A DNA stretch of 64,000 bases from Ceratodon purpureus (Eukaryota; Streptophyta; Bryopsida; Pseudoditrichales; Ditrichaceae): positions 21,318,573 through 21,382,572 of the forward strand of contig CM026426.1 of NCBI GenBank assembly GCA_014871385.1, written 5' to 3'. Positions 1 through 64,000 of the stretch are shown here, piece after piece (within the stretch, counting starts at the first letter, position 1; every line of letters starts with the position of its first letter). The notes under the pieces are model-generated. The model saw nothing but the letters and a program-made list of their open reading frames with translations, did no database searches and was not told where the DNA came from. The position numbers were made by a program, and so were the translations under genes.

Positions 1-1
1 T

Positions 2-3000
2 AATCCCAACACATCTTTCAAATTACTACAAAAACTACTATCACATAATATAATAAAATTAGAACAAATAACCATGCCTAATGGCACCACCCTAATGAAC
101 CCAGATAACTTTAAAATGTACCACTGCAATCCCACAAAACTCATCAAAAGTGCTCTAAACCTTGTCAACCAACTATTTTGCTACCCCTCTTGCCACCACA
201 GATGCCACCCTCCATGCTGGTTTCACCACCCCCCAAGAACTCTAAAAAATGACTACATTATACTTAACCACAATATCCTCCCCCCACAACTCACCCCCCC
301 TATAAATCCACCTAACCCTCCTATCCCCGAACTCCCCCTTCCTCCCAAAAACATACTTAAAAATCCCCAACAATTCCCCATCCACGAAATACTAAACCAC
401 GAACATCGTAAAATCAAGGATAAATATTGGATTATCAAAAAAGACACCATATACTTATGCCAATGGAACACACCAAACAACAACTCATACCATAAATGGC
501 GAACTCAAAGAGAATTATTCCCCTAGAACGACCCTCACACATGTCATTACAACTCTGAAATACTTACCCAATACTATACAAAACAACAAAATAAGCATTG
601 TTCAGACACCATAAAAAAATACTTTTCCATTACACAAGCAAAAGATACAAGGTATGTTATCCCAGCCACAACCACTCCACTAGCTCACATCTCTATTAAT
701 GAATGTAACCCAGAAAGCGACATTCAAACAAATACAAATACAATTCAAACTAACTTAAACGTAGCACACATATATGAAGAAAATGGTCGACACCTCATTA
801 CCATTCCAAAAACAAGGTTAATATGGCTATGGAAACAATATCAGAATGCGAAAAATACACCACATAGTCTAGAACCCCCAACCCAATCTTTTGAAACTGA
901 AATTGCATGGCTATACCAAAGATATAAATACCGCATCCCAAAAAATGACCCACTTAAATGCGCCCAATACACCATACCAACTCAAATACTAGACTTTCTC
1001 ATTGAAACATTCAAAATCCAAACATCTTACTTCTCATCCCCAGTTACATGCCCCACACAACTTAGCCAATTCTACTCACCATTTTCCCGAGATATTATTT
1101 TTGGTTCCCTAGGGAAAGCATTTGATCACAAATGGAAAGATATTGGCTACGCCCATCCCCATAATGAAACAGACTTACAACAAGCCATTCATTGGGCCCG
1201 TCTTGCAGCAAAAAACAACCCTAACACAATGACCATAATCATATCCCCAGACACTAACTGGTACCAAAATTTTAATCCATACATTGGCCCCTTCCCAGAT
1301 ACACACATCATTGCCCACTTCGCCGCAGACACCATCAGGTATATAGAACCCACAATACCTCCCGACGTCAACAGTGTAAGAAAAGAATTGTCAACCCTAC
1401 AAATACTTTGCATTCATCACCAAAACAACAATATCGGTAATCTAGAACAAATGAATCAACTCAACTCCATCACAAATAATCTAAAAATACCACAGATTTA
1501 CATACAAAATGCTCCTCCTACCCCTTTAAATACCCCGGTTAAACCCAGTAAGAAATGGTCCAAATTAGACTACCCTAATACACTAACAAATAGCCACACA
1601 CACATCCCCCCAATCCCAAACTACCATACAAACCTGCCACTAAAATTCGAAGCCCAACTCAGTTATTACACCGATGGCTCTTTCATACCTCCAAAAGAAA
1701 TTGGCCCCAATAATGAATGGATGAGGGAAAAAGCTGGATATGGCATTTACAGCCCTAAAGGTATTAACATCCCCAAAAGACTCCATGGACACCAAAACAT
1801 TCTACGAGCTGAAATGATGGCTATACACGAAACACTAAAAATCATTAACACACAATTTCCTAATGAACCCGCATATATATTTACTGACTGCCTAAACGTA
1901 CTATATCTACTAAACACGCAAATTAAACACCCCACACTACATAATAGTCACCCCGACCAAACCACACTTGCCTCAATGGTAGAACTACTCCAACAAAGAA
2001 TACAACCCATTTCACTACACAAAGTCAAAGCACACATCAACATTGATGGAAACGAGAAAGCAGATAAACTAGCAAAAATCGGTGTCGACCTTGAATATAT
2101 TACTGCCGAACATCCACACGAACACGCGCATGCTACCCCATACTACTACCAAAAAGATGTATGGCCATCCATGATAGATATGCCAGACAAAGGACCAGTT
2201 AGAAACCTAGAAAAACAAATCAAGAAATACGACAGGGAAAAAAACTTAGAAATTATGGCCATACAAACTCCCAATATTTACAAATGGACAGCAAATGAAG
2301 ATATAGACAATGAACTCTCCAATGAATTCTGGAAAAATCCAATCATTACAGACAAACAAAAAACATGCCTTATTAAATTTCGTACTGGAACGTACATGGG
2401 CCATGCTAGAAAACAAATGTTTTTTGGCAGAGAAAGATTTCCATCCATCACATGTCCTATTTGTAGATCACACGAACCGGACACATGGTTACATGTTTTA
2501 CTCACATGCCAACGACAACACATACATTCACTCCGCGTCAGAAGACACAACAAAGCAGTTTGGGAAATCCGTAAATTACTAATCTCATCAGAAAAATCCC
2601 GCTGCTTTATTCTCATGAATGCTGGAACCTTCAATGATAAGCCTCCAGAAAATAGAGTACCAAATTGGTTACTCCCCTGCACATGTGGCACTCAAAGATG
2701 CCACTGTAACTCAAGATTTAGACCAGACATCTTGTGTGTGAAAGGCCTACCTTACCAAAGTGAACCCCCTTCTGAAATTAATCCCAACCTTACAATACAA
2801 TTTATTGAATTTACATTTTGCAAGGACAGATTCTCCCCAGAAACACTCCAAGCCAAAACCAACAAATACAATCCACTAATTGCCAATATCACTGCTCTAG
2901 GATGGAAAGTTGACCCTCTTATCGTCATTACAGCTGGAGCTAGAGCAACTACACACATTCCATCAATGAAATCACTTGAAGAAAAATTCCAAATACCGAT

Positions 3001-3127
3001 GCCCACCATCAAAAACACCTTCAAAAACATAAACACTATCGCCATACAATACGCCATGTCCATTCTACTCCACAAAAGAAGAATAGAAAATCACCAATCG
3101 ATTCCTCAAACATTAGATCCCCCTTAG
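2..3127 (+). CDS. LINE polyprotein C-terminal part: RNase H, CCHC knuckle and PD-(D/E)XK-like nuclease
   Basis: One frame is open from the left edge to the TAG at 3125-3127 (followed at once by TAA) except for a single in-frame TAG at 524-526; the 5' part lies outside the window. RNase H residues are visible from about 1660: the D of YYTDGSF, the E of RAEMMAI, the D of IFTDCLN, and the HINIDGNEKAD block. A CPIC...WLHVLLTC zinc knuckle follows near 2455. After it come RPDIL, FIEFTF and KTNKY, spaced like the restriction-like endonuclease of R2-type LINEs. This is therefore the end of a non-LTR retrotransposon ORF2 that would cut target DNA and degrade the RNA template strand. No reverse-transcriptase YADD box is seen, so that domain is probably upstream of the window. 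The first ~550 residues are not assignable. The internal TAG suggests a dead copy. Confidence 0.75.
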
Positions 3128-3130
3128 TAA

Positions 3131-3599
3131 AAACTTTGGAATAAAATAAAAATAAAATTTTGGTAGTAGCTAGAGCTACTCTATTTAATTGTTAGCATAC
3201 AGGTGTCAAGTCTCTTCTTGTCACTTCTCGCAAAGGGGGCTGTTGGTTGGCACAACTTATTTCCTGCTCGTGATCGCTCACTCAGCAGTATCAAACCACT
3301 CCATCCCCACATCCACTCAAACGAGTCCATCAGGGTTCGAACCCGGACCAGATCAATGAGGTAAACGCTCACATCCAACCAACAAATGAGCTCGTGGCTT
3401 GATGACCATTACATCACCACAAACTATTCTATACGCCTGTTTTCACTGGTTTCTTGTTACTGGTTACTTGTGACTAAAGTGTCTACTCTCGAAAGGGGGG
3501 AGTAGATCTTTACTTCCATACCTTTGTCCTGTGGGCTTTGGATTGGGGGTAGGTCGAACAGACACTTAATTCACGTCGGTCTCCTCCGGAGACCGAAGT
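3131..3599. repeat. LINE 3' tail or SINE-like segment with tRNA B-box
   Basis: Non-coding DNA directly after the LINE stop. It contains GGTTCGAACCC near 3336, an exact match to the RNA polymerase III B-box consensus. The B-box reads on either strand because its centre is palindromic; a convincing A-box and tRNA cloverleaf were not found. A hairpin with arms CGGTCTCC/GGAGACCG lies at 3577-3595. The segment may be a tRNA-derived SINE or a LINE 3' region that borrowed one. Confidence 0.4.
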
Positions 3600-5520
3600 T
3601 TCTCTCTCTCTCTTGGAGAGGGTGGGGAGGAGTAGAGTGGAGGGGAGGTGGAGGAGGAGGAGGAGGAGGGAGGTGAGAATGTGTACGGGAAGGAGGGGCG
3701 TTTGGACTATGGTGCTGAGTCAAAAAAAGGGGGGGGGGAAGAGAGAACGATGTTTGTATTGGACGAGGCCAGTAGGCCGAGTCCACGGTGGTGTGTGGGA
3801 TGGTGTAGGACAAAGAGAGGTGGAGGAGAGAAGGAGATGAGTTGGGAGGAGAGGAGGGGATATGGTGGGGCTGGAAGGGAAGGGGGAAAGAGTGAGGAAG
3901 AGATGGGAGTGTAGAGTTGTGGCAAGGCCGGTAGGCTGAGGCCCTAGTAGAGAGAGGAAGAGTGTGAGTGAAGCAAATGCAGGTTGATGGGAGATGAAGG
4001 GTGATGGTAGGGTAGAGGAACAATAAGTGAAAGGAGGTGGGAGGGGGGAGAATGGAGGGGAGGAAGTTGTGGAGAGAGATGGCAGAAGCGGCGGGAGGAG
4101 GATTTATGGGGGGCTGGGTGGAGTGAGGGGGGTTGCAAAGGTGAGGTTCTGGAGGGGAAATGAGAGGAAAGGGGGCAAGGGCTGTGATCTCTGGGAGATG
4201 GTAGTAGAGAACCGGGTAGGGACAGGGAACCGAGTAGATACATGGGTAAGATCTGGGTATGGAGGGGTATGAGGGGGGCGGGGCAAGGTATAGAAGGAAG
4301 CAGGGTATGGGGAGTGGATAGGGACGTGGCGAGGTGTAAGTGGAGGCAGGTTGGGCGATGGAGTTGGGGGGGATGAGTGTGTTGGGAGAGGGAAAGAGCG
4401 GTGTTGGTGAGAGAGGTTCGGGGGATGTGTTGGGAGTAAGAGAGTGTTGTGGGCGGGGGGCCATGGGTGTGAGTGTAGGGAGATGGGCAAGAGAGTGTGG
4501 GGAAGTGTGGTGAGGGGGTGGGACTGGGGATGTGCGGTGCAAAATGAGGGTTTGAGGGGCAGAGGGGCGCTGTGAGAAGGAGGGCGGGGAGGACGGAGAC
4601 GGTAATGATGGTGGTATGGAAAGCAGTTACTAGTTAGTGGCCGGGGGAGGATGTTGGGGCGTCGCGAAGCCAGAGGAGGCGTGGGCGGGAGAGACAGGGG
4701 GTCGGTGACGAAATGTAAGGTAAGTAATTTAGGGGAAGGGAGGGCGGGGAAGAAGTGGAGAGGGTGGGGTTTGGGGATGGGGGCAGTGGCGAAGCCCAAG
4801 GGCAGGAGGAGTGTTGGGGTGCGAGGAGGGGAATTGCTGAGGGGGCGGGGGATGTGGGGAGGGACTCGAGGGATGGGGGGGGGGGGGGTGGGGAAGAAGG
4901 TGCGAGACTGGCGCGGGCGTGAATCGGGAGCTGTTCATGGAGCGGAACGGCGTCCGCTGGAGTGTGGGCACGGCGAGGAAGAAGGGCGCAATGTTGGTGG
5001 AAGATGGGGAGGTAAGTGGGCGGTCTAGGATAAATAACGTTGTAGAGGAAGAGAGATTGGGGGGGGGGGGGGAGGGTGGGGGGCGGGGGTTTGTTTGTGA
5101 ATGAATGCAGCAAGGCGCGGGGGAGATGCAGGTTAAGGATCAGTGGCAGGGAGGAGGTGATGTGTCGGAGGGGGGGGGGAAAGTGCGTGCGGGGCTGTTG
5201 TCGAGGAGGTGGCGATGGCAGGGAGTAATGAGGGGGGGGGGATTGTGGTGGTGCGGGAGATGAGTGGTGGGATAGGACCATGCGGCAAGGGAGCGGATGG
5301 GAGAGAGGCCATGTGGAGGGTTGGCGGGGGGATGGGGGAGCATTGACAGGGGGATGGGGATACATGGGGGCAGAGAGGAGAAAGACACAGTGGGCTGGAA
5401 GAAATGTGCTGCTTTATTAAATTGGGGGGAGAGGTACAGAGACGTGGCGGGCCCGGAGGCACATGTCGTAGGGAGGGGGGTGATGAGAGAAAAATAGGAG
5501 AATAGCAGCAAGACAGGGAG
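3600..5520. repeat. G-rich (+ strand) low-complexity block
   Basis: The + strand is almost all G, A and T with many G runs, so the - strand gives long open frames rich in Pro, Ser, Thr and His. These frames have no domain-like sequence and arise from base composition. The block starts after a (TC)n stretch at 3601-3612 and borders the ORF1-like gene at 5672-7632. It may be the 3' flank of that minus-strand element. Confidence 0.6.
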
Positions 5521-5671
5521 GAGAAAGGGCTTACTAATCATGAGGCGATGGGGGGTTGTGGGTGCTAGGTGGATGCGGGGGACCATCGGCAGGCCTGGAG
5601 GTGAGTGCAGAGAAAATGCTGCCAATATTGTCACTGTCGGCCTTGGAAGCGGAGGTGAGAAGATGAAGCTG

Positions 5672-7632
5672 CTACCGAATGTAGTCATGGTGAGTTTGTT
5701 GTTGTTGTGTGGCTTGAGGTGTGGCCTTGTCAACGGTGGCGGTGGTGTGAGTGGTGATGTTTGTCCCGATGGTAGAGATGTGTGTTTTGAGGCGACCCTC
5801 GACTGCTTGGATAGTTGCTTCAAACTGGGAGATATTGGGGGATGGGGGTGCTTTGTTTTTCAGGGCAGTGATCGCTCCGGCAATGACCTCGCAGGTGGGC
5901 CGGTTGTCGTATGCTCTGGCTGCGGCAACGGGGTTACTCCTAGCAAGGCTCTTTGTATGGGGGATGAAGTTGATAAGTTTTTCAAGGCAGGGGACTCCGC
6001 GACGGTTGCACCAGTGGGTGTAGACCGCAGCATTGAGACAACGCAGTGTGGCAATACCTTCATGTCGGCCAAGGATATCGCCCTCAACTCGGTTGTATGT
6101 AACAGATAGAACATTGCGGGGGCCTAGCATCTTATGAAGGGCGGTAGTGGTCTGCGTCTGCGAGTACTCGACCGGGAGGCCGCGGATGAGAATAAAGGTG
6201 GTGAGGGCATCAGGGGCACTTGGATTGGTGCTGCAATCAGAGAGGGGAGCAGAGATGGCGAGGTGATGTCCATCAAATTGTATGGGTGTATTGAGAAGGT
6301 AAGTCTTAGTGGCTTCAGAAGCTACAGTAATTTCAGCTAATTCTAATTGACGGGTGCGCTTAGAGACTCCTATAAATTCGAGGTTGGCACCTGCGAGATA
6401 ACCGTGACGGGTAATCTCACCTAAAATTTGTCTGGATGTGTATTTGCCGAGGATGGGGCTTTGGAGCTGGAGGCGGCGGTTGGCAGCAATAGATGGGAAG
6501 TCGAAGCCCTTCTTGACTTTGCCAATCACATAGGTAAGGTGTTGGAGTTGAAGGGTGAATATGCGAGAGCCATTCAGAAGTAATATGCCGTCTGTGTCGG
6601 GGTTTAAGAGGTCTATTTTGAGAAATCCTAACCATTTCTTGGTTTGGGGGTGTATGACAGCAGAGACAGGTTCTTGAAATCGATTGGCAAGGGAAATTCC
6701 CATGGAATCGTAACAAGCTAGAGCAGCGGCTTCGACATCTTGTTTCAGCATCTTATGGTAGCCATGATCGAAGCGAATGACGATCTGGTGGGTGTGTGAG
6801 GGGCCTGTCAGGAGGTCTACTTGGACATTGGAGGGGATTTGGGTGAGATGATAGAATTGGCCGGAACGAGAATCAGGGCGAGCAGATGGGAAAGTTTTTG
6901 AGAGACGTGGGGGACGGCGTGGCGGCAAGACTGATACTCTTGAATTTGAGAATCTGGCATTCCAGAGAAGCTAAGGTTCTGTAGACCTAACGTAGCAACT
7001 TCAGGCAGACCGAGTTGGAGATTCAGCATTTCATGGACAGAGAAGGAGAGCCAGAGATGAGGGACAAAAAGGGAGTAGTCAATGTGGCGAACCGGGGTGG
7101 CATGAGCTTGGGCCGAGGTCAGTACGGGAGGAGCTTGGTGCTCGTGCAGGGGCGGGGGAGCAGCATTGCACGGAGAAGAGAGTGGGGGTGCCGAGGGTGT
7201 GGGATGGTGGATGGCTGTAGCCGTGGTGAACAGTTTGACCAGGGGCTTGACAGAAGGGATTGATCGGGTGTCGTTAAGTGTTATGTAGGAAGCTTGGGAG
7301 TCCCACTTGCCCTCGGAGTTGTCACTGTCGGGGTTGGCAGTGAGGAGGCGGCGGCGGCGCCGGGAACGTGTGGAATGCTCGAAAATGTTGTCATGATCCA
7401 TCATGGTTGGGGGAGGGGGGTGAGCAAGGTCACTGGGGGTGGCTGTGCACCGGTCACTGGGTACAGGTAGAGGGAGATTAGCAACAATGTTGAGAGCACG
7501 GTGAGTCCATTTGCAAGAGAGGCGCTTACGTGTGGAGCCAGCGGAGCCGGCTTTCCCCGCTGTGGAAGAGAGGGAGGAGCGGAAGGTGTTGGAAACACTC
7601 CCCCTTCTTACCGTGGTTTTTACACGGGCCAT
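5672..7632 (-). pseudogene. LINE ORF1-like / gag-like protein, frameshifted
   Basis: Two overlapping minus-strand frames (7632-6817 and 6928-5672) together look like one gene with a frameshift near 6930-6820. The upstream frame begins with an Arg/Ser/Lys-rich basic segment, then a disordered Pro/Ser/Ala-rich region. The downstream 418-residue frame has ordinary amino-acid composition and a passage resembling an RRM-type fold (TTFILIRGLPVEYSQ, then GIATLRCLNAAVYTHW), ending in a Gln/Thr/His-rich tail. A basic, RRM-like, coiled product is typical of LINE ORF1 nucleic-acid chaperones, but no diagnostic motif proves this. The strand is opposite to the LINE at 1-3127, so it belongs to a different element copy. 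The real coding part is much smaller than the surrounding C-rich open frames suggest. Confidence 0.45.
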
Positions 7633-7639
7633 AGAGGAG

Positions 7640-8450
7640 ATGGGAGGAGGATCTGGGGGTTAGACATGGCATTAGTAATAGTAAATATAAATGCAAAATG
7701 GAGACAAAGAAAGGGTGCCAAAGCGGAGGAGGGAGGGGGGACATACCAATCGTGGGGAGGGGGGACATACCAATCGTGGGGAGGGGGGGGGGGGGTGGAA
7801 GGTGCGAGGGTGGAGGTTTTATGGGAGGAGAGGTGGGTGGGGTGGGGACAGGGGAGGGGGTGCAGGGAGTGATAGTGGCAGCAGGGTGTGAGTGACGGGG
7901 CAAGGGAAGGGCGGGTGGGAACAGAAGTGGGAGGCGGTGGGAGTGGTGGGGGGAGAAGATTTGGGGAGGTAAATTCGGTGTGTAATGGAGGGGAGTGGAG
8001 GGGAGAGGGGGTGGGGGTAAGTGGGGCAGGAGGAAAAGGCAGAATTGTAGCGCTGGTGTAAGTGGGGGCTGGGAGCCGAGGGACGGGGGGTAAGGATGGG
8101 GGAGGTAAGTTTAGTGTGAAAGACAGTGTGGAGAAGAGGGAAGGGGGGGGGGTGGCGGTGAACGAGAGTGGGGGGTGGAAGGTAGTGGTGGGGGTAATTT
8201 GCAAGGGTAAGTGGTAAATTTGGTTGGGGGATGGGAATGCAGGGGTATGAGCCAAGAGAGGTGGCAGTGCTATGGCAATTGGCGGAGGATGCGGCACATT
8301 GGAGAGGGGGAGGCGAGAATGTAGGGAGGGGTAGAGTGGAGTGGGTGGGATGGATGGTGGGAGTGCGGCAGTGGGCGTGGAGGAGTGGGGAGTTAGGCGA
8401 GGGATCATGGCGATGGCGGAAGTGTAGTGAAGCGTAACAGACATCACCAA
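7640..8450. repeat. G-rich (+ strand) low-complexity block upstream of the ORF1-like gene
   Basis: Same composition as 3600-5520. It includes a tandem duplication of a GGGGGACATACCAATCGTGG unit at about 7736-7785 and many G runs able to form quadruplexes. It lies 5' of the minus-strand ORF1-like gene and could be its 5' UTR or promoter. Minus-strand open frames here are Pro/Ser/His/Thr low complexity and are not called as genes. Confidence 0.55.
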
Positions 8451-9934
8451 AAATGGTTGCAAAAATGTAATAACATGTTAACGTTATGAATAAAATGTTT
8501 TTGAGAAAAATGGCGTGCCGTAATGGTGTGGAATGTGTGTGTATGCAAAGGAAAGTGTGGGAGGAAAGAACCGGTGTGGAGTGGAACTGTGTGCGAAGAA
8601 AATGAAATAACATGTGAAAGCATGCGTAGGGGGTAAGGGGTCTGGTGCAGTGGTGTGGGGGCGGAGGGAGTATTGGTAGGGAATGTGTGGAAAATCAAGT
8701 TGGGGGGTAATGGTACGCTAGACATAGTGCAGTTTTGCAAACAGTGTTGTACTGTTGGGACCTACGAGTACATATGTGTACTTCTTGTACACTATCACTA
8801 TCAATCCTAGCCGTTCATCAAATTTCTCGCTGGATGGTGGTTCAAATTAAGATCTGCCAATGAAGATGGCTAAAACTCACACAAAGGGATTCGCCATGAT
8901 TTAGAACCTTATGATCCAGCTCGACAGAGAGGCTTGGCATCGTCGAAATTTAAACACTGGTCTGGCGGGAGGGGAGTTCGAGTTTTGGTGGGAGGATCTG
9001 GATTTGAACGGGGTTGTAAGCATCCTACATTGTTCACACCACGTGTCATTGTATTGTTATCCGACAGACTTGTCCAACGCATAATGTATTCTCATCCTAC
9101 TTCTGAAAACTATGGATTTAATGAAGACATCAAGAGCTATGGATAAGTGACACCTTCACTATTTTTTTAAGATGAATTTCAGATGAAAAATATGTCGGTG
9201 AAGTTATTGGATTTATATAGTATTCTAAAGATAAGAATAGATATAAATTAAATTAAACTACAGTAATGTAATGTAAATGAATTTTGAAAGGGATTTTGAG
9301 GAACAATTTTTTAAAGAGACCCATATTCTCAGTGTTAGTTTCTTTTGAGTACACCGTGCTCGATAATAATATCATCAACTCACACATCCAAATTTTAGTA
9401 TGGTATTTAAGAATTATTTTTATGAATTATTCAATAGTTGGAATGAACAGAAGAGATTACTCTCATGAAGTTAAGTCTTTTTATTAATAGTGTATATTTG
9501 TATAATTGGATATTTTCTATACGTAAGGTATGTATGACGAAGATAGTTTTTTTGTCAATCAAAAATTAAGTGCATGATTAATTAAAGACATTCTATTGTT
9601 TACAATTTATGCTAAAAAAATGTGTGTTCATCATTATCAAAGTGAACTCAAATTTTGAAGAATAACCTATGAATTAATCTCTATTTTAGTTGAAATTCCT
9701 TAGGACCTATTGAATCCTTAACTTTCTTAAATAGACAAGTAACACATGCAAGAAAATAGTCATATATAACTATATATTTGTAAGAATGTAAAGGTAATCT
9801 TAGAAAATAAAATAAAGTAGATGTGTTCTCTTGAATATGGTTACAAACCAATTTTTATTTGGTGCATCATAATAATAAATTAACAAACTTCTTGATTATT
9901 TTTTTATTTTTTTTAAGAAAACCAAAAATACAAG
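8451..9934. other. AT-rich intergenic DNA
   Basis: No gene is seen. A cluster of GTAC sites (three within 8770-8795) is present. The rest is AT-rich sequence without recognisable repeats or reading frames. Confidence 0.5.
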
Positions 9935-10223
9935 AAGCTTATCATTTAATCAAATACAAAAGGATTGATTAAAAATTAAAAATTAACGGCTAGAGAAAAC
10001 AATAAGCTATTGAAATCAAGTATAAAAGGGGTTAAATTATATAAACAAAGAGAATAACACAATGAGCTATCGAAATTAGAATACATAAATGGGTTGAAAC
10101 TTCAATAAAATTAGGAAAAAAACAATCAGTGAGCAAAATCCATAATGAGTTAAATTATAAAAAAATTAATAAAATTAAAAAAACAATAAGCTATCATAAT
10201 CAAGTAGATAAGGGGTTGAATAG

Positions 10224-10268
<45 letters not shown>

Positions 10269-10320
10269 AAGAAGCTATCAAAATTAAATAAAGAAGGGGA
10301 TAAATTTAAAATTAAAAAAA
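9935..10320. repeat. Minisatellite (~60-bp unit) with poly-A tract
   Basis: About five imperfect units share a core like AAGCTATCAAAATCAA followed by ATAAGGGGTTGAAT. A run of about 37 A lies at 10229-10267 inside the array. The same unit recurs at 11650-11935, again ending in a long A run. Confidence 0.65.
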
Positions 10321-11640
10321 ATGAAAAACAAACAAACAAAAAAAAGCCTTTTTTGGTTCATCTTCTTGCGAAGCATCTTTCAGAGTATTCAAGTCTAAGC
10401 TGGTTGAGTTCACTACATAGCATTTGAACCTACCTGCTCATTTCACAAGCAAGGTTTAAGTTTTGCTAAAACCTTATACAAAAGAACCCCTGACTTGTTC
10501 AATTTCGAACTAAATCAGAACATCTTGTGGCCAATTTAAACAACAACTCAGGGTAACCTTAATGTAAAGTATACCCAATGCATAAAACATCCAAAGACAA
10601 ATAGTTTTTTAGTGATTCAAAGGAGTACCATCACCAATTCAATAACAACTAAGTCAAAGAATACACTGCAGAGTAGCTTACACAAAGAAACTTCAGGTCC
10701 TTATATTAGGGCTCAAAGTATATTAGTAATTGCCTCAACACAGACTGAAACTTCAATTAAATCTAAACATTTCCTGTCAACAGAGATAAGGTAGAGAATA
10801 GGTTGAGAGAAGAACACTTGCTGAGCAATCAAAAATGGCTCAAGAGGTGGAGGACCTCACCTGCACCTATGCAAAATACAAACAATTAGTCAGTTTTCTG
10901 CGAGGTGTCTACAGTCCTTCCCACACTTGTTATTGTTTTCACAAGAGACAAATTAAAATACAGAGGAAGGGATTCATACAGAAAACATGAATCACTCCAA
11001 ACAACCCAGCACCTGACTAGAAGACGGCTGCGACATTGCTGTAAAGCAAGCAAATCACCCAAACCCCTGCTCACTGCTGAGCCTCCACATAATAATATAG
11101 AATACCCTCCACTGCCCAAGTTGGATCAAGTGGGTCTGTGCTAATTTGGGCGAGGGTGACACTGGTGAGGAACCAAAATACCAACCCAAAAGTGCCTCTT
11201 ACTGCAGGTCCAAAGTGACCAAGCCAAATTTGGCGCATTGATTGGTATGCACCAATCAGTCATGTTTATTAACAGGTAGATTGCCATTGAAAAATAAACC
11301 AAGTGTCCACCACTCATACGGCTGCAATGGCGGTTACATTCAAGATACTATAGTCAATGTGCATAACTCTGGATTTGCTATGCAAGTACATGTAGATCTG
11401 AGCATATGTGGTGGGAGGGTGGGATTTAATTGAGGTTACCATTTCGGGAAAGTTTCATGTCCCAACATTACCTCGTTACGAATTATTTCCACATCAGTAG
11501 ACAACTTGTATTTGCAACTGTGCAAGCAAGTTGCTATGTGTCATTCGTTAGCCAATCTTAAGTACTTTATTAATTTCTTTTTTGAATTATTGTTCTGAGG
11601 CCTTCACGTATAAAAAAGCCAAAACAGAAAAAAATAAAAA
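10321..11640. other. Non-coding spacer between the two minisatellite arrays
   Basis: Moderately AT-rich sequence without a convincing gene. Short open frames on both strands (up to 79 codons near 10900) lack recognisable domains. It may be the unique interior of a composite element flanked by the two minisatellite arrays, but no terminal repeats were found. Confidence 0.4.
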
Positions 11641-11938
11641 AATAAAAAATAAAAAACTATTGAAATCAAGTACACAAGGGGTTAAATTAAATAAAAAAAG
11701 AAAAAAACACAATTAGCTATCAAAATCAGGCCTACATGAGGGGTTTAGATTATAGAAAAAGGAGAGAAAAGAAAAAGAAGCTATCAATATCAAATACATA
11801 AGGGGTTGAATTATTAAGAATAAAGAAAAATAAGTAAAAAAGAGGATCTAACTAAATCAAATACATAAAGGGTTGAATAAAAACAGGAAGAAACAATATG
11901 CTATCAAAATCAAATACATAAGGAGTTGAAATGAAATG

Positions 11939-11998
<60 letters not shown>
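11641..11998. repeat. Second minisatellite array ending in a ~58-bp poly-A tract
   Basis: Five units of the same ~60-bp repeat seen at 9935-10320, in the same orientation, followed by an uninterrupted A run at 11941-11998. The long A run at the end of both arrays suggests retroposition or local slippage. Confidence 0.65.
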
Positions 11999-11999
<1 letters not shown>

Positions 12000-12816
12000 A
12001 TTGTGATCTTTGTGTCTTCTATTCCAATGAATAAGGATTGCTTCATGTTTTTTGGAAATAAGAGGACATGCGATATTACATGTACCCTTCACAAGTAAGG
12101 AAGCACCGCTATTGGTAGGATTTAAATAAGTCTTCTAGAATGTCAATTATGGGAATTAAAAAAAAGGGGAATGAAATATTTGCTATATGATATAAGTATG
12201 TGTATATACAACTTTTGAAATTTCATATGTTATATTCTTTTTCTTCTATCATTATTTTTTTTCTTATTTTTTCCTTTGATTTCCTTGTTTTCTACAATCT
12301 TTTTTTCCTTCTCCTTTCTTGAACAAAGGATGCTATGAATCATTTTAGAGTTTATGTTCAACGTGAAAAAACATTCTACAGCAATGTACTTACATATTGG
12401 TGAGTGCAGGAATGAGTTGAGGTATGAATGAAGTGACTGCTTAGACCTAAGGGAAAGGAGTTTAAGAACCGGTGGTCACCTATTACCACTTTGGTTATTA
12501 ATTGAGTCAAACGGTGATTACCGGTAACTGGAAAACCACGCAGTGCTAATGATTGGTGGCCGGAGGTTACCATCGTCTCGCACCTTGCCTCGAGGAGAGG
12601 CTACGCAGAGTCTCGGGGGTTTACTGCAGGAGGATTTTGCATACTGGGTTTTTGCTTGAAGGGGGCTGTGATCTCCCTAGGTCGCTCGGGTGTGTGGGCG
12701 GGAAGGCTTGAAGGTTTTACTTTGTGTAGGGTTTGAGGGGCGGGGGGGGGGGAAGACGTAGTTGTGGTGAGGGGACGACGTAGTTGTTTTAGGGGGCATT
12801 TCAGTTGGCATTGAGC
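11999..12816. other. Intergenic DNA upstream of the RING-like pseudogene
   Basis: Shifts from AT-rich to G-rich towards the poly-G tract. An imperfect palindromic zone around 12470-12580 carries ACCGGTGGTCACC and ACCGGTAACTGG. No gene is seen. The last ~200 bases are the likely 5' leader of the gene starting at 12911. Confidence 0.4.
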
Positions 12817-12853
12817 GGGGGGGGGGGGGGGGGGGGGGGGGGAGGGGGGGGGG
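12817..12853 (+). repeat. Poly-G leader tract
   Basis: A run of 26 G, one A, then 10 G, about 60 bases before the ATG at 12911. The tract at 32208-32243 has nearly the same form (28 G, A, 7 G) and also precedes a coding sequence. A 19-G tract at 58922-58940 precedes the gene at 59046. Confidence 0.8.
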
Positions 12854-12910
12854 CTAGGCCGGGAAGAACTGAACGTGTTGGGTTGAGGGTGTGGACCTAG
12901 GGCTCGCTTG

Positions 12911-14871
12911 ATGATGGATAGAGCGATCAGCGGGAGGTCTGGTAGCGCTACCAGTGCTTGTGCCGGGAGAACTGGTTTGCGGAGAGCTCGAAGTAAGCAA
13001 GGCTAGTGGAGCTATGAAGATGGCGTTGATAGGTCTGCGCGCAAGAAGGCAAAATTGGGGGTGACAGGAGGCGTAGCTGCTGGCGGAGAAGACCATAATG
13101 CAGCCCTGAAAAAGAGGGCAGTGAGTGCTTCGGAAGACTGTCCGAGAGAAGGAAGATGTGTTGCGAGGGGCAAAGGTGGGGGAGCGTCAAACAAAGGCGG
13201 GGAAGCTCCGAAGGCTGCTGCAAGGAAGAGGGCAAAGTCCGCCGGGAGGTCAGAGAGAGCCTTCACCAGCGTCGAGGATATTGATGAGGAGATCGCGAGG
13301 TTGAAGAAGCTAGATTTTTGGGAGGAGATCAGACTCTCAAACGAATGGGGCAATTTGCACCATTTCCGAAGGAGTACAGTTTTCGCAGATTCCTTGCGGA
13401 AGTTGTTTGGAAAACTGTATGGAGACGGTGGGCGCAGTGGTATTTATTGGCAGAATCTCGAGGTGACGGAGGTTGTCGATTGAGTGAAGTATCTCCATCC
13501 TATTATCTACCAACATGGAGAGGAAGAGACTCTAGACTTGAGCACGGTGCGGTTTGCTAAAGGAGTCACCCTAGACTATGAGGAAGGTTGAGGTGGGGTC
13601 AACAGGTGTGCATTTGGAGAGGAAACCAACAAGCGGCAACGAAGTCGGTATCTAATGAACCGGTGAAAGTTGGATGAGCTGCGGAAGAAGATTGCAGAGT
13701 CGAGGACTTTGGAAGGCAAAGGAAAGATCGACGTGCGAGGATCGGAGTGGCGAGGAATCAAAGTGGAGCCTGGTTTGCTAGTGAAGAAGGAGGGGATGAT
13801 TGAGGGGAGCAGAGTCGAGGGAAGCAAGGTGCCGTAGCAGAGTCCGAGGGAATAGTGCGGAGTGGAGGGAGGAATCGATACACAAAGGGGGATGGTGGGC
13901 TAGAATCCGCTCAGGAATCTAGGATTTGTTTGCAGGAGGACATTCATGCTAGAGGGAGGGGTGCGGTCCTGACCAAGGGAGTAGCGCTGGAGCGGTTGCA
14001 CATTGTGGAAGGTTTAATGGAGGCGCTACACATGGAGCTGAAGAGCAAGCGCGAGTTGAAGAAGAAGGCCGGGGAGAAGCTTGACAGCGCTGTGTGGAAG
14101 AGCAAACAATTGAAGTGGGGTGTGGAGACATTGAGGAAGCAAGAGGAACAGAAGGCTACGCTCATCAAGGCGCTAGAGGAGCAAGGAGCCAACGTCTACG
14201 AGGAGAAAATAAAAATGGAGGGAATCCAGGAACAGTTAGCGGAGGAGGATGTGAAGGTCTTAGCTGCAAAGGAGGAATTGAAGCTCGCCGAAGAGGAGAT
14301 GGAGTAATTGACACCAGGGTTGGAAACTAGATAGATGCAATTTGACGGCCTTGCTGCGGAGAAATTTCTGCTCAAACAGGGAAAGAGTGGCTCTAATTTC
14401 TGCCCCCAGCCAATGGTGTATGCACGAGGAGATTTGAGGACATTGGAGTTTGGTGACAGCGAGGAGAGCCAGTTCTTGGAGATCAATCCTTGTTGCTTGT
14501 GCAATTTTCTATTTCCGCAAAATGATATAGTTGTGTCTTCTTGTAGACATCTGTATCACCGCTACTGTGCTTCAGTGTTGCATGCGCAAAGCTGCAAGTG
14601 TGTGGTGGTAGGGAGTGGAGACTTGTTCCATTCAGACTGGCATTGGAGCTTCGATAGGAGAGAGCCATCTCCAGAGCTATTGGATAGGACGAGAATGTTG
14701 GGATTCGGGGAGGAAAGAAGAAGATTACTGCAGGAGAGAATACACCAAGCTAAGGCGATGGTGCCGCGGATGGTAAGTCAACGTGACTTGCAGATTCCGC
14801 CACTCCTTTGCAATTCTTTGGATTCTAGACTTCATGACACTTTGCGTTTTGTAAGTGTATGCTGTCCTTAG
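12911..14871 (+). pseudogene. Coiled-coil protein with C-terminal RING-like zinc domain, decayed
   Basis: The frame starts at ATG 12911 with a basic Ser/Arg/Lys-rich N-terminus and stays recognisable through an in-frame TAG (13004) and three TGA (13481, 13589, 13664). It then shifts frame before 13855. A Lys/Glu-rich coiled coil spans about 13985-14304. TAA (14305) and TAG (14332) separate it in frame from the C-terminal part. That part has CCLCNF, then CRHLYHRYC and CKC, a RING-H2-like cysteine/histidine pattern (about 14490-14610). TGA positions fit lost CGA (Arg) codons; TAG and TAA fit lost CAG and CAA (Gln) codons. The plan (N-terminal domain, coiled coil, RING-like end) matches the genes at 36429 and 59046. 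Function unknown; an E3 ligase role is possible only by analogy. Confidence 0.55.
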
Positions 14872-15108
14872 AGTTCTGTGGCTACTCCTTGGTTAATTGT
14901 TTGAGAAGTTTAGGCTTGATCTCAGGTACACAGTGTACCTTAGAGAATGAAACACTAAGCAGGGCAAGGTGTCAACTTTATAGGAAATATGGAGAGCTTT
15001 GGTACTGTACCTTCTCCCTAGTGCTTTTGTATTTTGTCATTTCTATTTGAGTCCGCAAGTAACTTATTAAACTCCGAGTTATGGAAGTTTGTCTTAGGAT
15101 GTATGATT

Positions 15109-15520
15109 CATTAGGTGCAAAAACATGTCAAGAAAAGGCTGTGTAAGCGGCACGTGAGAGAAAAAAATGGGCCCTGCCCGCGAACTTTCTGATGTAGTCG
15201 CACTCGTGTCACCGTGGTGCCAGCAAACCGCCAAGGGGGGTCGAACCAATGACCTCCTCGCAATGCGTGTGGAGAGCGTTGCTATAGTGGTGCGCAGACA
15301 ACATTCTGCCCACTTGGGACCAAACCCCGAGCCGACCCGATCATGTCAAGTGGTATATTCCGAGGACCCTTGTTAAATGTGCGCCACCGAGGACCCTTGT
15401 TAACTGTGCGGGCAGCAATTCTGGCATCCGCTGCCAGCGTCAGAGGGGCTTTGGGCAGGGGGTTCACCTAACTTGGGTAGGCTTACACGGCCTTTTCAAG
15501 ACCTGTTTTTGCACCTAATG
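15109..15520. mobile_element. MITE-like element with 40-bp terminal inverted repeats and a tRNA-like segment
   Basis: The ends 15109-15148 and 15481-15520 are near-identical inverted repeats beginning CATTAGGTGCAAAAACA, differing at about four of 40 positions. Length is 412 bp. The interior on the minus strand contains GGTTCGACCCC near 15244, a pol III B-box match, preceded by AGCAACGCTC, which resembles a D-arm/A-box. A direct repeat of CCGAGGACCCTTGTTAA occurs at about 15359 and 15387. No transposase is encoded, and a clear target-site duplication was not resolved. Confidence 0.75.
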
Positions 15521-15990
15521 AGTACACTATTGGCTTCTAAGTAAGGTACACAGTTAAATTGTAGTAGTAAACACTCAATAGGAAATTAAAATGTGTAATG
15601 AAATTGCGATGGAAGAGTAAAGGGTGAATGGGGATCTTTACAGTATGTGACCACGAGATGTCTTAGTGTACTAGGCTAAGGAAACTGTATTAAAAGGACT
15701 TACTTCAATGTGATATACAAATTTAGTATACATTGCAAGGTACATCTCGGTTTAGGGTAGGAACTATAGTTCTGTCTTTGTACAGAGTGTTAAATATTTA
15801 GGTTCATGCAAAAGTAGATGAAGTACTTTGTGTACTTCAGATCCAACCTCTGGATTGAAAATTTATTAACTGCCGTTGTACGCAGTGAGCACTATACTTG
15901 ACAGAGCTACAACATGTATTTCTTGTATTCTATCCCATTTGTACTAAAAGTCCATTAGATTTCTCACTAATCCAGTGGGGTTTAGGGTTA
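15521..15990. other. GTAC-rich intergenic DNA
   Basis: No gene is seen. GTAC occurs repeatedly (for example near 15545, 15740, 15781 and 15833), well above the one per 256 expected. This matches the GTAC-rich stretches at 22220-22960 and 24640-25240. Confidence 0.4.
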
Positions 15991-15994
15991 ATAC

Positions 15995-16290
15995 AGTAAG
16001 TACTCCCGATTAATGACCATATTCGTTATTTTGAGACAATTTCAGAACTTTGAGACTTTTTGCCTACAATTTCAGCAATTGTTTTTAGACAATTTAAACT
16101 TTTTTTGACTTTCTAATTATAGATTATCCTCGACTTGAGGATAATCTTCCCATATATAGTCAAAAAGTTTTTGACAAATATAGGATCAATCAAGAAATCA
16201 ATGAAAAAGCTATAGTCAAGCATTAAATTGAGACATTGAAAAGTCTCGATATAACGAATATGGTGTTATTAGTACAGCCGCTCCATTAGT
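15995..16290. mobile_element. Foldback MITE-like element
   Basis: Inverted copies of ACCATATTCGTTAT lie at about 16017-16030 and 16251-16264. Repeated TGAGAC-type motifs sit just inside them, and a strong central hairpin with arms GATTATCCTC/GAGGATAATC lies at about 16124-16149. The outer flanks (GTACTCCCGATTAAT and its degraded inverse) resemble short pogo-type ends, but that assignment is tentative. Non-coding. Confidence 0.55.
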
Positions 16291-16531
16291 GTAGTTCTTA
16301 TAGGTAGACATAGTATCGGTTCAGTAGTACATCCTAGAGTGCTTGTGTATTTGAGTACATTATTTACAACTTCTACAATATCTAATGCCGTGTGTTATGG
16401 CAGGCTCAAGTTTGAGGTTTGCACCACCTCTTTCGGCGTTCAACACCCCAAGTTGCATAGTGGAGGGAGAGACAAGTTAGGGAGAGTGCTTTACACAATA
16501 TGGTGAGGGATATGTTGCCGCACCAACTGTT

Positions 16532-17769
16532 ATGGCAAAGGCCGCGACCCGGGGACTATGGGGAGAGATAAGTGAAGGGAAGCCGGTTCAAGCTGTGGTG
16601 ATGGATTGCTTGACGGGTGGCAATCCCTTGAAGGGCTCCGAACCTGTATCGGACTCTGGGGATGATTCTTTGGAGGATGAAGAAGAAATCAAAATGTCTC
16701 CCTTGCATTCTTGCTTGGGCACAAGTATTTCAGGCACCAACGATGAAGATAATGCTTCATCCGACCAGGCCGAGGGGGATCGTGAAGAAGGGGATCGTGA
16801 AGATGGTGATCAATTGGACCAGCCGATGGAGGGTGCGTTATTGGCTCTGCCTAAGGACAGTGGGGCGACACCGTCTAAGAAGTCAAGCATGGAGTGTAGA
16901 GGACCAGCAAAGGGAACGAGTTTAGCGCAAGGAGGGGGTAGTCCAGTGGAAGGAGGCGGCAATCCAGCAGGTGTGGGCGGCATTCCAGTGGAGGGAGGCG
17001 GAAATCAAGTGGGACAAGAAGTGTATGTAGGTATGGGCGACAGTTTACTGGTAGGATGCGGCGGTCCAGCGAAAGAAGGCGGTCCAGGTGGGAGAGGCGG
17101 CAGTCCAGTAGTAGGACGCGGCAATCCAGGCGGCAGTCCAGCGGGAGGAGACAATGCTCTTACAGGAGGGGGTGGCGATCTAGCGAAGGGAGTCAAGGGT
17201 CCCTCGGGAAGGGGCGGCAGCCTAACGGGAAATACGTGAGGGTGGGTGCAAGAAGGGGTCCCTCGGGCGGGAAGAGGGGACTTTGATGGTAACAGAGGAG
17301 GGGAAGGGCAATGGGAGGAAGGTAGAACCGGATGTTACAAAAAGTGCCCCAGCAAGACTAGGATCTCAGTGCTTCCCAGGGCGCAAGGCCAAGGTAGCAA
17401 AGGAGGGGAGTCCTGGGCAAAGGTTAGAGAGCCCACAACAAAGGAAGGGGAGCTGGCAGCGATGGAAGGGAGGCCCTCATCGAAGGAAGGGGGGTCGCAG
17501 CGTGGAAAGGGGAGCCCGCAGCGCAGGAAGGGGAGCCCCCAACAAAGGGAGCAAAATCGACAGTGGAGAGTCCGAGATCGCCTTTCAAGCTAAGGGCAAA
17601 GAGGGCAAAGGGTCTGAGCGTATCTGACGACACAACACTCGAGAATCACACTGCACCAGAGAACTTCTACTCGGGTGAGAAGACCACCTATAAAGAGCTC
17701 TCAGAGATTGCTAGGGTTAGTGGTAGCCTGGCAATTGCAGAGGGGCAGGTGCGAATCAGAGCATGCTGA
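16532..17769 (+). pseudogene. Gly/Ser/Glu-rich low-complexity coding remnant upstream of the SUVR-like domain
   Basis: A 235-codon frame from 16532 has an acidic segment (EGDREEGDREDGDQ) then degenerate repeats of GGGSPVEGGGNPAG type. Lys/Arg/Gly-rich frames in other phases follow to 17769, built on tandem copies of a GGAAGGGGAGC-type unit. The region lies directly upstream of the SUVR-like pre-SET/SET sequence on the same strand and could be its disordered N-terminal exon(s), disrupted by frameshifts. It could equally be repeat-derived sequence; no domain is recognisable. Confidence 0.3.
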
Positions 17770-18269
17770 GCAAAGGAGGCGGAGCACGCATCAGAAGAAT
17801 CCCCTTCTTCAACAGCGGTTAAGTCTAAACGGGGAGAGAAGGTAAAGGGTGGTAAGGTAGGTGGCGCAGTCTCAATGATAAGACGGCGAGGCCACGCATA
17901 GAATGAGTGTAGTAGTGTGGACTGTCTTCACAAGTCATCATTTTTGTTTTTTTTTTTTGTTCTTGCTATATTATCTATTGACCTGCGCTAGCATGCTTGG
18001 ATAGAATGGTTCTGCAGGTACTTCGATGTATCATACCTCATCTATGAGGCCCTCTAACAAGAATTGTTCGCGGCTGAGATGCAATTTTTTTCCCTTGGCC
18101 TTGATGTTTTTCCTTTGTGTTTTATCCTTGATGAATTAATTGATCTTTTTCCTTGATAAATAGCTGTCCAGTAGGTTCTTGGTTACTCCGCTTGAAGTGT
18201 TCTCTTGCACTTTTTTTTTTTCGCATCATGACTTGCGGAAGGTGGTCTAATCGGATGTGACTCAACCAG
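17770..18269. other. Putative intron or spacer before the SUVR-like domain
   Basis: No coding sequence recognised. T-rich runs precede the possible splice acceptor CAACCAG at 18263-18269, after which the SUVR-like frame begins. Confidence 0.3.
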
Positions 18270-19334
18270 GCTGACGGTTGGTATGATCCTAAAGATCTGT
18301 CTAATGGGCTCAAGAAAGTGCCTATCCTTGTTGGTCAGTCTGATATTGCTATGAATTATTTTTAGTATGTGAACTCTAGTGTGGTCTATGACCAGGCCCG
18401 AGTACCTACTACCCTAGAGAGTTTCCGCCCCAGGGACTACTGCTTGTGTTCCTCTAAATGTCTTCATGGGAGTGGTACATGTGCATGCCAAGAGCAGTCC
18501 CTAGGTGGAGTCGGCTACAGCAATGGAGGACTTTTGGAGGACATGGCTCTTGATCAATTCAACACCAGCGATGCTAACTACTGTAAGAAGGGTTTACAGT
18601 GTCTAAATGGAAATGAAGTTTGTGAGGGTCATGTGCCTCGTCCATTTGTTAAGGATTGCAATGTTAAGTGTAGGTGTCGTGGTGATTGTGGCAATCGTAT
18701 TGTTCAGCAGGGGATGAGGTATCGAGTAGAGGTTTTTTGTTCAGTCCTTACGAGGTGGGGGATTCGGACATGTGAGCTTAGACCTAGAGGTGCGTTTGTT
18801 TTTGAGTTGATGGGAGAGATTTTAACTAATGCTGAGCAAATGTTTAGAAACTTGGGGGTAGATGGGGGTCAGTCCTATACCTTGCAACTTGATGTTGATT
18901 GGGCCACAAAGCGGAATTTGGACGACAACAATGCTTTGTGCTTAAACTCAACTCGGTTTAGGAATGTTGCTAGATTTTTGAACCACAGGTTAGAGTCTAA
19001 TTCCATTATCTAAATATAGGCCGCCCCTTCCTTGTATTCAGTCTGTTGTGCCCTGACAATGGACCTTTTGTACTACGGGTGTGAAGATTCTAACCTAGTG
19101 GACATTCCAATGTCAATAGAGAGTGTTGATCGCCGATATTACCATGTGGCATTCTTTGATAGTCGTATCATTTATGCTCGAGAGGAACTAACATGGAATT
19201 ATGGCATTGATTTTTGTAAAGATGATCCAAATTTGCCTAAATTTACTTATAAATGCAAGAGTACTAAGTGTAGAGACGGTACAGTACCACTTGCATTCCA
19301 AAGGCCACCCCGTACACCGCATAGGAGTAGATGA
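18270..19334 (+). pseudogene. SUVR-type histone H3K9 methyltransferase (pre-SET, SET, post-SET), decayed
   Basis: The frame reads from DPKDLSNG (18285) through an in-frame TAG at 18363 into a pre-SET region with clustered cysteines (CLCSSKC, GTCAC, KCRCRGDCGNR). A SET domain follows with ELMGEILTN, LDVDWATKRN and ARFLNHR. The chain breaks at about 18989 and resumes in another frame with CEDSNLVDIP, YHVAFFDSR, LTWNYGIDF and a post-SET-like CKSTKCRDG at 19252-19278. GT follows ACCACAG at the break, as a splice donor would, but no acceptor keeps the frame, so either the intron border mutated or a deletion occurred. The order and motifs match plant SUVR proteins, which methylate H3K9 in chromatin. 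The SET glycine-rich start has CELRPRGAF, and the NHR motif is kept. Two breaks make an active enzyme unlikely. Confidence 0.75.
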
Positions 19335-20338
19335 CTTCAGCATTTTTTCATATGTTTACTTTGTTAAGCATGCACACATTTACACATTCTTGTGTTTTTT
19401 CATGCGGCTGCCCATAATCCACGTATAAACGGAATCAATTTCAAGTGACAATCAGCCTATGTACTATGTGTAGGGCTGAATATAAACTTGACTTCATCTT
19501 TGTACATTTTTTTGATATACCATATTTACAAGTAGGCTTACTGCAAAATCTTACAGCACTTAAGAAACTACCATTCATCTACAACAAACAAAACACACTC
19601 AAGTTAAATAAGGAAGAATTTAAGTTGGTTTATAAATTCAGGCAATAATTTGAGGTAGGGAAACACTATTTCAGGTCCGAAAAGTACTGTCGATGGTACT
19701 GTTTGAAAAGTCTAAGTACTTGTCTAAACACCAACCATTACTTCTAAAACCAACGTCAAATGAGAAACAAACCTCTCACCATAAGCGATAGCTCCCAATT
19801 CCAACATTATGCATATCACTACTATCCTCAGAATATGAGCTCTTGAGGTACCGCTATCCAGTGCTCCCTGAAAAAGGCCCAAAACAAAAAGGAAAAAAAC
19901 TACAGTACCTAATATCCAGCAAAATGTAGAACTATGATCGTCCAGCCTGACTCAAAATGAAAAAAGAAATAAGGAATTGGTAATACTACATAATGTGTGT
20001 GGGTAGCATGAAACAAGCCACACTGAAGAGGCACGGATGCAAAAGAGAGTGACATTAGAAGGTACAAAATGAAATTATAAAAAGAAGATTAAAAAGAATA
20101 AAAAAAAGAAAGGGATTGCAGGTTCTTTTAATCACAGACTACTATGCCAGACAATAGATGACTGAAGCAAAAAATAGGGGGAGCACTTGGATAGCAAGAT
20201 ATCTTTGGAGCTCACTTTCAGTCAGACAAATACCCAAGCATTTGTTTGACTTGTATCATCACGGGACCACTCCTTCTAAAACCAACGTCAAATGAGTAAC
20301 TATCCTGAAATCAGTGTACAGAGTGGACCAACTTGTAC
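19335..20338. other. Intergenic DNA without recognised genes
   Basis: AT-rich sequence with several GTAC sites and short A-rich runs. The phrase CTTCTAAAACCAACGTCAAA is duplicated at about 19741 and 20273, showing a local repeat of roughly 530-bp spacing. Confidence 0.4.
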
Positions 20339-23300
20339 TTAATCTGCATTGAACGCCGACCACTCTTGCAAAGCATCTTTACATATCCTTTGTGTTTCAC
20401 TTGACATCTTGTATACAGGAGTACCCTTTACCATGTGTGGAGCAAGAACCATCGGAAATTTGCAAGCTCTAACCAGATGGGCATCGATATGTGCATCAAC
20501 TGCTTTGTCACACAATACATATGTCTTCTCTCCACGACCATACTTCTTGTAGTATTTTGCCCTGATCACAAAGACTACGGCTCTGAATACGCCCCCCCAT
20601 GGGCAAATCATGGGTTCCGTTAAGACAAACTTCTTGGCCTGACACTGTAGAATGTAGAATTCTACACCGTCTTCATTTTCTTCTTCTGCTGGAATCATGA
20701 AGTTGTTGCCAATGTCCACCAAGTCTTCCACCTCTTCTGAGATCCCGTCATACACCTAGTTTGCTTCCTCGTCAATTTCTTCAATTTATTGAGCTACAGC
20801 ACCTGCACTCAATGGACAGAGCCTTTGGACCTTCCACTCCTGCACATGTGACAAGTCCTCACACTCAGTCCAATCACCATCTATACAGGGATTACAGAAA
20901 CAAGACATCTCACGAGTTCTTAGCATGGTAGGATCAGTTATAGAAAAGCCCAGAATTGAGTAGAGACTCTTCGAGCCTGGCAGAGTATACACTGTTGTTA
21001 GTATGATCGACTTTTGTATTGCCAATCAACCAAAATACTCGAGATAGGGGAGCAATTCTGGTATTAGCATATGAGCTAGGAACACGCTCTGTATACTTCT
21101 CCTCTAAGAACTCCACAACTTGAGCTGCATTCTGTAAGGGCCTCAAGGGATTCTGAATTTGTTCAGCAGCAAGCGCCCTCTTCACCACAACCCTGCTCCA
21201 TCCCATTCTCCCTTCCCATGAGCCGATTCAAAGTAATTCCAACGCATCTTGCAACCACAGGTGAGCGCAGGGTACCGAGCAACAAAATACATAGCTGTTG
21301 CACACTTAAACTGGGCACTGCATCCGTCACTGTACACCCAGTGCTCCTGCGGAGTCGCCCCGAATCTCTCAGCCAATCCCAATGCAACAGCAAACAGTGT
21401 TGCACAAACGCTGAATCGTGCGCCTTGTCGTCAGATATGTAGAAATGAGTCTGTTTCATGGTCTGCTCGCCTTCCTTCCACATCGTGATGTGCACCAAGA
21501 TAGTCACACTCGTACTGAAGTAGTACAAGCTCTGGACCTCGTTCTGAATAGCAAATGTATAGTTCTCCGCATAGTCAATATGCAATATGACAACTCCCTC
21601 AGGCAGGTTTTTCATCATCAGTTGGCACTGCTCATCTTGCCATCGTGCTTTGAAGTTGTGGGTGATGAAGGTGGTCACGGTTTTCTCCATGTACGAAAGG
21701 AATTCGTGGGCAGGTGTCTCTCTGAAAGCCACTTGCAACCGTTTCTTCACTTTTCCAGTCTGTGCATCCACTCCCATTTGGTAGTACTCAAAACACTTCC
21801 ATTTCACAAGCACCGTGTTAGAAGCAGACAACTCCAGAGGACAGATAGGAAGCAGATGGTAATTACACTTAGAACAGTCGCCTGTTAGGCACTCAAGTCT
21901 ATGCCACACATCATACTCTCCTTTTGGACACACACATGACCCCGACATCAGTGTTTTTTGCTTGAAAACATTCTTGTGTGCACAACAAGTCCCCTCCACA
22001 TTGCCTGCACACACCTGGCAATCACAAACACAGGGCATCTGTGCATGCACTCTTTTGGTCTTCTCCCTAAGATTGCTTAATCCAACCTTCATCATGTCCA
22101 TCTCGACATGATATATACAACAACATGTATTCGTCTCCTTCAGTTTCTGAACCCACCACGGCTTCAACCTTTCAAAGGCTCTCTGCCACACACTTCATTC
22201 TGGGTGGACCTCTTCAAATCGTAAGAAGAATGTGGTCTACAAAATACATATGTGAATATATCAAGTACATAATTGTACTAAATGCAACAAAGTACTACCA
22301 CAAAGTACAAAAACACATTGACAAATACATTCAGAGCCATTGAGTACAATTCACGCTGCTACGAGTACTTGGCGGAGATCCAACTTGTACAATATGGCAG
22401 AGTTTTTAAAGTGCGAAGGGTCTCTAAAATACTCAAAGTACGGAACAGTCAGATTTGTACATGGAAATTGATTAGTCTCAACTGTGAAAGGTAACAATGT
22501 ACATGCTCTAGTATATTCTTTATACGGTAAGTACATTAAATGAACTATTAATGTACATTTATAACTTTAAATTCCTACTTATACAACACTAAGTATTTTC
22601 GGCAACAAAGAGAGAAATGACTTGAAATCACATAGTACACGGAATACTTTTAGATCCACTTTTGTACTCCTCATTCAGAGTGCTTAGAAGTACAAGACAT
22701 TTTGAAGAATCAATGAATACGATAAGTACAAGTGATATTTCGCTCTAGAGAGACCACATAACAAGCTTAATTTACAATGAGTACACCTCCCAGCTACTCT
22801 TTGGACCGAGGGTATCTAAGGACTTTTTCTTCCAACATTATGTATCTAAGACTATAGACTAGATAGAACATGCAGTACAGTAGTTATAGGGCAACTCATG
22901 TCGAGTACCTTCTAATTTTTTTCTACCTTCTTCGCACTATGATATATCAAAAGTACAAGGACTAAGCATTCAGTTCTGCCATAAAAACATGAAATCTTAC
23001 TGGTATATTACAACTTACCTGAGTCTCGCAGAGATAATGTGTTGGATGCAGCTCGGCCCACTCTCTTCGGCCTACTCTGTGTTGCACCATGTCCTTCTTG
23101 TTGGGCGATACCTTGGTCTGACCATTCCACTAGACCTCTATACACTGCTTCACATAGTCATATAGACCCCCTCTCTTCTTTCGGTGGAGGCGAAGACTAC
23201 ACACCGTGTCTGCTTGGTTAGGGGCATAAACCCTTCTACTCAGGGCGATACTGATGCTTGCTTGTGTCATATTCAGAACACATGACAGAGGCCTCACCCC

Positions 23301-23863
23301 ATCAATCCCCAAACTAACAGCAGCATCCAGCAGGGCAGTCTTCCTTGCTAAGCGCTCGCTTGAGTTTGCCACCTTCACCAACTGAACTCGTTCTTGAAGT
23401 TTTCAATAAAAGAATGAATAACCTTTGCTTCCTGTGGCCGAGCATAGTAAACAGGAAGCAAAGGCAAAATAGTGTTATGACACATGACCCTCTCCATAAC
23501 ATCTCTCCTACTCGATGGACCGGGACAACTTCTCAACTCCGCGACTACATACAGAGCAATGCGAAGGGACATCGGATTCAACTCCCGCACTGTCATACTA
23601 TCTTGAGCATTGTTATCCGGCAGCACCTAAGCTAAAACCAAGGTCTCCTCGTCTCGTTCCCTATGTCTAGCTCTTTGACAAGCCTTCCTTTCCCTGGCCG
23701 CATCTGTAACCGCTGCTTGCTGCTCTTCCCGCAAGCAAGCCTCATTAAGCCTAGCTGCAGGACCCGGACGCCTAATACCATGTCGTAACCGCTGTCTCTT
23801 AGCAGTGTTACCCATTTCTATAGTTCTAGTACACAACCACACGTCAAAAACCAAGCCACGCAT
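20339..23863 (-). pseudogene. Transposase-like gene of a widespread uncharacterised family, decayed
   Basis: Reading leftwards, the N-terminal part starts at 23863 with a basic stretch (GNTAKRQRLRHGIRR), passes a TAG at 23627 and a frameshift near 23380, and ends near 23130. After ~900 bp of probable intron the main frame runs from 22191. It holds cysteine clusters (CVCDCQVCAG, CVCP), then HIDYAENY, QNEVQS, ISDDKAHDS, YSDGCSAQFK and HGKGEWDG, with frameshifts near 21380, 21190 and 21010. A TAA (20786) and TAG (20756) interrupt the C-terminal frame, which ends at 20339. The DYAEN / SDD / SDG-AQFK / HGKG-DG motif set is, from memory, shared by many uncharacterised eukaryotic proteins thought to be transposases, with the acidic residues as candidate catalytic sites. 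I do not assign a superfamily. Several breaks show the copy is dead. Confidence 0.55.
22220..22960. other. GTAC-dense segment, probably intron of the transposase-like gene
   Basis: About 20 GTAC tetramers occur in ~740 bp, often as AGTAC or GTACTT, against about three expected by chance. GTAC is the core bound by SBP/SPL-type plant factors and by the related copper-response regulator of green algae. No direct evidence of binding exists here. Confidence 0.4.
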
Positions 23864-24002
23864 CAGATATGGACACTAACGCAGAAGTACATAGTTGAGG
23901 AGTTGAGAAGCTAACACGATTCAATAGTACTGCATGAGAAACAAAGCAGAATCACAGTGTCATGAGCCTAAGACGAGAACTCACCCTTGAGCCTCAACCT
24001 CT

Positions 24003-24350
24003 CTACTTCCTAATTGCAACTGATTTGCAAGAAGCAGTAGGGGACCCTAGAGTAACCCTTCCGACCAAAACAGACGGTGATTGCTCAAAACTACTACTGG
24101 AAGAAGAATACAAAATTGGACTCATGAATAGAGAACGCCTGGGGGACTCATCTACATTGTTGCACTTGCCAAGGTAGAAATCCCGATTCCCTTGTTTAGA
24201 CACTAGGGTTTCTTCAACATATCCAAACTCAGATATCTCACTAAGGTAATGGTAATAAGAAGATTCGAACTCACTAATCACTTCCTTTGTAAAGTAAGAA
24301 GTAATCAGTCTCTGAACTAGATCAACTTGGTGTGGCGTGGACCTTGACAT
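24003..24350 (-). CDS. Hypothetical small protein upstream of the transposase-like gene
   Basis: A 115-codon frame starts MSRSTPHQVDLVQRLITSYF, carries an aromatic/acidic middle (YYHYLSEISEFGYVEE) and a Ser run. It is on the same strand as, and 140 bp upstream of, the transposase-like gene. It may be a first exon or accessory ORF of that element, or chance. No domain recognised. Confidence 0.3.
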   Translation of the reverse strand: MSRSTPHQVDLVQRLITSYFTKEVISEFESSYYHYLSEISEFGYVEETLVSKQGNRDFYLGKCNNVDESPRRSLFMSPILYSSSSSSFEQSPSVLVGRVTLGSPTASCKSVAIRK

Positions 24351-25239
24351 TATTCAAAAGGGAAGAACAAGCGGCTAATAACTCATGAAGTCGATGTGTC
24401 TCACAACACACAGTGCAAACTACAGCATTCAACCAAAACCCTTGCACGCAGCATAAACATCAACACACGTGGAACAGCATACTGAATCAAACAAGCAACA
24501 ATGTGCTGCAAGCGTTAGGAGGGGACATGAACGAGAGAGATGATGACGTGGACAAAATCACAAGGTGGCGGTGCCTTCATGACATGGCGGCCCACCATAA
24601 TAGAATCTAGCATCAAAAACAAGGCAGTAATTATTACACATTACGAGTACAATATACACTTCTAAGTACATTTAGTACAATTAGCACGCAGGAAGGCGTC
24701 GAGGGCCAAGTGACGGGAAAATGATTTTTATCAAAATTTGAGAGAAGGCCATTCTAGAAATATGCCCTGCCGTCTAGAATCCCAGACCCGATGACATAAA
24801 ATTAACATTTTTTACTTCGTAAGCCGTTGCAACCGAAACCAGCATTTACTTCTATGATTTGTGCAAATAAAGTGACGTACTTGTAAAATTGACAACGAAT
24901 CCCAGAAGACTGGTTCTTCTTATCTCCACTACAAAGAAAGAAAACAGAATTTGAACCTTTAATGTTTACAAAATTTGTACTTTTCTTAAATCTGAACACA
25001 GTATGACTTTTCTATAGTACCCTACAATAGTACTTTCTTTTTTGCAATTAACTTAGTTTTCTAAGCAACTCAATAACGCACATGAGACTTCACATATGTA
25101 GAAGTAGGCAAAGCAAATCAAAAACCAGAAAAGAAACTTCTAAGCTTAGGTAATACAAAGTACAAAGTAATGTACTCTTTGACTATTGTATTGGGACTCA
25201 AAAAGTACAGTGGTCTACCGTACCTTAACTCTGGGGTGT
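24351..25239. other. Intergenic DNA, GTAC-rich
   Basis: No gene is seen. From about 24640 the sequence again contains frequent GTAC (for example 24646, 24665, 24674, 25017, 25156, 25163 and 25170), like the 22-23 kb segment. Together with the SUVR-side spacer this indicates a GTAC-rich repeat context across 15-25 kb. Confidence 0.4.
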
Positions 25240-25900
25240 GATCAAAATTTAGAGGGCAGAAGGAAAGGCGTGTGTGTACTGGTGCAGTGGAGGTGCGGGT
25301 GGTGTTGGGGGGGGGGGGGAATATGATGTATGTGAGGGGTGAATGAGAAAAGCAGTGGGGAGGTGTGGCGGGAGAGAGGAGAAGGTAGGAGGAGAAAGAT
25401 GAGGAGTGGAAGCACATGGCCAGAGGCCTGTACCAGAGAGAGAAGCCATCTCAAGGGGGGCGTCGAGGCCAAGGCCAGCCATTGGGGCGGTCGGATGGGC
25501 AAACGAAGAAGCCCCAGGGTGTGTCGGGGTGACCGTTGGGGGAGAAACTTGGTGAGGCAAAGGCTTGGTGCTGAACAAAGCGTTGCCAGTGGCCCAATGG
25601 GACCTGTGGATAATGAGCGGTGAGTCTAAAGAGGGGCTGCCACCGGAAGATAACAGAGTCCCAGAGGAGAAGGGCGTGCAGAAAGCTCAAAGTTGCGAGT
25701 GTTGAGAGCGTAGCAGGTTGCCGGTGGAGTAGTGGGGGAGGGGAAGGATAGTCGGAGAGAAGGAGAAGCACGGAAGGCACGATCCACCATAGGAGAAGGT
25801 TGAAGACGGCCATGGCGATCGTAGAAAATTCAGAATGTGGGAAGGCCCCCTCAGCAGGAAAGACGAAGCTCAAAAGCTTCCAGGCGTGCCCAAATGCCAC
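25240..25900. repeat. G-rich (+ strand) block similar to that at 3.6-8.5 kb
   Basis: The - strand gives Pro/Ser/His/Thr-rich open frames typical of C-rich DNA, plus a 149-codon frame (25900-25451) of more ordinary composition with a hydrophobic stretch (LLLWWIVPSVLLLLSDYP). A signal-anchor or membrane segment is possible, but there is no recognisable family. Probably another copy of the same G-rich repeat class, inserted in AT-rich DNA. Confidence 0.4.
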
Positions 25901-26210
25901 GCCAAATCAAAATATTGTATGTAGGGTATGAAGTACCTACATCTCCAGGAATGTTGATCTGGTTAGTAACTGAGGCATCGTCCATCTTGCAGCCACTCTC
26001 TTTTGCCATACAATCTGTAATTGAAATCTTCACAATTAAACAGAGATATGTTAGTCATTTGGTACAGATCAACATATTTGCAATGATATTATAATACCCT
26101 TGACAACATATTAGCATAATATTGACAAAATATTTAGTAAATCACACCAATCATATCCCAAATTTACAGAAATTGACTCTATTTGATGAAGTATTGAATC
26201 ATTTCATGCT
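25901..26210. other. AT-rich spacer
   Basis: No gene or repeat recognised between the G-rich block and the palindrome array. Confidence 0.4.
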
Positions 26211-26852
26211 GTTCGGTGCAGAACACCACAACCTTGCCTATTTTACCACAGAAACGTATTGATTGAGTGCATATGAATTCAACGCCTAAGAAGCTTGTTC
26301 GGTGCAAAACATGTCCATTAGGCTCACATTTTGAATAGCATTGTGTCGCCTAGAAAGGATGTTCGGCACAGAACAGGCTTTTCAGAGTCGTCATGTGCAA
26401 TATTCATTTGAGCCCAATGAGCTCGTTCGATACAGAACGTACCATGCAAGTTTGACCAAAAAACAATGGTACAAGATAAAGTCATTTCAGAGTTCAAGAT
26501 TTTGGCGCCCATTCAACCTGCTTGGGAGAGGATAGAAATCGTAGACCTCTCACAAAAAGCTTGTTTGGGACAAAACATACTAGATAACGGCTTTTAGAAC
26601 TTTGGTTTGAGCAAGCATAGAACCAATGTGGCAACGAACCGAGATCATCGATAGCGCACAAAATGTTGTTCGGCACAGAACATGGTAGACAAAGTCATTT
26701 CATACATGTGATCTACACTATACTTTGAACCTGTTCGGCACTGAACACATACAAATGACATCTTACAAAGGCATGTTCGGCACAGAACATAGCAAACAAA
26801 GCAATCTCATTTGTGTGATTTGTAAACCCGCGTAGACTGTTCGGCATTAAAC
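26211..26852. promoter_or_regulatory. Array of nine GTTC-N6-GAAC-type palindromes
   Basis: Copies start at 26211, 26297, 26361, 26425, 26563, 26668, 26733, 26775 and 26839. The consensus is GTTCGGCACAGAAC; four or more keep both GTTC and GAAC half-sites exactly, the others have one substituted half. Spacing is 64 or 65 bp in four of the eight intervals. A related array lies at 30528-30730. A regularly phased dyad suggests binding of a dimeric protein, either a transcription factor or a transposase using subterminal sites. The intervening sequence is not repeated, so this is not a simple satellite. Confidence 0.65.
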
Positions 26853-26884
26853 ATATGTTTTTAGATCTTCAAGAGATGCATTAT

Positions 26885-27725
26885 TTAACCCCTAAAGTTC
26901 TGAGGGTATTTTTCATCAAAACCGCCTCAAAACAGCCCCTCTTCAAAGCAAGGTGGATTTTGCAAAGTTGACGTCTTAATTAGTACATCTAATCATAAGA
27001 TCTTGTAGCTAACTTATATGTCTACATGCCCACCAAATCTAACACACTCATTCCTCACCAATTGCAAGATGGTAACGTTCAAAGTTGAAAAACAAATTTT
27101 TTTTCCTTGAGCAAAAAGGGAACATCAGAGTTTTGAAGGCCCAAAAAACCTTTTTTTTGCATTATGGATTTTGGGGGTTTTGATGCACGTCAGATAATAC
27201 TAAGTTAGCTAATTGTATTAAAAAAAATTGTATTCAAAATCGTTGTGGAAGGTTGCCAAGAAAATCATTTTCCGCTAGGGGATATACTAAAATTTACAAA
27301 CAAAGGCCGTTTTTTGACAATAAAAATAGCATATGAAAAAAATTTGGATTATAGATCTGAACGTCGGGAACATGTTCTACTGCCTTCTCTATACATAGAA
27401 ATTATTATTTTTGAAAAATATCAAAATCTCAATTTTTGGTGGAATTTTAAAGTTTTGTGTTTGGGCAGTTTTGGGCAGTTTTGGGCAGAATTTGCTGCAT
27501 TCACAGTGGCTGTGAGCTTGCCCAAAGTTTGGCTGAATGCAGCTTTTGACACTCAAAACCCCGTAACTTTTTTTCGGTATGTTAAAAAAAAAAAATTTTA
27601 AAAATCTGCACAAACCTCTTCAAAATGCCTACCTACATTATTTTTTCCAAAGATTTAGGAATTAAATTGGAATTCCAGGAATTTTAAAAAAGTCCATTCC
27701 AAGGCAATTGTCCTTTAGGGGTTAA
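26885..27725. mobile_element. piggyBac-like non-autonomous element
   Basis: The ends are TTAACCCCTAAAG (26885-26897) and CTTTAGGGGTTAA (27713-27725), a perfect inverted repeat flanked by TTAA. piggyBac elements insert at TTAA and have ends beginning CCC(T/C); this 841-bp element fits that pattern. The perfect match continues two bases outward (ATTTAA), so the repeat could also be a short-TIR MITE of another type. The interior has a GGGCAGTTTT direct repeat near 27462-27490 and no transposase. Confidence 0.55.
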
Positions 27726-30527
27726 ATATCAATGTACCACCCACTAGTCTAGTCTGAAGTTGACGACGTTTCAAACGACGCATTTAACTACAAACCAGAT
27801 CTACATCATACCTTGAACCTTGCCAAATAGGTAGTTTGACGTTGTGAACTATCTTCTATGAACACCCGAACATTCACATTAACCAATAGCTATGAACCAG
27901 ATCTATTCACAAATGAAAGTTCATAGTCTCCATTCTCCAATTGCGTTATCTAACTGAGTAGCTCCTGTACTTGCAAACGACACAAACATATCATTGAACA
28001 TATCTTTGTGTGCTTAGTGACTCACTAGTTGACTCATTTAGCCTCTAGCAACCTATACCGCACTCACAGAGCTCCTACCGCATGCACTCACGTAGGGACA
28101 CAAAGAATGAAGAAAAGAATGTATAGCAGAAGAGGGCACATGTGCCTGCCCTAACCTAAAGGAAGTTTCATCCAGTCTACATCAGTCTACATCGATCACA
28201 TAGGTTCGGTCTAATAACCCGGTACTAGCTGGATAATACGAGAATGGTCATCAGATCAATAAACACAATTGAACTGATTAATAGAAATAATTTCTATATT
28301 GTGGAAACAATATTATGAGGAAATACTCTATGACATTGCCTAAAGCCTAATTTGCAATAGATGCAGCGTTGACCATGTTTATTACTACTATTCCATATGA
28401 TTTTCTAAATTGTGCAGTTCTTCTTCACCAAGCCCTTCATAGAACTCACAGTAGGGTGGAAGCACACTATGCAGGGTACACTTTGGGCAAATTTTGGAAG
28501 TACTACTGATGTACATTTTTGTCCACACGTATATGTAGTACTTTTTTGAGATCCACTATTCTTGGACCTTATCAGCCACGCGTATGGCTAGAATGTAACA
28601 AAGAATATTTGGACGGTGAAGATTTTGCTACTAAGTACCCAAAGTACTTTTTTTTTTGGAACTACATCCGGGAAGTACTCTCACTGGCGGCCGCATAAAT
28701 TCTGAAAGTCTAATAAAAGAGTCTATAAGTATTAAGAATGATCTGGCCGTTAGCCAACATGGGGCACACGTCTAGAGCCTTTTACCTAAGATCAATCACG
28801 AAAGAATCTTTTATTTTATGAATTCTAGGCTGCAAAAAAAAAAAAGGCAAAAGGCAACAAAATTTTTCACAAATTTTCAACTTTGCTTAGATTTTTCAAC
28901 TAAGGTCTTTAGCCTTTTATGAGTCCCATACCCAATTACAATATCACAGAAAAATAGAACATTTACATATTAGAAAATATGTACTTTGTAGAATTTGGGA
29001 CAATTTGACATACTTTGAAATTTGGGAAAAATACTACTTTTGTTATTCCATACAACTTTTTTTGTGATCTTGGAATTTCAATAACAATGGTGGGCAATAT
29101 TCCAATCAAAATTTGTATTGGAAAATGCATTTGCACAATTTTTTCAACTACGGTCCTAGATTTTTCTACCGGGTTCTTCCAAAAATGTACTTTTCTGACA
29201 TACTTTTTACATAGGTGTAGTGTGCTTACACCTAGTACATATTGTACATTCTTTGAGGAGTCCAGATCTCACCTGATGCTTCAGTGAAGTAATCCGCATC
29301 TTGGTCTCTGCTAGTAGAGACTACTGAAGAGCTATCCGAAGAGGGTGCTACATGTTAACCTATGTCATTTTCTGGTGCTGTTTTAGTGATATCTCTATTC
29401 CAAACCATTAGATATGTAACACATATAGCCCCAATAACTAGAGTAACAAGAGCTTCAATGAACACCTCTACGACAATGTTCAAACTGAAAGCTAAACTTG
29501 GCTTCATCGCGGCTCTAGAACAATCAAATTATTTTCCACATCTCAAGACCAACAACATAGATAATGACTAACACTTAAATGAAAGCAGAATTCATAGAAG
29601 CCATCATAACTAAGGATGTATGGTACCTCTTGATGTTTAGTCGTTAAAGTGCTTGGTACTCGTCTTCTGTAGGTCTTTCTGTAGAAGTCACGTCCTTTAG
29701 CTTCCGTGGTGGCCGATCTCTTCTCGCTACTCAATCCTATCTCCACAATCTCCCGCAATGCCTTCGCTCTTCTCACAACTCTTGTCTCGACCAAATCTCA
29801 GAAGCACATAATGAAACTACCACATCCAAATGATACTGAGAAGTATTTCAAATCATCATATTTAAACCTTCAAGGGTGGAATTTAGAGCCGTCAGATTTG
29901 TTGCATCCCACACCATTGATCAAAGATATGATTTAAAATTGTCACCACTCTGAATCATAGTGAGTCATATATTTGATACTAATCCTATTTTGCAAAGTGA
30001 TTCGAATAGCTGCTATTGTTATAGTATCTTTAGTATATATATGTTGGCTAAGGCGTCTAATTGACCCTGTTAGGAATATTATACAAACTTCTAAAAAGAA
30101 AGTAGCCGTCACAAAATACACGACTCTGCAAAAGAATTTATGAATAGTATGGTCCTTGCTTGCGCTCTGTTATCTGCATGGCACTTTTGGTTCTAGTCAG
30201 TGAATAGCTAAGCATGCGAATAATTGCAATTTACCATTATTTTGATAAAGAATTGTCTGCGCACACCCTTGAATCTCTGACTATTTAGTTCATATGCTAT
30301 TGTTAATTATCAACAGTCTCAGTAACAACCCCTAATTTTATCGATCCTCTCTATGACTTTAAAAAACATATTTGTTTAATCTTGTTATTTTTTCATGTCA
30401 CTTCCTAGCTGATAATAATTATTAGAAATTTGTATTACTTATCACAGTGCTTTACCACAATAAATATGTAGTAAATTTGTTACTTTGAAAATAAATTTTA
30501 AATGTTTTATGTTCATTGGAAAGGGTC
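27726..30527. other. Long intergenic stretch without recognised genes
   Basis: AT-rich sequence with scattered GTAC sites (28480-29260) and no coding frame with domain-like content. A minus-strand 83-codon frame at 29543-29794 is Arg/Lys-rich but unsupported. If the palindrome arrays at 26.2-26.9 kb and 30.5-30.7 kb mark the subterminal ends of one element, this would be its interior. Confidence 0.4.
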
Positions 30528-30730
30528 GTTCTGTACAGAACACGAGAATCCTATTGCTTCAACATCACACATTGATTTCCTTTTTCCCCCCGTTCTATAC
30601 AGTACACTAGAATCCTATCGCTCCAACATCACTCACTAGTTTTCTTTTCCCCCGTTCTGCACCAAACAAGCATGTACACGCAGTTTTAAGAGTTGTACTA
30701 GCTGTGGCTGTCAGTCATTCTGTGCTGAAC
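30528..30730. promoter_or_regulatory. Four phased GTTC-N6-GAAC-type palindromes upstream of the gene at 30911
   Basis: Sites start at 30528 (GTTCTGTACAGAAC, a perfect 14-bp palindrome), 30592, 30654 and 30717, so spacing is 64, 62 and 63 bp. The last lies about 180 bp before the ATG at 30911. The near-constant ~63 bp equals about six helical turns and puts every site on the same face of the DNA. Confidence 0.65.
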
Positions 30731-30910
30731 AATTTTAGTGACTCTAATATGAGGCCAATTGTAGGTCTTTTGTAGTGACCACATGAGCTCCCTATTGTTC
30801 CCATTCTCATTCTAACAGCCGTTCTCTTATTCCTTTTAGGATCTGTACTTAGTATATAATCCATCTGCGTTTTTTGTATTCCACCCTTCTACCTCCAGCA
30901 ATCTCCGGCA

Positions 30911-31603
30911 ATGGCTAACCAAGTAGTCTCTTTTCGACTTCTCACCTCCTCAGTTCCTTTCATCCTTCTAGTTGATGACAAGGGATACGTGACCGTCGAT
31001 GAGAGATTGTTGTATCTTAAGTTTCAGTTACATGAATCTTCTTTGATAGTAGAGAAGGAGGAGTTAGAAGCTGATGGAGTTGTTCTGAAGACTATTTATT
31101 AGAAACGTAAATTTATAGATGGAAGAACAATTTACAAGCTTCAGGCAGGCCGCTATACCATCATAGGAGGGCTTGCTACTTTTGACATGTCTCAGTCGTC
31201 TACTCTCACCCCTCGATCACTAGCATCATTTGAGCGTCGTGGTCATAGTCGTCTGACTAGGTTGTTACCAACTGTGAAGGAATCCCCGGACAATGCTATC
31301 ACATTGCTGAGCTGCGATAATGAGGATGATGAAATTGTAATGCATTCGTTTCATTTTAGCGCAGATGGATGTAGTGATGGAAAGGATAGTTTTTATCAGG
31401 CTTCAGATGTTGTTGGTGATGACTCTTTTGTGGTCTCTGAAACGCCATCCAGGGATGTGGATTCACAATCCATGTCCTATGACACACCATGTTCAGTATC
31501 TTTTCAACGTGAAGTCAATTGTTCTTTGAGCTCGCAGCCTTCAATACAAGTAAAGCCAATGTCCACAGATGTAACAGCTAAGACGGAGAAGGCGCCTTCA
31601 TAA
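30911..31603 (+). pseudogene. Paralogue of the Mutator-like transposase N-terminal region
   Basis: The frame begins MANQVVSF, is interrupted by TAG at 31100-31102, and continues in phase through KRKFIDGRTIYKLQAGRYTI to the TAA at 31603. The layout parallels the N-terminus of the transposase gene at 45681: a ~65-residue domain with a VD(D/E)xG loop, a TAG, a (L)xxGRYxxxG motif, then STLTPRS / TEILTPRRSS and a Ser/Asp/Glu-rich disordered stretch. Only the N-terminal part is present; no zinc finger or DDE domain follows. It may be a truncated relative or an independently maintained accessory ORF. It lies just upstream of the GC-rich promoter at 31760. Confidence 0.5.
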
Positions 31604-31759
31604 GTCTCTGTGGCAGATACCACACAAACATCTATCGTCAGCATTTACAACTTCATCATTTTGCTTGGAAATCAGAAGGTATCAAAGCAGGGTTTTCAAA
31701 TTAGACGCCCAAACCGGCTCTGGACGTCCCTTGTCCCATAAACGTAGCATCCCCGACGC
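31604..31759. other. Short spacer
   Basis: Non-coding sequence between the truncated transposase-like ORF and the GC-rich promoter module. Confidence 0.4.
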
Positions 31760-32358
31760 TCCAAAATTACGTCGCGGTAAGAAATCGCCGTCCCCGAGGG
31801 GGTAAATTTTTTTCCGACCATCCGATCAGCTGATCCCGCGAGGCGGCCGCGGAGACGGCCGCGAGGTCGCTGGCGACGGCTCTCCCTTTGATCCGACGGC
31901 CACGATGTGGCCGTTTTGGGCCATTACAGGCCGTTGGATGTGGGCAGCTGTCATCGGCCGTCCGATCCCGCGGCCGTCCGAGGGCCGTCCGATCCGATAG
32001 CCCACGCCTTCGGGCAGAGCCTCGGCCGATCGGACGGCCGCGGGGACGGCCGCGAGGTCGGCTTCCCCTATATAAGGGGAAGCCGCCTTCCTCTTTTTTT
32101 TACCTTTTTTCTCCCAATTAGCTTGAGGGTGCTTGCTACTAGTGAGGAATTCGCTCCTTCTCCGTCGGGCTTTCTCACCGGGAGGAAAGGGGTCCCTTTA
32201 TTTGTTTGGGGGGGGGGGGGGGGGGGGGGGGGGGGAGGGGGGGACTTTTTGAATTATTAAAGGGTTTTCTCCAAAACCTTTTGGAATTCAATTGCTCCGA
32301 TTATTTTTTGCGGGAATTGAGGGTTCATTTGGAGTTGCGTACTTGAAGTCCATCTACG
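31760..32358 (+). promoter_or_regulatory. GC-rich promoter module with TATA box and poly-G leader (kinase-like gene)
   Basis: A CpG-rich stretch (31790-32060) is built from GGCCGTCCGATC and GGACGGCCGCGAGG-type palindromic pieces. It ends in a TATA motif (TATATAAG, 32069-32076) sitting between inverted arms GGCTTCCCC and GGGGAAGCC. TGCTTGCTAC lies 61 bp further (32130-32139), then a G28-A-G7 tract (32208-32243) and GGGACTTTTTGA. The ATG of the kinase-like gene follows at 32359. The module at 58220-59045 has the same elements in the same order; that at 55000-55460 (minus strand) has the GC-rich part and TATA hairpin. Confidence 0.6.
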
Positions 32359-33140
32359 ATGCCGAAGAACAAGAAGCAGAAGAATGTGGGGCAATAGGGG
32401 GACAAATATGGGGACAAACCGAATTTAGGTTGCAAGGATTTTGTTACTGAATTCATCGTGAATTTTTACGAGCAGACCACCCTTGCTTCTTTGGATAGTT
32501 GTTACGTTCGGTATGAAGAAGTTGGGCCCAAGAAATTCAAGTTGGAGATGGAGATTAAGATTATGGATCACTTGATGGCGACGCAATGGGATGAAGAGAG
32601 ACAGAAGCCCGGTTATCTTAAATTTGTGGCACAGCGTGCACATGATGCGTTATGGAATGCTCGTGATGTTTTGGCTAAGTATGGAAGGGAGCATACGGTG
32701 GGAGATGAGGCCTTCAAGGATGTTATTTCAAGTCAGATTGCTTCAAGAGACTAATGGCGCCCCTGAGCTTGAAAAAGCATCGACGTGGTTCTGTTGAATG
32801 GTGGGATTCTGCGATTGGTAGGGAGACGGAGAGAAGCTTACATAAACGGAATTTGATTGTGGTGTCTGAAGGTGCAATTGTCCATTATTTGGATGGAAAA
32901 ATCCAAAAAGGTGGTTATGTAACCATACGTAGGATTCGCATCGAGTTAGCTGCTGAAATTTCTCCTACTTGGGAGTTTGCTGAGAAACGGCCGCTCAATT
33001 CGTCTATGGGGCCGGATTTGGCACGCGTGGACCACAACAACGAATCTTTTGCGATAAGGATTACCCATCCGGGTGCCATTCCCTTTATGGCCATTCATCA
33101 GAGGGAACATATCGGATACATGTACTGGTGGAACAGAGGG
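32359..33140 (+). pseudogene. Kinase-like gene, 5' part (split by the 18-kb element)
   Basis: The frame starts MPKNKKQKNVGQ, meets TAG at 32395, and continues through 32754 (MATQWDEERQKPGYLKF). A frameshift near 32752 (TAA) moves the reading to the frame beginning near 32754. That frame carries SEGAIVHYLDGKIQKGGYVTIRR, FAIRITHPG (position of the usual VAIK lysine, here Arg) and the hinge-like GYMYWWNRG at 33115-33140. Frame and sequence then continue exactly at 51391 with TLRDML. This is the N-lobe of a protein-kinase-like fold with a ~140-residue N-terminal extension; an Arg in place of the lysine would make it a pseudokinase or divergent kinase. Confidence 0.6.
33128..33140 (+). other. Target-site duplication, left copy
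   Basis: GTGGAACAGAGGG occurs here and at 51378-51390, immediately outside the two inverted ends of the inserted element. If the element begins with GGG the duplication is 10 bp, otherwise up to 13 bp; 8-11 bp is usual for Mutator-like elements. Confidence 0.8.
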
Positions 33141-33290
33141 GAAAGTTAGCATGTGTGCGGCGAGCGGCGAGCGGAGAGCGGAGAGCGGCGAGCGAAGATT
33201 TGAGAGCAGAAATTTGATATTTGAACACCCATTTGATTAAATAAAACACCCTATGACCGTGGGAAATTTTCAAAACTGGGATTATATTTT
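33138..33290 (+). repeat. Left terminal inverted repeat of the giant element
   Basis: Begins GGGGAAAGTTAGC, then GTGCGGCGAGCGGCGAGC at 33156-33173, a second GCGGAGAGCGG motif, GAGAGCAGAAATTTGA, and CCCTATGACCGTGG at 33249-33262. It matches the reverse complement of 51150-51377 with indels; the right copy is about 80 bp longer before the CCCTAT block. Confidence 0.8.
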
Positions 33291-33910
33291 TAGAATATTT
33301 TTAGTAAGAGTGTGTAATTCCGTGGAATTATGAACCTCATTATAATTTTTTTCTAGGTTTAGGGTGACATAGTATAATTAGGGCTAACGTCATGATGACG
33401 TCATACCCTGCGTTTAGTCTTCTACAGCTTTTAACAAGCCTAAATCTTCTTCTCTTACATATATCTTTCCGGCTGACAATAGGAAATCCATTTTTTCTGA
33501 TACTCTCTCTGATACGATAGAAACAGTAAACAAAGAGCCAGTCCATTCTTTAAGGAAAAAAAAAAGAAAACATAAATTTGAATAATAGTCGTGCTTCATT
33601 GCGTTCGTCATTATATGAATAAGAGTGCAGAGATGAATGTAATTCACCTGTCAATGTAAAGCATGGCTTTGAAATGTTCTTAGGATTACTTGAAAACTGT
33701 GTACAATAATTGTATTGCTAAGTCAAAAATTTATCCTCCCTAAAGTTCCTTGTCATTACTGATAATTCCATCGACTACAGATAAGATTTATTCTACCTTT
33801 TTATGTCTCTCGCAATTCCATATAAACCATACATGTTATGGGTCTGCTTGGTTATAGTCATCAACTGAAATAGTCTGGAGTCTTTCAATTCATAGGAAAG
33901 GTTTGAGAGA

Positions 33911-34423
33911 ATGAGCAATTCCTTTGAAGTTGTTGCTTGTGAAACAATTCTTCGGAATCTGCTTCGGCGGATGGCAGATGGATCAGACCTTTGGGAATTA
34001 GCCTGTATTAGTACAACTCAAGGTTGGAGTCCTCCAGTAGTGATCACGTTCGAGGATGTGGAGACTGCTCATGGAGTGTCGAAGCTATGGAGACGTGAGA
34101 TCGACAACAGCCCTGAGTACGCTTGCCTCCGACTTGCAAAATGGGATTACGATACAAACTCGGAGGGGCAATGGACGCCGAAGAGAGACTATGAAGCGTT
34201 TCGCTTCAACGTGAACTGGAATATTTTTAAGAGCTCCTGGATATTAGCACATCCGATTAGCAATGACAGATTAGAGAAAGCGTCATTTGCTGAACTTAGT
34301 TGCATTGAGTTAGATCAGTTGAGGTCATTCCTCATTGACAATAGAAATAAAGCAATGTGGGTGGAACCGAGAGAGAAAGTCATTCCTCGTGATGGTATTT
34401 GGGTCTTTCCTAAGCATAGATGA
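33911..34423 (+). CDS. Hypothetical protein, cargo of the giant element
   Basis: A 170-codon uninterrupted frame from ATG to TGA. It has balanced composition and many Trp residues (DLWELACI, WRREIDNS, KWDYDT, NWNIFKSSW, MWVEPREK). There is no signal peptide, membrane segment or recognised motif. It lies ~770 bp inside the left terminal repeat and upstream of the S-protein-like gene on the same strand. The composition makes chance unlikely, but function is unknown. Confidence 0.5.
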   Translation: MSNSFEVVACETILRNLLRRMADGSDLWELACISTTQGWSPPVVITFEDVETAHGVSKLWRREIDNSPEYACLRLAKWDYDTNSEGQWTPKRDYEAFRFNVNWNIFKSSWILAHPISNDRLEKASFAELSCIELDQLRSFLIDNRNKAMWVEPREKVIPRDGIWVFPKHR

Positions 34424-34886
34424 GAATGGTGTGCTTAAGAATTCATAAATGCAATACAGTTGTCTATGAGTAGTGATCTATGAATATTTTGAGCCTTTGA
34501 ATTATATGTGCATTCGGGCTAATTACATGATTGCAATTTTTATCTATCGATATCTATTAATGGATATATAATACTTCGACACATATACTAGAAAACCATT
34601 TACAGCTCATTGTGGTCACAATTCAGTGTGTTCAAGATTTGAAAGTTCGTTTAGATTTCATGTATCCATACTGGATAACTTCGAAATAAGTAACTGCTAG
34701 GCAAAAACCATTCGTTATTCAAAAGGTTTAATAGTTACTGAAAAGTCATCATATGTGATATTGAAGCAGATGCTCAATGCAGAACATCTTTTGTCAACAT
34801 TTGAAGAATTAAACTTTGAGCTTTGCAATTTTGAATCTCGTAAGCTATTATTAGAAATCAATTAACTTTCACTTTTATTTTATAGC
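34424..34886. other. AT-rich spacer within the giant element
   Basis: No gene or repeat recognised. Confidence 0.4.
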
Positions 34887-35756
34887 ATGAAAAATCATAG
34901 ACTTAAACGCGTTTCTGCACTATTGTTTCTCTTAGTTTTGACTATTTTCCAACAAGTACATTCATTTGATGAGGAAACTCCACAGGATGTATTGTCGCCA
35001 GTTGAAATTACAAATAATTTATACAAGAAGGTATGGCTAGATTGCTTCGAAAAGCTCTATAATCATGGTGTGCCAAAAAAGCAACACGTCGTATTTTAAC
35101 AAATCAAAGCTCATGCATCTGTCGAAGTTGGCCGCGGTCTTCTCGATTATGAAGATAATTTGTTTTGTGATTTTGAATACGAAATCCGCGAATGGAACTG
35201 TGCCATAAAATATGAGATAGATTTCATGTGCATTTGGAAACATCCAAATGCTCGTCTTATGCGACACGAATATGCAAATTTCAACGATGACAATTGTCCT
35301 ATCTGTGAACAAGGTCCCAGCCCTGATACATATTTGTGTCGATGGAATATTGAACGAGATGGTCTGTATGTTTCTCAGTTCCATCCTTTTAGCGGTAGAC
35401 ATCAGTACAAGCTTTTTAAGCATTGGAAGGAGGACGAGGACCACCACGAACATCTGTCAGAGTACAGAGTGTCTATTTTCAATGATCTGGATGATGAATT
35501 AATGCTTACATTTGGAGTTATGGATGCCCCAAGGAATACTGTGAAAATTCCTGGACGCCTTCGAGTACACATTTCCGAACGATTTTTTCGAATATCCTTA
35601 AATCGACGCACCGATGAACATTTACTGAGTTCCACTTGGATATGCAGTTTTAAAGACTTAGGGAGTATGGCTTATCGTAGAAATGTCAAAATATGGACAC
35701 CTCCTCTGGTAAACCACGTTTCAATGCCTATCGAGTATATAGATTGCGCATGGTAA
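34887..35756 (+). pseudogene. Secreted S-protein-homologue-like protein, two-domain, one in-frame stop
   Basis: Starts with a basic n-region and hydrophobic core (VSALLFLLVLTIFQ) typical of a signal peptide, then VEITNNLYKKVWLDC. A TAA at 35097-35099 interrupts the frame, which continues in phase through FEYEIREWNCAI, FMCIWK, NFNDDNCPICEQG and YLCRWNIERDGLYV. The pattern V-x-I-x-N-x-L, then FxCxW-like strands, then C-x2-C and CRW-x-I-x-x-DGLY resembles the plant self-incompatibility protein S1 family of small secreted proteins. A second, weaker copy begins YRVSIFNDLDDELML and contains STWICSFKDLG. The stop may be a lost CAA codon or a read error. Cargo of the giant element. Confidence 0.5.
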
Positions 35757-36292
35757 GCAAACAAGAGAACCTGACGATCAAAATCAACCAGCGAAGCGAC
35801 CGAAACGAGAGCACACGGAACTTTGAAATTTTATGAGAAAGAGGCATTTCTAATATTTTGATTGAACTTATAAAAATACGTGATCCATTCCTTATCCTTT
35901 TAAATCATCTTATTTTATAATTGTACTCAAACACTATTAGAACGAGTATTCAGACGGAACCTTTCAAATTTTTTGCTGAGCAACAAAGGAAACTTTAAGT
36001 TGATAACAACGCGTTGGCACCTCTGCAATGTATATTACTGCGATTTTTTTGTAAGTATTTCATAGATTCGAGAAGATGATTTACCATGTCTGAGCGATGA
36101 TAATAAATACAGTGCAAACAAAATATTTAGATGAAAGGATGCAGACAAGTGCTGTTTCAATTAACGCTTTGAGGTTCACGGCTTAGGGGTGTTCACTTAT
36201 TCATGATGGTGATTGTGACGTCTTAAGGGGCTTCAATGCGATTCCTTAAGTGGGACACACAGACAATGTGATGTCATAAATATCAAGTAACG
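35757..36292. other. Spacer within the giant element
   Basis: AT-rich, no gene recognised; it leads into the promoter of the RING-like gene. Confidence 0.4.
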
Positions 36293-36306
36293 GTTCTGTT
36301 CAGAAC
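36293..36306. promoter_or_regulatory. Single GTTC-N6-GAAC palindrome upstream of the RING-like gene
   Basis: GTTCTGTTCAGAAC lies about 120 bp before the ATG at 36429. It matches the motif arrayed at 30528-30730 ahead of the transposase-like ORF and at 26211-26852. Confidence 0.45.
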
Positions 36307-36428
36307 CATAATAAACGAAGGGTTCACCAAACTTGGTCAGTGAGCATTGTTGGGAGTTACCGTGTGTTTGAAGGATAACAATAGCAGAGAGTAGGAAAGA
36401 GCGTAAGATTTGCTGTTTTTCTTGCCGT

Positions 36429-37910
36429 TTGTTAAGTATGACAGGGAAGAGAAGGAGAGGAGGTCGCTCGCATAGACCTAGAAATGCTGGTCCTTCTATG
36501 GTTGTTAGTGATGCGCTCAATAGTGGTAGTGGGGAAGACAATGTAACAAACGAGGGTGATGTAGGACAGAGTGAGATACTCTACTCTGCAGAGGAGTTTG
36601 ATCAGCCGTTTGACTTAGACGGAATAGAGGACACTTTGCGACAAAGGATGGTGCTGGCCGCCCCCATGCTAATGGGTCGATTTGCTGTTAATGGTCGTGA
36701 GTTCTTCACACTTGTTGTCGGGCTGTGCGATCAGGGTCCACTCACACGAGATGTCTCCAAAGTCTACGGCTTCATCAAGGACGAGGAAGTAACAGCGGTT
36801 TGGAAAGAGGGAGCCTCAAAAGGACGATACGAATTGGGGAGGTGCGAAAATCTGGAGCAGCTGAAGGTGTTTAGGCATCACTTTTTCAAGGTGTATGGTA
36901 ACAAACCTGATAACAACACATTTCCATTGAGATTCTTGAAGGCCTGTTTTGCAACCTTCTTTTATAGTAAGCCAGTGAATTGGTGTGAGGAGGCACTTGA
37001 TCGACACAAGGCTCGGTTGAAGAATGCAAAGCGCAATCCTTCGAAGTTGGGACCAATCGCAACCCGCTGCCAAGTTGAAGGCCTGTGCAAGATAATCGGA
37101 GAACTGTCATTGCGAAAAGAGGGTGCAAGAGGAGAGGATTCGGGTCTGGTGTCACTTTTAGCAGCGCAGGCTGAAGAGCATGCCCGCACTGAGGATGCTA
37201 GACGAGCTACTCTGGAGGTGAACGTTTCTCATGAGAAACTCGCAAAAGCTGTGAAGAAGATGGAAGATATGGATGCGGATGCAGAGGAAGATGCGCTGAA
37301 TTCTAAACTTAGTGCTTTGCAGAAAGAGAAACGGCGGACACTTTTACAGGGATCTGGAGCGCAAGGGTACAAGGACTTGACCAAAGAGATGGAGGTCATT
37401 TCTATGCAGTTGCAAAGCATACGGGATGCTGACGCGGAGATCCAGAGTGAAATTGTCAAACTCAATGCTAACGTCCAGCTGAACTCCACTGCTCACGATG
37501 CAGCTATGGCAGCTTTGAAGTTGGCCAAGGAAGGTGTTGAAAAGGCGAGAGGGAGCATGCTAGCATTAAAGACGCCTCGAGTTTTCTCATATCCAGAGGC
37601 TTCATCCATTCCACCTTTAGGATTTGCAAGTAAGGATACTCGTGCCTACTGTAAACTAGGTTCTATATGGAAAGCTGCAATACTGTCCTCTTGCGGATGT
37701 TTTTTGCATCCTCCTTGTGCAGCTGAGTTAATTGCAGGAGGGAATTACAGATGTAGGGTGTGTAAGGATGAGCTTCTAGCCATGTCTCCCATACATCTTA
37801 CAGGTGAATGGGTTGCTCAATTTGGCGGAGAGCTTGACCGGCAGCAACTGAACGACTGCAGTGGCTTTTCTGATGTACTTAGAGAAGTTCGTGGGAACGA
37901 GAAGCAGTAG
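36429..37910 (+). CDS. Coiled-coil protein with C-terminal RING-like domain, intact
   Basis: A 493-codon uninterrupted frame beginning with a basic, Arg/Gly-rich N-terminus (TGKRRRGGRSHRPR). A globular region (about residues 60-210) includes FATFFYSKPVNWCEEALDR, which parallels LILKRPVSWCTY in the gene at 59046. A long Glu/Lys/Ala coiled coil spans about residues 240-380. The C-terminus has SSCGCFLHPPCAAEL and YRCRVCKDELL, the later Cys/His pairs of a RING-type finger; the first C-x2-C pair is degenerate (AYCKLGSI). Two decayed relatives exist at 12911 and 59046, outside this element. It may act as an adaptor or ubiquitin-ligase-like protein, but that is analogy. It is the longest unbroken frame in the window, so it may still be functional. 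Confidence 0.65.
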   Translation: MLSMTGKRRRGGRSHRPRNAGPSMVVSDALNSGSGEDNVTNEGDVGQSEILYSAEEFDQPFDLDGIEDTLRQRMVLAAPMLMGRFAVNGREFFTLVVGLCDQGPLTRDVSKVYGFIKDEEVTAVWKEGASKGRYELGRCENLEQLKVFRHHFFKVYGNKPDNNTFPLRFLKACFATFFYSKPVNWCEEALDRHKARLKNAKRNPSKLGPIATRCQVEGLCKIIGELSLRKEGARGEDSGLVSLLAAQAEEHARTEDARRATLEVNVSHEKLAKAVKKMEDMDADAEEDALNSKLSALQKEKRRTLLQGSGAQGYKDLTKEMEVISMQLQSIRDADAEIQSEIVKLNANVQLNSTAHDAAMAALKLAKEGVEKARGSMLALKTPRVFSYPEASSIPPLGFASKDTRAYCKLGSIWKAAILSSCGCFLHPPCAAELIAGGNYRCRVCKDELLAMSPIHLTGEWVAQFGGELDRQQLNDCSGFSDVLREVRGNEKQ

Positions 37911-39306
37911 GTACATGTCATGAAAAGTTTCAATTTGCTTTTTTGACAAACAATGGGACCACGAGAGGATTTTACGTAGCCTCATCTCATGATACCATAT
38001 TATTGGAGGTGTTATTTTAAAGTCAATCAGATGTTAAGGTCAGAAGGAAAAAAAATACCAATGTTTCTATAATGACATTTATTTAGTCATTCAATCATAT
38101 GTAGTATGTTTAAGCCGCGGCAATATAAACAACTGAATTGAACTGAATCATCCATTACAAGTCTGAAATGAGAAGAGAGTGCTTGTAGTTCAATGAAATG
38201 TTATCAATCATATAGCGAAGGTAATTGCCGTGAAAATGTAATAAAAAGTGAGAGGTAATATAAGCTGCTTCAAAAAATACGATTCCCATGTCAGAGATGT
38301 TCAAGGAATAAACTCGTCCTCACTTTCAACTGCACTGTGATCTATAAAACGACATCGTGTAGGATCGTATTTTGAACGAGGACTAGGAGATGCACTAGAA
38401 CTATGCGATGAGTATTCAGCTAAGGCTTGAGCTTGGTCTTCGATGTAACACGGAAGTCGCATATCTGATGAGGTAGGGGACCGGTAATACCTCCAATCCT
38501 TTGCATTCGTTAGTCGTCGACTGCAAAACAAAACAAGTTGTTAGAAATAAAATGACCAGTTTCTGCATAAACTTACCGACAAAGGATCAAGACATACAAA
38601 GATATACAGACAAAGAAATACAACTTACTCACATAGACTAACGGTTCCTTGTTCAGGTGGTAGGTCATCGTCGTCGTCTGAAAGTTCTTGAGTCTGAGGC
38701 ACCTCCTTCGCCACTGCTTTTGATGACAACGCCATGAGAGGTTGAAGCACCTGTTTGAAGATCTCCTTGTCACTTTCTAACGCCAGGATTGCACGGTTGT
38801 ATGCCTAGGCTGCCAAAATAGAAGCTCCTGCATACAGTCAAATTAGCATGTTAGTGAAGAAGATGAGAAACATTAATTGGTTTACATTAAGAAAAAGGAA
38901 GAAACAGTCCTCTAACCTGTTCCAACTGTTAGGTCACAAACGATGCCATTCTCCGGACTAAGGCCCCCTATGAAAAGCTTCATAAGCGAGACTGATTTTT
39001 CTTTTGGACCCCTCCAGTAAATGTCTCCTTGTCGTAAAAGTGCCATATCTTCCGTTAAAATATTTGGGATGACATCGTCTCTGGCTAGGTTTATCTTCTT
39101 GAACTCTGGCGGAGTTGTAATAACAAATTCCTTGGACTTCTGGTCCATTTCCGTAGCATAGTAACGCACGAGCAGAATAGCCTTTGATTTCAGTGTCTGC
39201 ACAAGGGTAAGTAGTTGAAAGTATTAGTGATAATCAAAGGGTAAGAAGACCTCGTAGGTTCCGCCATACCCCGCATCGCCAGCGGTACCATACTTACATA
39301 GGCCTT

Positions 39307-39607
39307 GCCGGTACCGGCTGTGCCCTGCAAGCTCCATCATCTCTACTGCAGTTGCAAAGTGCAGTCAAGCCGCGAGCGTCAAGACATTGCTTGAAAGGCA
39401 CCGCCGGTACCGGCGATGCCTTTTGGCCTCATTCTAACCACCGCAACGGTTGTCAATATGTCGACCACTGCAATGACCAGAGAGGGGCCTTAGAGGCATC
39501 GCCGGTACTGGCGCTGTCTGAGAAGCACTATCTTCTCCATGGCGCTGGTTGATTTTACCCACGCTGCACTGGAGAATGTAGTGCTCTCAGCCACAGCCGG
39601 TACCGGC
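39307..39607. repeat. Dispersed GCCGGTACCGGC palindromes
   Basis: Copies start at 39307, 39403, 39501 (one mismatch) and 39596, so the spacing is 94-98 bp. All lie in the intron between exons 8 and 9 of the methyltransferase-like gene. They match the array at 41088-41961. Confidence 0.8.
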
Positions 39608-41087
39608 GATGCCTCTAAGGCCACTCTGGGCTTGGCCATGGAAGACGAGTGAGCCCCGCAAACCCGCAAGCAACAAGAGTACTGAAGCATTAAACAAAAT
39701 AAAAGAATTAAAGTACAGAATAGAATTGGTACCATCTTAGTGGCGTCCGAGGGGTGAGTCATATGAAGCGAGTTGTAGATGAGCCACTCGCCCTTCACTT
39801 GGAGATTGTTGTTATTTAGAAAAGCGCCAACTTCTTTCCTGATCTTGCTGCAGTCAGGGTAGAAGAGAAGTAGAGCACCGTCATCGTGAAGGTACTGCCC
39901 GCAGAATCCAATTGCGTATTTAACGAAGTCAGCAACCTTACTGTTCCAACGTGGGACTTCTCCCGGGCGGGATGAAGCACCCGGAACAACTAAGCCGTCG
40001 GGATAATCGGCGATAACCAGGTCCACTGCTAGCTTCTCTTTCAACTTCCCAGCGAAGTAGAATTCCTTACTGGATGGAACCTAAAAAAACAAAAGGATAA
40101 TTTAGAAGAAAAATATGCAAAGGAATAATAATTATAATAAATTGATCAATTGAATGGTGTCTCACCCTCTTAAGAAACGACACCATGGCTTCGAATGAAG
40201 GAGGAAACTTGCCGGTCTTGTCTCTGACTTGAACCATGGAATGAAATGATTTGTCAAGAATCAGAACTTGAGAAAGTGGCGCTGGTGCGGTGACAGCCTG
40301 GCTTACTAACATTGCTTTAACTGCTGGAGGTGTCAACTCCTTAGAGTCATCCTTTGAAGATGGTCTGAGCAACAATTTCTTCCTTGGTCTGTCGGGAGTG
40401 CCGGCACTCGGATGTGACTCTGCCGGTCCGGTCTCGACCTTCTTGTTGGCTGCGGCTGTGGTCGCTAGAATGTCCTCCTCCTCTTCAGCTTGGTCCTTAA
40501 CCTCATCCTCAGCCTTCTTCTTACGATTCCTTCTTGCTTTCGCTCCGCCCTTCTCCCTTAAAGATCCAACTGCCGGAGGAGTAGGAGAAGCTTGAGAAGC
40601 TGCAATTGGAGGAGCCTTTGGTATCTTGGCAAGTTCGGGCTGAATGGAGTCCCTCAGTTCTGAAGGCATGGGAACCACAACATGCATTCGGCGCTGTCAA
40701 CATCCAAGTAATTCGGGAAGAAGGGGGGAACCTTAGATATCGCCTTTCTAGGCAGAAGAATGTACTTGAAGTACCGATACAAGATCCTTCGTACCGCGGG
40801 TTGAAAATTCGGCTGCTGGTCTGACTTCTTGTTCTTATGGACAAGGTCTCCATTCAACTCTCAAAAGAAAGCGGTATCCCAGAGTTGACATCTCATTGCC
40901 TCAACATAGTCAAAGATGTTGTCGATCGGGTCTCCATTATCCGGTGCGTAGTCGACCTGCACCCCGAGATCTGTGATCACTCCCTTGAAAAGCTCCTCGG
41001 CCTCAATTGCCAACTGCAACACAGTAATTGAGAATTAGTATCTTTTGAAATCAACATGGAGGAACCGCTAACCCTGCCAATTCAACC

Positions 41088-41961
41088 GCCGGTACCGGCA
41101 ATGACTTTGAAGCACCTTTGCGGTCACAGAGAAGGCTGCCAATTAGCCTTCTCATTGACTGTAGAGGTCCTTCGAAGGCACCGCCGGTACCGGCGGTGCT
41201 TTCAGGGCGCCCGGATAGTCAACGAGCACGTAAAATTGACGATTGCCTCGTTGTCTGCCCGGGCGCTCGGAAAGCACCGCCAGTACCGGCGGTGCCTCTG
41301 AAGAACACTTCCAGCCAATGAGATGGCAACGTGGACTGCCTTCGCGTTGACTGTTAGGGTCCTTCGAATGCATCGCCCGTACCGGCGGTGCTTTTGTAGC
41401 GCCCGGGAAGTCAACGAGCCGGTCGTCAACGTTACTTGCACGTTGACTATTCAGGCGCCCTGAAAGCACCGCCGGTACCGGCGGTGCCTTCGAAGGACCT
41501 TTACAGTCAAAGAGAAGGCTAATTAGCAGCCTTCTCATTGATGGGAAGGGTTCTTCAAAGGCACCGCCGGTACCGGCGTTGCTTTCAGAGCACCCGGGAA
41601 GACAACGAGCCATTCGTCTCAGCAACCTGCTCGTTGTCCTCCCGGGTGCTCTGAAAGCACCGCCGGTACCAGCGGTGCTATCGAAGGACCCTAACAGTCA
41701 CAGAGAAGGGTAAGTGGACAGCCTTTTCTTTGACTGTGAAGGTGCTTCGAAGGTACTGCCGATAGAAGCGGTGCTTTCAAAGCTCCCCGTCAGTCAAAGA
41801 GATGGCTATACATACAGCCTTCGGAGTGACTGCTATAATGGTTCAAAGGCACTGCCGGTACCGGCGGTGCTCTTAGAGATCCTATGCTGCCAACAAGCAG
41901 GTTCTCTTTATGACCTGCTCGTTGACTACTTTAGTGCTCTGAAAGCTCCGCCGGTGCCGGC
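41088..41961. repeat. Palindromic tandem array, 95-96-bp spacing (192-bp dimer)
   Basis: Dyads of GCCGGTACCGGC (or one-base variants) start at 41088, 41183, 41279, 41375, 41471, 41566, 41662, ~41756, 41854 and 41950. They are usually embedded in a GCACCGCCGGTACCGGCGGTGC-like context. The DNA between dyads is itself inverted about its midpoint. Two arm types alternate, one with GGACC..ACAGTCA..GAGAAGGCT and one with AGGGCGCCCGG..AGTCAACGAG, so the true period is about 192 bp with two dyads. It lies within the intron between exons 6 and 7 of the methyltransferase-like gene. Confidence 0.85.
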
Positions 41962-43482
41962 AGTGCCTTCAAACCATCATAGTAGTCACACAGATGGCAG
42001 GAACTAAGAGACCAATGCCAGAAACCGACAATATAACTGAAAGGTACTCACTTGAGCCCACCATGTAGCCTTATGTAGCCATGGCAGAAACACCGCGTCT
42101 GAGAATCCACCTTTCGAAAACTTGTGGGCAACCCTGATTGCCTCCGAGGAGTTCCACCTCTGGAGCCACTTCACCATCATTGATGCTGGCATGGCAGAGG
42201 TCGCCAACATCCACAGCCTCTCCTGCTGCATCTCAGGCTTATCATCTGCCTTCTCATAATGCAGCTTAATTTCTTCAAGAAATTTGGAGGAGTGCTTTGG
42301 ATCTGCGATAGGTAACATCTTCCTCAATTCCCCGGCTAATTTGTCCTCCACCCTCTGGACCGCCTTTGTGACCCACTCATCTGCTGAACGTTTGGTCCAC
42401 TGGCTTGGGTTGGGATTAGCCAACTAATACCGCTGTTGGGCTGCGTGAGCTGCCTCCCTGATCTCGTGCTGCAGTTTAATTAAAATATTAGTTAATATCA
42501 ATTGAAACGACCAAATAAAAGCGTGATTTCAAAGCTAGTCAATGCGGGGTTATAAAGGTACGCACCTGATGCAAAACAACGTTCAGGGCTTCAGCTGACA
42601 GAGTATACCAGGTCCGATTTTTTCCAGACTGTTTTTTCTTTGCAGCATCAATCACGGACCGCAAAACAAGCCCTTCAAAATACTCCACTGGCTGAGGAGC
42701 TATGTTCTGTATCCGGTATAGCTTGTGCACAAGGTTTGTAGAGACATGCGATTTCTGGTTCCTCCTGCATATTCACGGCAATGGAATATTAACAATTCAT
42801 ATCCCAGCAAAGAGTATACTAACCATTTTCGGATAAATCAAATTATTCGGAACTTACTAGTTCACTTCGTGAAGGGTTGTGAGCACCGATGGAATTTCAC
42901 CCTTGGGGTCAAGTACAACGCTCTCAACTCGGTAATGCCAGTTTATGTCACCAGCATGATACTGCTCAATGATCGGCAACCAAGCCTGCAAGCTGTGGTT
43001 TCCATCCCAAACCATAAACATCTTTTTTGAAAAGACCTTCAGATCATCGTCTGCAAGCAGGGTCGCTTCGAAATCCTCATTCACCTCCTTCCATTCCTTT
43101 GACCAGGATTCTTCGATTGCAGGTGTGACCTCAGATGTGTGTCCGTGGTTATCCTCCAGAGCCACGTAGAAATAGCCGTTGCCCTTTATGTAGCCATCTC
43201 TGACGAAGTGAACCTGTAGAGTTGATACATCGTTCTTCAAGTACGGTCTTACCACGGGCAACGAGATCATACGGCAAAGGGGAATGAAGAGCCGGCCTTT
43301 GTTCTTCGGTTGCCATCTGAGTTTCTCCAACCTGGAAGCGGAGTTGACCGTCTGGTTCGCAACTAAGTCATGGAGCATCTGGTTGACCTCGCGCTCTGTC
43401 AATGGAACTGCACAGTAGAGATAAAATTAGTCTGATGTTGTAGATGTAAGGTTAGATGCACAACAGACACCATTGCAAAGGT

Positions 43483-43994
43483 GCCAATACCGGCATTGTT
43501 CCTTAGCGACACCTTGAATTCTCAGCAGCGAATTAAACAGAGTGCTCAGAATGTAATGCCGGTACCGGCGACGTATACTTTAAGGCCCCAACTGTCGGCA
43601 GTCCAAGAGTGCAACAGCTTCACTGCACATCAGCACCGCAGCCCAACAGGCGTAAAACCCAGAAACTCAGCAGTCAAGCGGCCCAAGATGCATCCCCAAT
43701 ACCCTCAAAGAGCAACCCTAAACCATTGGGCTCTTCCTAGTCACTGTCCAAGGACGGGCACCGGTACCGGAGACAGCTTCGCGCGCACATCGTGCCCGCA
43801 AAGAAAACACTTGCAAAAATGGGCAGGGTAAGGGATTACCTGAGAGGCGCCATGGAAGACAGAATCAGTTGTTGCCCGGAAATTGATGCCGATACCGGCG
43901 TCGCCTTCTAGAGCACCCTCGCTGCTCACTACATGCGCATTGTTGTGCGAGTGCAATGCCCGAGGTTGCCATAGAAGGCACCGCCGGTACCGGC
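43483..43994. repeat. Further GCCGGTACCGGC-type palindromes
   Basis: Copies or variants start at 43483, 43558, ~43760, ~43887 and 43983 in the intron between exons 3 and 4 of the methyltransferase-like gene. The spacing is less regular than in the main array, and the context keeps AAGGCACC before the dyad at 43983. Confidence 0.7.
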
Positions 43995-45680
43995 ATTGGT
44001 TTCAGAGAACCAACTGACTCTGGCGTCGCTGGCAACGACATTAAAACAAAACCCAGATGACATACCTTCAGGTAGAGCATCCTCCTTCTGGCCTTGCATT
44101 GCTTCTTCATTGTCGCCGTCTCCTAGCTCCTCAGTATCCTCCTTCTCAACCTCGTCGTCGTCCTGAGGGTCGCGGTATATTTGTCCACTCCCCGACTGTG
44201 GCTCCTTCGAGCCGCGGCTAGCTTCTTCCTCCTCTTCCATATTCTGCGACGTGGGGGTCTCCTGACCAGACTGGGTCTCCATCTCCTGCATCGACCAGCA
44301 AAACATATAGGACTTAGTCCGATAACCTAACAATACTCGCAAGATAGCTAATCGACTCGCAGGAAAACAAAACTCATTGGATATAGGTCAGCTTACAGTC
44401 CGCAGAGTGCAAAGGACCGGCGACTCGCGACAGTGTAGAAATAAAGAGAGACTGCAAGGGGCGAAGTGAAAAAAATCAGCAGGCAAAAAAGAGCGACGAC
44501 CAGCAGTGCAGAAATAGAGGAGACCGCGAGGAGAGAAAAAGAACAATGGGACGAATTAGGGTAACTAAGAGGGAGAAAATGGCTCGGCTAGAGCTTTGGG
44601 TAGGGTAGCCTTGTCGTGGCGGCTATGGTACTGAAAATAATCAACACATTGCGCAACGCATGTAATCATACAAACATAACACGTCAAATCAACTGAAAGG
44701 ACCTCAGTGCTAAGAACTCAATGAAGTATCATGGTAAGCTTGGCCTGAATTACGAACTTCAAGAGTCTATGGGCAATTGCTAAGGCTATTGTAAAATTGT
44801 TCAAAAAAATACGGGAATGGAAAGAGACTCACATGCAATCTCGCATCAAAGAAATTAAAATTTCCTCAACATACCTCTGGCGAATCGTTCTGGGTTTCTT
44901 GAACTTCAGTTGTTTTCTTCACGAGATTTCTAGCACCCCTCGTGTACTGCTTGGTAATATGTTCTGCTACAACAACTAACGGTGTCCCCGCAGCAGACGA
45001 GTAATCTAACACCTTTGCAAGTCCTGCAGTTTCCAAAGACTCAGTTCTCTTCTTCTTGTCCCTCGCCATCCGACTAGCCATCAACGCTCTTTTAGTACTA
45101 AAATGACTTCCTCTTCTTCGTTTCTTGGCCTTCAATGGGTCCTGCATATCAAGAACCTCTATACGAAAGCATCCTACTATCCTACACAATAAGGGCTCAC
45201 CGGTCTTGATACAATCGCTTACTTCTTCCTGAGACGAGGAAGATGTCTATGCCACTACACTATGGTAGTAGTAGGGCCCATGCCAATTCAATGCAGTATT
45301 GATCGTGTAGATCGTGGGCAGAGGTAGCATAAGTCTAATTCTATTTGTGAAACAAAAAAACAAAAAGATAGTACAAGAACTAGATTTTAGTAATCTCCTT
45401 GACGGCCTGTTTCTTAAAATAAAACAGTCTTTATTAAATAGAATGTCCACCATGAATTATAATGACTCATAAAAGATCAGTTAGCATCTGGCAGCTTCAT
45501 ATCTATTTACAGCTAAAATTGGTCTTGCTTTACATCTATGAATGAGAAATAAGTGTCGTTTAGAAGTAACGAATGGTTAGAGTCTCTTGGATAAATAGAG
45601 CTACAACAATGAACTATTGCTCTCAAGTTATACATCTACCTCTAGTGGCATTGTTGTAACATCAACACCTACTGCAAAGA

Positions 45681-48600
45681 ATGGCTCATCTCCCTGCAGA
45701 CAGAGTGTTAGGCATGGCCGTGCTCAGAGCACATGGTGTTGGTATTCCACTTACAGTACGTGTAGATGAGGATGGCTTGGCACTTGTGACGGCACAACGC
45801 CTTAGCCTCAGATTTCACTTCAGAGAGGAGACTATTTGTTTAGAGGAAGAGATTTATGATGATGAGACAAATGAGATTACACATACGTTAGATCAGGTTT
45901 CTGAGAAAGATGATGACGATAACAGGTTCTAGAACCTTTATCCTGGTAGATACAGAGTTTATGGTCTTACAGAGTCCTAGTTGCAGGCGTCTACTGAGAT
46001 TCTAACTCCTCGTAGATCATCTACTGTTCAGACTCCTCTGTCTCATGATGTGAAGGTTAAGGTAGAGCCTGGCTTGGACACTCCTGATATAACACCAGTC
46101 ATCTCCCTCTCCTCAGATGAAGAGACTAGTCCCCTGAAAGCATCACCTGCTTTGCCTAGAGAGACTGTAGTATCTAGCACGCCAGCTACACTACGAGACA
46201 AATGTGCCGATACCTTTGAGACATCAAAAGAGGAGACTGTCAATGTACTGCCACTCATTAGGATACTTGCAGAGAGACCTGGGAGGAAAAATATTCTGAA
46301 GAGAATAGATTTCTCCTCAGTTAGACATGAGAAGGTGGAGTACTTACCTGCAGTCTTCAACAACAATGTGATCTTCAAGCTCCCTCCAGTTGGTGACGGG
46401 GCTAACAAGACGCAAGCAAAGGCTATGAAGGGGATGGACAAGTGTTACGACGGCCACGTTTGGACGAAGACAATCACTACCAACATCACTAACGAGTTCG
46501 GCCTGTCGTTCCGCTACTCCAGCTGCGTTGGTTGGCTGCGCTGCGTTTACAAAGAATGTGAATTTCTCAACCGTCGACCTCGAATTGTTGAGGTAAACGA
46601 GACTGAGTTTGAGGGTAGTACCCTCCAAGCTTTTACAGTGAATCAGCCACCCCCAGAGGATGCAACACTTGTCTGCAAGGTATGTAAAGAACCTCCTGTA
46701 TGTATCGCTACATGCGGAGCCAAGATTTATTACGTTCTAGGTAAATCCAACCAGACTAGGGCATGTATCCATCAAGGAACACATAATCATCCAGTGAAGG
46801 TTGGTGACTATAGAGACACTAAAGAAGAGATCAATAGCTTGATTGAAGAGCAGGTGGAGAATACTCCCCGGGCTACGAAGAGCGCCGTTGTCTTGGAGGC
46901 CAGCAAGATTCTGATTGGGAACTACCTCCTACAGCATGAGGACGCACCACCGAAGAAGCTAAGCATGGAGGAGCTCATTCCTGTACTTGACCGGTGCAAG
47001 GATATGGCTTCCCCAAATATCCGCAACAAGGTGATGACGTTCAAGCGATTGAGAAGGTACGGTGTCATGGACGCCATCACCAAACTCCGTGGGATCAGTT
47101 TGTGGGCCTTTGTCCAGGAGAACAAGTTCCCGGGCCAGGGAGCTGAGAGAGAGAAGGTCTTTGTCTTCAAGATGTCAGAAGTTGGGCCGAGTGGTGGTGT
47201 CGACTTGGTCACTAGAATGCAACCTGGTGGGGATCTTGACAATGCTTGGATTATGTTCGACCACATAAAGCGTGTACGGGATTGGTCCACCATGGCTTGC
47301 CATGTATATGACGCCACTTACTGCCGCGTCATGACGATTGCAAGTTGCGACATGCAATCCGAGGACACTGAGGCCCAGCTGGTCTTTTGGAAGAACCTCA
47401 ACATCGTTATGGAGAGGAATGGCGTTGCAGCGCCAAACTTCAAGGGCTTCATGGGCGACAACGCACAAGCGAATTGGAATGCGGTGCGTATCTTTTACGG
47501 AAATGGAAACAAGGAAGATAAAATGGAGGATCGGGAAAGGTCCTGCTTGTTCCACTGGACCCAGAACATGGTCCAGTATACAGACAAGTATTTCCCCGAA
47601 GAGCTCCAGGAACAGCACAAGAAGATGTGCAACCAACATAGGACAGCAACGACTTTGACAGAGGCGGACACTCTTTATCACGCCTTGCAGGCATGGTGGA
47701 TATCTACTGGGGTCGTGGGAGAGAAGGGCCTAACCAATCTGGGGACTTGGCTCGCATTCTGGCACCACCGCTACCGTCAGTGGGGTGGATTCATGTCTGC
47801 GGTATGATGCTACTAAACCCTGCTGCAGTACTTGTTTTCTGTTTAGGTAAACTTAATCGACATCACTTCTATAATTGATTCTAATTACTGTAATTGCTTA
47901 AACTGCAGAAATTTACTGAAGAAGAACTCACAGAGATGCCGACCTGTAACCTCGCCGAAACAGTTCACAATAAGTGGTTACAAGCATCAGATAACAACGG
48001 CAGCGACCTCTGTGTTGCGACTGTGGACGATTACGTTCGAGGCTTTCTGCAGGTTGTAAACTACTACCAGTTCCTGAAAGGTGATGTAGGCGGAACTGGA
48101 CCTTCGAAGAAGGAACTCAAGCTTTGAATGGCGGAACGCAGGGCGAAGAACAGAGGAAATCCTGTAGTCCTTGAAGATCCCATGTTTGATATGCCTGGAG
48201 CAGATGAGTTCTGCACCCGTCAGCCTGTCATGTCGGGTGCAGAGGTGTTTGGGTCACAGAAGCGTAAGGCGGACGTTCCCATCGGAGCTGACGAGGAGTC
48301 ACACCGACCAGACAAGGTTAACTTCTCACGTCCTAGAGGTGTAGGACGTAACGTTCGAGCTCGCCCTGTCCAGCTGCCCATCATCGTCGAGGACGATTCT
48401 GAAGAAGAAGAGGCCCAAGAATCTCCCGCCCAAGAAGCCTACTCGCCCCCAACGTCTCCTGTGAACGAGGTTGGCGTTCGCCATGTCAACGCTGTTGAAG
48501 AAACCAAGGTCGATGTGAAGGAGTGGCACATTGCAAGACTTCACAAAGCTTCTGCAAAGTGCTGCTGGGCCCAAAGAGCTGGTACAAAAAAGAAGTGTAC

Positions 48601-49500
48601 AGAGAGAATCGTCAGGGGCCCAAACTTCACTGCTGCACCGACCTACACCGGAGTTTGGACTAACTATCGCAGGAATACGGTTGAGAGGACAGAGTTCTTC
48701 TTCTGCTCCGATGATATTGAGCGCTGCGTGAAAGGCACAAGGCGCAAGTGGGTTGCACACTACTCCAAGGACCAGGAAGTGCCGCCAATTCCAGAGGTGT
48801 GGCCCGTAAAACTAGGTACTAACCTGAAGCTCACAGAGATCCTCGCCCTTGAAGCTGCAGGGTTCCAACTCCCGCCGAAGAAGCCTGTCTCCCCAAGACG
48901 TCTCTTCTCGTCTGCTCCGCCTCCTGCAAACCTCGCTTCGTTGCCGATTCCAGCAGAAGCTGACCGCTACCCTGGTAAGCGAGATGGGAAGATGGTCAAA
49001 CGCACAGCAACTCGACCTAACCCGGCGCAGCAACTCTCCATGGCCTCCTCTCAGTCCCTCAAGGCTCGCCTCCGTTCCATCACCATGATACCTCATCCAG
49101 GCCATGGTTGCATCATCGGGCTGGATTCAGGCGTTGCTCCAAACATCACACAGTACCACATCACCATCACCTCTTACCCGAGTTGCACTTGTCCAGCATT
49201 CGGGAAGACGATGACTAAGTTTTGAGGTAAGATACAGTTTTCATACTGTAAACATATTTATTACATCCTTTTAAAGGTCTGCAACCGTAATCCGGAGGCC
49301 GAGCTTTTCATCCATGCGCCTACCTTTAGTTTCAACGAAGTCAAGCTAGTCCTAGAGAACGGAATCTTGACACACCCCTTGGCCAAAAAATAGGAGGCAC
49401 TATACTATTATGGGTTCGAGTATGCATAGTGGACAGTGGTTCATGCGGATACTTAGCCTGAGGTGATTGAATTTTTCCTTGTACTGAATCAGCAATACAA
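45681..49500 (+). pseudogene. Mutator-like (MULE) transposase with zinc finger and SWIM domain
   Basis: The N-terminal domain starts at 45681 and is separated in frame from the main part by TAG at 45930 and 45978. The main frame holds a C-C-H-H finger of WRKY/FLYWCH/GCM type (WLRCVYKECEF ... RACIHQGTHNHPVKVGD), then DDE-like motifs CHVYDATYCRVM, FMGDNAQANWNAVR and CLFHWTQNM as in MULE transposases. An intron (47802-47908, GT/AG) joins FMSA to KFTEEELTEMP. TGA at 48125 and 49223 interrupt the C-terminal frame; across the second, CTCPAF and CKHIYYILLKV form a SWIM finger. Three TAGs (49391, 49427, 49454) follow. The transposase would excise and insert the surrounding element, but this copy carries several stops and is probably inactive. 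Confidence 0.75.
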
Positions 49501-49754
49501 ATCTCGTATTGCCTATTTCAATATAAAGGTTTTGTCATTCACATTCATTACATTGTGTTACAATAGCATTCATTTCAACAAGTGGCATTTGTTATTTATA
49601 ATAACGCACAATTGGACTGTACTCATTCCATGAATACATTTAAATATAGATTTTATTCCTTGAACTTAATGCGTTTAGGTATCCCCTTCGCATTTTCAGC
49701 ACAATCACGAACTACCTCCTACACTACAGGACAAGCTACATTGACATTCATTGT

Positions 49755-50033
49755 TCATTCCCTAATTGGCACTTCTCGTAGGCGGGGACGTTTCAACAAT
49801 GGAATAGCTTCACTCTTTCCACGTAATGCCTCCCTAGAATAAGTCCCTGGTGGAATCTTCCCGACCTTGGAGTATGCATGAGGTGCCAAAGGGACAACCG
49901 TTTCCTCCAGGGGAACTACGAGAACACCTGGCTCTTCAACAGCCACTATGTCTCCTATCACATCTACTTTTACTTCCACGCCATCATTTTCAGAATGCCC
50001 TTCATTGCACCCATTCAACGCTTCTACTGGCAC
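49755..50033 (-). CDS. Small hypothetical ORF near the right end of the giant element
   Basis: A 92-codon minus-strand frame rich in Val, Pro and Glu, ending LLKRPRLREVPIRE. The start would be GTG, so it may be an exon of a longer gene or chance. No family recognised. Confidence 0.2.
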   Translation of the reverse strand: MPVEALNGCNEGHSENDGVEVKVDVIGDIVAVEEPGVLVVPLEETVVPLAPHAYSKVGKIPPGTYSREALRGKSEAIPLLKRPRLREVPIRE

Positions 50034-50149
50034 TACTTAAATATCGAGGAGGTAGATGCTCGGCGCCCTTGAATGGTGGGATATATAAGAATGTTTAAAT
50101 ATTGTACCACTCCATGGCATGAATAGGTTTGTTATCACTGTTTTGATTA

Positions 50150-50509
50150 ATTTGTAGACAAAATACCCTAAACCATCAATTGGGAGTGAACTAGAAGCTC
50201 TTTCAAAAGATAGAAAATAAAAAATGAAAAGGTAAAGAATTAAAAGATAGTAAAATTAGAAGACGAATGAAAAAAAATAAGGATATAAAAAAGATAAAAG
50301 ATAAAAGATAAAAGAATAAGAAAATAAATAAATTAATTGATTAAAAAAAATAAGAAATAAAAACACATAAAAGAAAAAATATACATATATAAAGAGTGCA
50401 AAAATAGAAAAAAAGTATAAAAAAAACAAAAACGATAAATGATGGAATTAAACTAAAAAAATAAAAGAAATAGTGATTTAAAAATCTAAAAATCAAATAA
50501 GATAAAAGA

Positions 50510-50557
<48 letters not shown>

Positions 50558-51149
50558 GAAGAAAAAAAAGAAAACAATGTAAAATAAAATAAAAATAATG
50601 ATGAGACAAAATAAAAACAATAAAAAGATAAAAGGTATGAAAATTAAAAATATATAGAAAACGATTAAAGATAAAAGAAAAAAATGATAAAAAAGAGTTA
50701 AATGTTAAAAGGTAAAAAAAATTAAATAAATAAAAAAATAAAAGATAAGAAATGCAACTTAAAGATGATGCGTTAATACAAACCGTATATAGTATTTAAA
50801 AATAAAAATTAGAAGGGAATAATTCAAATGAAAAAACAATAAAAAAAATATATACATTAGAAAAAATTGAACACCAAAAAATGGAAGATTAAATGGCGAT
50901 TAACATCAACGTTGTAACACATTTACTAGAGATTAAAAAACAATTGTTAGAATTGGAATTGAAAAGATGGGTAGAATTGAAGAATGTCGAAAGAGAAGTT
51001 AATTCAAATAATTAAAAAAAAAAACAAAAAGACATGAAGAGAACGGTAGAAATGTAGTAATGTGAAGAAAAATGACCTAGGATTCGAAATTCAGTTATTC
51101 AGTCATTTCAACATTAAATAAAAGGATAGAGCACCTACATTGAAAATTA
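50150..51149. repeat. A-rich low-complexity DNA with (TA)n
   Basis: Degenerate AAAAGATAAAAG-type repeats with a (TA)n run at about 50514-50552. No coding sequence. It fills the right arm of the giant element before the terminal repeat. Confidence 0.7.
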
Positions 51150-51377
51150 TCAGAAATAGTGAATTTCAGTCCACGGTTATAGGGTCATTATTATTACCAA
51201 AAATAGTAATATTCTTAGAATATTCTGAGAATATTTGAATCTGCTAATAATATTTTTTATTATTAGTAATAATATTATTGTTTTTAGATTAAGACCTTCA
51301 TTTTCTGCTCGAAGCTCACCAAATCTCCGCTCGCTGCTCTCCGCTCGCCGCTCGCCGCACGCATACAAGCTACCCCC
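51150..51377 (-). repeat. Right terminal inverted repeat of the giant element
   Basis: Read on the minus strand from 51377 it begins GGGGGTAGCTTG, then GTGCGGCGAGCGGCGAGC, GGAGATTTGG, GAGCAGAAAATGA and, at 51184-51171, CCCTATAACCGTGG. All are in the same order as in the left repeat. An open frame seems to run through this repeat into the kinase-like sequence, but only from 51378 onward is it kinase coding. Confidence 0.8.
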
Positions 51378-51390
51378 GTGGAACAGAGGG
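51378..51390 (+). other. Target-site duplication, right copy
   Basis: GTGGAACAGAGGG, identical to 33128-33140, directly after the CCCCC end of the element and in frame with the 3' part of the kinase-like gene. Confidence 0.8.
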
Positions 51391-52083
51391 ACCCTCCGGG
51401 ACATGCTCCAAAGAGACAATGAGGCCGGGGATAACCTCCTCATCTACTACACCTTCAGTAGGAATCCAAAGGACAGTCTGATTCTAGGAAAGCGTCTCCG
51501 AATTTTCCGAAGCAAGCAAACAGAGCTTGCTTGGGCACTATGTTTTATCATGGATGGGGTGCACAAATATGGTTATCTCCACAATGACTTGTCATCGGAC
51601 AACATCCTACTTCACTTTCCGGAAGACAAGTCCAAGATCTACATCGGGGTTTGCGATTGGGGCTTGATGACGATGATAGATGAGCCGAGAAGGTTGCCCT
51701 GGGTTTTCCAGAGTGCCCATCAGATGCAGGAGATTGTGAGAAGGCAATACTAGGTGGATCCTCGCGTGGTATACGTACACAAGGAAAACCAAGATATTCA
51801 AATCATTCTAGATTTGGGTATTGGATCGGAGGAGTTCACAACCGCAAGGATTGCCGCAAGGATCAACCGCGGCAACATGTGCACAGCATACCACGAAGCC
51901 GAGGCAGTGGAAACATGCCATTTTCAGAAGATCGGAAACCTTTGTCAAGTTTTCGAAGGTTATCTTGATAGAGTTTGCAAGAACAATATGGGAACGGTGG
52001 GTGGACTCGGACATCTTATTAATCGTTTCAGAGATACACACAATTGGCCCACTCTTAAGGAGCATTACCGCATGGCGTACTGA
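51391..52083 (+). pseudogene. Kinase-like gene, 3' part (C-lobe)
   Basis: Continues the frame broken at 33140: TLRDML, a hinge/alpha-D region, then GYLHNDLSSDNILLHF, which has the catalytic-loop pattern HxD-x4-N. VCDWGLMT follows, a DFG variant with Trp. TAG at 51751-51753 interrupts, after which the same frame runs to TGA at 52081-52083. HND and DWG keep the catalytic Asp, Asn and Mg-binding Asp, whereas the N-lobe lysine position reads Arg. Together with 32359-33140 it would give a product of roughly 490 residues. The family is not recognised; the gene was already carrying, or later gained, stops besides the transposon insertion. Confidence 0.6.
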
Positions 52084-53398
52084 TATGGAAAGGCATATCT
52101 ACCTTTTTGAATTTCTATAATTCCATAATGTTTATCTTGTTTCCGGACATAGATCACAGTAGTGAATAGTTATATCTAGATTCTAAATTGTGATAAGATG
52201 TTGAAAGTTCATTTTTTGTAAACCGGCTAATATTTTCTCTATAAAGTTTATTTGTATCTGGTTTATATCAAGTCTTGTGTACTGAGAATGATCTATTTAT
52301 ATCTCTCATATTCTTTGAAAAATTACATTCTCCTATAATATTTGTAAAGTTCAGTCTTTCATGTCTTATGTTGGGGCCAATTAAAGGATGTACTTCCATG
52401 TGTGTTCATATAATTGTATCGTATATTCTAGTCATATACTTATTCTATTTTTTTCCATTAGAATTTCCCTAAATTTTCAAGAGTTGAAATATGAGTTACC
52501 TATCTTTATTTTCCCATATTAAATATCACACAAAGGCATTACTCTAGACATAGATGTAAGTTTTATTTTTTACCTTTATTCACTAGTATCTTTGAGAAGG
52601 AATCTACATTAAAATTCTAAATATTGGTGTTTAAAGAAGATTCATTTAAGTTTTGCGACAAATTTTTGTGACGTTCGTGGGTGGAGAAAGAAACTCTCGT
52701 TTGAGAAGTCCAAGTATAGGGTTCAACACATTCCATGCCATGCCCATTCTCGCTGTTCACGTGTTGACAATATGGTCAAAGTTAAACATAACGGATGACA
52801 AAAAATGACAACTCTAGTATGCAATACCAAAAATCATACAAGACATTCTGACGTGGTTATTTTCTAAAAAAAATAAAAAATAGTAATATTGATAACGTAC
52901 GTACATTCACAGGATTGTCAAAAGAAGATTAAAAAGGGATACTCCTTTCAAATCTTCTAACAACTACAACATACTAAACAACACAACTACACTCTATTCC
53001 ACTAATTCTATCTATTTCATGAGAAATATGTGGTACGTGCCAATTTACTTCAGTCCATACATCTTTTACTAAAACCTACGAAACTAGGTAAACATTATGC
53101 TTGTAACCATAACCTTAGGCTTCACTATGATGTTCACGTTAATGACTTGGTACGCTCCGATTGTGTAGAATGCACTACCATCCACCCCATTCTAATAGTC
53201 TACCGTCCACCCTAGTCCATTGTAGTCATATGGATGAACTCAGTTCTGATCATTGGGGAGTTCGCTTGGCCCTCCTCGATCGGAGGTTTCTTGTGGCCCA
53301 TGCCCTGTAGAATTTGTCGAGGCTCTCAAAAGTCTATCTCTCTCCTCCATCAATCTTCGATTATCCCGTCTAGGGTGAAACGTAAAATTCTCCATCTG
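52084..53398. other. AT-rich intergenic DNA
   Basis: No gene or repeat recognised. The probable 3' region of the kinase-like gene on the left and of the minus-strand RGG-type gene on the right. Confidence 0.4.
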
Positions 53399-54671
53399 TC
53401 ATACATAATCTTGCCTTCTCCGCTCCAACTCTGATTCTTCCTCCAAGTAGCAATCTTTTACAACTCGACCTGGAGGGTATCCAAAAGGAGGAGGTGGCAC
53501 CCTGTCATTGTGATGAAGTACGTCGCGGTTTTCCCCGCTTTCAAGATCCATGCCATAATCATAATAACCTAGTGGTCGAGGAAATATTGGAGGAGGAGAA
53601 GATGATCTATAATCATTGTCTGCAAAAAGGGAAAATGGGGTAGCATGACCACCATATCCTGGGTATGGAGGGGGAATTGCGTAATCATCACGTCCTAGTC
53701 TTTGTGTAACTTCTTCGCGATCTGGAGAATAATCGTGACGTACTTCTCTCACAGGTGTTGGATGCCGCGGACTAGCACTCCTTGGAGGACTCGGTATTTC
53801 CGACCAGCCGTTTGTATAGGATCTTGATCCCGTTGCATAATCCGGCCAAGGTGGTCCCCCATACATATCAGAATGTTCATCGAAGGTTACGGGCGCGTTT
53901 TCGAGTTCCCCGTAGCCATAACCATGACTGTCGCGTCCTACGTCGTAACGATCTCGCGAACGGTGTCCCCCGTGGGCAAAATATTGTCCATATTCCTGAT
54001 AGTTAGTACGTGATAACTCTCTGCCACGATTACCACCTCGATTCCTGGGATTGTCGTTGGATTGACGTCCTTGATGAATGCCATCATAATCATTGTTTGA
54101 AGGCAGTCTCTGCTGTTCCTCGACATTATATTCAATAGCTAGAGTTTGTATTCCAGCATCTTGTGCATGTGGACTTGGACGGTTTGAGATATGAAGCGGA
54201 GGACAATCGCTAGCTCCAATTTAGGTTGTGTCAATATCCATGTTTTGTCTGTTCAGTCTATGTGTCCTCAGGCTCAGGGTTGTACGCCATCCAACCCTTT
54301 TGTGCAAGACTATCTTTGCCCACACCATTGCCATATTGGAATGCAACATAATCAGGGGTCGGGAGTTTTGGATGTTTGCTGCTATGGTGATCTCGTGATA
54401 TCTATTATTGAAATGTTCACTTCCACAATTCTAGGCCCTGATCTCACCCCGTGTCGCCTGTTTCTCCACAACTTCGGTACGTAGATGAATAGAAAACCAG
54501 CTTCAGGAGGTGCTTCATCTTCACATAATCCCTGCAAGTAGACATCTTCCATGGTGATGGTACGTGTTTCCATCCAAACTCTGCAACGCAATCAGGGTCA
54601 TTCGTAGCGTATGGATCCAACTCTTGTTTCTTTTTCGGAGTAGACGATCCTCCCTTATCAATACGAGGCAT
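53399..54671 (-). CDS. Arg/Gly/Tyr-rich (RGG-type) hypothetical protein, multi-exon
   Basis: Exon 1 (54671-54564) starts MPRIDKGGSSTPKKKQELDP and ends GWKH before a GT donor. Exon 2 (54531-54481) reads GLCEDEAPPEAGFLFIY in phase, with AG and GT borders. The large last exon (about 54205-53399) has one open frame containing NPRNRGGNRGRELSRTNYQEYGQYF and HGYGYGELE. It continues into Pro/Ser/Tyr/Arg-rich sequence ending ELERRRQDYV. Its 5' border is uncertain because the first candidate acceptor is out of phase. RGG and Tyr-rich composition suggests an RNA-binding or disordered protein. Exon 1 could be the start of a BED-type finger, but the zinc ligands are not clear. The GC-rich promoter module on the minus strand at 55000-55460 is upstream. 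Confidence 0.45.
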
Positions 54672-54999
54672 GGCTCAAATCGGGTATGTGAGTAGCCGTA
54701 ATAACTGTGTATTGAACCCACCTAGTATTGACGGCTGTAACTTCTCTCCAGCGTAAAAATTATGAATTGAACTTGTATGAATCTAATGCATAATCAACAA
54801 ATTAAAACCCCGAACCGCTAGATAGTTGCCGTATGTATCAAGCACTAGTTTGTTGGTTTCATAATAACCAACAAACGGTGCTGATAACCGTAAAACCAAT
54901 CTCACAATATCCCGAGGGGGAGTGGAAAAAGCTTGGAGGAACGCAACTGAGCTGAAGTAAATCCAGCACATGTAACAAGAGCACCCAAGTGAATAAGAC

Positions 55000-55460
55000 A
55001 AATGCACGGCCAGACTTTTATGCTGGCCCAAATCCCTAGACGACCGCTTAGATCAAACGGCGAGGCCCAGACGATCGTTGGATCTCCGCCGATGGAGAAT
55101 CCAACGGCCGTAAGCGGACCGCCGCGGGACCGATCGCGGCCATTGGGGTACACGGTCGCGACCGGTCGTGCGGCCGCGACCGCGACACCACGAATACGGC
55201 AGTCAATCGCCGCCCCGTGGTCGGGACGGCCGTCCGCGCGGACGGCTCACCCGACCGCCGTCGCCGTCTGCACGGCGAGGCGCTGCAACCGCGTGGCCCT
55301 CCCCACGGCCATCTGCGCGGACGGCCGTGGGGAGGGGGGCCTCCAAGGAACTCCCCTCTTCCTTGGGTTTCCTCTACTCTCTTCCCTTCCTCTCCTGCCC
55401 TCCTCTCCCCACTCCATCTTGTCCCAAACAATCCATTTTTGTATTGTTTGGACAAGGGAT
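55000..55460 (-). promoter_or_regulatory. GC-rich promoter module, minus-strand copy
   Basis: Related in composition and motif to the modules at 31760 and 58220: CGGCCGTCCGCGCGGACGG-type palindromes across 55080-55340. A TATA-like CATAAAAGT on the minus strand (55022-55014) lies between inverted arms GGCCAG and CTGGCC. GGGTGCTCTTGTTAC follows downstream, comparable to the TGCTTGCTAC of the other copies. No poly-G tract is present. The next minus-strand gene starts at 54671, about 340 bp from the TATA motif. Confidence 0.5.
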
Positions 55461-58030
<2,570 letters not shown>

Positions 58031-58189
58031 AGCAGGTGGAAATGTATGGAATAATGACTTATTGAAAAAATTGGACGGTTAGCATACCATGAACCCTCTG
58101 CATCTATGTTAACATGAACCGCCTATGTGATTTAAAGTGGTCGAAGAAAGTAATAGTTTCAGTTGAATATGTGGTGGGAAGTTGGAGTA

Positions 58190-58214
58190 TTAGTTTTTTT
58201 TTTTTTTTTTTTTA
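58190..58214. repeat. Poly-T tract at the edge of the GC-rich module
   Basis: A run of about 19 T at 58196-58214 marks an abrupt switch from AT-rich repeats to CpG-rich DNA. It could be the A-tail of a minus-strand retroposed unit. Confidence 0.6.
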
Positions 58215-58219
58215 AAAGA

Positions 58220-59045
58220 AAATGGGGGGAGTTTTTCCGGCGGCCGTGACGGCCTTGTCCTTGCGGCCGTCCACGCGGTGGTACCGTGGGCGCAACCGTG
58301 GGTCGAACCCCGTGGGGCAGTCCAATCCGACGGCCCCGACGGCACGGTATCGGCCCCTATCGGACAGCCGTGGGCCGTCTCTGCGAGGGGCCGTCCGCGG
58401 AGACGGCCCCTCGCCGACAGCCGGCATCGGACGGCTGTCATAGTGGAGACGGCCCCGATCGGACGGCCATGGGCTGTCGCCGACGGGGCCGTCTCCGCGG
58501 CCATCTTCGCGCCGACGGCCGCCATTGGACGGCCTCGGCCACGGAGACGGCTCCGATCGGACGGCCAGTGGGCGTCCAATCGGAGGGTTGTCTTCGCGGC
58601 CGTCTCCTCGCGGACAGCCGCCATCTGACGATCCTCACCAAGGAGACGGCCTGATCGGATGGCTGCGGAGGCTTGGACCACCGCGGCCGTCACCATCGTC
58701 CCCAACCTAACGTCTCGGAACGGCCGTCGGTAGGTTCGGGATGACAGCCATTGGTCGCGGCCGTAGGGTTGGGGGCCGTTGCCATATATGGGGATGGCCG
58801 TCTTCTTTTTCCTCACTTCGCTCTCCTGAATAGTCTCCTTGTGCTTGCTACACTTCCCCAATTTACTTGGGCGCTTCTCGGGCCTAGGGGGTGAGGAGAA
58901 GAGGGTCCATTTTCATTTGGAGGGGGGGGGGGGGGGGGGGACTTTTTGATGTTTTCGTATTTGTTTATTTTGTAATCCGTCATTTATCAACTCCTTGTTT
59001 TCTTTAAAACAGAACCATAAAGTTTTTGTTTAAAACAAGGTTACT
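58220..59045 (+). promoter_or_regulatory. GC-rich promoter module with CArG-like TATA and poly-G leader (RING-like gene)
   Basis: GGCCGTC/GACGGCC palindromic pieces fill 58230-58730. CCATATATGG (58782-58791) is a perfect palindrome with the form of a CArG box and could serve as the TATA motif. TGCTTGCTAC lies 60 bp downstream at 58842-58851, as in the kinase-gene module. A 19-G tract (58922-58940) is followed by ACTTTTTGAT and by the ATG at 59046. Confidence 0.6.
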
Positions 59046-62000
59046 ATGGCAGATTCGCAGCATGATGAGATTGGAGGAACCGGTAAAAGGAACAAGAGGA
59101 AAGGAGCATGCCACAACTTTTCATCGGATATCCTAGGCAACAAAGACATCTTAGCGGAAGAAGGTTGGGAATCTTTGGGAGACATTTTGTGGACGCAGAA
59201 GGAGTGCAAAACATATTTGAAGATGTATCACATTGATAAATTATGGCCCCGAGAACAACACAAGTTGAACACACGGACTTTTAGCTGAAAGCCTAGGTCA
59301 TGCATGGATGACCATTTCATGCATCGAGCATATGAGGTTTGGACTACTCTGTTTGGGGATTGAAGGCCTACCAAAGCCCATTTCAATTATACCATTTTGT
59401 GTATGGTATATGCCGAGCTAATATTGAAGCGGCCGGTTAGTTGGTGTACGTACCCCACTACGAAAGACAAGCCGCTGCAAATTGGATGGAATGTAAGAGA
59501 TATCCCGGATTTATATCTAATCGATCCGTTGCAAGCAAAGAAGGTCATAGCGGAGTTCAGAAAGAAGCCGGGGCATTGGCCACCTCTGAAGAGTATCGCG
59601 AAGAATGAATTCCAAAATTTTGAGGGTGAAATGTCGCATCGTCAAGAGGAAAAGAAGCCAATTGCCGTTGCGAACGTGATTGCAACGATGTTTCCAACAA
59701 CCACGGAAACCAATGTCCCGATTATTCCTAGAGTAGACTTGGGAATCAAAGTGAAATCTTCCAATGATACGAAGGGCAAGGCAGTTGTGGATGAGGTAGA
59801 AGTTCGTGTGGACAATGAGTGTTCCACACATCCGAAGGTTGTGGAAGTTGTATGCTCCGACTCTCGTTCAGAAGACAATGGTCCGAGATCATTGGCAATA
59901 GTAGAGGTGCCTACTAAAGAGGATAGTCCAAAGGATCTAGGTCATTCCATTTCAGACATTATGGAGATGCTTAAGTCATTGCCGCACAACGAATCATTGA
60001 AGGAGTTACTAGATTTTAGCATCAAATGGACAGAGGTGTGCTCAGATAAATGGCGTGGGGGCTTAGACAATACCACTGAGGGAGAAGTTGCAGGAAAAAC
60101 CACGGAGGAAGTGCAAGAAATTTGTAATGTGTTGAAGATTGCAAAATCGCTATGGCACCAGATCTTCTAAACATGGCTCATGGATTTGCAAGTATCACTC
60201 CGAGCATGATACACGGTGCCCTTGGGTTTGAGACTTTGGTATCTTCCATTAAGCCTCTTCTGGAAGCTCGTGTACAATTAGGCGAAGAGAACGTGGCGTT
60301 GAGTGAGGAATTAGTGGAGGCAACGAAGATCATTGATACCTTAAATGTAAGGTTAGAGAGGATGAAGGAGAGTTTTAATTTACAAGTGCGAGATTGTGAG
60401 CAGTACCACCCGAAAGACAAAGGAAAAAGCAAAATAAAAGAAGTGAAGCCTAAGAAGAAGAAGGAAACGGTGAAGGTGGAAGAAAAGGATGGTGTAATAC
60501 AATTAGGGAGCCATGATGAGGATTCCGATGACCTCGTCCTTTCGAAATTCTTTAATAAAAGTAGAGATGGGGCCACACAAGGGGTGGCGTCCCAGAAGTC
60601 CAGAAGCACCCATGGTCCAGTTGCATTGGACATTGGCTCTAGCCAAGCAACACCAAAAAATGAAGACAGAGGAAAGGAGCCAATGGATGATTTAGAAGAA
60701 GTGGACATTCTTTTACGGGATTTGGAGGTGGCTAAAAGGGAAAGAGACGAGGCCCGTACAGAGCTGCAGAAGCTAAAGATTACTATACAGATGGTGGACG
60801 ATACACCATGTTCCGCAAAGGCATTATCGAGGCTTGGTTGGGTCCACAAACTGCGAGATAAGGAAACAATAGTTTCTAAAGCACAACAGGACATGAAGAA
60901 ATGTGCTATTACTTCCATGGATGTTGAAGGAGCTATCAAATCATCTTTACAGAAGTATAACGAGGCAACAGCCAAAGATAGCAAGGATGCAACAAAAATC
61001 ACGATATGGCACGACGTAGAAGAAATGATGGAGTGCACATTACATAGTTCAAAAAATAAGAGAGGGGTCATTGATTGGGCACTAGAGGTGGAGGAGGGGT
61101 GGATGCTGTACGATGTACTATCATTCCATTTTGATGAATTGAAACGAGGGATTATCTATACTCGCAAATTGTCTGAGGAATATTCAAAGGAGAAGTGTTC
61201 CATTTATCAACAGTATTTTGGGCCGGAGGAGGCTTTTGAGATGGGGCATCGTAATCACAAGTTCCACATAACTTGCATCGTGAGGCGTGCTTTAAACAAG
61301 AGACATTGTGTTATTTGCCGCTCCCCAATTAGTTCTCGATTTTACGAGATGATGGGACTAGAGCACTTAATGCCACTTGGTCACGAGTTTGATCGGTGGA
61401 ATTTACCACTAGACCAACTACCCAAGAAAGAGATGAATTGGTTTGACTGGGGTAAGTCACTTACCTGGAACCCGACGACATTGACTCACCAACTCTCTAC
61501 GGAAGGCAATGCCGAATTGGACGATTTTTCATGGATGACCCACGACTATGAGGTGGAGATGAGGGCACATGAAATTCCAAATGCTAAGGAGCAGGAATTT
61601 TTTTGTAGGAACTTCGGAGGACATTGGAGTGTACATGGTAATCGCCTCTTCCGGTTTCCAAAACCGGAAGTTGTGGTACAAGCCGACGGTACAAGAAGAG
61701 AAGTAGAGCAAGATTATGGGCAGATTGATGAGTACAAGATGTACGACAGAACTCCGGTCGGGAGGGCACTTGTATTGAGGAAACTGGAAGAAGCTATTTG
61801 CCACCGTCGCACTTTCACAGAAGAATCCTTCAAATATTTGGACCTAGACTACTGGAAGGTCCTCAAGAAGTTCGACGATGCTCTTTAGAAAATAGTTTCC
61901 AACTGGAGAAGGGCACTTCGTGATGAAGGTGGCATGTCTCTTTGGTCATGCGCTAGTATTGACAAGATTGTGCAAGAAACAGTAGCCAAGATTGAGAAGG

Positions 62001-62152
62001 CAAAGGAGTTATTGGACGGGAAGAATTTCAAAAAGCGCAAATGGGACAGTCCCTATGAAGATGACCTCGAATGGAGGGATGATAATCGTCGGAAAGTGGA
62101 AGCAGTGGAGGAAGAATATCGATCGGGGGGTACGATTACACGACCAAGTTAG
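59046..62152 (+). pseudogene. Coiled-coil / RING-like protein, decayed
   Basis: The frame starts MADSQHDEIGGTGKRNKRKG and passes TGA at 59286 and 59361 into LILKRPVSWCTYPTTK, parallel to FFYSKPVNWCEEALD of the gene at 36429. Near 60160 the reading shifts frame. It then runs through an acidic/Lys-rich coiled-coil region (about 60250-60830) to HRNHKFHITCIVRRALNKRHCVICRSPI, which has the later Cys/His ligands of a RING finger (61245-61330). TAG at 61886 is followed in phase by a Lys/Glu-rich tail (KIEKAKELLDGKNFKKRKWD) to TAG at 62150. TGA fits lost CGA; the clustering of breaks marks decay. It is driven by the GC-rich promoter module immediately upstream. Function unknown. Confidence 0.55.
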
Positions 62153-62902
62153 AGACGCGTTACTCGGGGATCAAATGTAAACATTGAGTAGAATATATAC
62201 GTCGGACATCATACTCGCGTTACTTCGATTAATGTGATAATACATATGGTGATAGTGGCATTTGGAACAGTATATATTGGTTGCGTAGCCGGTTGTATGG
62301 AGTCTACTCTACCTCTCAATGTACTTGCAAAATATTCTTTTGTTTTTAATACAATTTCATTTCTGATTCTGAATTGCATTTGTGTTGAAAGATTTGTTAG
62401 TACGTCGACGCATCGAACTAGATATGTAGATTTTGTACATTCATTACAAAAAAATAATTGCGTTGATATACCCTAAACCTACAATACTTGACATTAAATG
62501 AGTCTATGCCGATGTAGGTATGTAAAAGTGGTTCGTATATTTTTACCGCATTTCAATAATTGGACAGTACGTGGCAATTGTGTATGTTGTCTCTTTCACG
62601 GTTCCTCATTTATTGTATGCAGCGAGGTTTCATTAAGAGCTACCACCGAAACCTCGACCGTCAGTATAAGTGATTAGTCATTAAAGATAACAATTAAGAA
62701 TAAGGAATGCAAGTTTTATCCAACGTGAAGTACCATCAAAGTAAAGATAAGGACACAACATTGAGGACCATATTGAAGAGGCAAGCACCACCGCTTAAAA
62801 GGGATATATTATGATCACAGTTTCTAGAATTGGACATTCATAAAAGAATGGCATTCTACGGTGCTGTACTAAAAATGCTCCTTTCTAACAAATGTGCAAC
62901 AA
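62153..62902. other. Intergenic DNA between the RING-like and hAT genes
   Basis: An 80-codon hydrophobic frame at 62234-62476 continues the phase of the upstream gene beyond two TAGs. Its composition (MVIVAFGTVYIGCVAGC) could encode one or two membrane segments, but nothing else supports it. Otherwise nothing is recognised. Confidence 0.35.
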
Positions 62903-64000
62903 TCACACCACATAATCACTGTCGCCTTGCACTTTGGCCCCACTAGGGCCGGAAGGATCTTCATCGTCATCGCTATCGCGCTCCTGCTTTACCCTCACCA
63001 TAGTCTTCTTCTTCGGGAGGTCCATGAATTTCTTTGAGCCATTCACAACATCCAGCAGAGTTTTTAGCTTCTCAGGATTGAAAGGCAACACCTTATGATC
63101 CTTATCTTCTGCCTTCCGCTTGAACATGGCTCTAGGCGGGGGCTGCTCAGGAAACAGGTCTGGTTTTCCCAAAGCCAACTTTGGGCCAAAGAGCTGCCTG
63201 ATTGGAACTCCTTCATCACTAGAGAGAATGTCCGAATCAGCTTGTTGGATTTGGGCCAATCTCTTCTTAACTTTCTCCGCTATTTCAGCAGCCTTATCAT
63301 CTTCCTTCATTTTCTTAGACAAGGCAACCAACCTCTCAGATGATTCAAAGCCACCAGCTTGGACCCTAGTCTTTGTGGTTCCAAACAATGTCCAAGACGC
63401 ACCACGTACGGTCACGGGCACAGCCTCCTTTGTGGAGGGTGGAAGCATTTTCTCCTTTATGGGCTTGAAGTCTGGAGAAACGACCTTCACAGTATCAAAG
63501 GTGGGGACTTCGTCTTTCTTTGGTACGACCAAACCCCGTGTGGTATGAGATGATCCTCCTCGCAAAATCTTATCACTGTTTAGAAAACCGTCTCCATTTA
63601 GAAGGGAAGCTAAAGGAATCATATCCTCTTCGTTGGCACCATCTTGATCAACATCATCATACTCAAATACACACTCCTTGGGCCCGGAAGGAAAACGGGA
63701 TGTGTCTCTCGGTAAAACCTCGTCAGCAATTGGATTGTCAATAGGATGGTCAAATGATAGAGCATCGAACGGTACATGAACATCAGACTCACTAGAGTAG
63801 TTAACGTCGTTGGTCTCCACGGCCTTCGGATCCTCCTTCCCCTCCAAATCCCCATAGAACCTCCCTAAACCACTCAGCTTTGATTGGAAAATCATCTTGG
63901 AATTTGTATACACAAACACAAGGTCATTAGCCCTTTTCGGAAGCAACCAGTTCCGCTTCTTGTCGTGGACAAAGGATTAACTACTCCAATTCCGCTCGCA
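62903..64000 (-). pseudogene. hAT transposase C-terminal region, 5' part outside the window
   Basis: Reading leftwards from the window edge: CERNWSS, a TAA at 63979-63977, SFVHDKKRN, then LLPKRANDLVFVYTNSKMI. This is the hAT dimerisation signature (ERNWS..., KRNRL..., A..LVYV..N). A ~330-residue disordered Asp/Glu/Lys/Ser-rich tail follows, with DVDQDGANEED and KQERDSDDDEDPSGPSG, ending at TAG. hAT transposases cut and paste DNA with 8-bp target duplications; the catalytic part is off-window. The TAA replaces what is usually Tyr in this block, so this copy may be dead. Confidence 0.65.

Follow-up and report, generated by a model that had tools for sequence, protein, structure and literature searches.

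Type-specific intronic palindrome arrays in a family of giant multi-gene Mutator-like elements of the moss Ceratodon purpureus

VANC are anti-silencing proteins of the Arabidopsis VANDAL elements, and PMC5735166 describes their motifs as fast-changing tandem repeats arrayed in the introns of VANC and VANB. KI-MULEs (Kaonashi), another group of Mutator-like elements (MULEs), contain an extra gene of the Ulp1 type according to the accessible sections of PMC13317346 and PMC2528002. Pack-MULEs hold gene fragments, mostly of 1-2 kb and at most 7 kb in a survey cited in PMC6431247, and that paper also gives Chondrus En/Spm (CACTA) families as 16-20 kb long with 4-5 ORFs.

Here we describe an insertion in a stretch of 64,000 nt (the window) from Ceratodon purpureus, assembly GCA_014871385.1, contig CM026426.1, positions 21,318,573-21,382,572 of the forward strand. 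Genome-wide counts were taken over the 362-Mb assembly of the window; places of patterns refer to the first 100 listed, and protein matches were scored for the 150 best candidates. The window copy and eight other end pairs that were read whole, all chosen by their end core, form a set of nine fully read elements.

Boundaries and gene content of the insertion

The inserted element occupies positions 33138-51377, is flanked by a target duplication and has inverted ends as well as a gene for a transposase. The sequence GTGGAACAGAGGG occurs exactly twice in the 64 kb, at 33128 and 51378, which confirms the exact repeat that the first-pass annotation had reported at both junctions. Because the termini of sister elements fix the first and last bases of the element (start GGGGAAAGTTAGC; end, as reverse complement, GGGGGTAGCTTG), the duplication is 10 bp long (GTGGAACAGA; left copy 33128..33137, right copy 51378..51387). 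Identity extends to 33140 via a shared G, and a duplication of 13 bp was rejected, as the sister ends indicate that its final GGG coincides by chance with the terminal Gs. The left terminal inverted repeat (33138..33202, plus strand) consists of GGGGAAAGTTAGCATG followed by the GTGCGGCGAGCGGCGAGC core and 7-bp GCGGCGA repeats, and the right one (51320..51377, minus strand) of GGGGGTAGCTTGTATGC followed by the same core. Inverted ends with a common core, as previously proposed, are borne out by an alignment of the two ends over 54 bp at 83%, or over 43 bp at 91% in another register of the 7-bp repeats; the GCGGCGAGCGGCGAGCGGAGAGC core has no further match in the window at up to three mismatches. 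The inner CCCTAT(G/A)ACCGTGG block that had also been pointed out is present near both ends (33249-33262, plus strand; 51171-51184, minus strand), but it is weak evidence when taken alone, since two matches at up to two mismatches arose in 8 of 100 shuffles.

The insert lies inside a kinase-like reading frame (5' part 32709..33127, 3' part 51391..51750, both on the plus strand; PF07714 in the 3' part with E=5e-4 and 19.9 bits against a cut-off of 23.1), which reads through without a break when the insert is left out, in agreement with the original observation. The idea that a unique kinase gene was split had to be abandoned, however, because the target is one copy of a high-copy family, and this copy itself appears to be broken (frame change near 32750, stop at 51751). 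Paralogous empty sites exist: the insertion point corresponds to residue 122 of the 242-residue query and is spanned by all 150 kinase-like paralogues listed, which were the best 150 of 1023 candidates, so that unbroken copies were favoured in the list.

Next to the left end lies ORF1 (33905..34423, plus strand; 172 aa, open in the window), which has no recognised domain. It is found in 9/9 fully read elements and adjoins all eight distinct left ends examined as 3-kb loci, three of which are among the nine. The gene for an S-protein-like protein (34888..35756, plus strand) has in-frame stops in the window copy and is present in five of the nine elements; an open copy matches PF05938 at E=0.026, under the cut-off. 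It is followed by an open frame of 490 aa for a RING-like protein with C-terminal Cys/His residues (36438..37910, plus strand; 9/9 elements), for which a Pfam RING match was not obtained. On the minus strand, a gene with DGNHR and amino-methyltransferase-like parts spans 38301..44291 in several exons, the boundaries of which were set by eye, and has in-frame stops in the window copy. It comprises a DGNHR exon (42860-43408; 9/9 elements), mid exons at about 42058-42425 (also 9/9) and 40070-41014, a motif-IV exon at about 39735-40080 (IADYPDG, not DPPY) and a motif-I exon at about 38914-39180 (DLTVGTG). A small basic, NLS-rich ORF (44866..45246, minus strand; 33-38% identity between classes) belongs to the diverging middle cassette. 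The Mutator-like transposase gene (45660..49395, plus strand; 8/9 elements) has two long exons, the first ending at 47801 and the second starting at 47909, and ORF6 (minus strand; main open part 49755..50036, with stops in the window) lies between it and the right end in 9/9 elements. Comparison of the element ORFs with those of the window flanks gave no homology at E 1e-4.

The transposase has four in-frame stops in the window and none in the elements C1_18.06 and C2_4.74. It carries a D..D..CxxH and LAE signature, and open copies show a SWIM-like CxC..CxH. The signature, which was fixed after inspection of the ORF, occurs once in the six frames of the window. It appeared in 0 of 60 block shuffles and, after residue shuffling of the ORF, in 2 of 20000 cases. 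The residues behind the earlier labels of MULE and SWIM transposase are visible, but the Pfam cut-offs for both were not reached (PF04434 for SWIM at E=0.11), and searches for a Pfam MULE match and for a PDB relative were negative. Viral contigs contained no relatives of the transposase and motif-IV exons, and for the DGNHR exon the searches of phages, prokaryote genomes and viral contigs were negative, the last two run with two peptide patterns each.

For the methyltransferase-like domain, the family matches agree with the first label, with a Pfam score under the curated cut-off (PF01555, E=5e-5, 23.8 bits against 26.7). The best PHROG methyltransferase match is 1.4e-6. In addition, 38 phage records match the domain, the best with E 3e-4 over 28% and others at about 25% identity over 90-94% (E 0.01-0.1). 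Motif IV reads [DE][FY]PDG in 7/8 aligned copies and is altered further in C6_96.13; since it is not DPPY, enzymatic activity is doubtful. The label "ParB" did not hold, as it corresponds only to the DGNHR motif (13/14 sequences; DGNHS in the window copy) without a ParB-like profile match. A profile of 14 DGNHR sequences gave a best E of 0.17 against PDB with nothing ParB-like among seven matches, and the 14 members submitted singly to Pfam yielded only weak hits, DUF5531 (best E=0.0049, 5/14) and DndB (E=0.16, 2/14). The idea of a hypervariable "ParB" domain was also dropped, because the DGNHR domain is 63-67% identical between classes (C2_4.74 open frames).

A mobile family with exchanged middle cassettes

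The 18-bp end core occurs 159 times in the assembly, against 0 for the reversed control. Among the 100 core matches listed, neighbours within 35 kb were facing in 23 cases, back to back in 0 and on the same strand in 1. The nine elements also have terminal sequence beyond the core in common, with small variants in C6_88.69 and C6_96.13, and the left terminus AAAGTTAGC in 9/9; exact left ends number 96 genome-wide (reversed control 0). Exact repeats of 10-13 bp, taken as duplications of 9-11 bp, flank seven of the nine. The duplication of C6_96.13 has one mismatch (by eye), none is visible at the ends of C6_88.36, and a further pair outside the nine, C1_27.81, shows TAATCCTATG. The family thus has the MULE traits of an 8-11 bp duplication (10 bp in the window) and of terminal inverted repeats shared between copies.

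Gene strands are the same across the nine elements, and so is gene order wherever positions were compared; C6_88.36 is without the motif-IV and motif-I exons and C6_96.13 without a recognisable transposase. Unit length among the copies read is 15-21 kb. The unit moves whole, as C1_18.06 and C2_4.74, which lie on different contigs, are 98% identical over 100% of their length and have different duplications; C1_18.06 has no stops in 13 coding segments defined from the open frames of C2_4.74. The alignment shows one lineage to have moved recently as a unit of 18.6-18.9 kb, and comparison with its sisters shows that the window insert is a decayed copy from a large family of Mutator-like elements, which are giant, carry several genes and move by cut-and-paste. 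We are almost certain that the family is mobile and giant and that its gene core recurs.

These data uphold the initial view of a single giant Mutator-like element about 18.2 kb in length, given its duplication, inverted ends and own transposase gene and the fact that its kind moves whole. The same annotation had regarded the other genes as cargo, which in the sense of a Pack-MULE would be unrelated captured host genes. Several non-transposase genes do lie between MULE-type ends, and the S-protein-like gene could be a later capture, because it is found in only 5/9 elements and is inverted in a short member of the family. However, the ORF1, RING-like, methyltransferase-like and ORF6 genes recur on the same strands in 9/9 elements and the element's own transposase in 8/9, and the cassette with the RING-like and methyltransferase-like genes is conserved at the protein level. 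Capture, already contradicted for the recurring genes, is thus very improbable and was rejected; these genes are the core of the element.

Of the 96 exact left ends, 50, or about half, lie on a single contig of 110.5 Mb, which accounts for 30.5% of the assembly (one-sided binomial p 8e-6) and is probably a moss sex chromosome. Matches to the DGNHR/methyltransferase-like gene number at least 150 among those scored in the genome. The Ceratodon purpureus genome paper (Carey et al. 2021) reportedly describes cut-and-paste transposons named "Lanisha", which we take to be possibly the same family, since species and class are likely the same. We know of no arrays or cassettes described for "Lanisha", and none of the literature matches listed had both names in one paper.

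The family is a mosaic, in which sequence comparison shows a near-constant transposase block joined to interchangeable middle cassettes. Between the window and C2_4.74, the transposase block is 94% identical at the DNA level (dS 0.12-0.19) and dS of the RING-like and methyltransferase-like genes is saturated. C6_88.36 and C6_88.69 agree at 93% in the left part and 92% in the transposase block with a saturated middle, and C6_88.36 and C1_0.23 have a dS of 0.9 in ORF1 but 0.13 in DGNHR. The middle cassette, composed of the RING-like gene, the DGNHR/amino-methyltransferase-like gene and the NLS-rich ORF, is by these measures anciently diverged and conserved as protein: dN of the RING-like and methyltransferase-like genes is 0.24-0.57 between classes with saturated silent sites. 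Transposase dN/dS is 0.10-0.36, and values of 0.18-0.78 for ORF1 and 0-1.56 for ORF6 indicate weak or absent constraint in some pairs.

Palindrome arrays and their possible role

In the window, introns of the methyltransferase-like gene contain arrays of the palindrome GCCG(N4)CGGC at 39307..39607 (core GTAC, spacing of about 96 bp), 41088..41961 (core GTAC, spacing of 95-96 bp, units in alternating orientation) and 43558..43994 (upstream of the DGNHR exon). The nine elements and part of a tenth hold 136 such sites, whereas each of the 15 remaining all-GC half-sites was counted 0-2 times. None of the 136 falls in the coding segments tested, and 118 of 119 lie within hand-set gene spans. In a prospective set of loci picked before their DNA was seen, 19/20 had at least two sites (159 sites against 0; locus L051 had a single one), although several of these loci are closely related and the 20 are thus not independent cases. 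Genome-wide, GCCGTTAACGGC occurs 1460 times (reversed control 6), and each of the 50 places listed, all on C1, has a listed DGNHR match or listed end core no more than 25 kb away. The loose pattern GCCGNNNNCGGC was found 6495 times, only 1.6 times the 4043 of its reversed control. The count of GCCGGTACCGGC (293 against 78) is modest and was set aside as sole proof; the position of the sites was therefore tested. Of 50 listed, 31 have an end core at a distance of up to 15 kb and 39 a listed DGNHR match at up to 5 kb, and the site at C5:14490433 is near neither. A search of titles and the beginnings of abstracts, with subscription papers mostly outside its scope, found no description of GCCG(N4)CGGC arrays.

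The core (TTAA, GTAC, GCAC/GTGC or GCAA/TTGC) follows the clade of the methyltransferase-like gene, as the tree comparison shows: on a 30-row DGNHR tree it changes 6 times, against a shuffled mean of 15.8 and with 0/200 shuffles equally low, and TTAA, GCAA and GTAC each require 2-3 changes. Gene and arrays are adjacent, and shared history alone would therefore yield this agreement. On this basis the palindromes could be selfish or passive intron repeats that travel along with the gene without serving the element, in keeping with their tandem arrangement and variable spacing (42-746 bp). We nevertheless think this unlikely, because the 12-bp frame is mostly retained amid turnover of the remaining unit sequence: once the sites are masked, alignments of at least 100 bp between array introns are seen in only 5/22 pairs of the same class and 5/168 of different classes (class labels set by hand). 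The near absence of the other 15 half-site palindromes also speaks against passive repeats, as does the presence of TTAA arrays in a transposase intron at two loci and in the 9.3-kb short member, in the 6.8 kb read of which there is no methyltransferase-like segment. We are confident that the arrays are kept by selection.

They might act as RNA or DNA hairpins (to supply siRNA, control splicing or signal replication) instead of as protein targets, as the 96-bp units in the window lie in alternating orientation and long hairpins are predicted for the intron (-672 kcal/mol for 1037 nt, a value without shuffle control). Hairpins, however, do not need a fixed GCCG...CGGC frame with a clade-specific core across differing units and spacings, and we consider this explanation improbable.

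The type-specific palindromes look as if each element type bore its own recognition tag. The best reading, to which we assign a probability of roughly 60%, is that the elements would encode a self-recognition system resembling VANC anti-silencing. The cassette would encode a factor with sequence specificity, for which the DGNHR/methyltransferase-like protein is the most likely candidate; this factor would recognise the GCCG(N4)CGGC palindromes of the element type to which it belongs and, through binding or modification of these sites, keep that type open to transcription and transposition, so that the system would serve self-recognition, anti-silencing or self-marking and would be VANC-like in its working, with an unrelated-looking protein. 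We consider it slightly more likely than not that the cassette's own protein acts in trans in this way. A restriction-modification-like system, in which the methyltransferase marks self palindromes while unmarked DNA is the target of a different protein of the cassette, or a function as partition sites, would also suit the methyltransferase-like domain, the DGNHR motif and the type-specific cores. Given the non-canonical motif IV, and no nuclease or ATPase domain in Pfam scans that recognised little in these proteins, we regard it as quite improbable. Within the self-recognition reading, a more tentative proposal is a new form of self-recognition in mobile elements, in which interchangeable cassettes, each a DGNHR/amino-methyltransferase-like protein plus its own GCCG(N4)CGGC intron code, are swapped between otherwise near-identical transposons, with orthogonal groups marking or de-silencing only their own kind; this can be likened to specificity switching in restriction-modification systems, here in a plant genome.

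Comparison with known systems

If self-recognition is true, this would be a second, apparently independent plant case of a transposon gene and an intron-arrayed motif changing together. The code would be sharper than in the VANC case: the palindrome frame is fixed, there are at least four cores, and the short member offers a natural dissociation. How transposons identify and protect elements like themselves would become directly testable. A multi-gene element of 18.6-18.9 kb has also been mobile in its entirety in a eukaryote, and its ends are compatible with Mutator-type transposition.

Size and the number of 4-5 ORFs are shared with the Chondrus En/Spm (CACTA) giants, which belong to another superfamily and for which the available text of PMC6431247 does not describe palindrome arrays. 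As in Pack-MULEs and KI-MULEs (PMC13317346, PMC2528002), a MULE is combined with non-transposase coding sequence; in contrast to Pack-MULEs, several whole genes recur in 15-21 kb together with the element's own transposase. A close likeness in arrangement is to Arabidopsis VANDAL, described in PMC5735166 as MULEs with accessory genes and a short motif in dynamic tandem intron arrays that varies between related families. Element-specific motif arrays in accessory-gene introns are present in the moss family as well. Unlike VANDAL, termed a non-TIR MULE in PMC13317346, it has inverted-repeat ends, a unit of 15-21 kb in the copies read, a DGNHR/methyltransferase-like candidate protein and a fixed palindrome with a variable core.

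The giant elements and their distribution

The giant elements form a family whose cassettes can be swapped, are coded separately and look like recognition systems. The 13-bp repeat, the inverted ends and the inner blocks of the window copy were all found where the first-pass annotation had placed them. Comparison with sister copies sets the span of the element at 33138-51377 (18,240 bp), with a 10-bp duplication on both sides. The annotation had further claimed that the element splits a kinase-like gene. The reading frame of this gene (window 32709-33127 and 51391-52083) is continuous across the empty site, and in the assembly the insertion point is covered by all of the best 150 of 1023 candidate paralogues. 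The target belongs to a high-copy family, and this copy was apparently broken beforehand. The family, with an often open ORF of 495 aa, lies mostly on contig C6 (by eye, among the best 150 of 1023 candidates) and may belong to a different mobile element. In the window copy, the transposase, S-like, methyltransferase-like and ORF6 segments all have stops, and the copy looks dead.

The 362.5-Mb assembly (151 contigs) was searched with the 18-mer core of the ends, which occurs 159 times (control: 0). Among the 100 matches listed, adjacent cores at most 35 kb apart were facing in 23 cases, back to back in none and on the same strand in one, and core-pair distances ranged from 9.2 to 31.5 kb. Nine of the 23 facing pairs, including the window copy, were compared whole (15.4-21.1 kb); the other eight were picked chiefly for a length close to that of the window copy. 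Three pairs, named here by contig and Mb position, were covered in part (C2_5.38, C1_27.81 at its end loci, and C6_58.43), and C2_17.19 lay outside the analysis. Terminal sequence beyond the core is common to all nine whole copies, with small variants in two. Exact flanking repeats, taken as 9-11 bp duplications, are present in seven of the nine; the duplication of C6_96.13 has one mismatch (by eye), and none was seen at the ends of C6_88.36. C1_18.06 and C2_4.74 lie on different contigs within different duplications and match from end to end at 98% identity; C1_18.06 has no stops in the 13 coding segments, which were taken from the open frames of C2_4.74. A unit of 18.6-18.9 kb has thus moved recently. 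The giant element claimed from the window is real.

Duplication length, ends and what we take to be the transposase signature suggest a Mutator-like (MULE) element; Pfam scans gave no match behind this assignment. The Ceratodon genome paper reportedly gave the name 'Lanisha' to cut-and-paste elements, and it is possible that the family, though perhaps not its arrays, has already been described.

Exact left ends are concentrated on C6 (50 of 96, against its 30.5% share of the assembly; p 8e-6). This contig, which contains the window at 21318573-21382572, measures 110.5 Mb, and the other large contigs with recorded sizes 16-29 Mb. A review (PMC8000587) gives the U and V chromosomes of the moss Ceratodon purpureus as >100 Mb each, with a share of about 30% in a genome of 360 Mb, and from this agreement in size and genome share we infer that C6 is one of its sex chromosomes.

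Two other regions of the window were noted. An ORF at 527-3124 (+) matches RNase H (E 4e-13) and the PCIF1 WW-domain family (E 4e-11) in one frame; it is probably a retroelement that includes a PCIF1-like portion. At 14335-19010 (+), separate ORFs weakly match a RING-type domain (E 0.011) and a SET domain (E 3e-5) and perhaps form a single RING/SET gene.

Gene content and exchange of cassettes

ORF1, the RING-like gene and ORF6 were found in all nine whole elements, the NLS-rich ORF and the transposase in eight each, and the S-protein-like gene in five. The DGNHR and first mid exons of the methyltransferase-like gene are present in 9/9, its motif-IV, motif-I and second mid exons in 8/9. All of these lie on the same strands, in constant order wherever positions were recorded. 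ORF1 adjoins each of eight distinct left ends (3-kb loci; five outside the nine whole elements), while ORF6 was not found within 1.5 kb of the right end of C1_27.81. In the 6.8 kb examined of the short pair C6_58.43, ORF1 is present, the S-like gene is inverted and the remaining element segments were not found. Since gene set and strands recur, the majority of the genes belong to the element itself and are not chance cargo; the annotation had misjudged them as cargo. A transposase subgroup (93% identity, 505-aa open frames) is present in dozens of same-score copies on many of the contigs C1-C13, and may represent another recently active family with the same transposase.

The label 'ParB' reflects a resemblance in motif only. 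The methyltransferase-like domain has family matches, but its motif IV reads [DE][FY]PDG instead of DPPY in 7/8 copies, so the protein may bind without methylating.

At the DNA level, copies of the transposase block share 89-94% identity (four pairs recorded). Between classes of cassette (RING-like gene, methyltransferase-like gene, NLS-rich ORF), methyltransferase-like exons have 40-70% protein identity to those of C2_4.74, and their silent sites are saturated. The RING and methyltransferase segments with saturated silent sites have dN values of 0.24-0.57 (up to 0.64 in the NLS-rich ORF), so their proteins are conserved; constraint is weaker on ORF1 and ORF6, in ORF6 at times absent. The left block of C6_88.36 is 93% identical to that of C6_88.69, yet its DGNHR exon is shared with C1_0.23 (dS 0.13); the left block thus switches independently. 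The mosaic pattern points to an exchange of cassettes by recombination between element lineages, with gene conversion as a possible other source.

Palindrome arrays in introns

Near-matches (at most one mismatch) to GCCGGTACCGGC number 16 in the 64-kb window; all are in the methyltransferase-like gene, distributed over three long introns. The same palindrome frame, GCCG(N4)CGGC, is found in the corresponding introns of other elements: it lies upstream of the DGNHR exon in 9/9 and between the two mid exons in 8/9. The main core (the central 4 bp) is TTAA in five other elements and GCAC/GTGC in three; the part of C2_5.38 examined has GTAC with TTGC. Across the nine elements and this part of C2_5.38 there are 136 sites, against 0-2 for each of the 15 other all-GC half-sites, and none in the coding segments tested; 118 of 119 array sites lie inside gene spans set by hand. 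The intron array at window 41085-42000 consists of alternating inverted units with very long predicted hairpins.

A search with the DGNHR exon gave matches that were mostly stop-free (best 150 of 1853 candidates). From these 150, 20 test loci were drawn for exon diversity before their DNA was seen, and 1.6 kb upstream was scored. At least two sites were present in 19/20 loci, and each of these 19 has a single leading core when reverse complements are pooled. The sites total 159, and all control half-sites scored 0. The only locus without an array upstream of this exon, C6:82994876-82997000, has a single site with core TTAC.

Genome-wide, GCCGTTAACGGC occurs 1460 times, against 6 for the reversed control, and the 50 sites listed are all on C1, at most 25 kb from an end core or a DGNHR match among those listed. 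The excess is weaker for GCCGGTACCGGC (293 vs 78); of its 50 sites listed, 49 are near such a match or core at the distances used. The loose pattern GCCGNNNNCGGC gave 6495 vs 4043. Dense alternating TTAA/TCAA sites about 106 bp apart were also seen at C1:5387100-5388100, some 22 kb from the closest listed DGNHR exon.

With the sites masked, array introns align over at least 100 bp in 5/22 same-class and 5/168 different-class pairs (classes set by hand), and array spacing varies from 42 to 746 bp. As masked introns rarely align and spacing varies, the units turn over while the palindrome persists. The DGNHR tree requires 6 core changes, against 15.8 in shuffles (as low in 0/200). Linkage of gene and array could by itself explain this agreement. 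It does not account for two C1 loci, where the transposase intron is enlarged (~480 bp vs ~105 bp in C2_4.74) and filled by three TTAA sites, nor for the 9.3-kb member C6_58.43, which retains four TTAA sites and one TCAA site, with no RING-like, methyltransferase-like or transposase segment in 6.8 of its ~9.3 kb.

A putative recognition system and its nearest known counterpart

The sequences show the structure and conservation of the cassettes and arrays, their association and its dissociation; from these we infer binding, the identity of the binding cassette protein and an effect on chromatin. By analogy with VANDAL21, we propose that within its own element type a cassette protein would recognise its palindrome and would de-silence or mark that type; a cassette swap would then change the recognition group of the element. 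In PMC5735166, the VANC protein of VANDAL21 is described as binding a 9-bp motif whose dynamic tandem arrays are also present in the VANC and VANB introns, and as causing its own family to lose methylation. VANDAL21 is the nearest known case, with intronic motif arrays like those of the Ceratodon elements.
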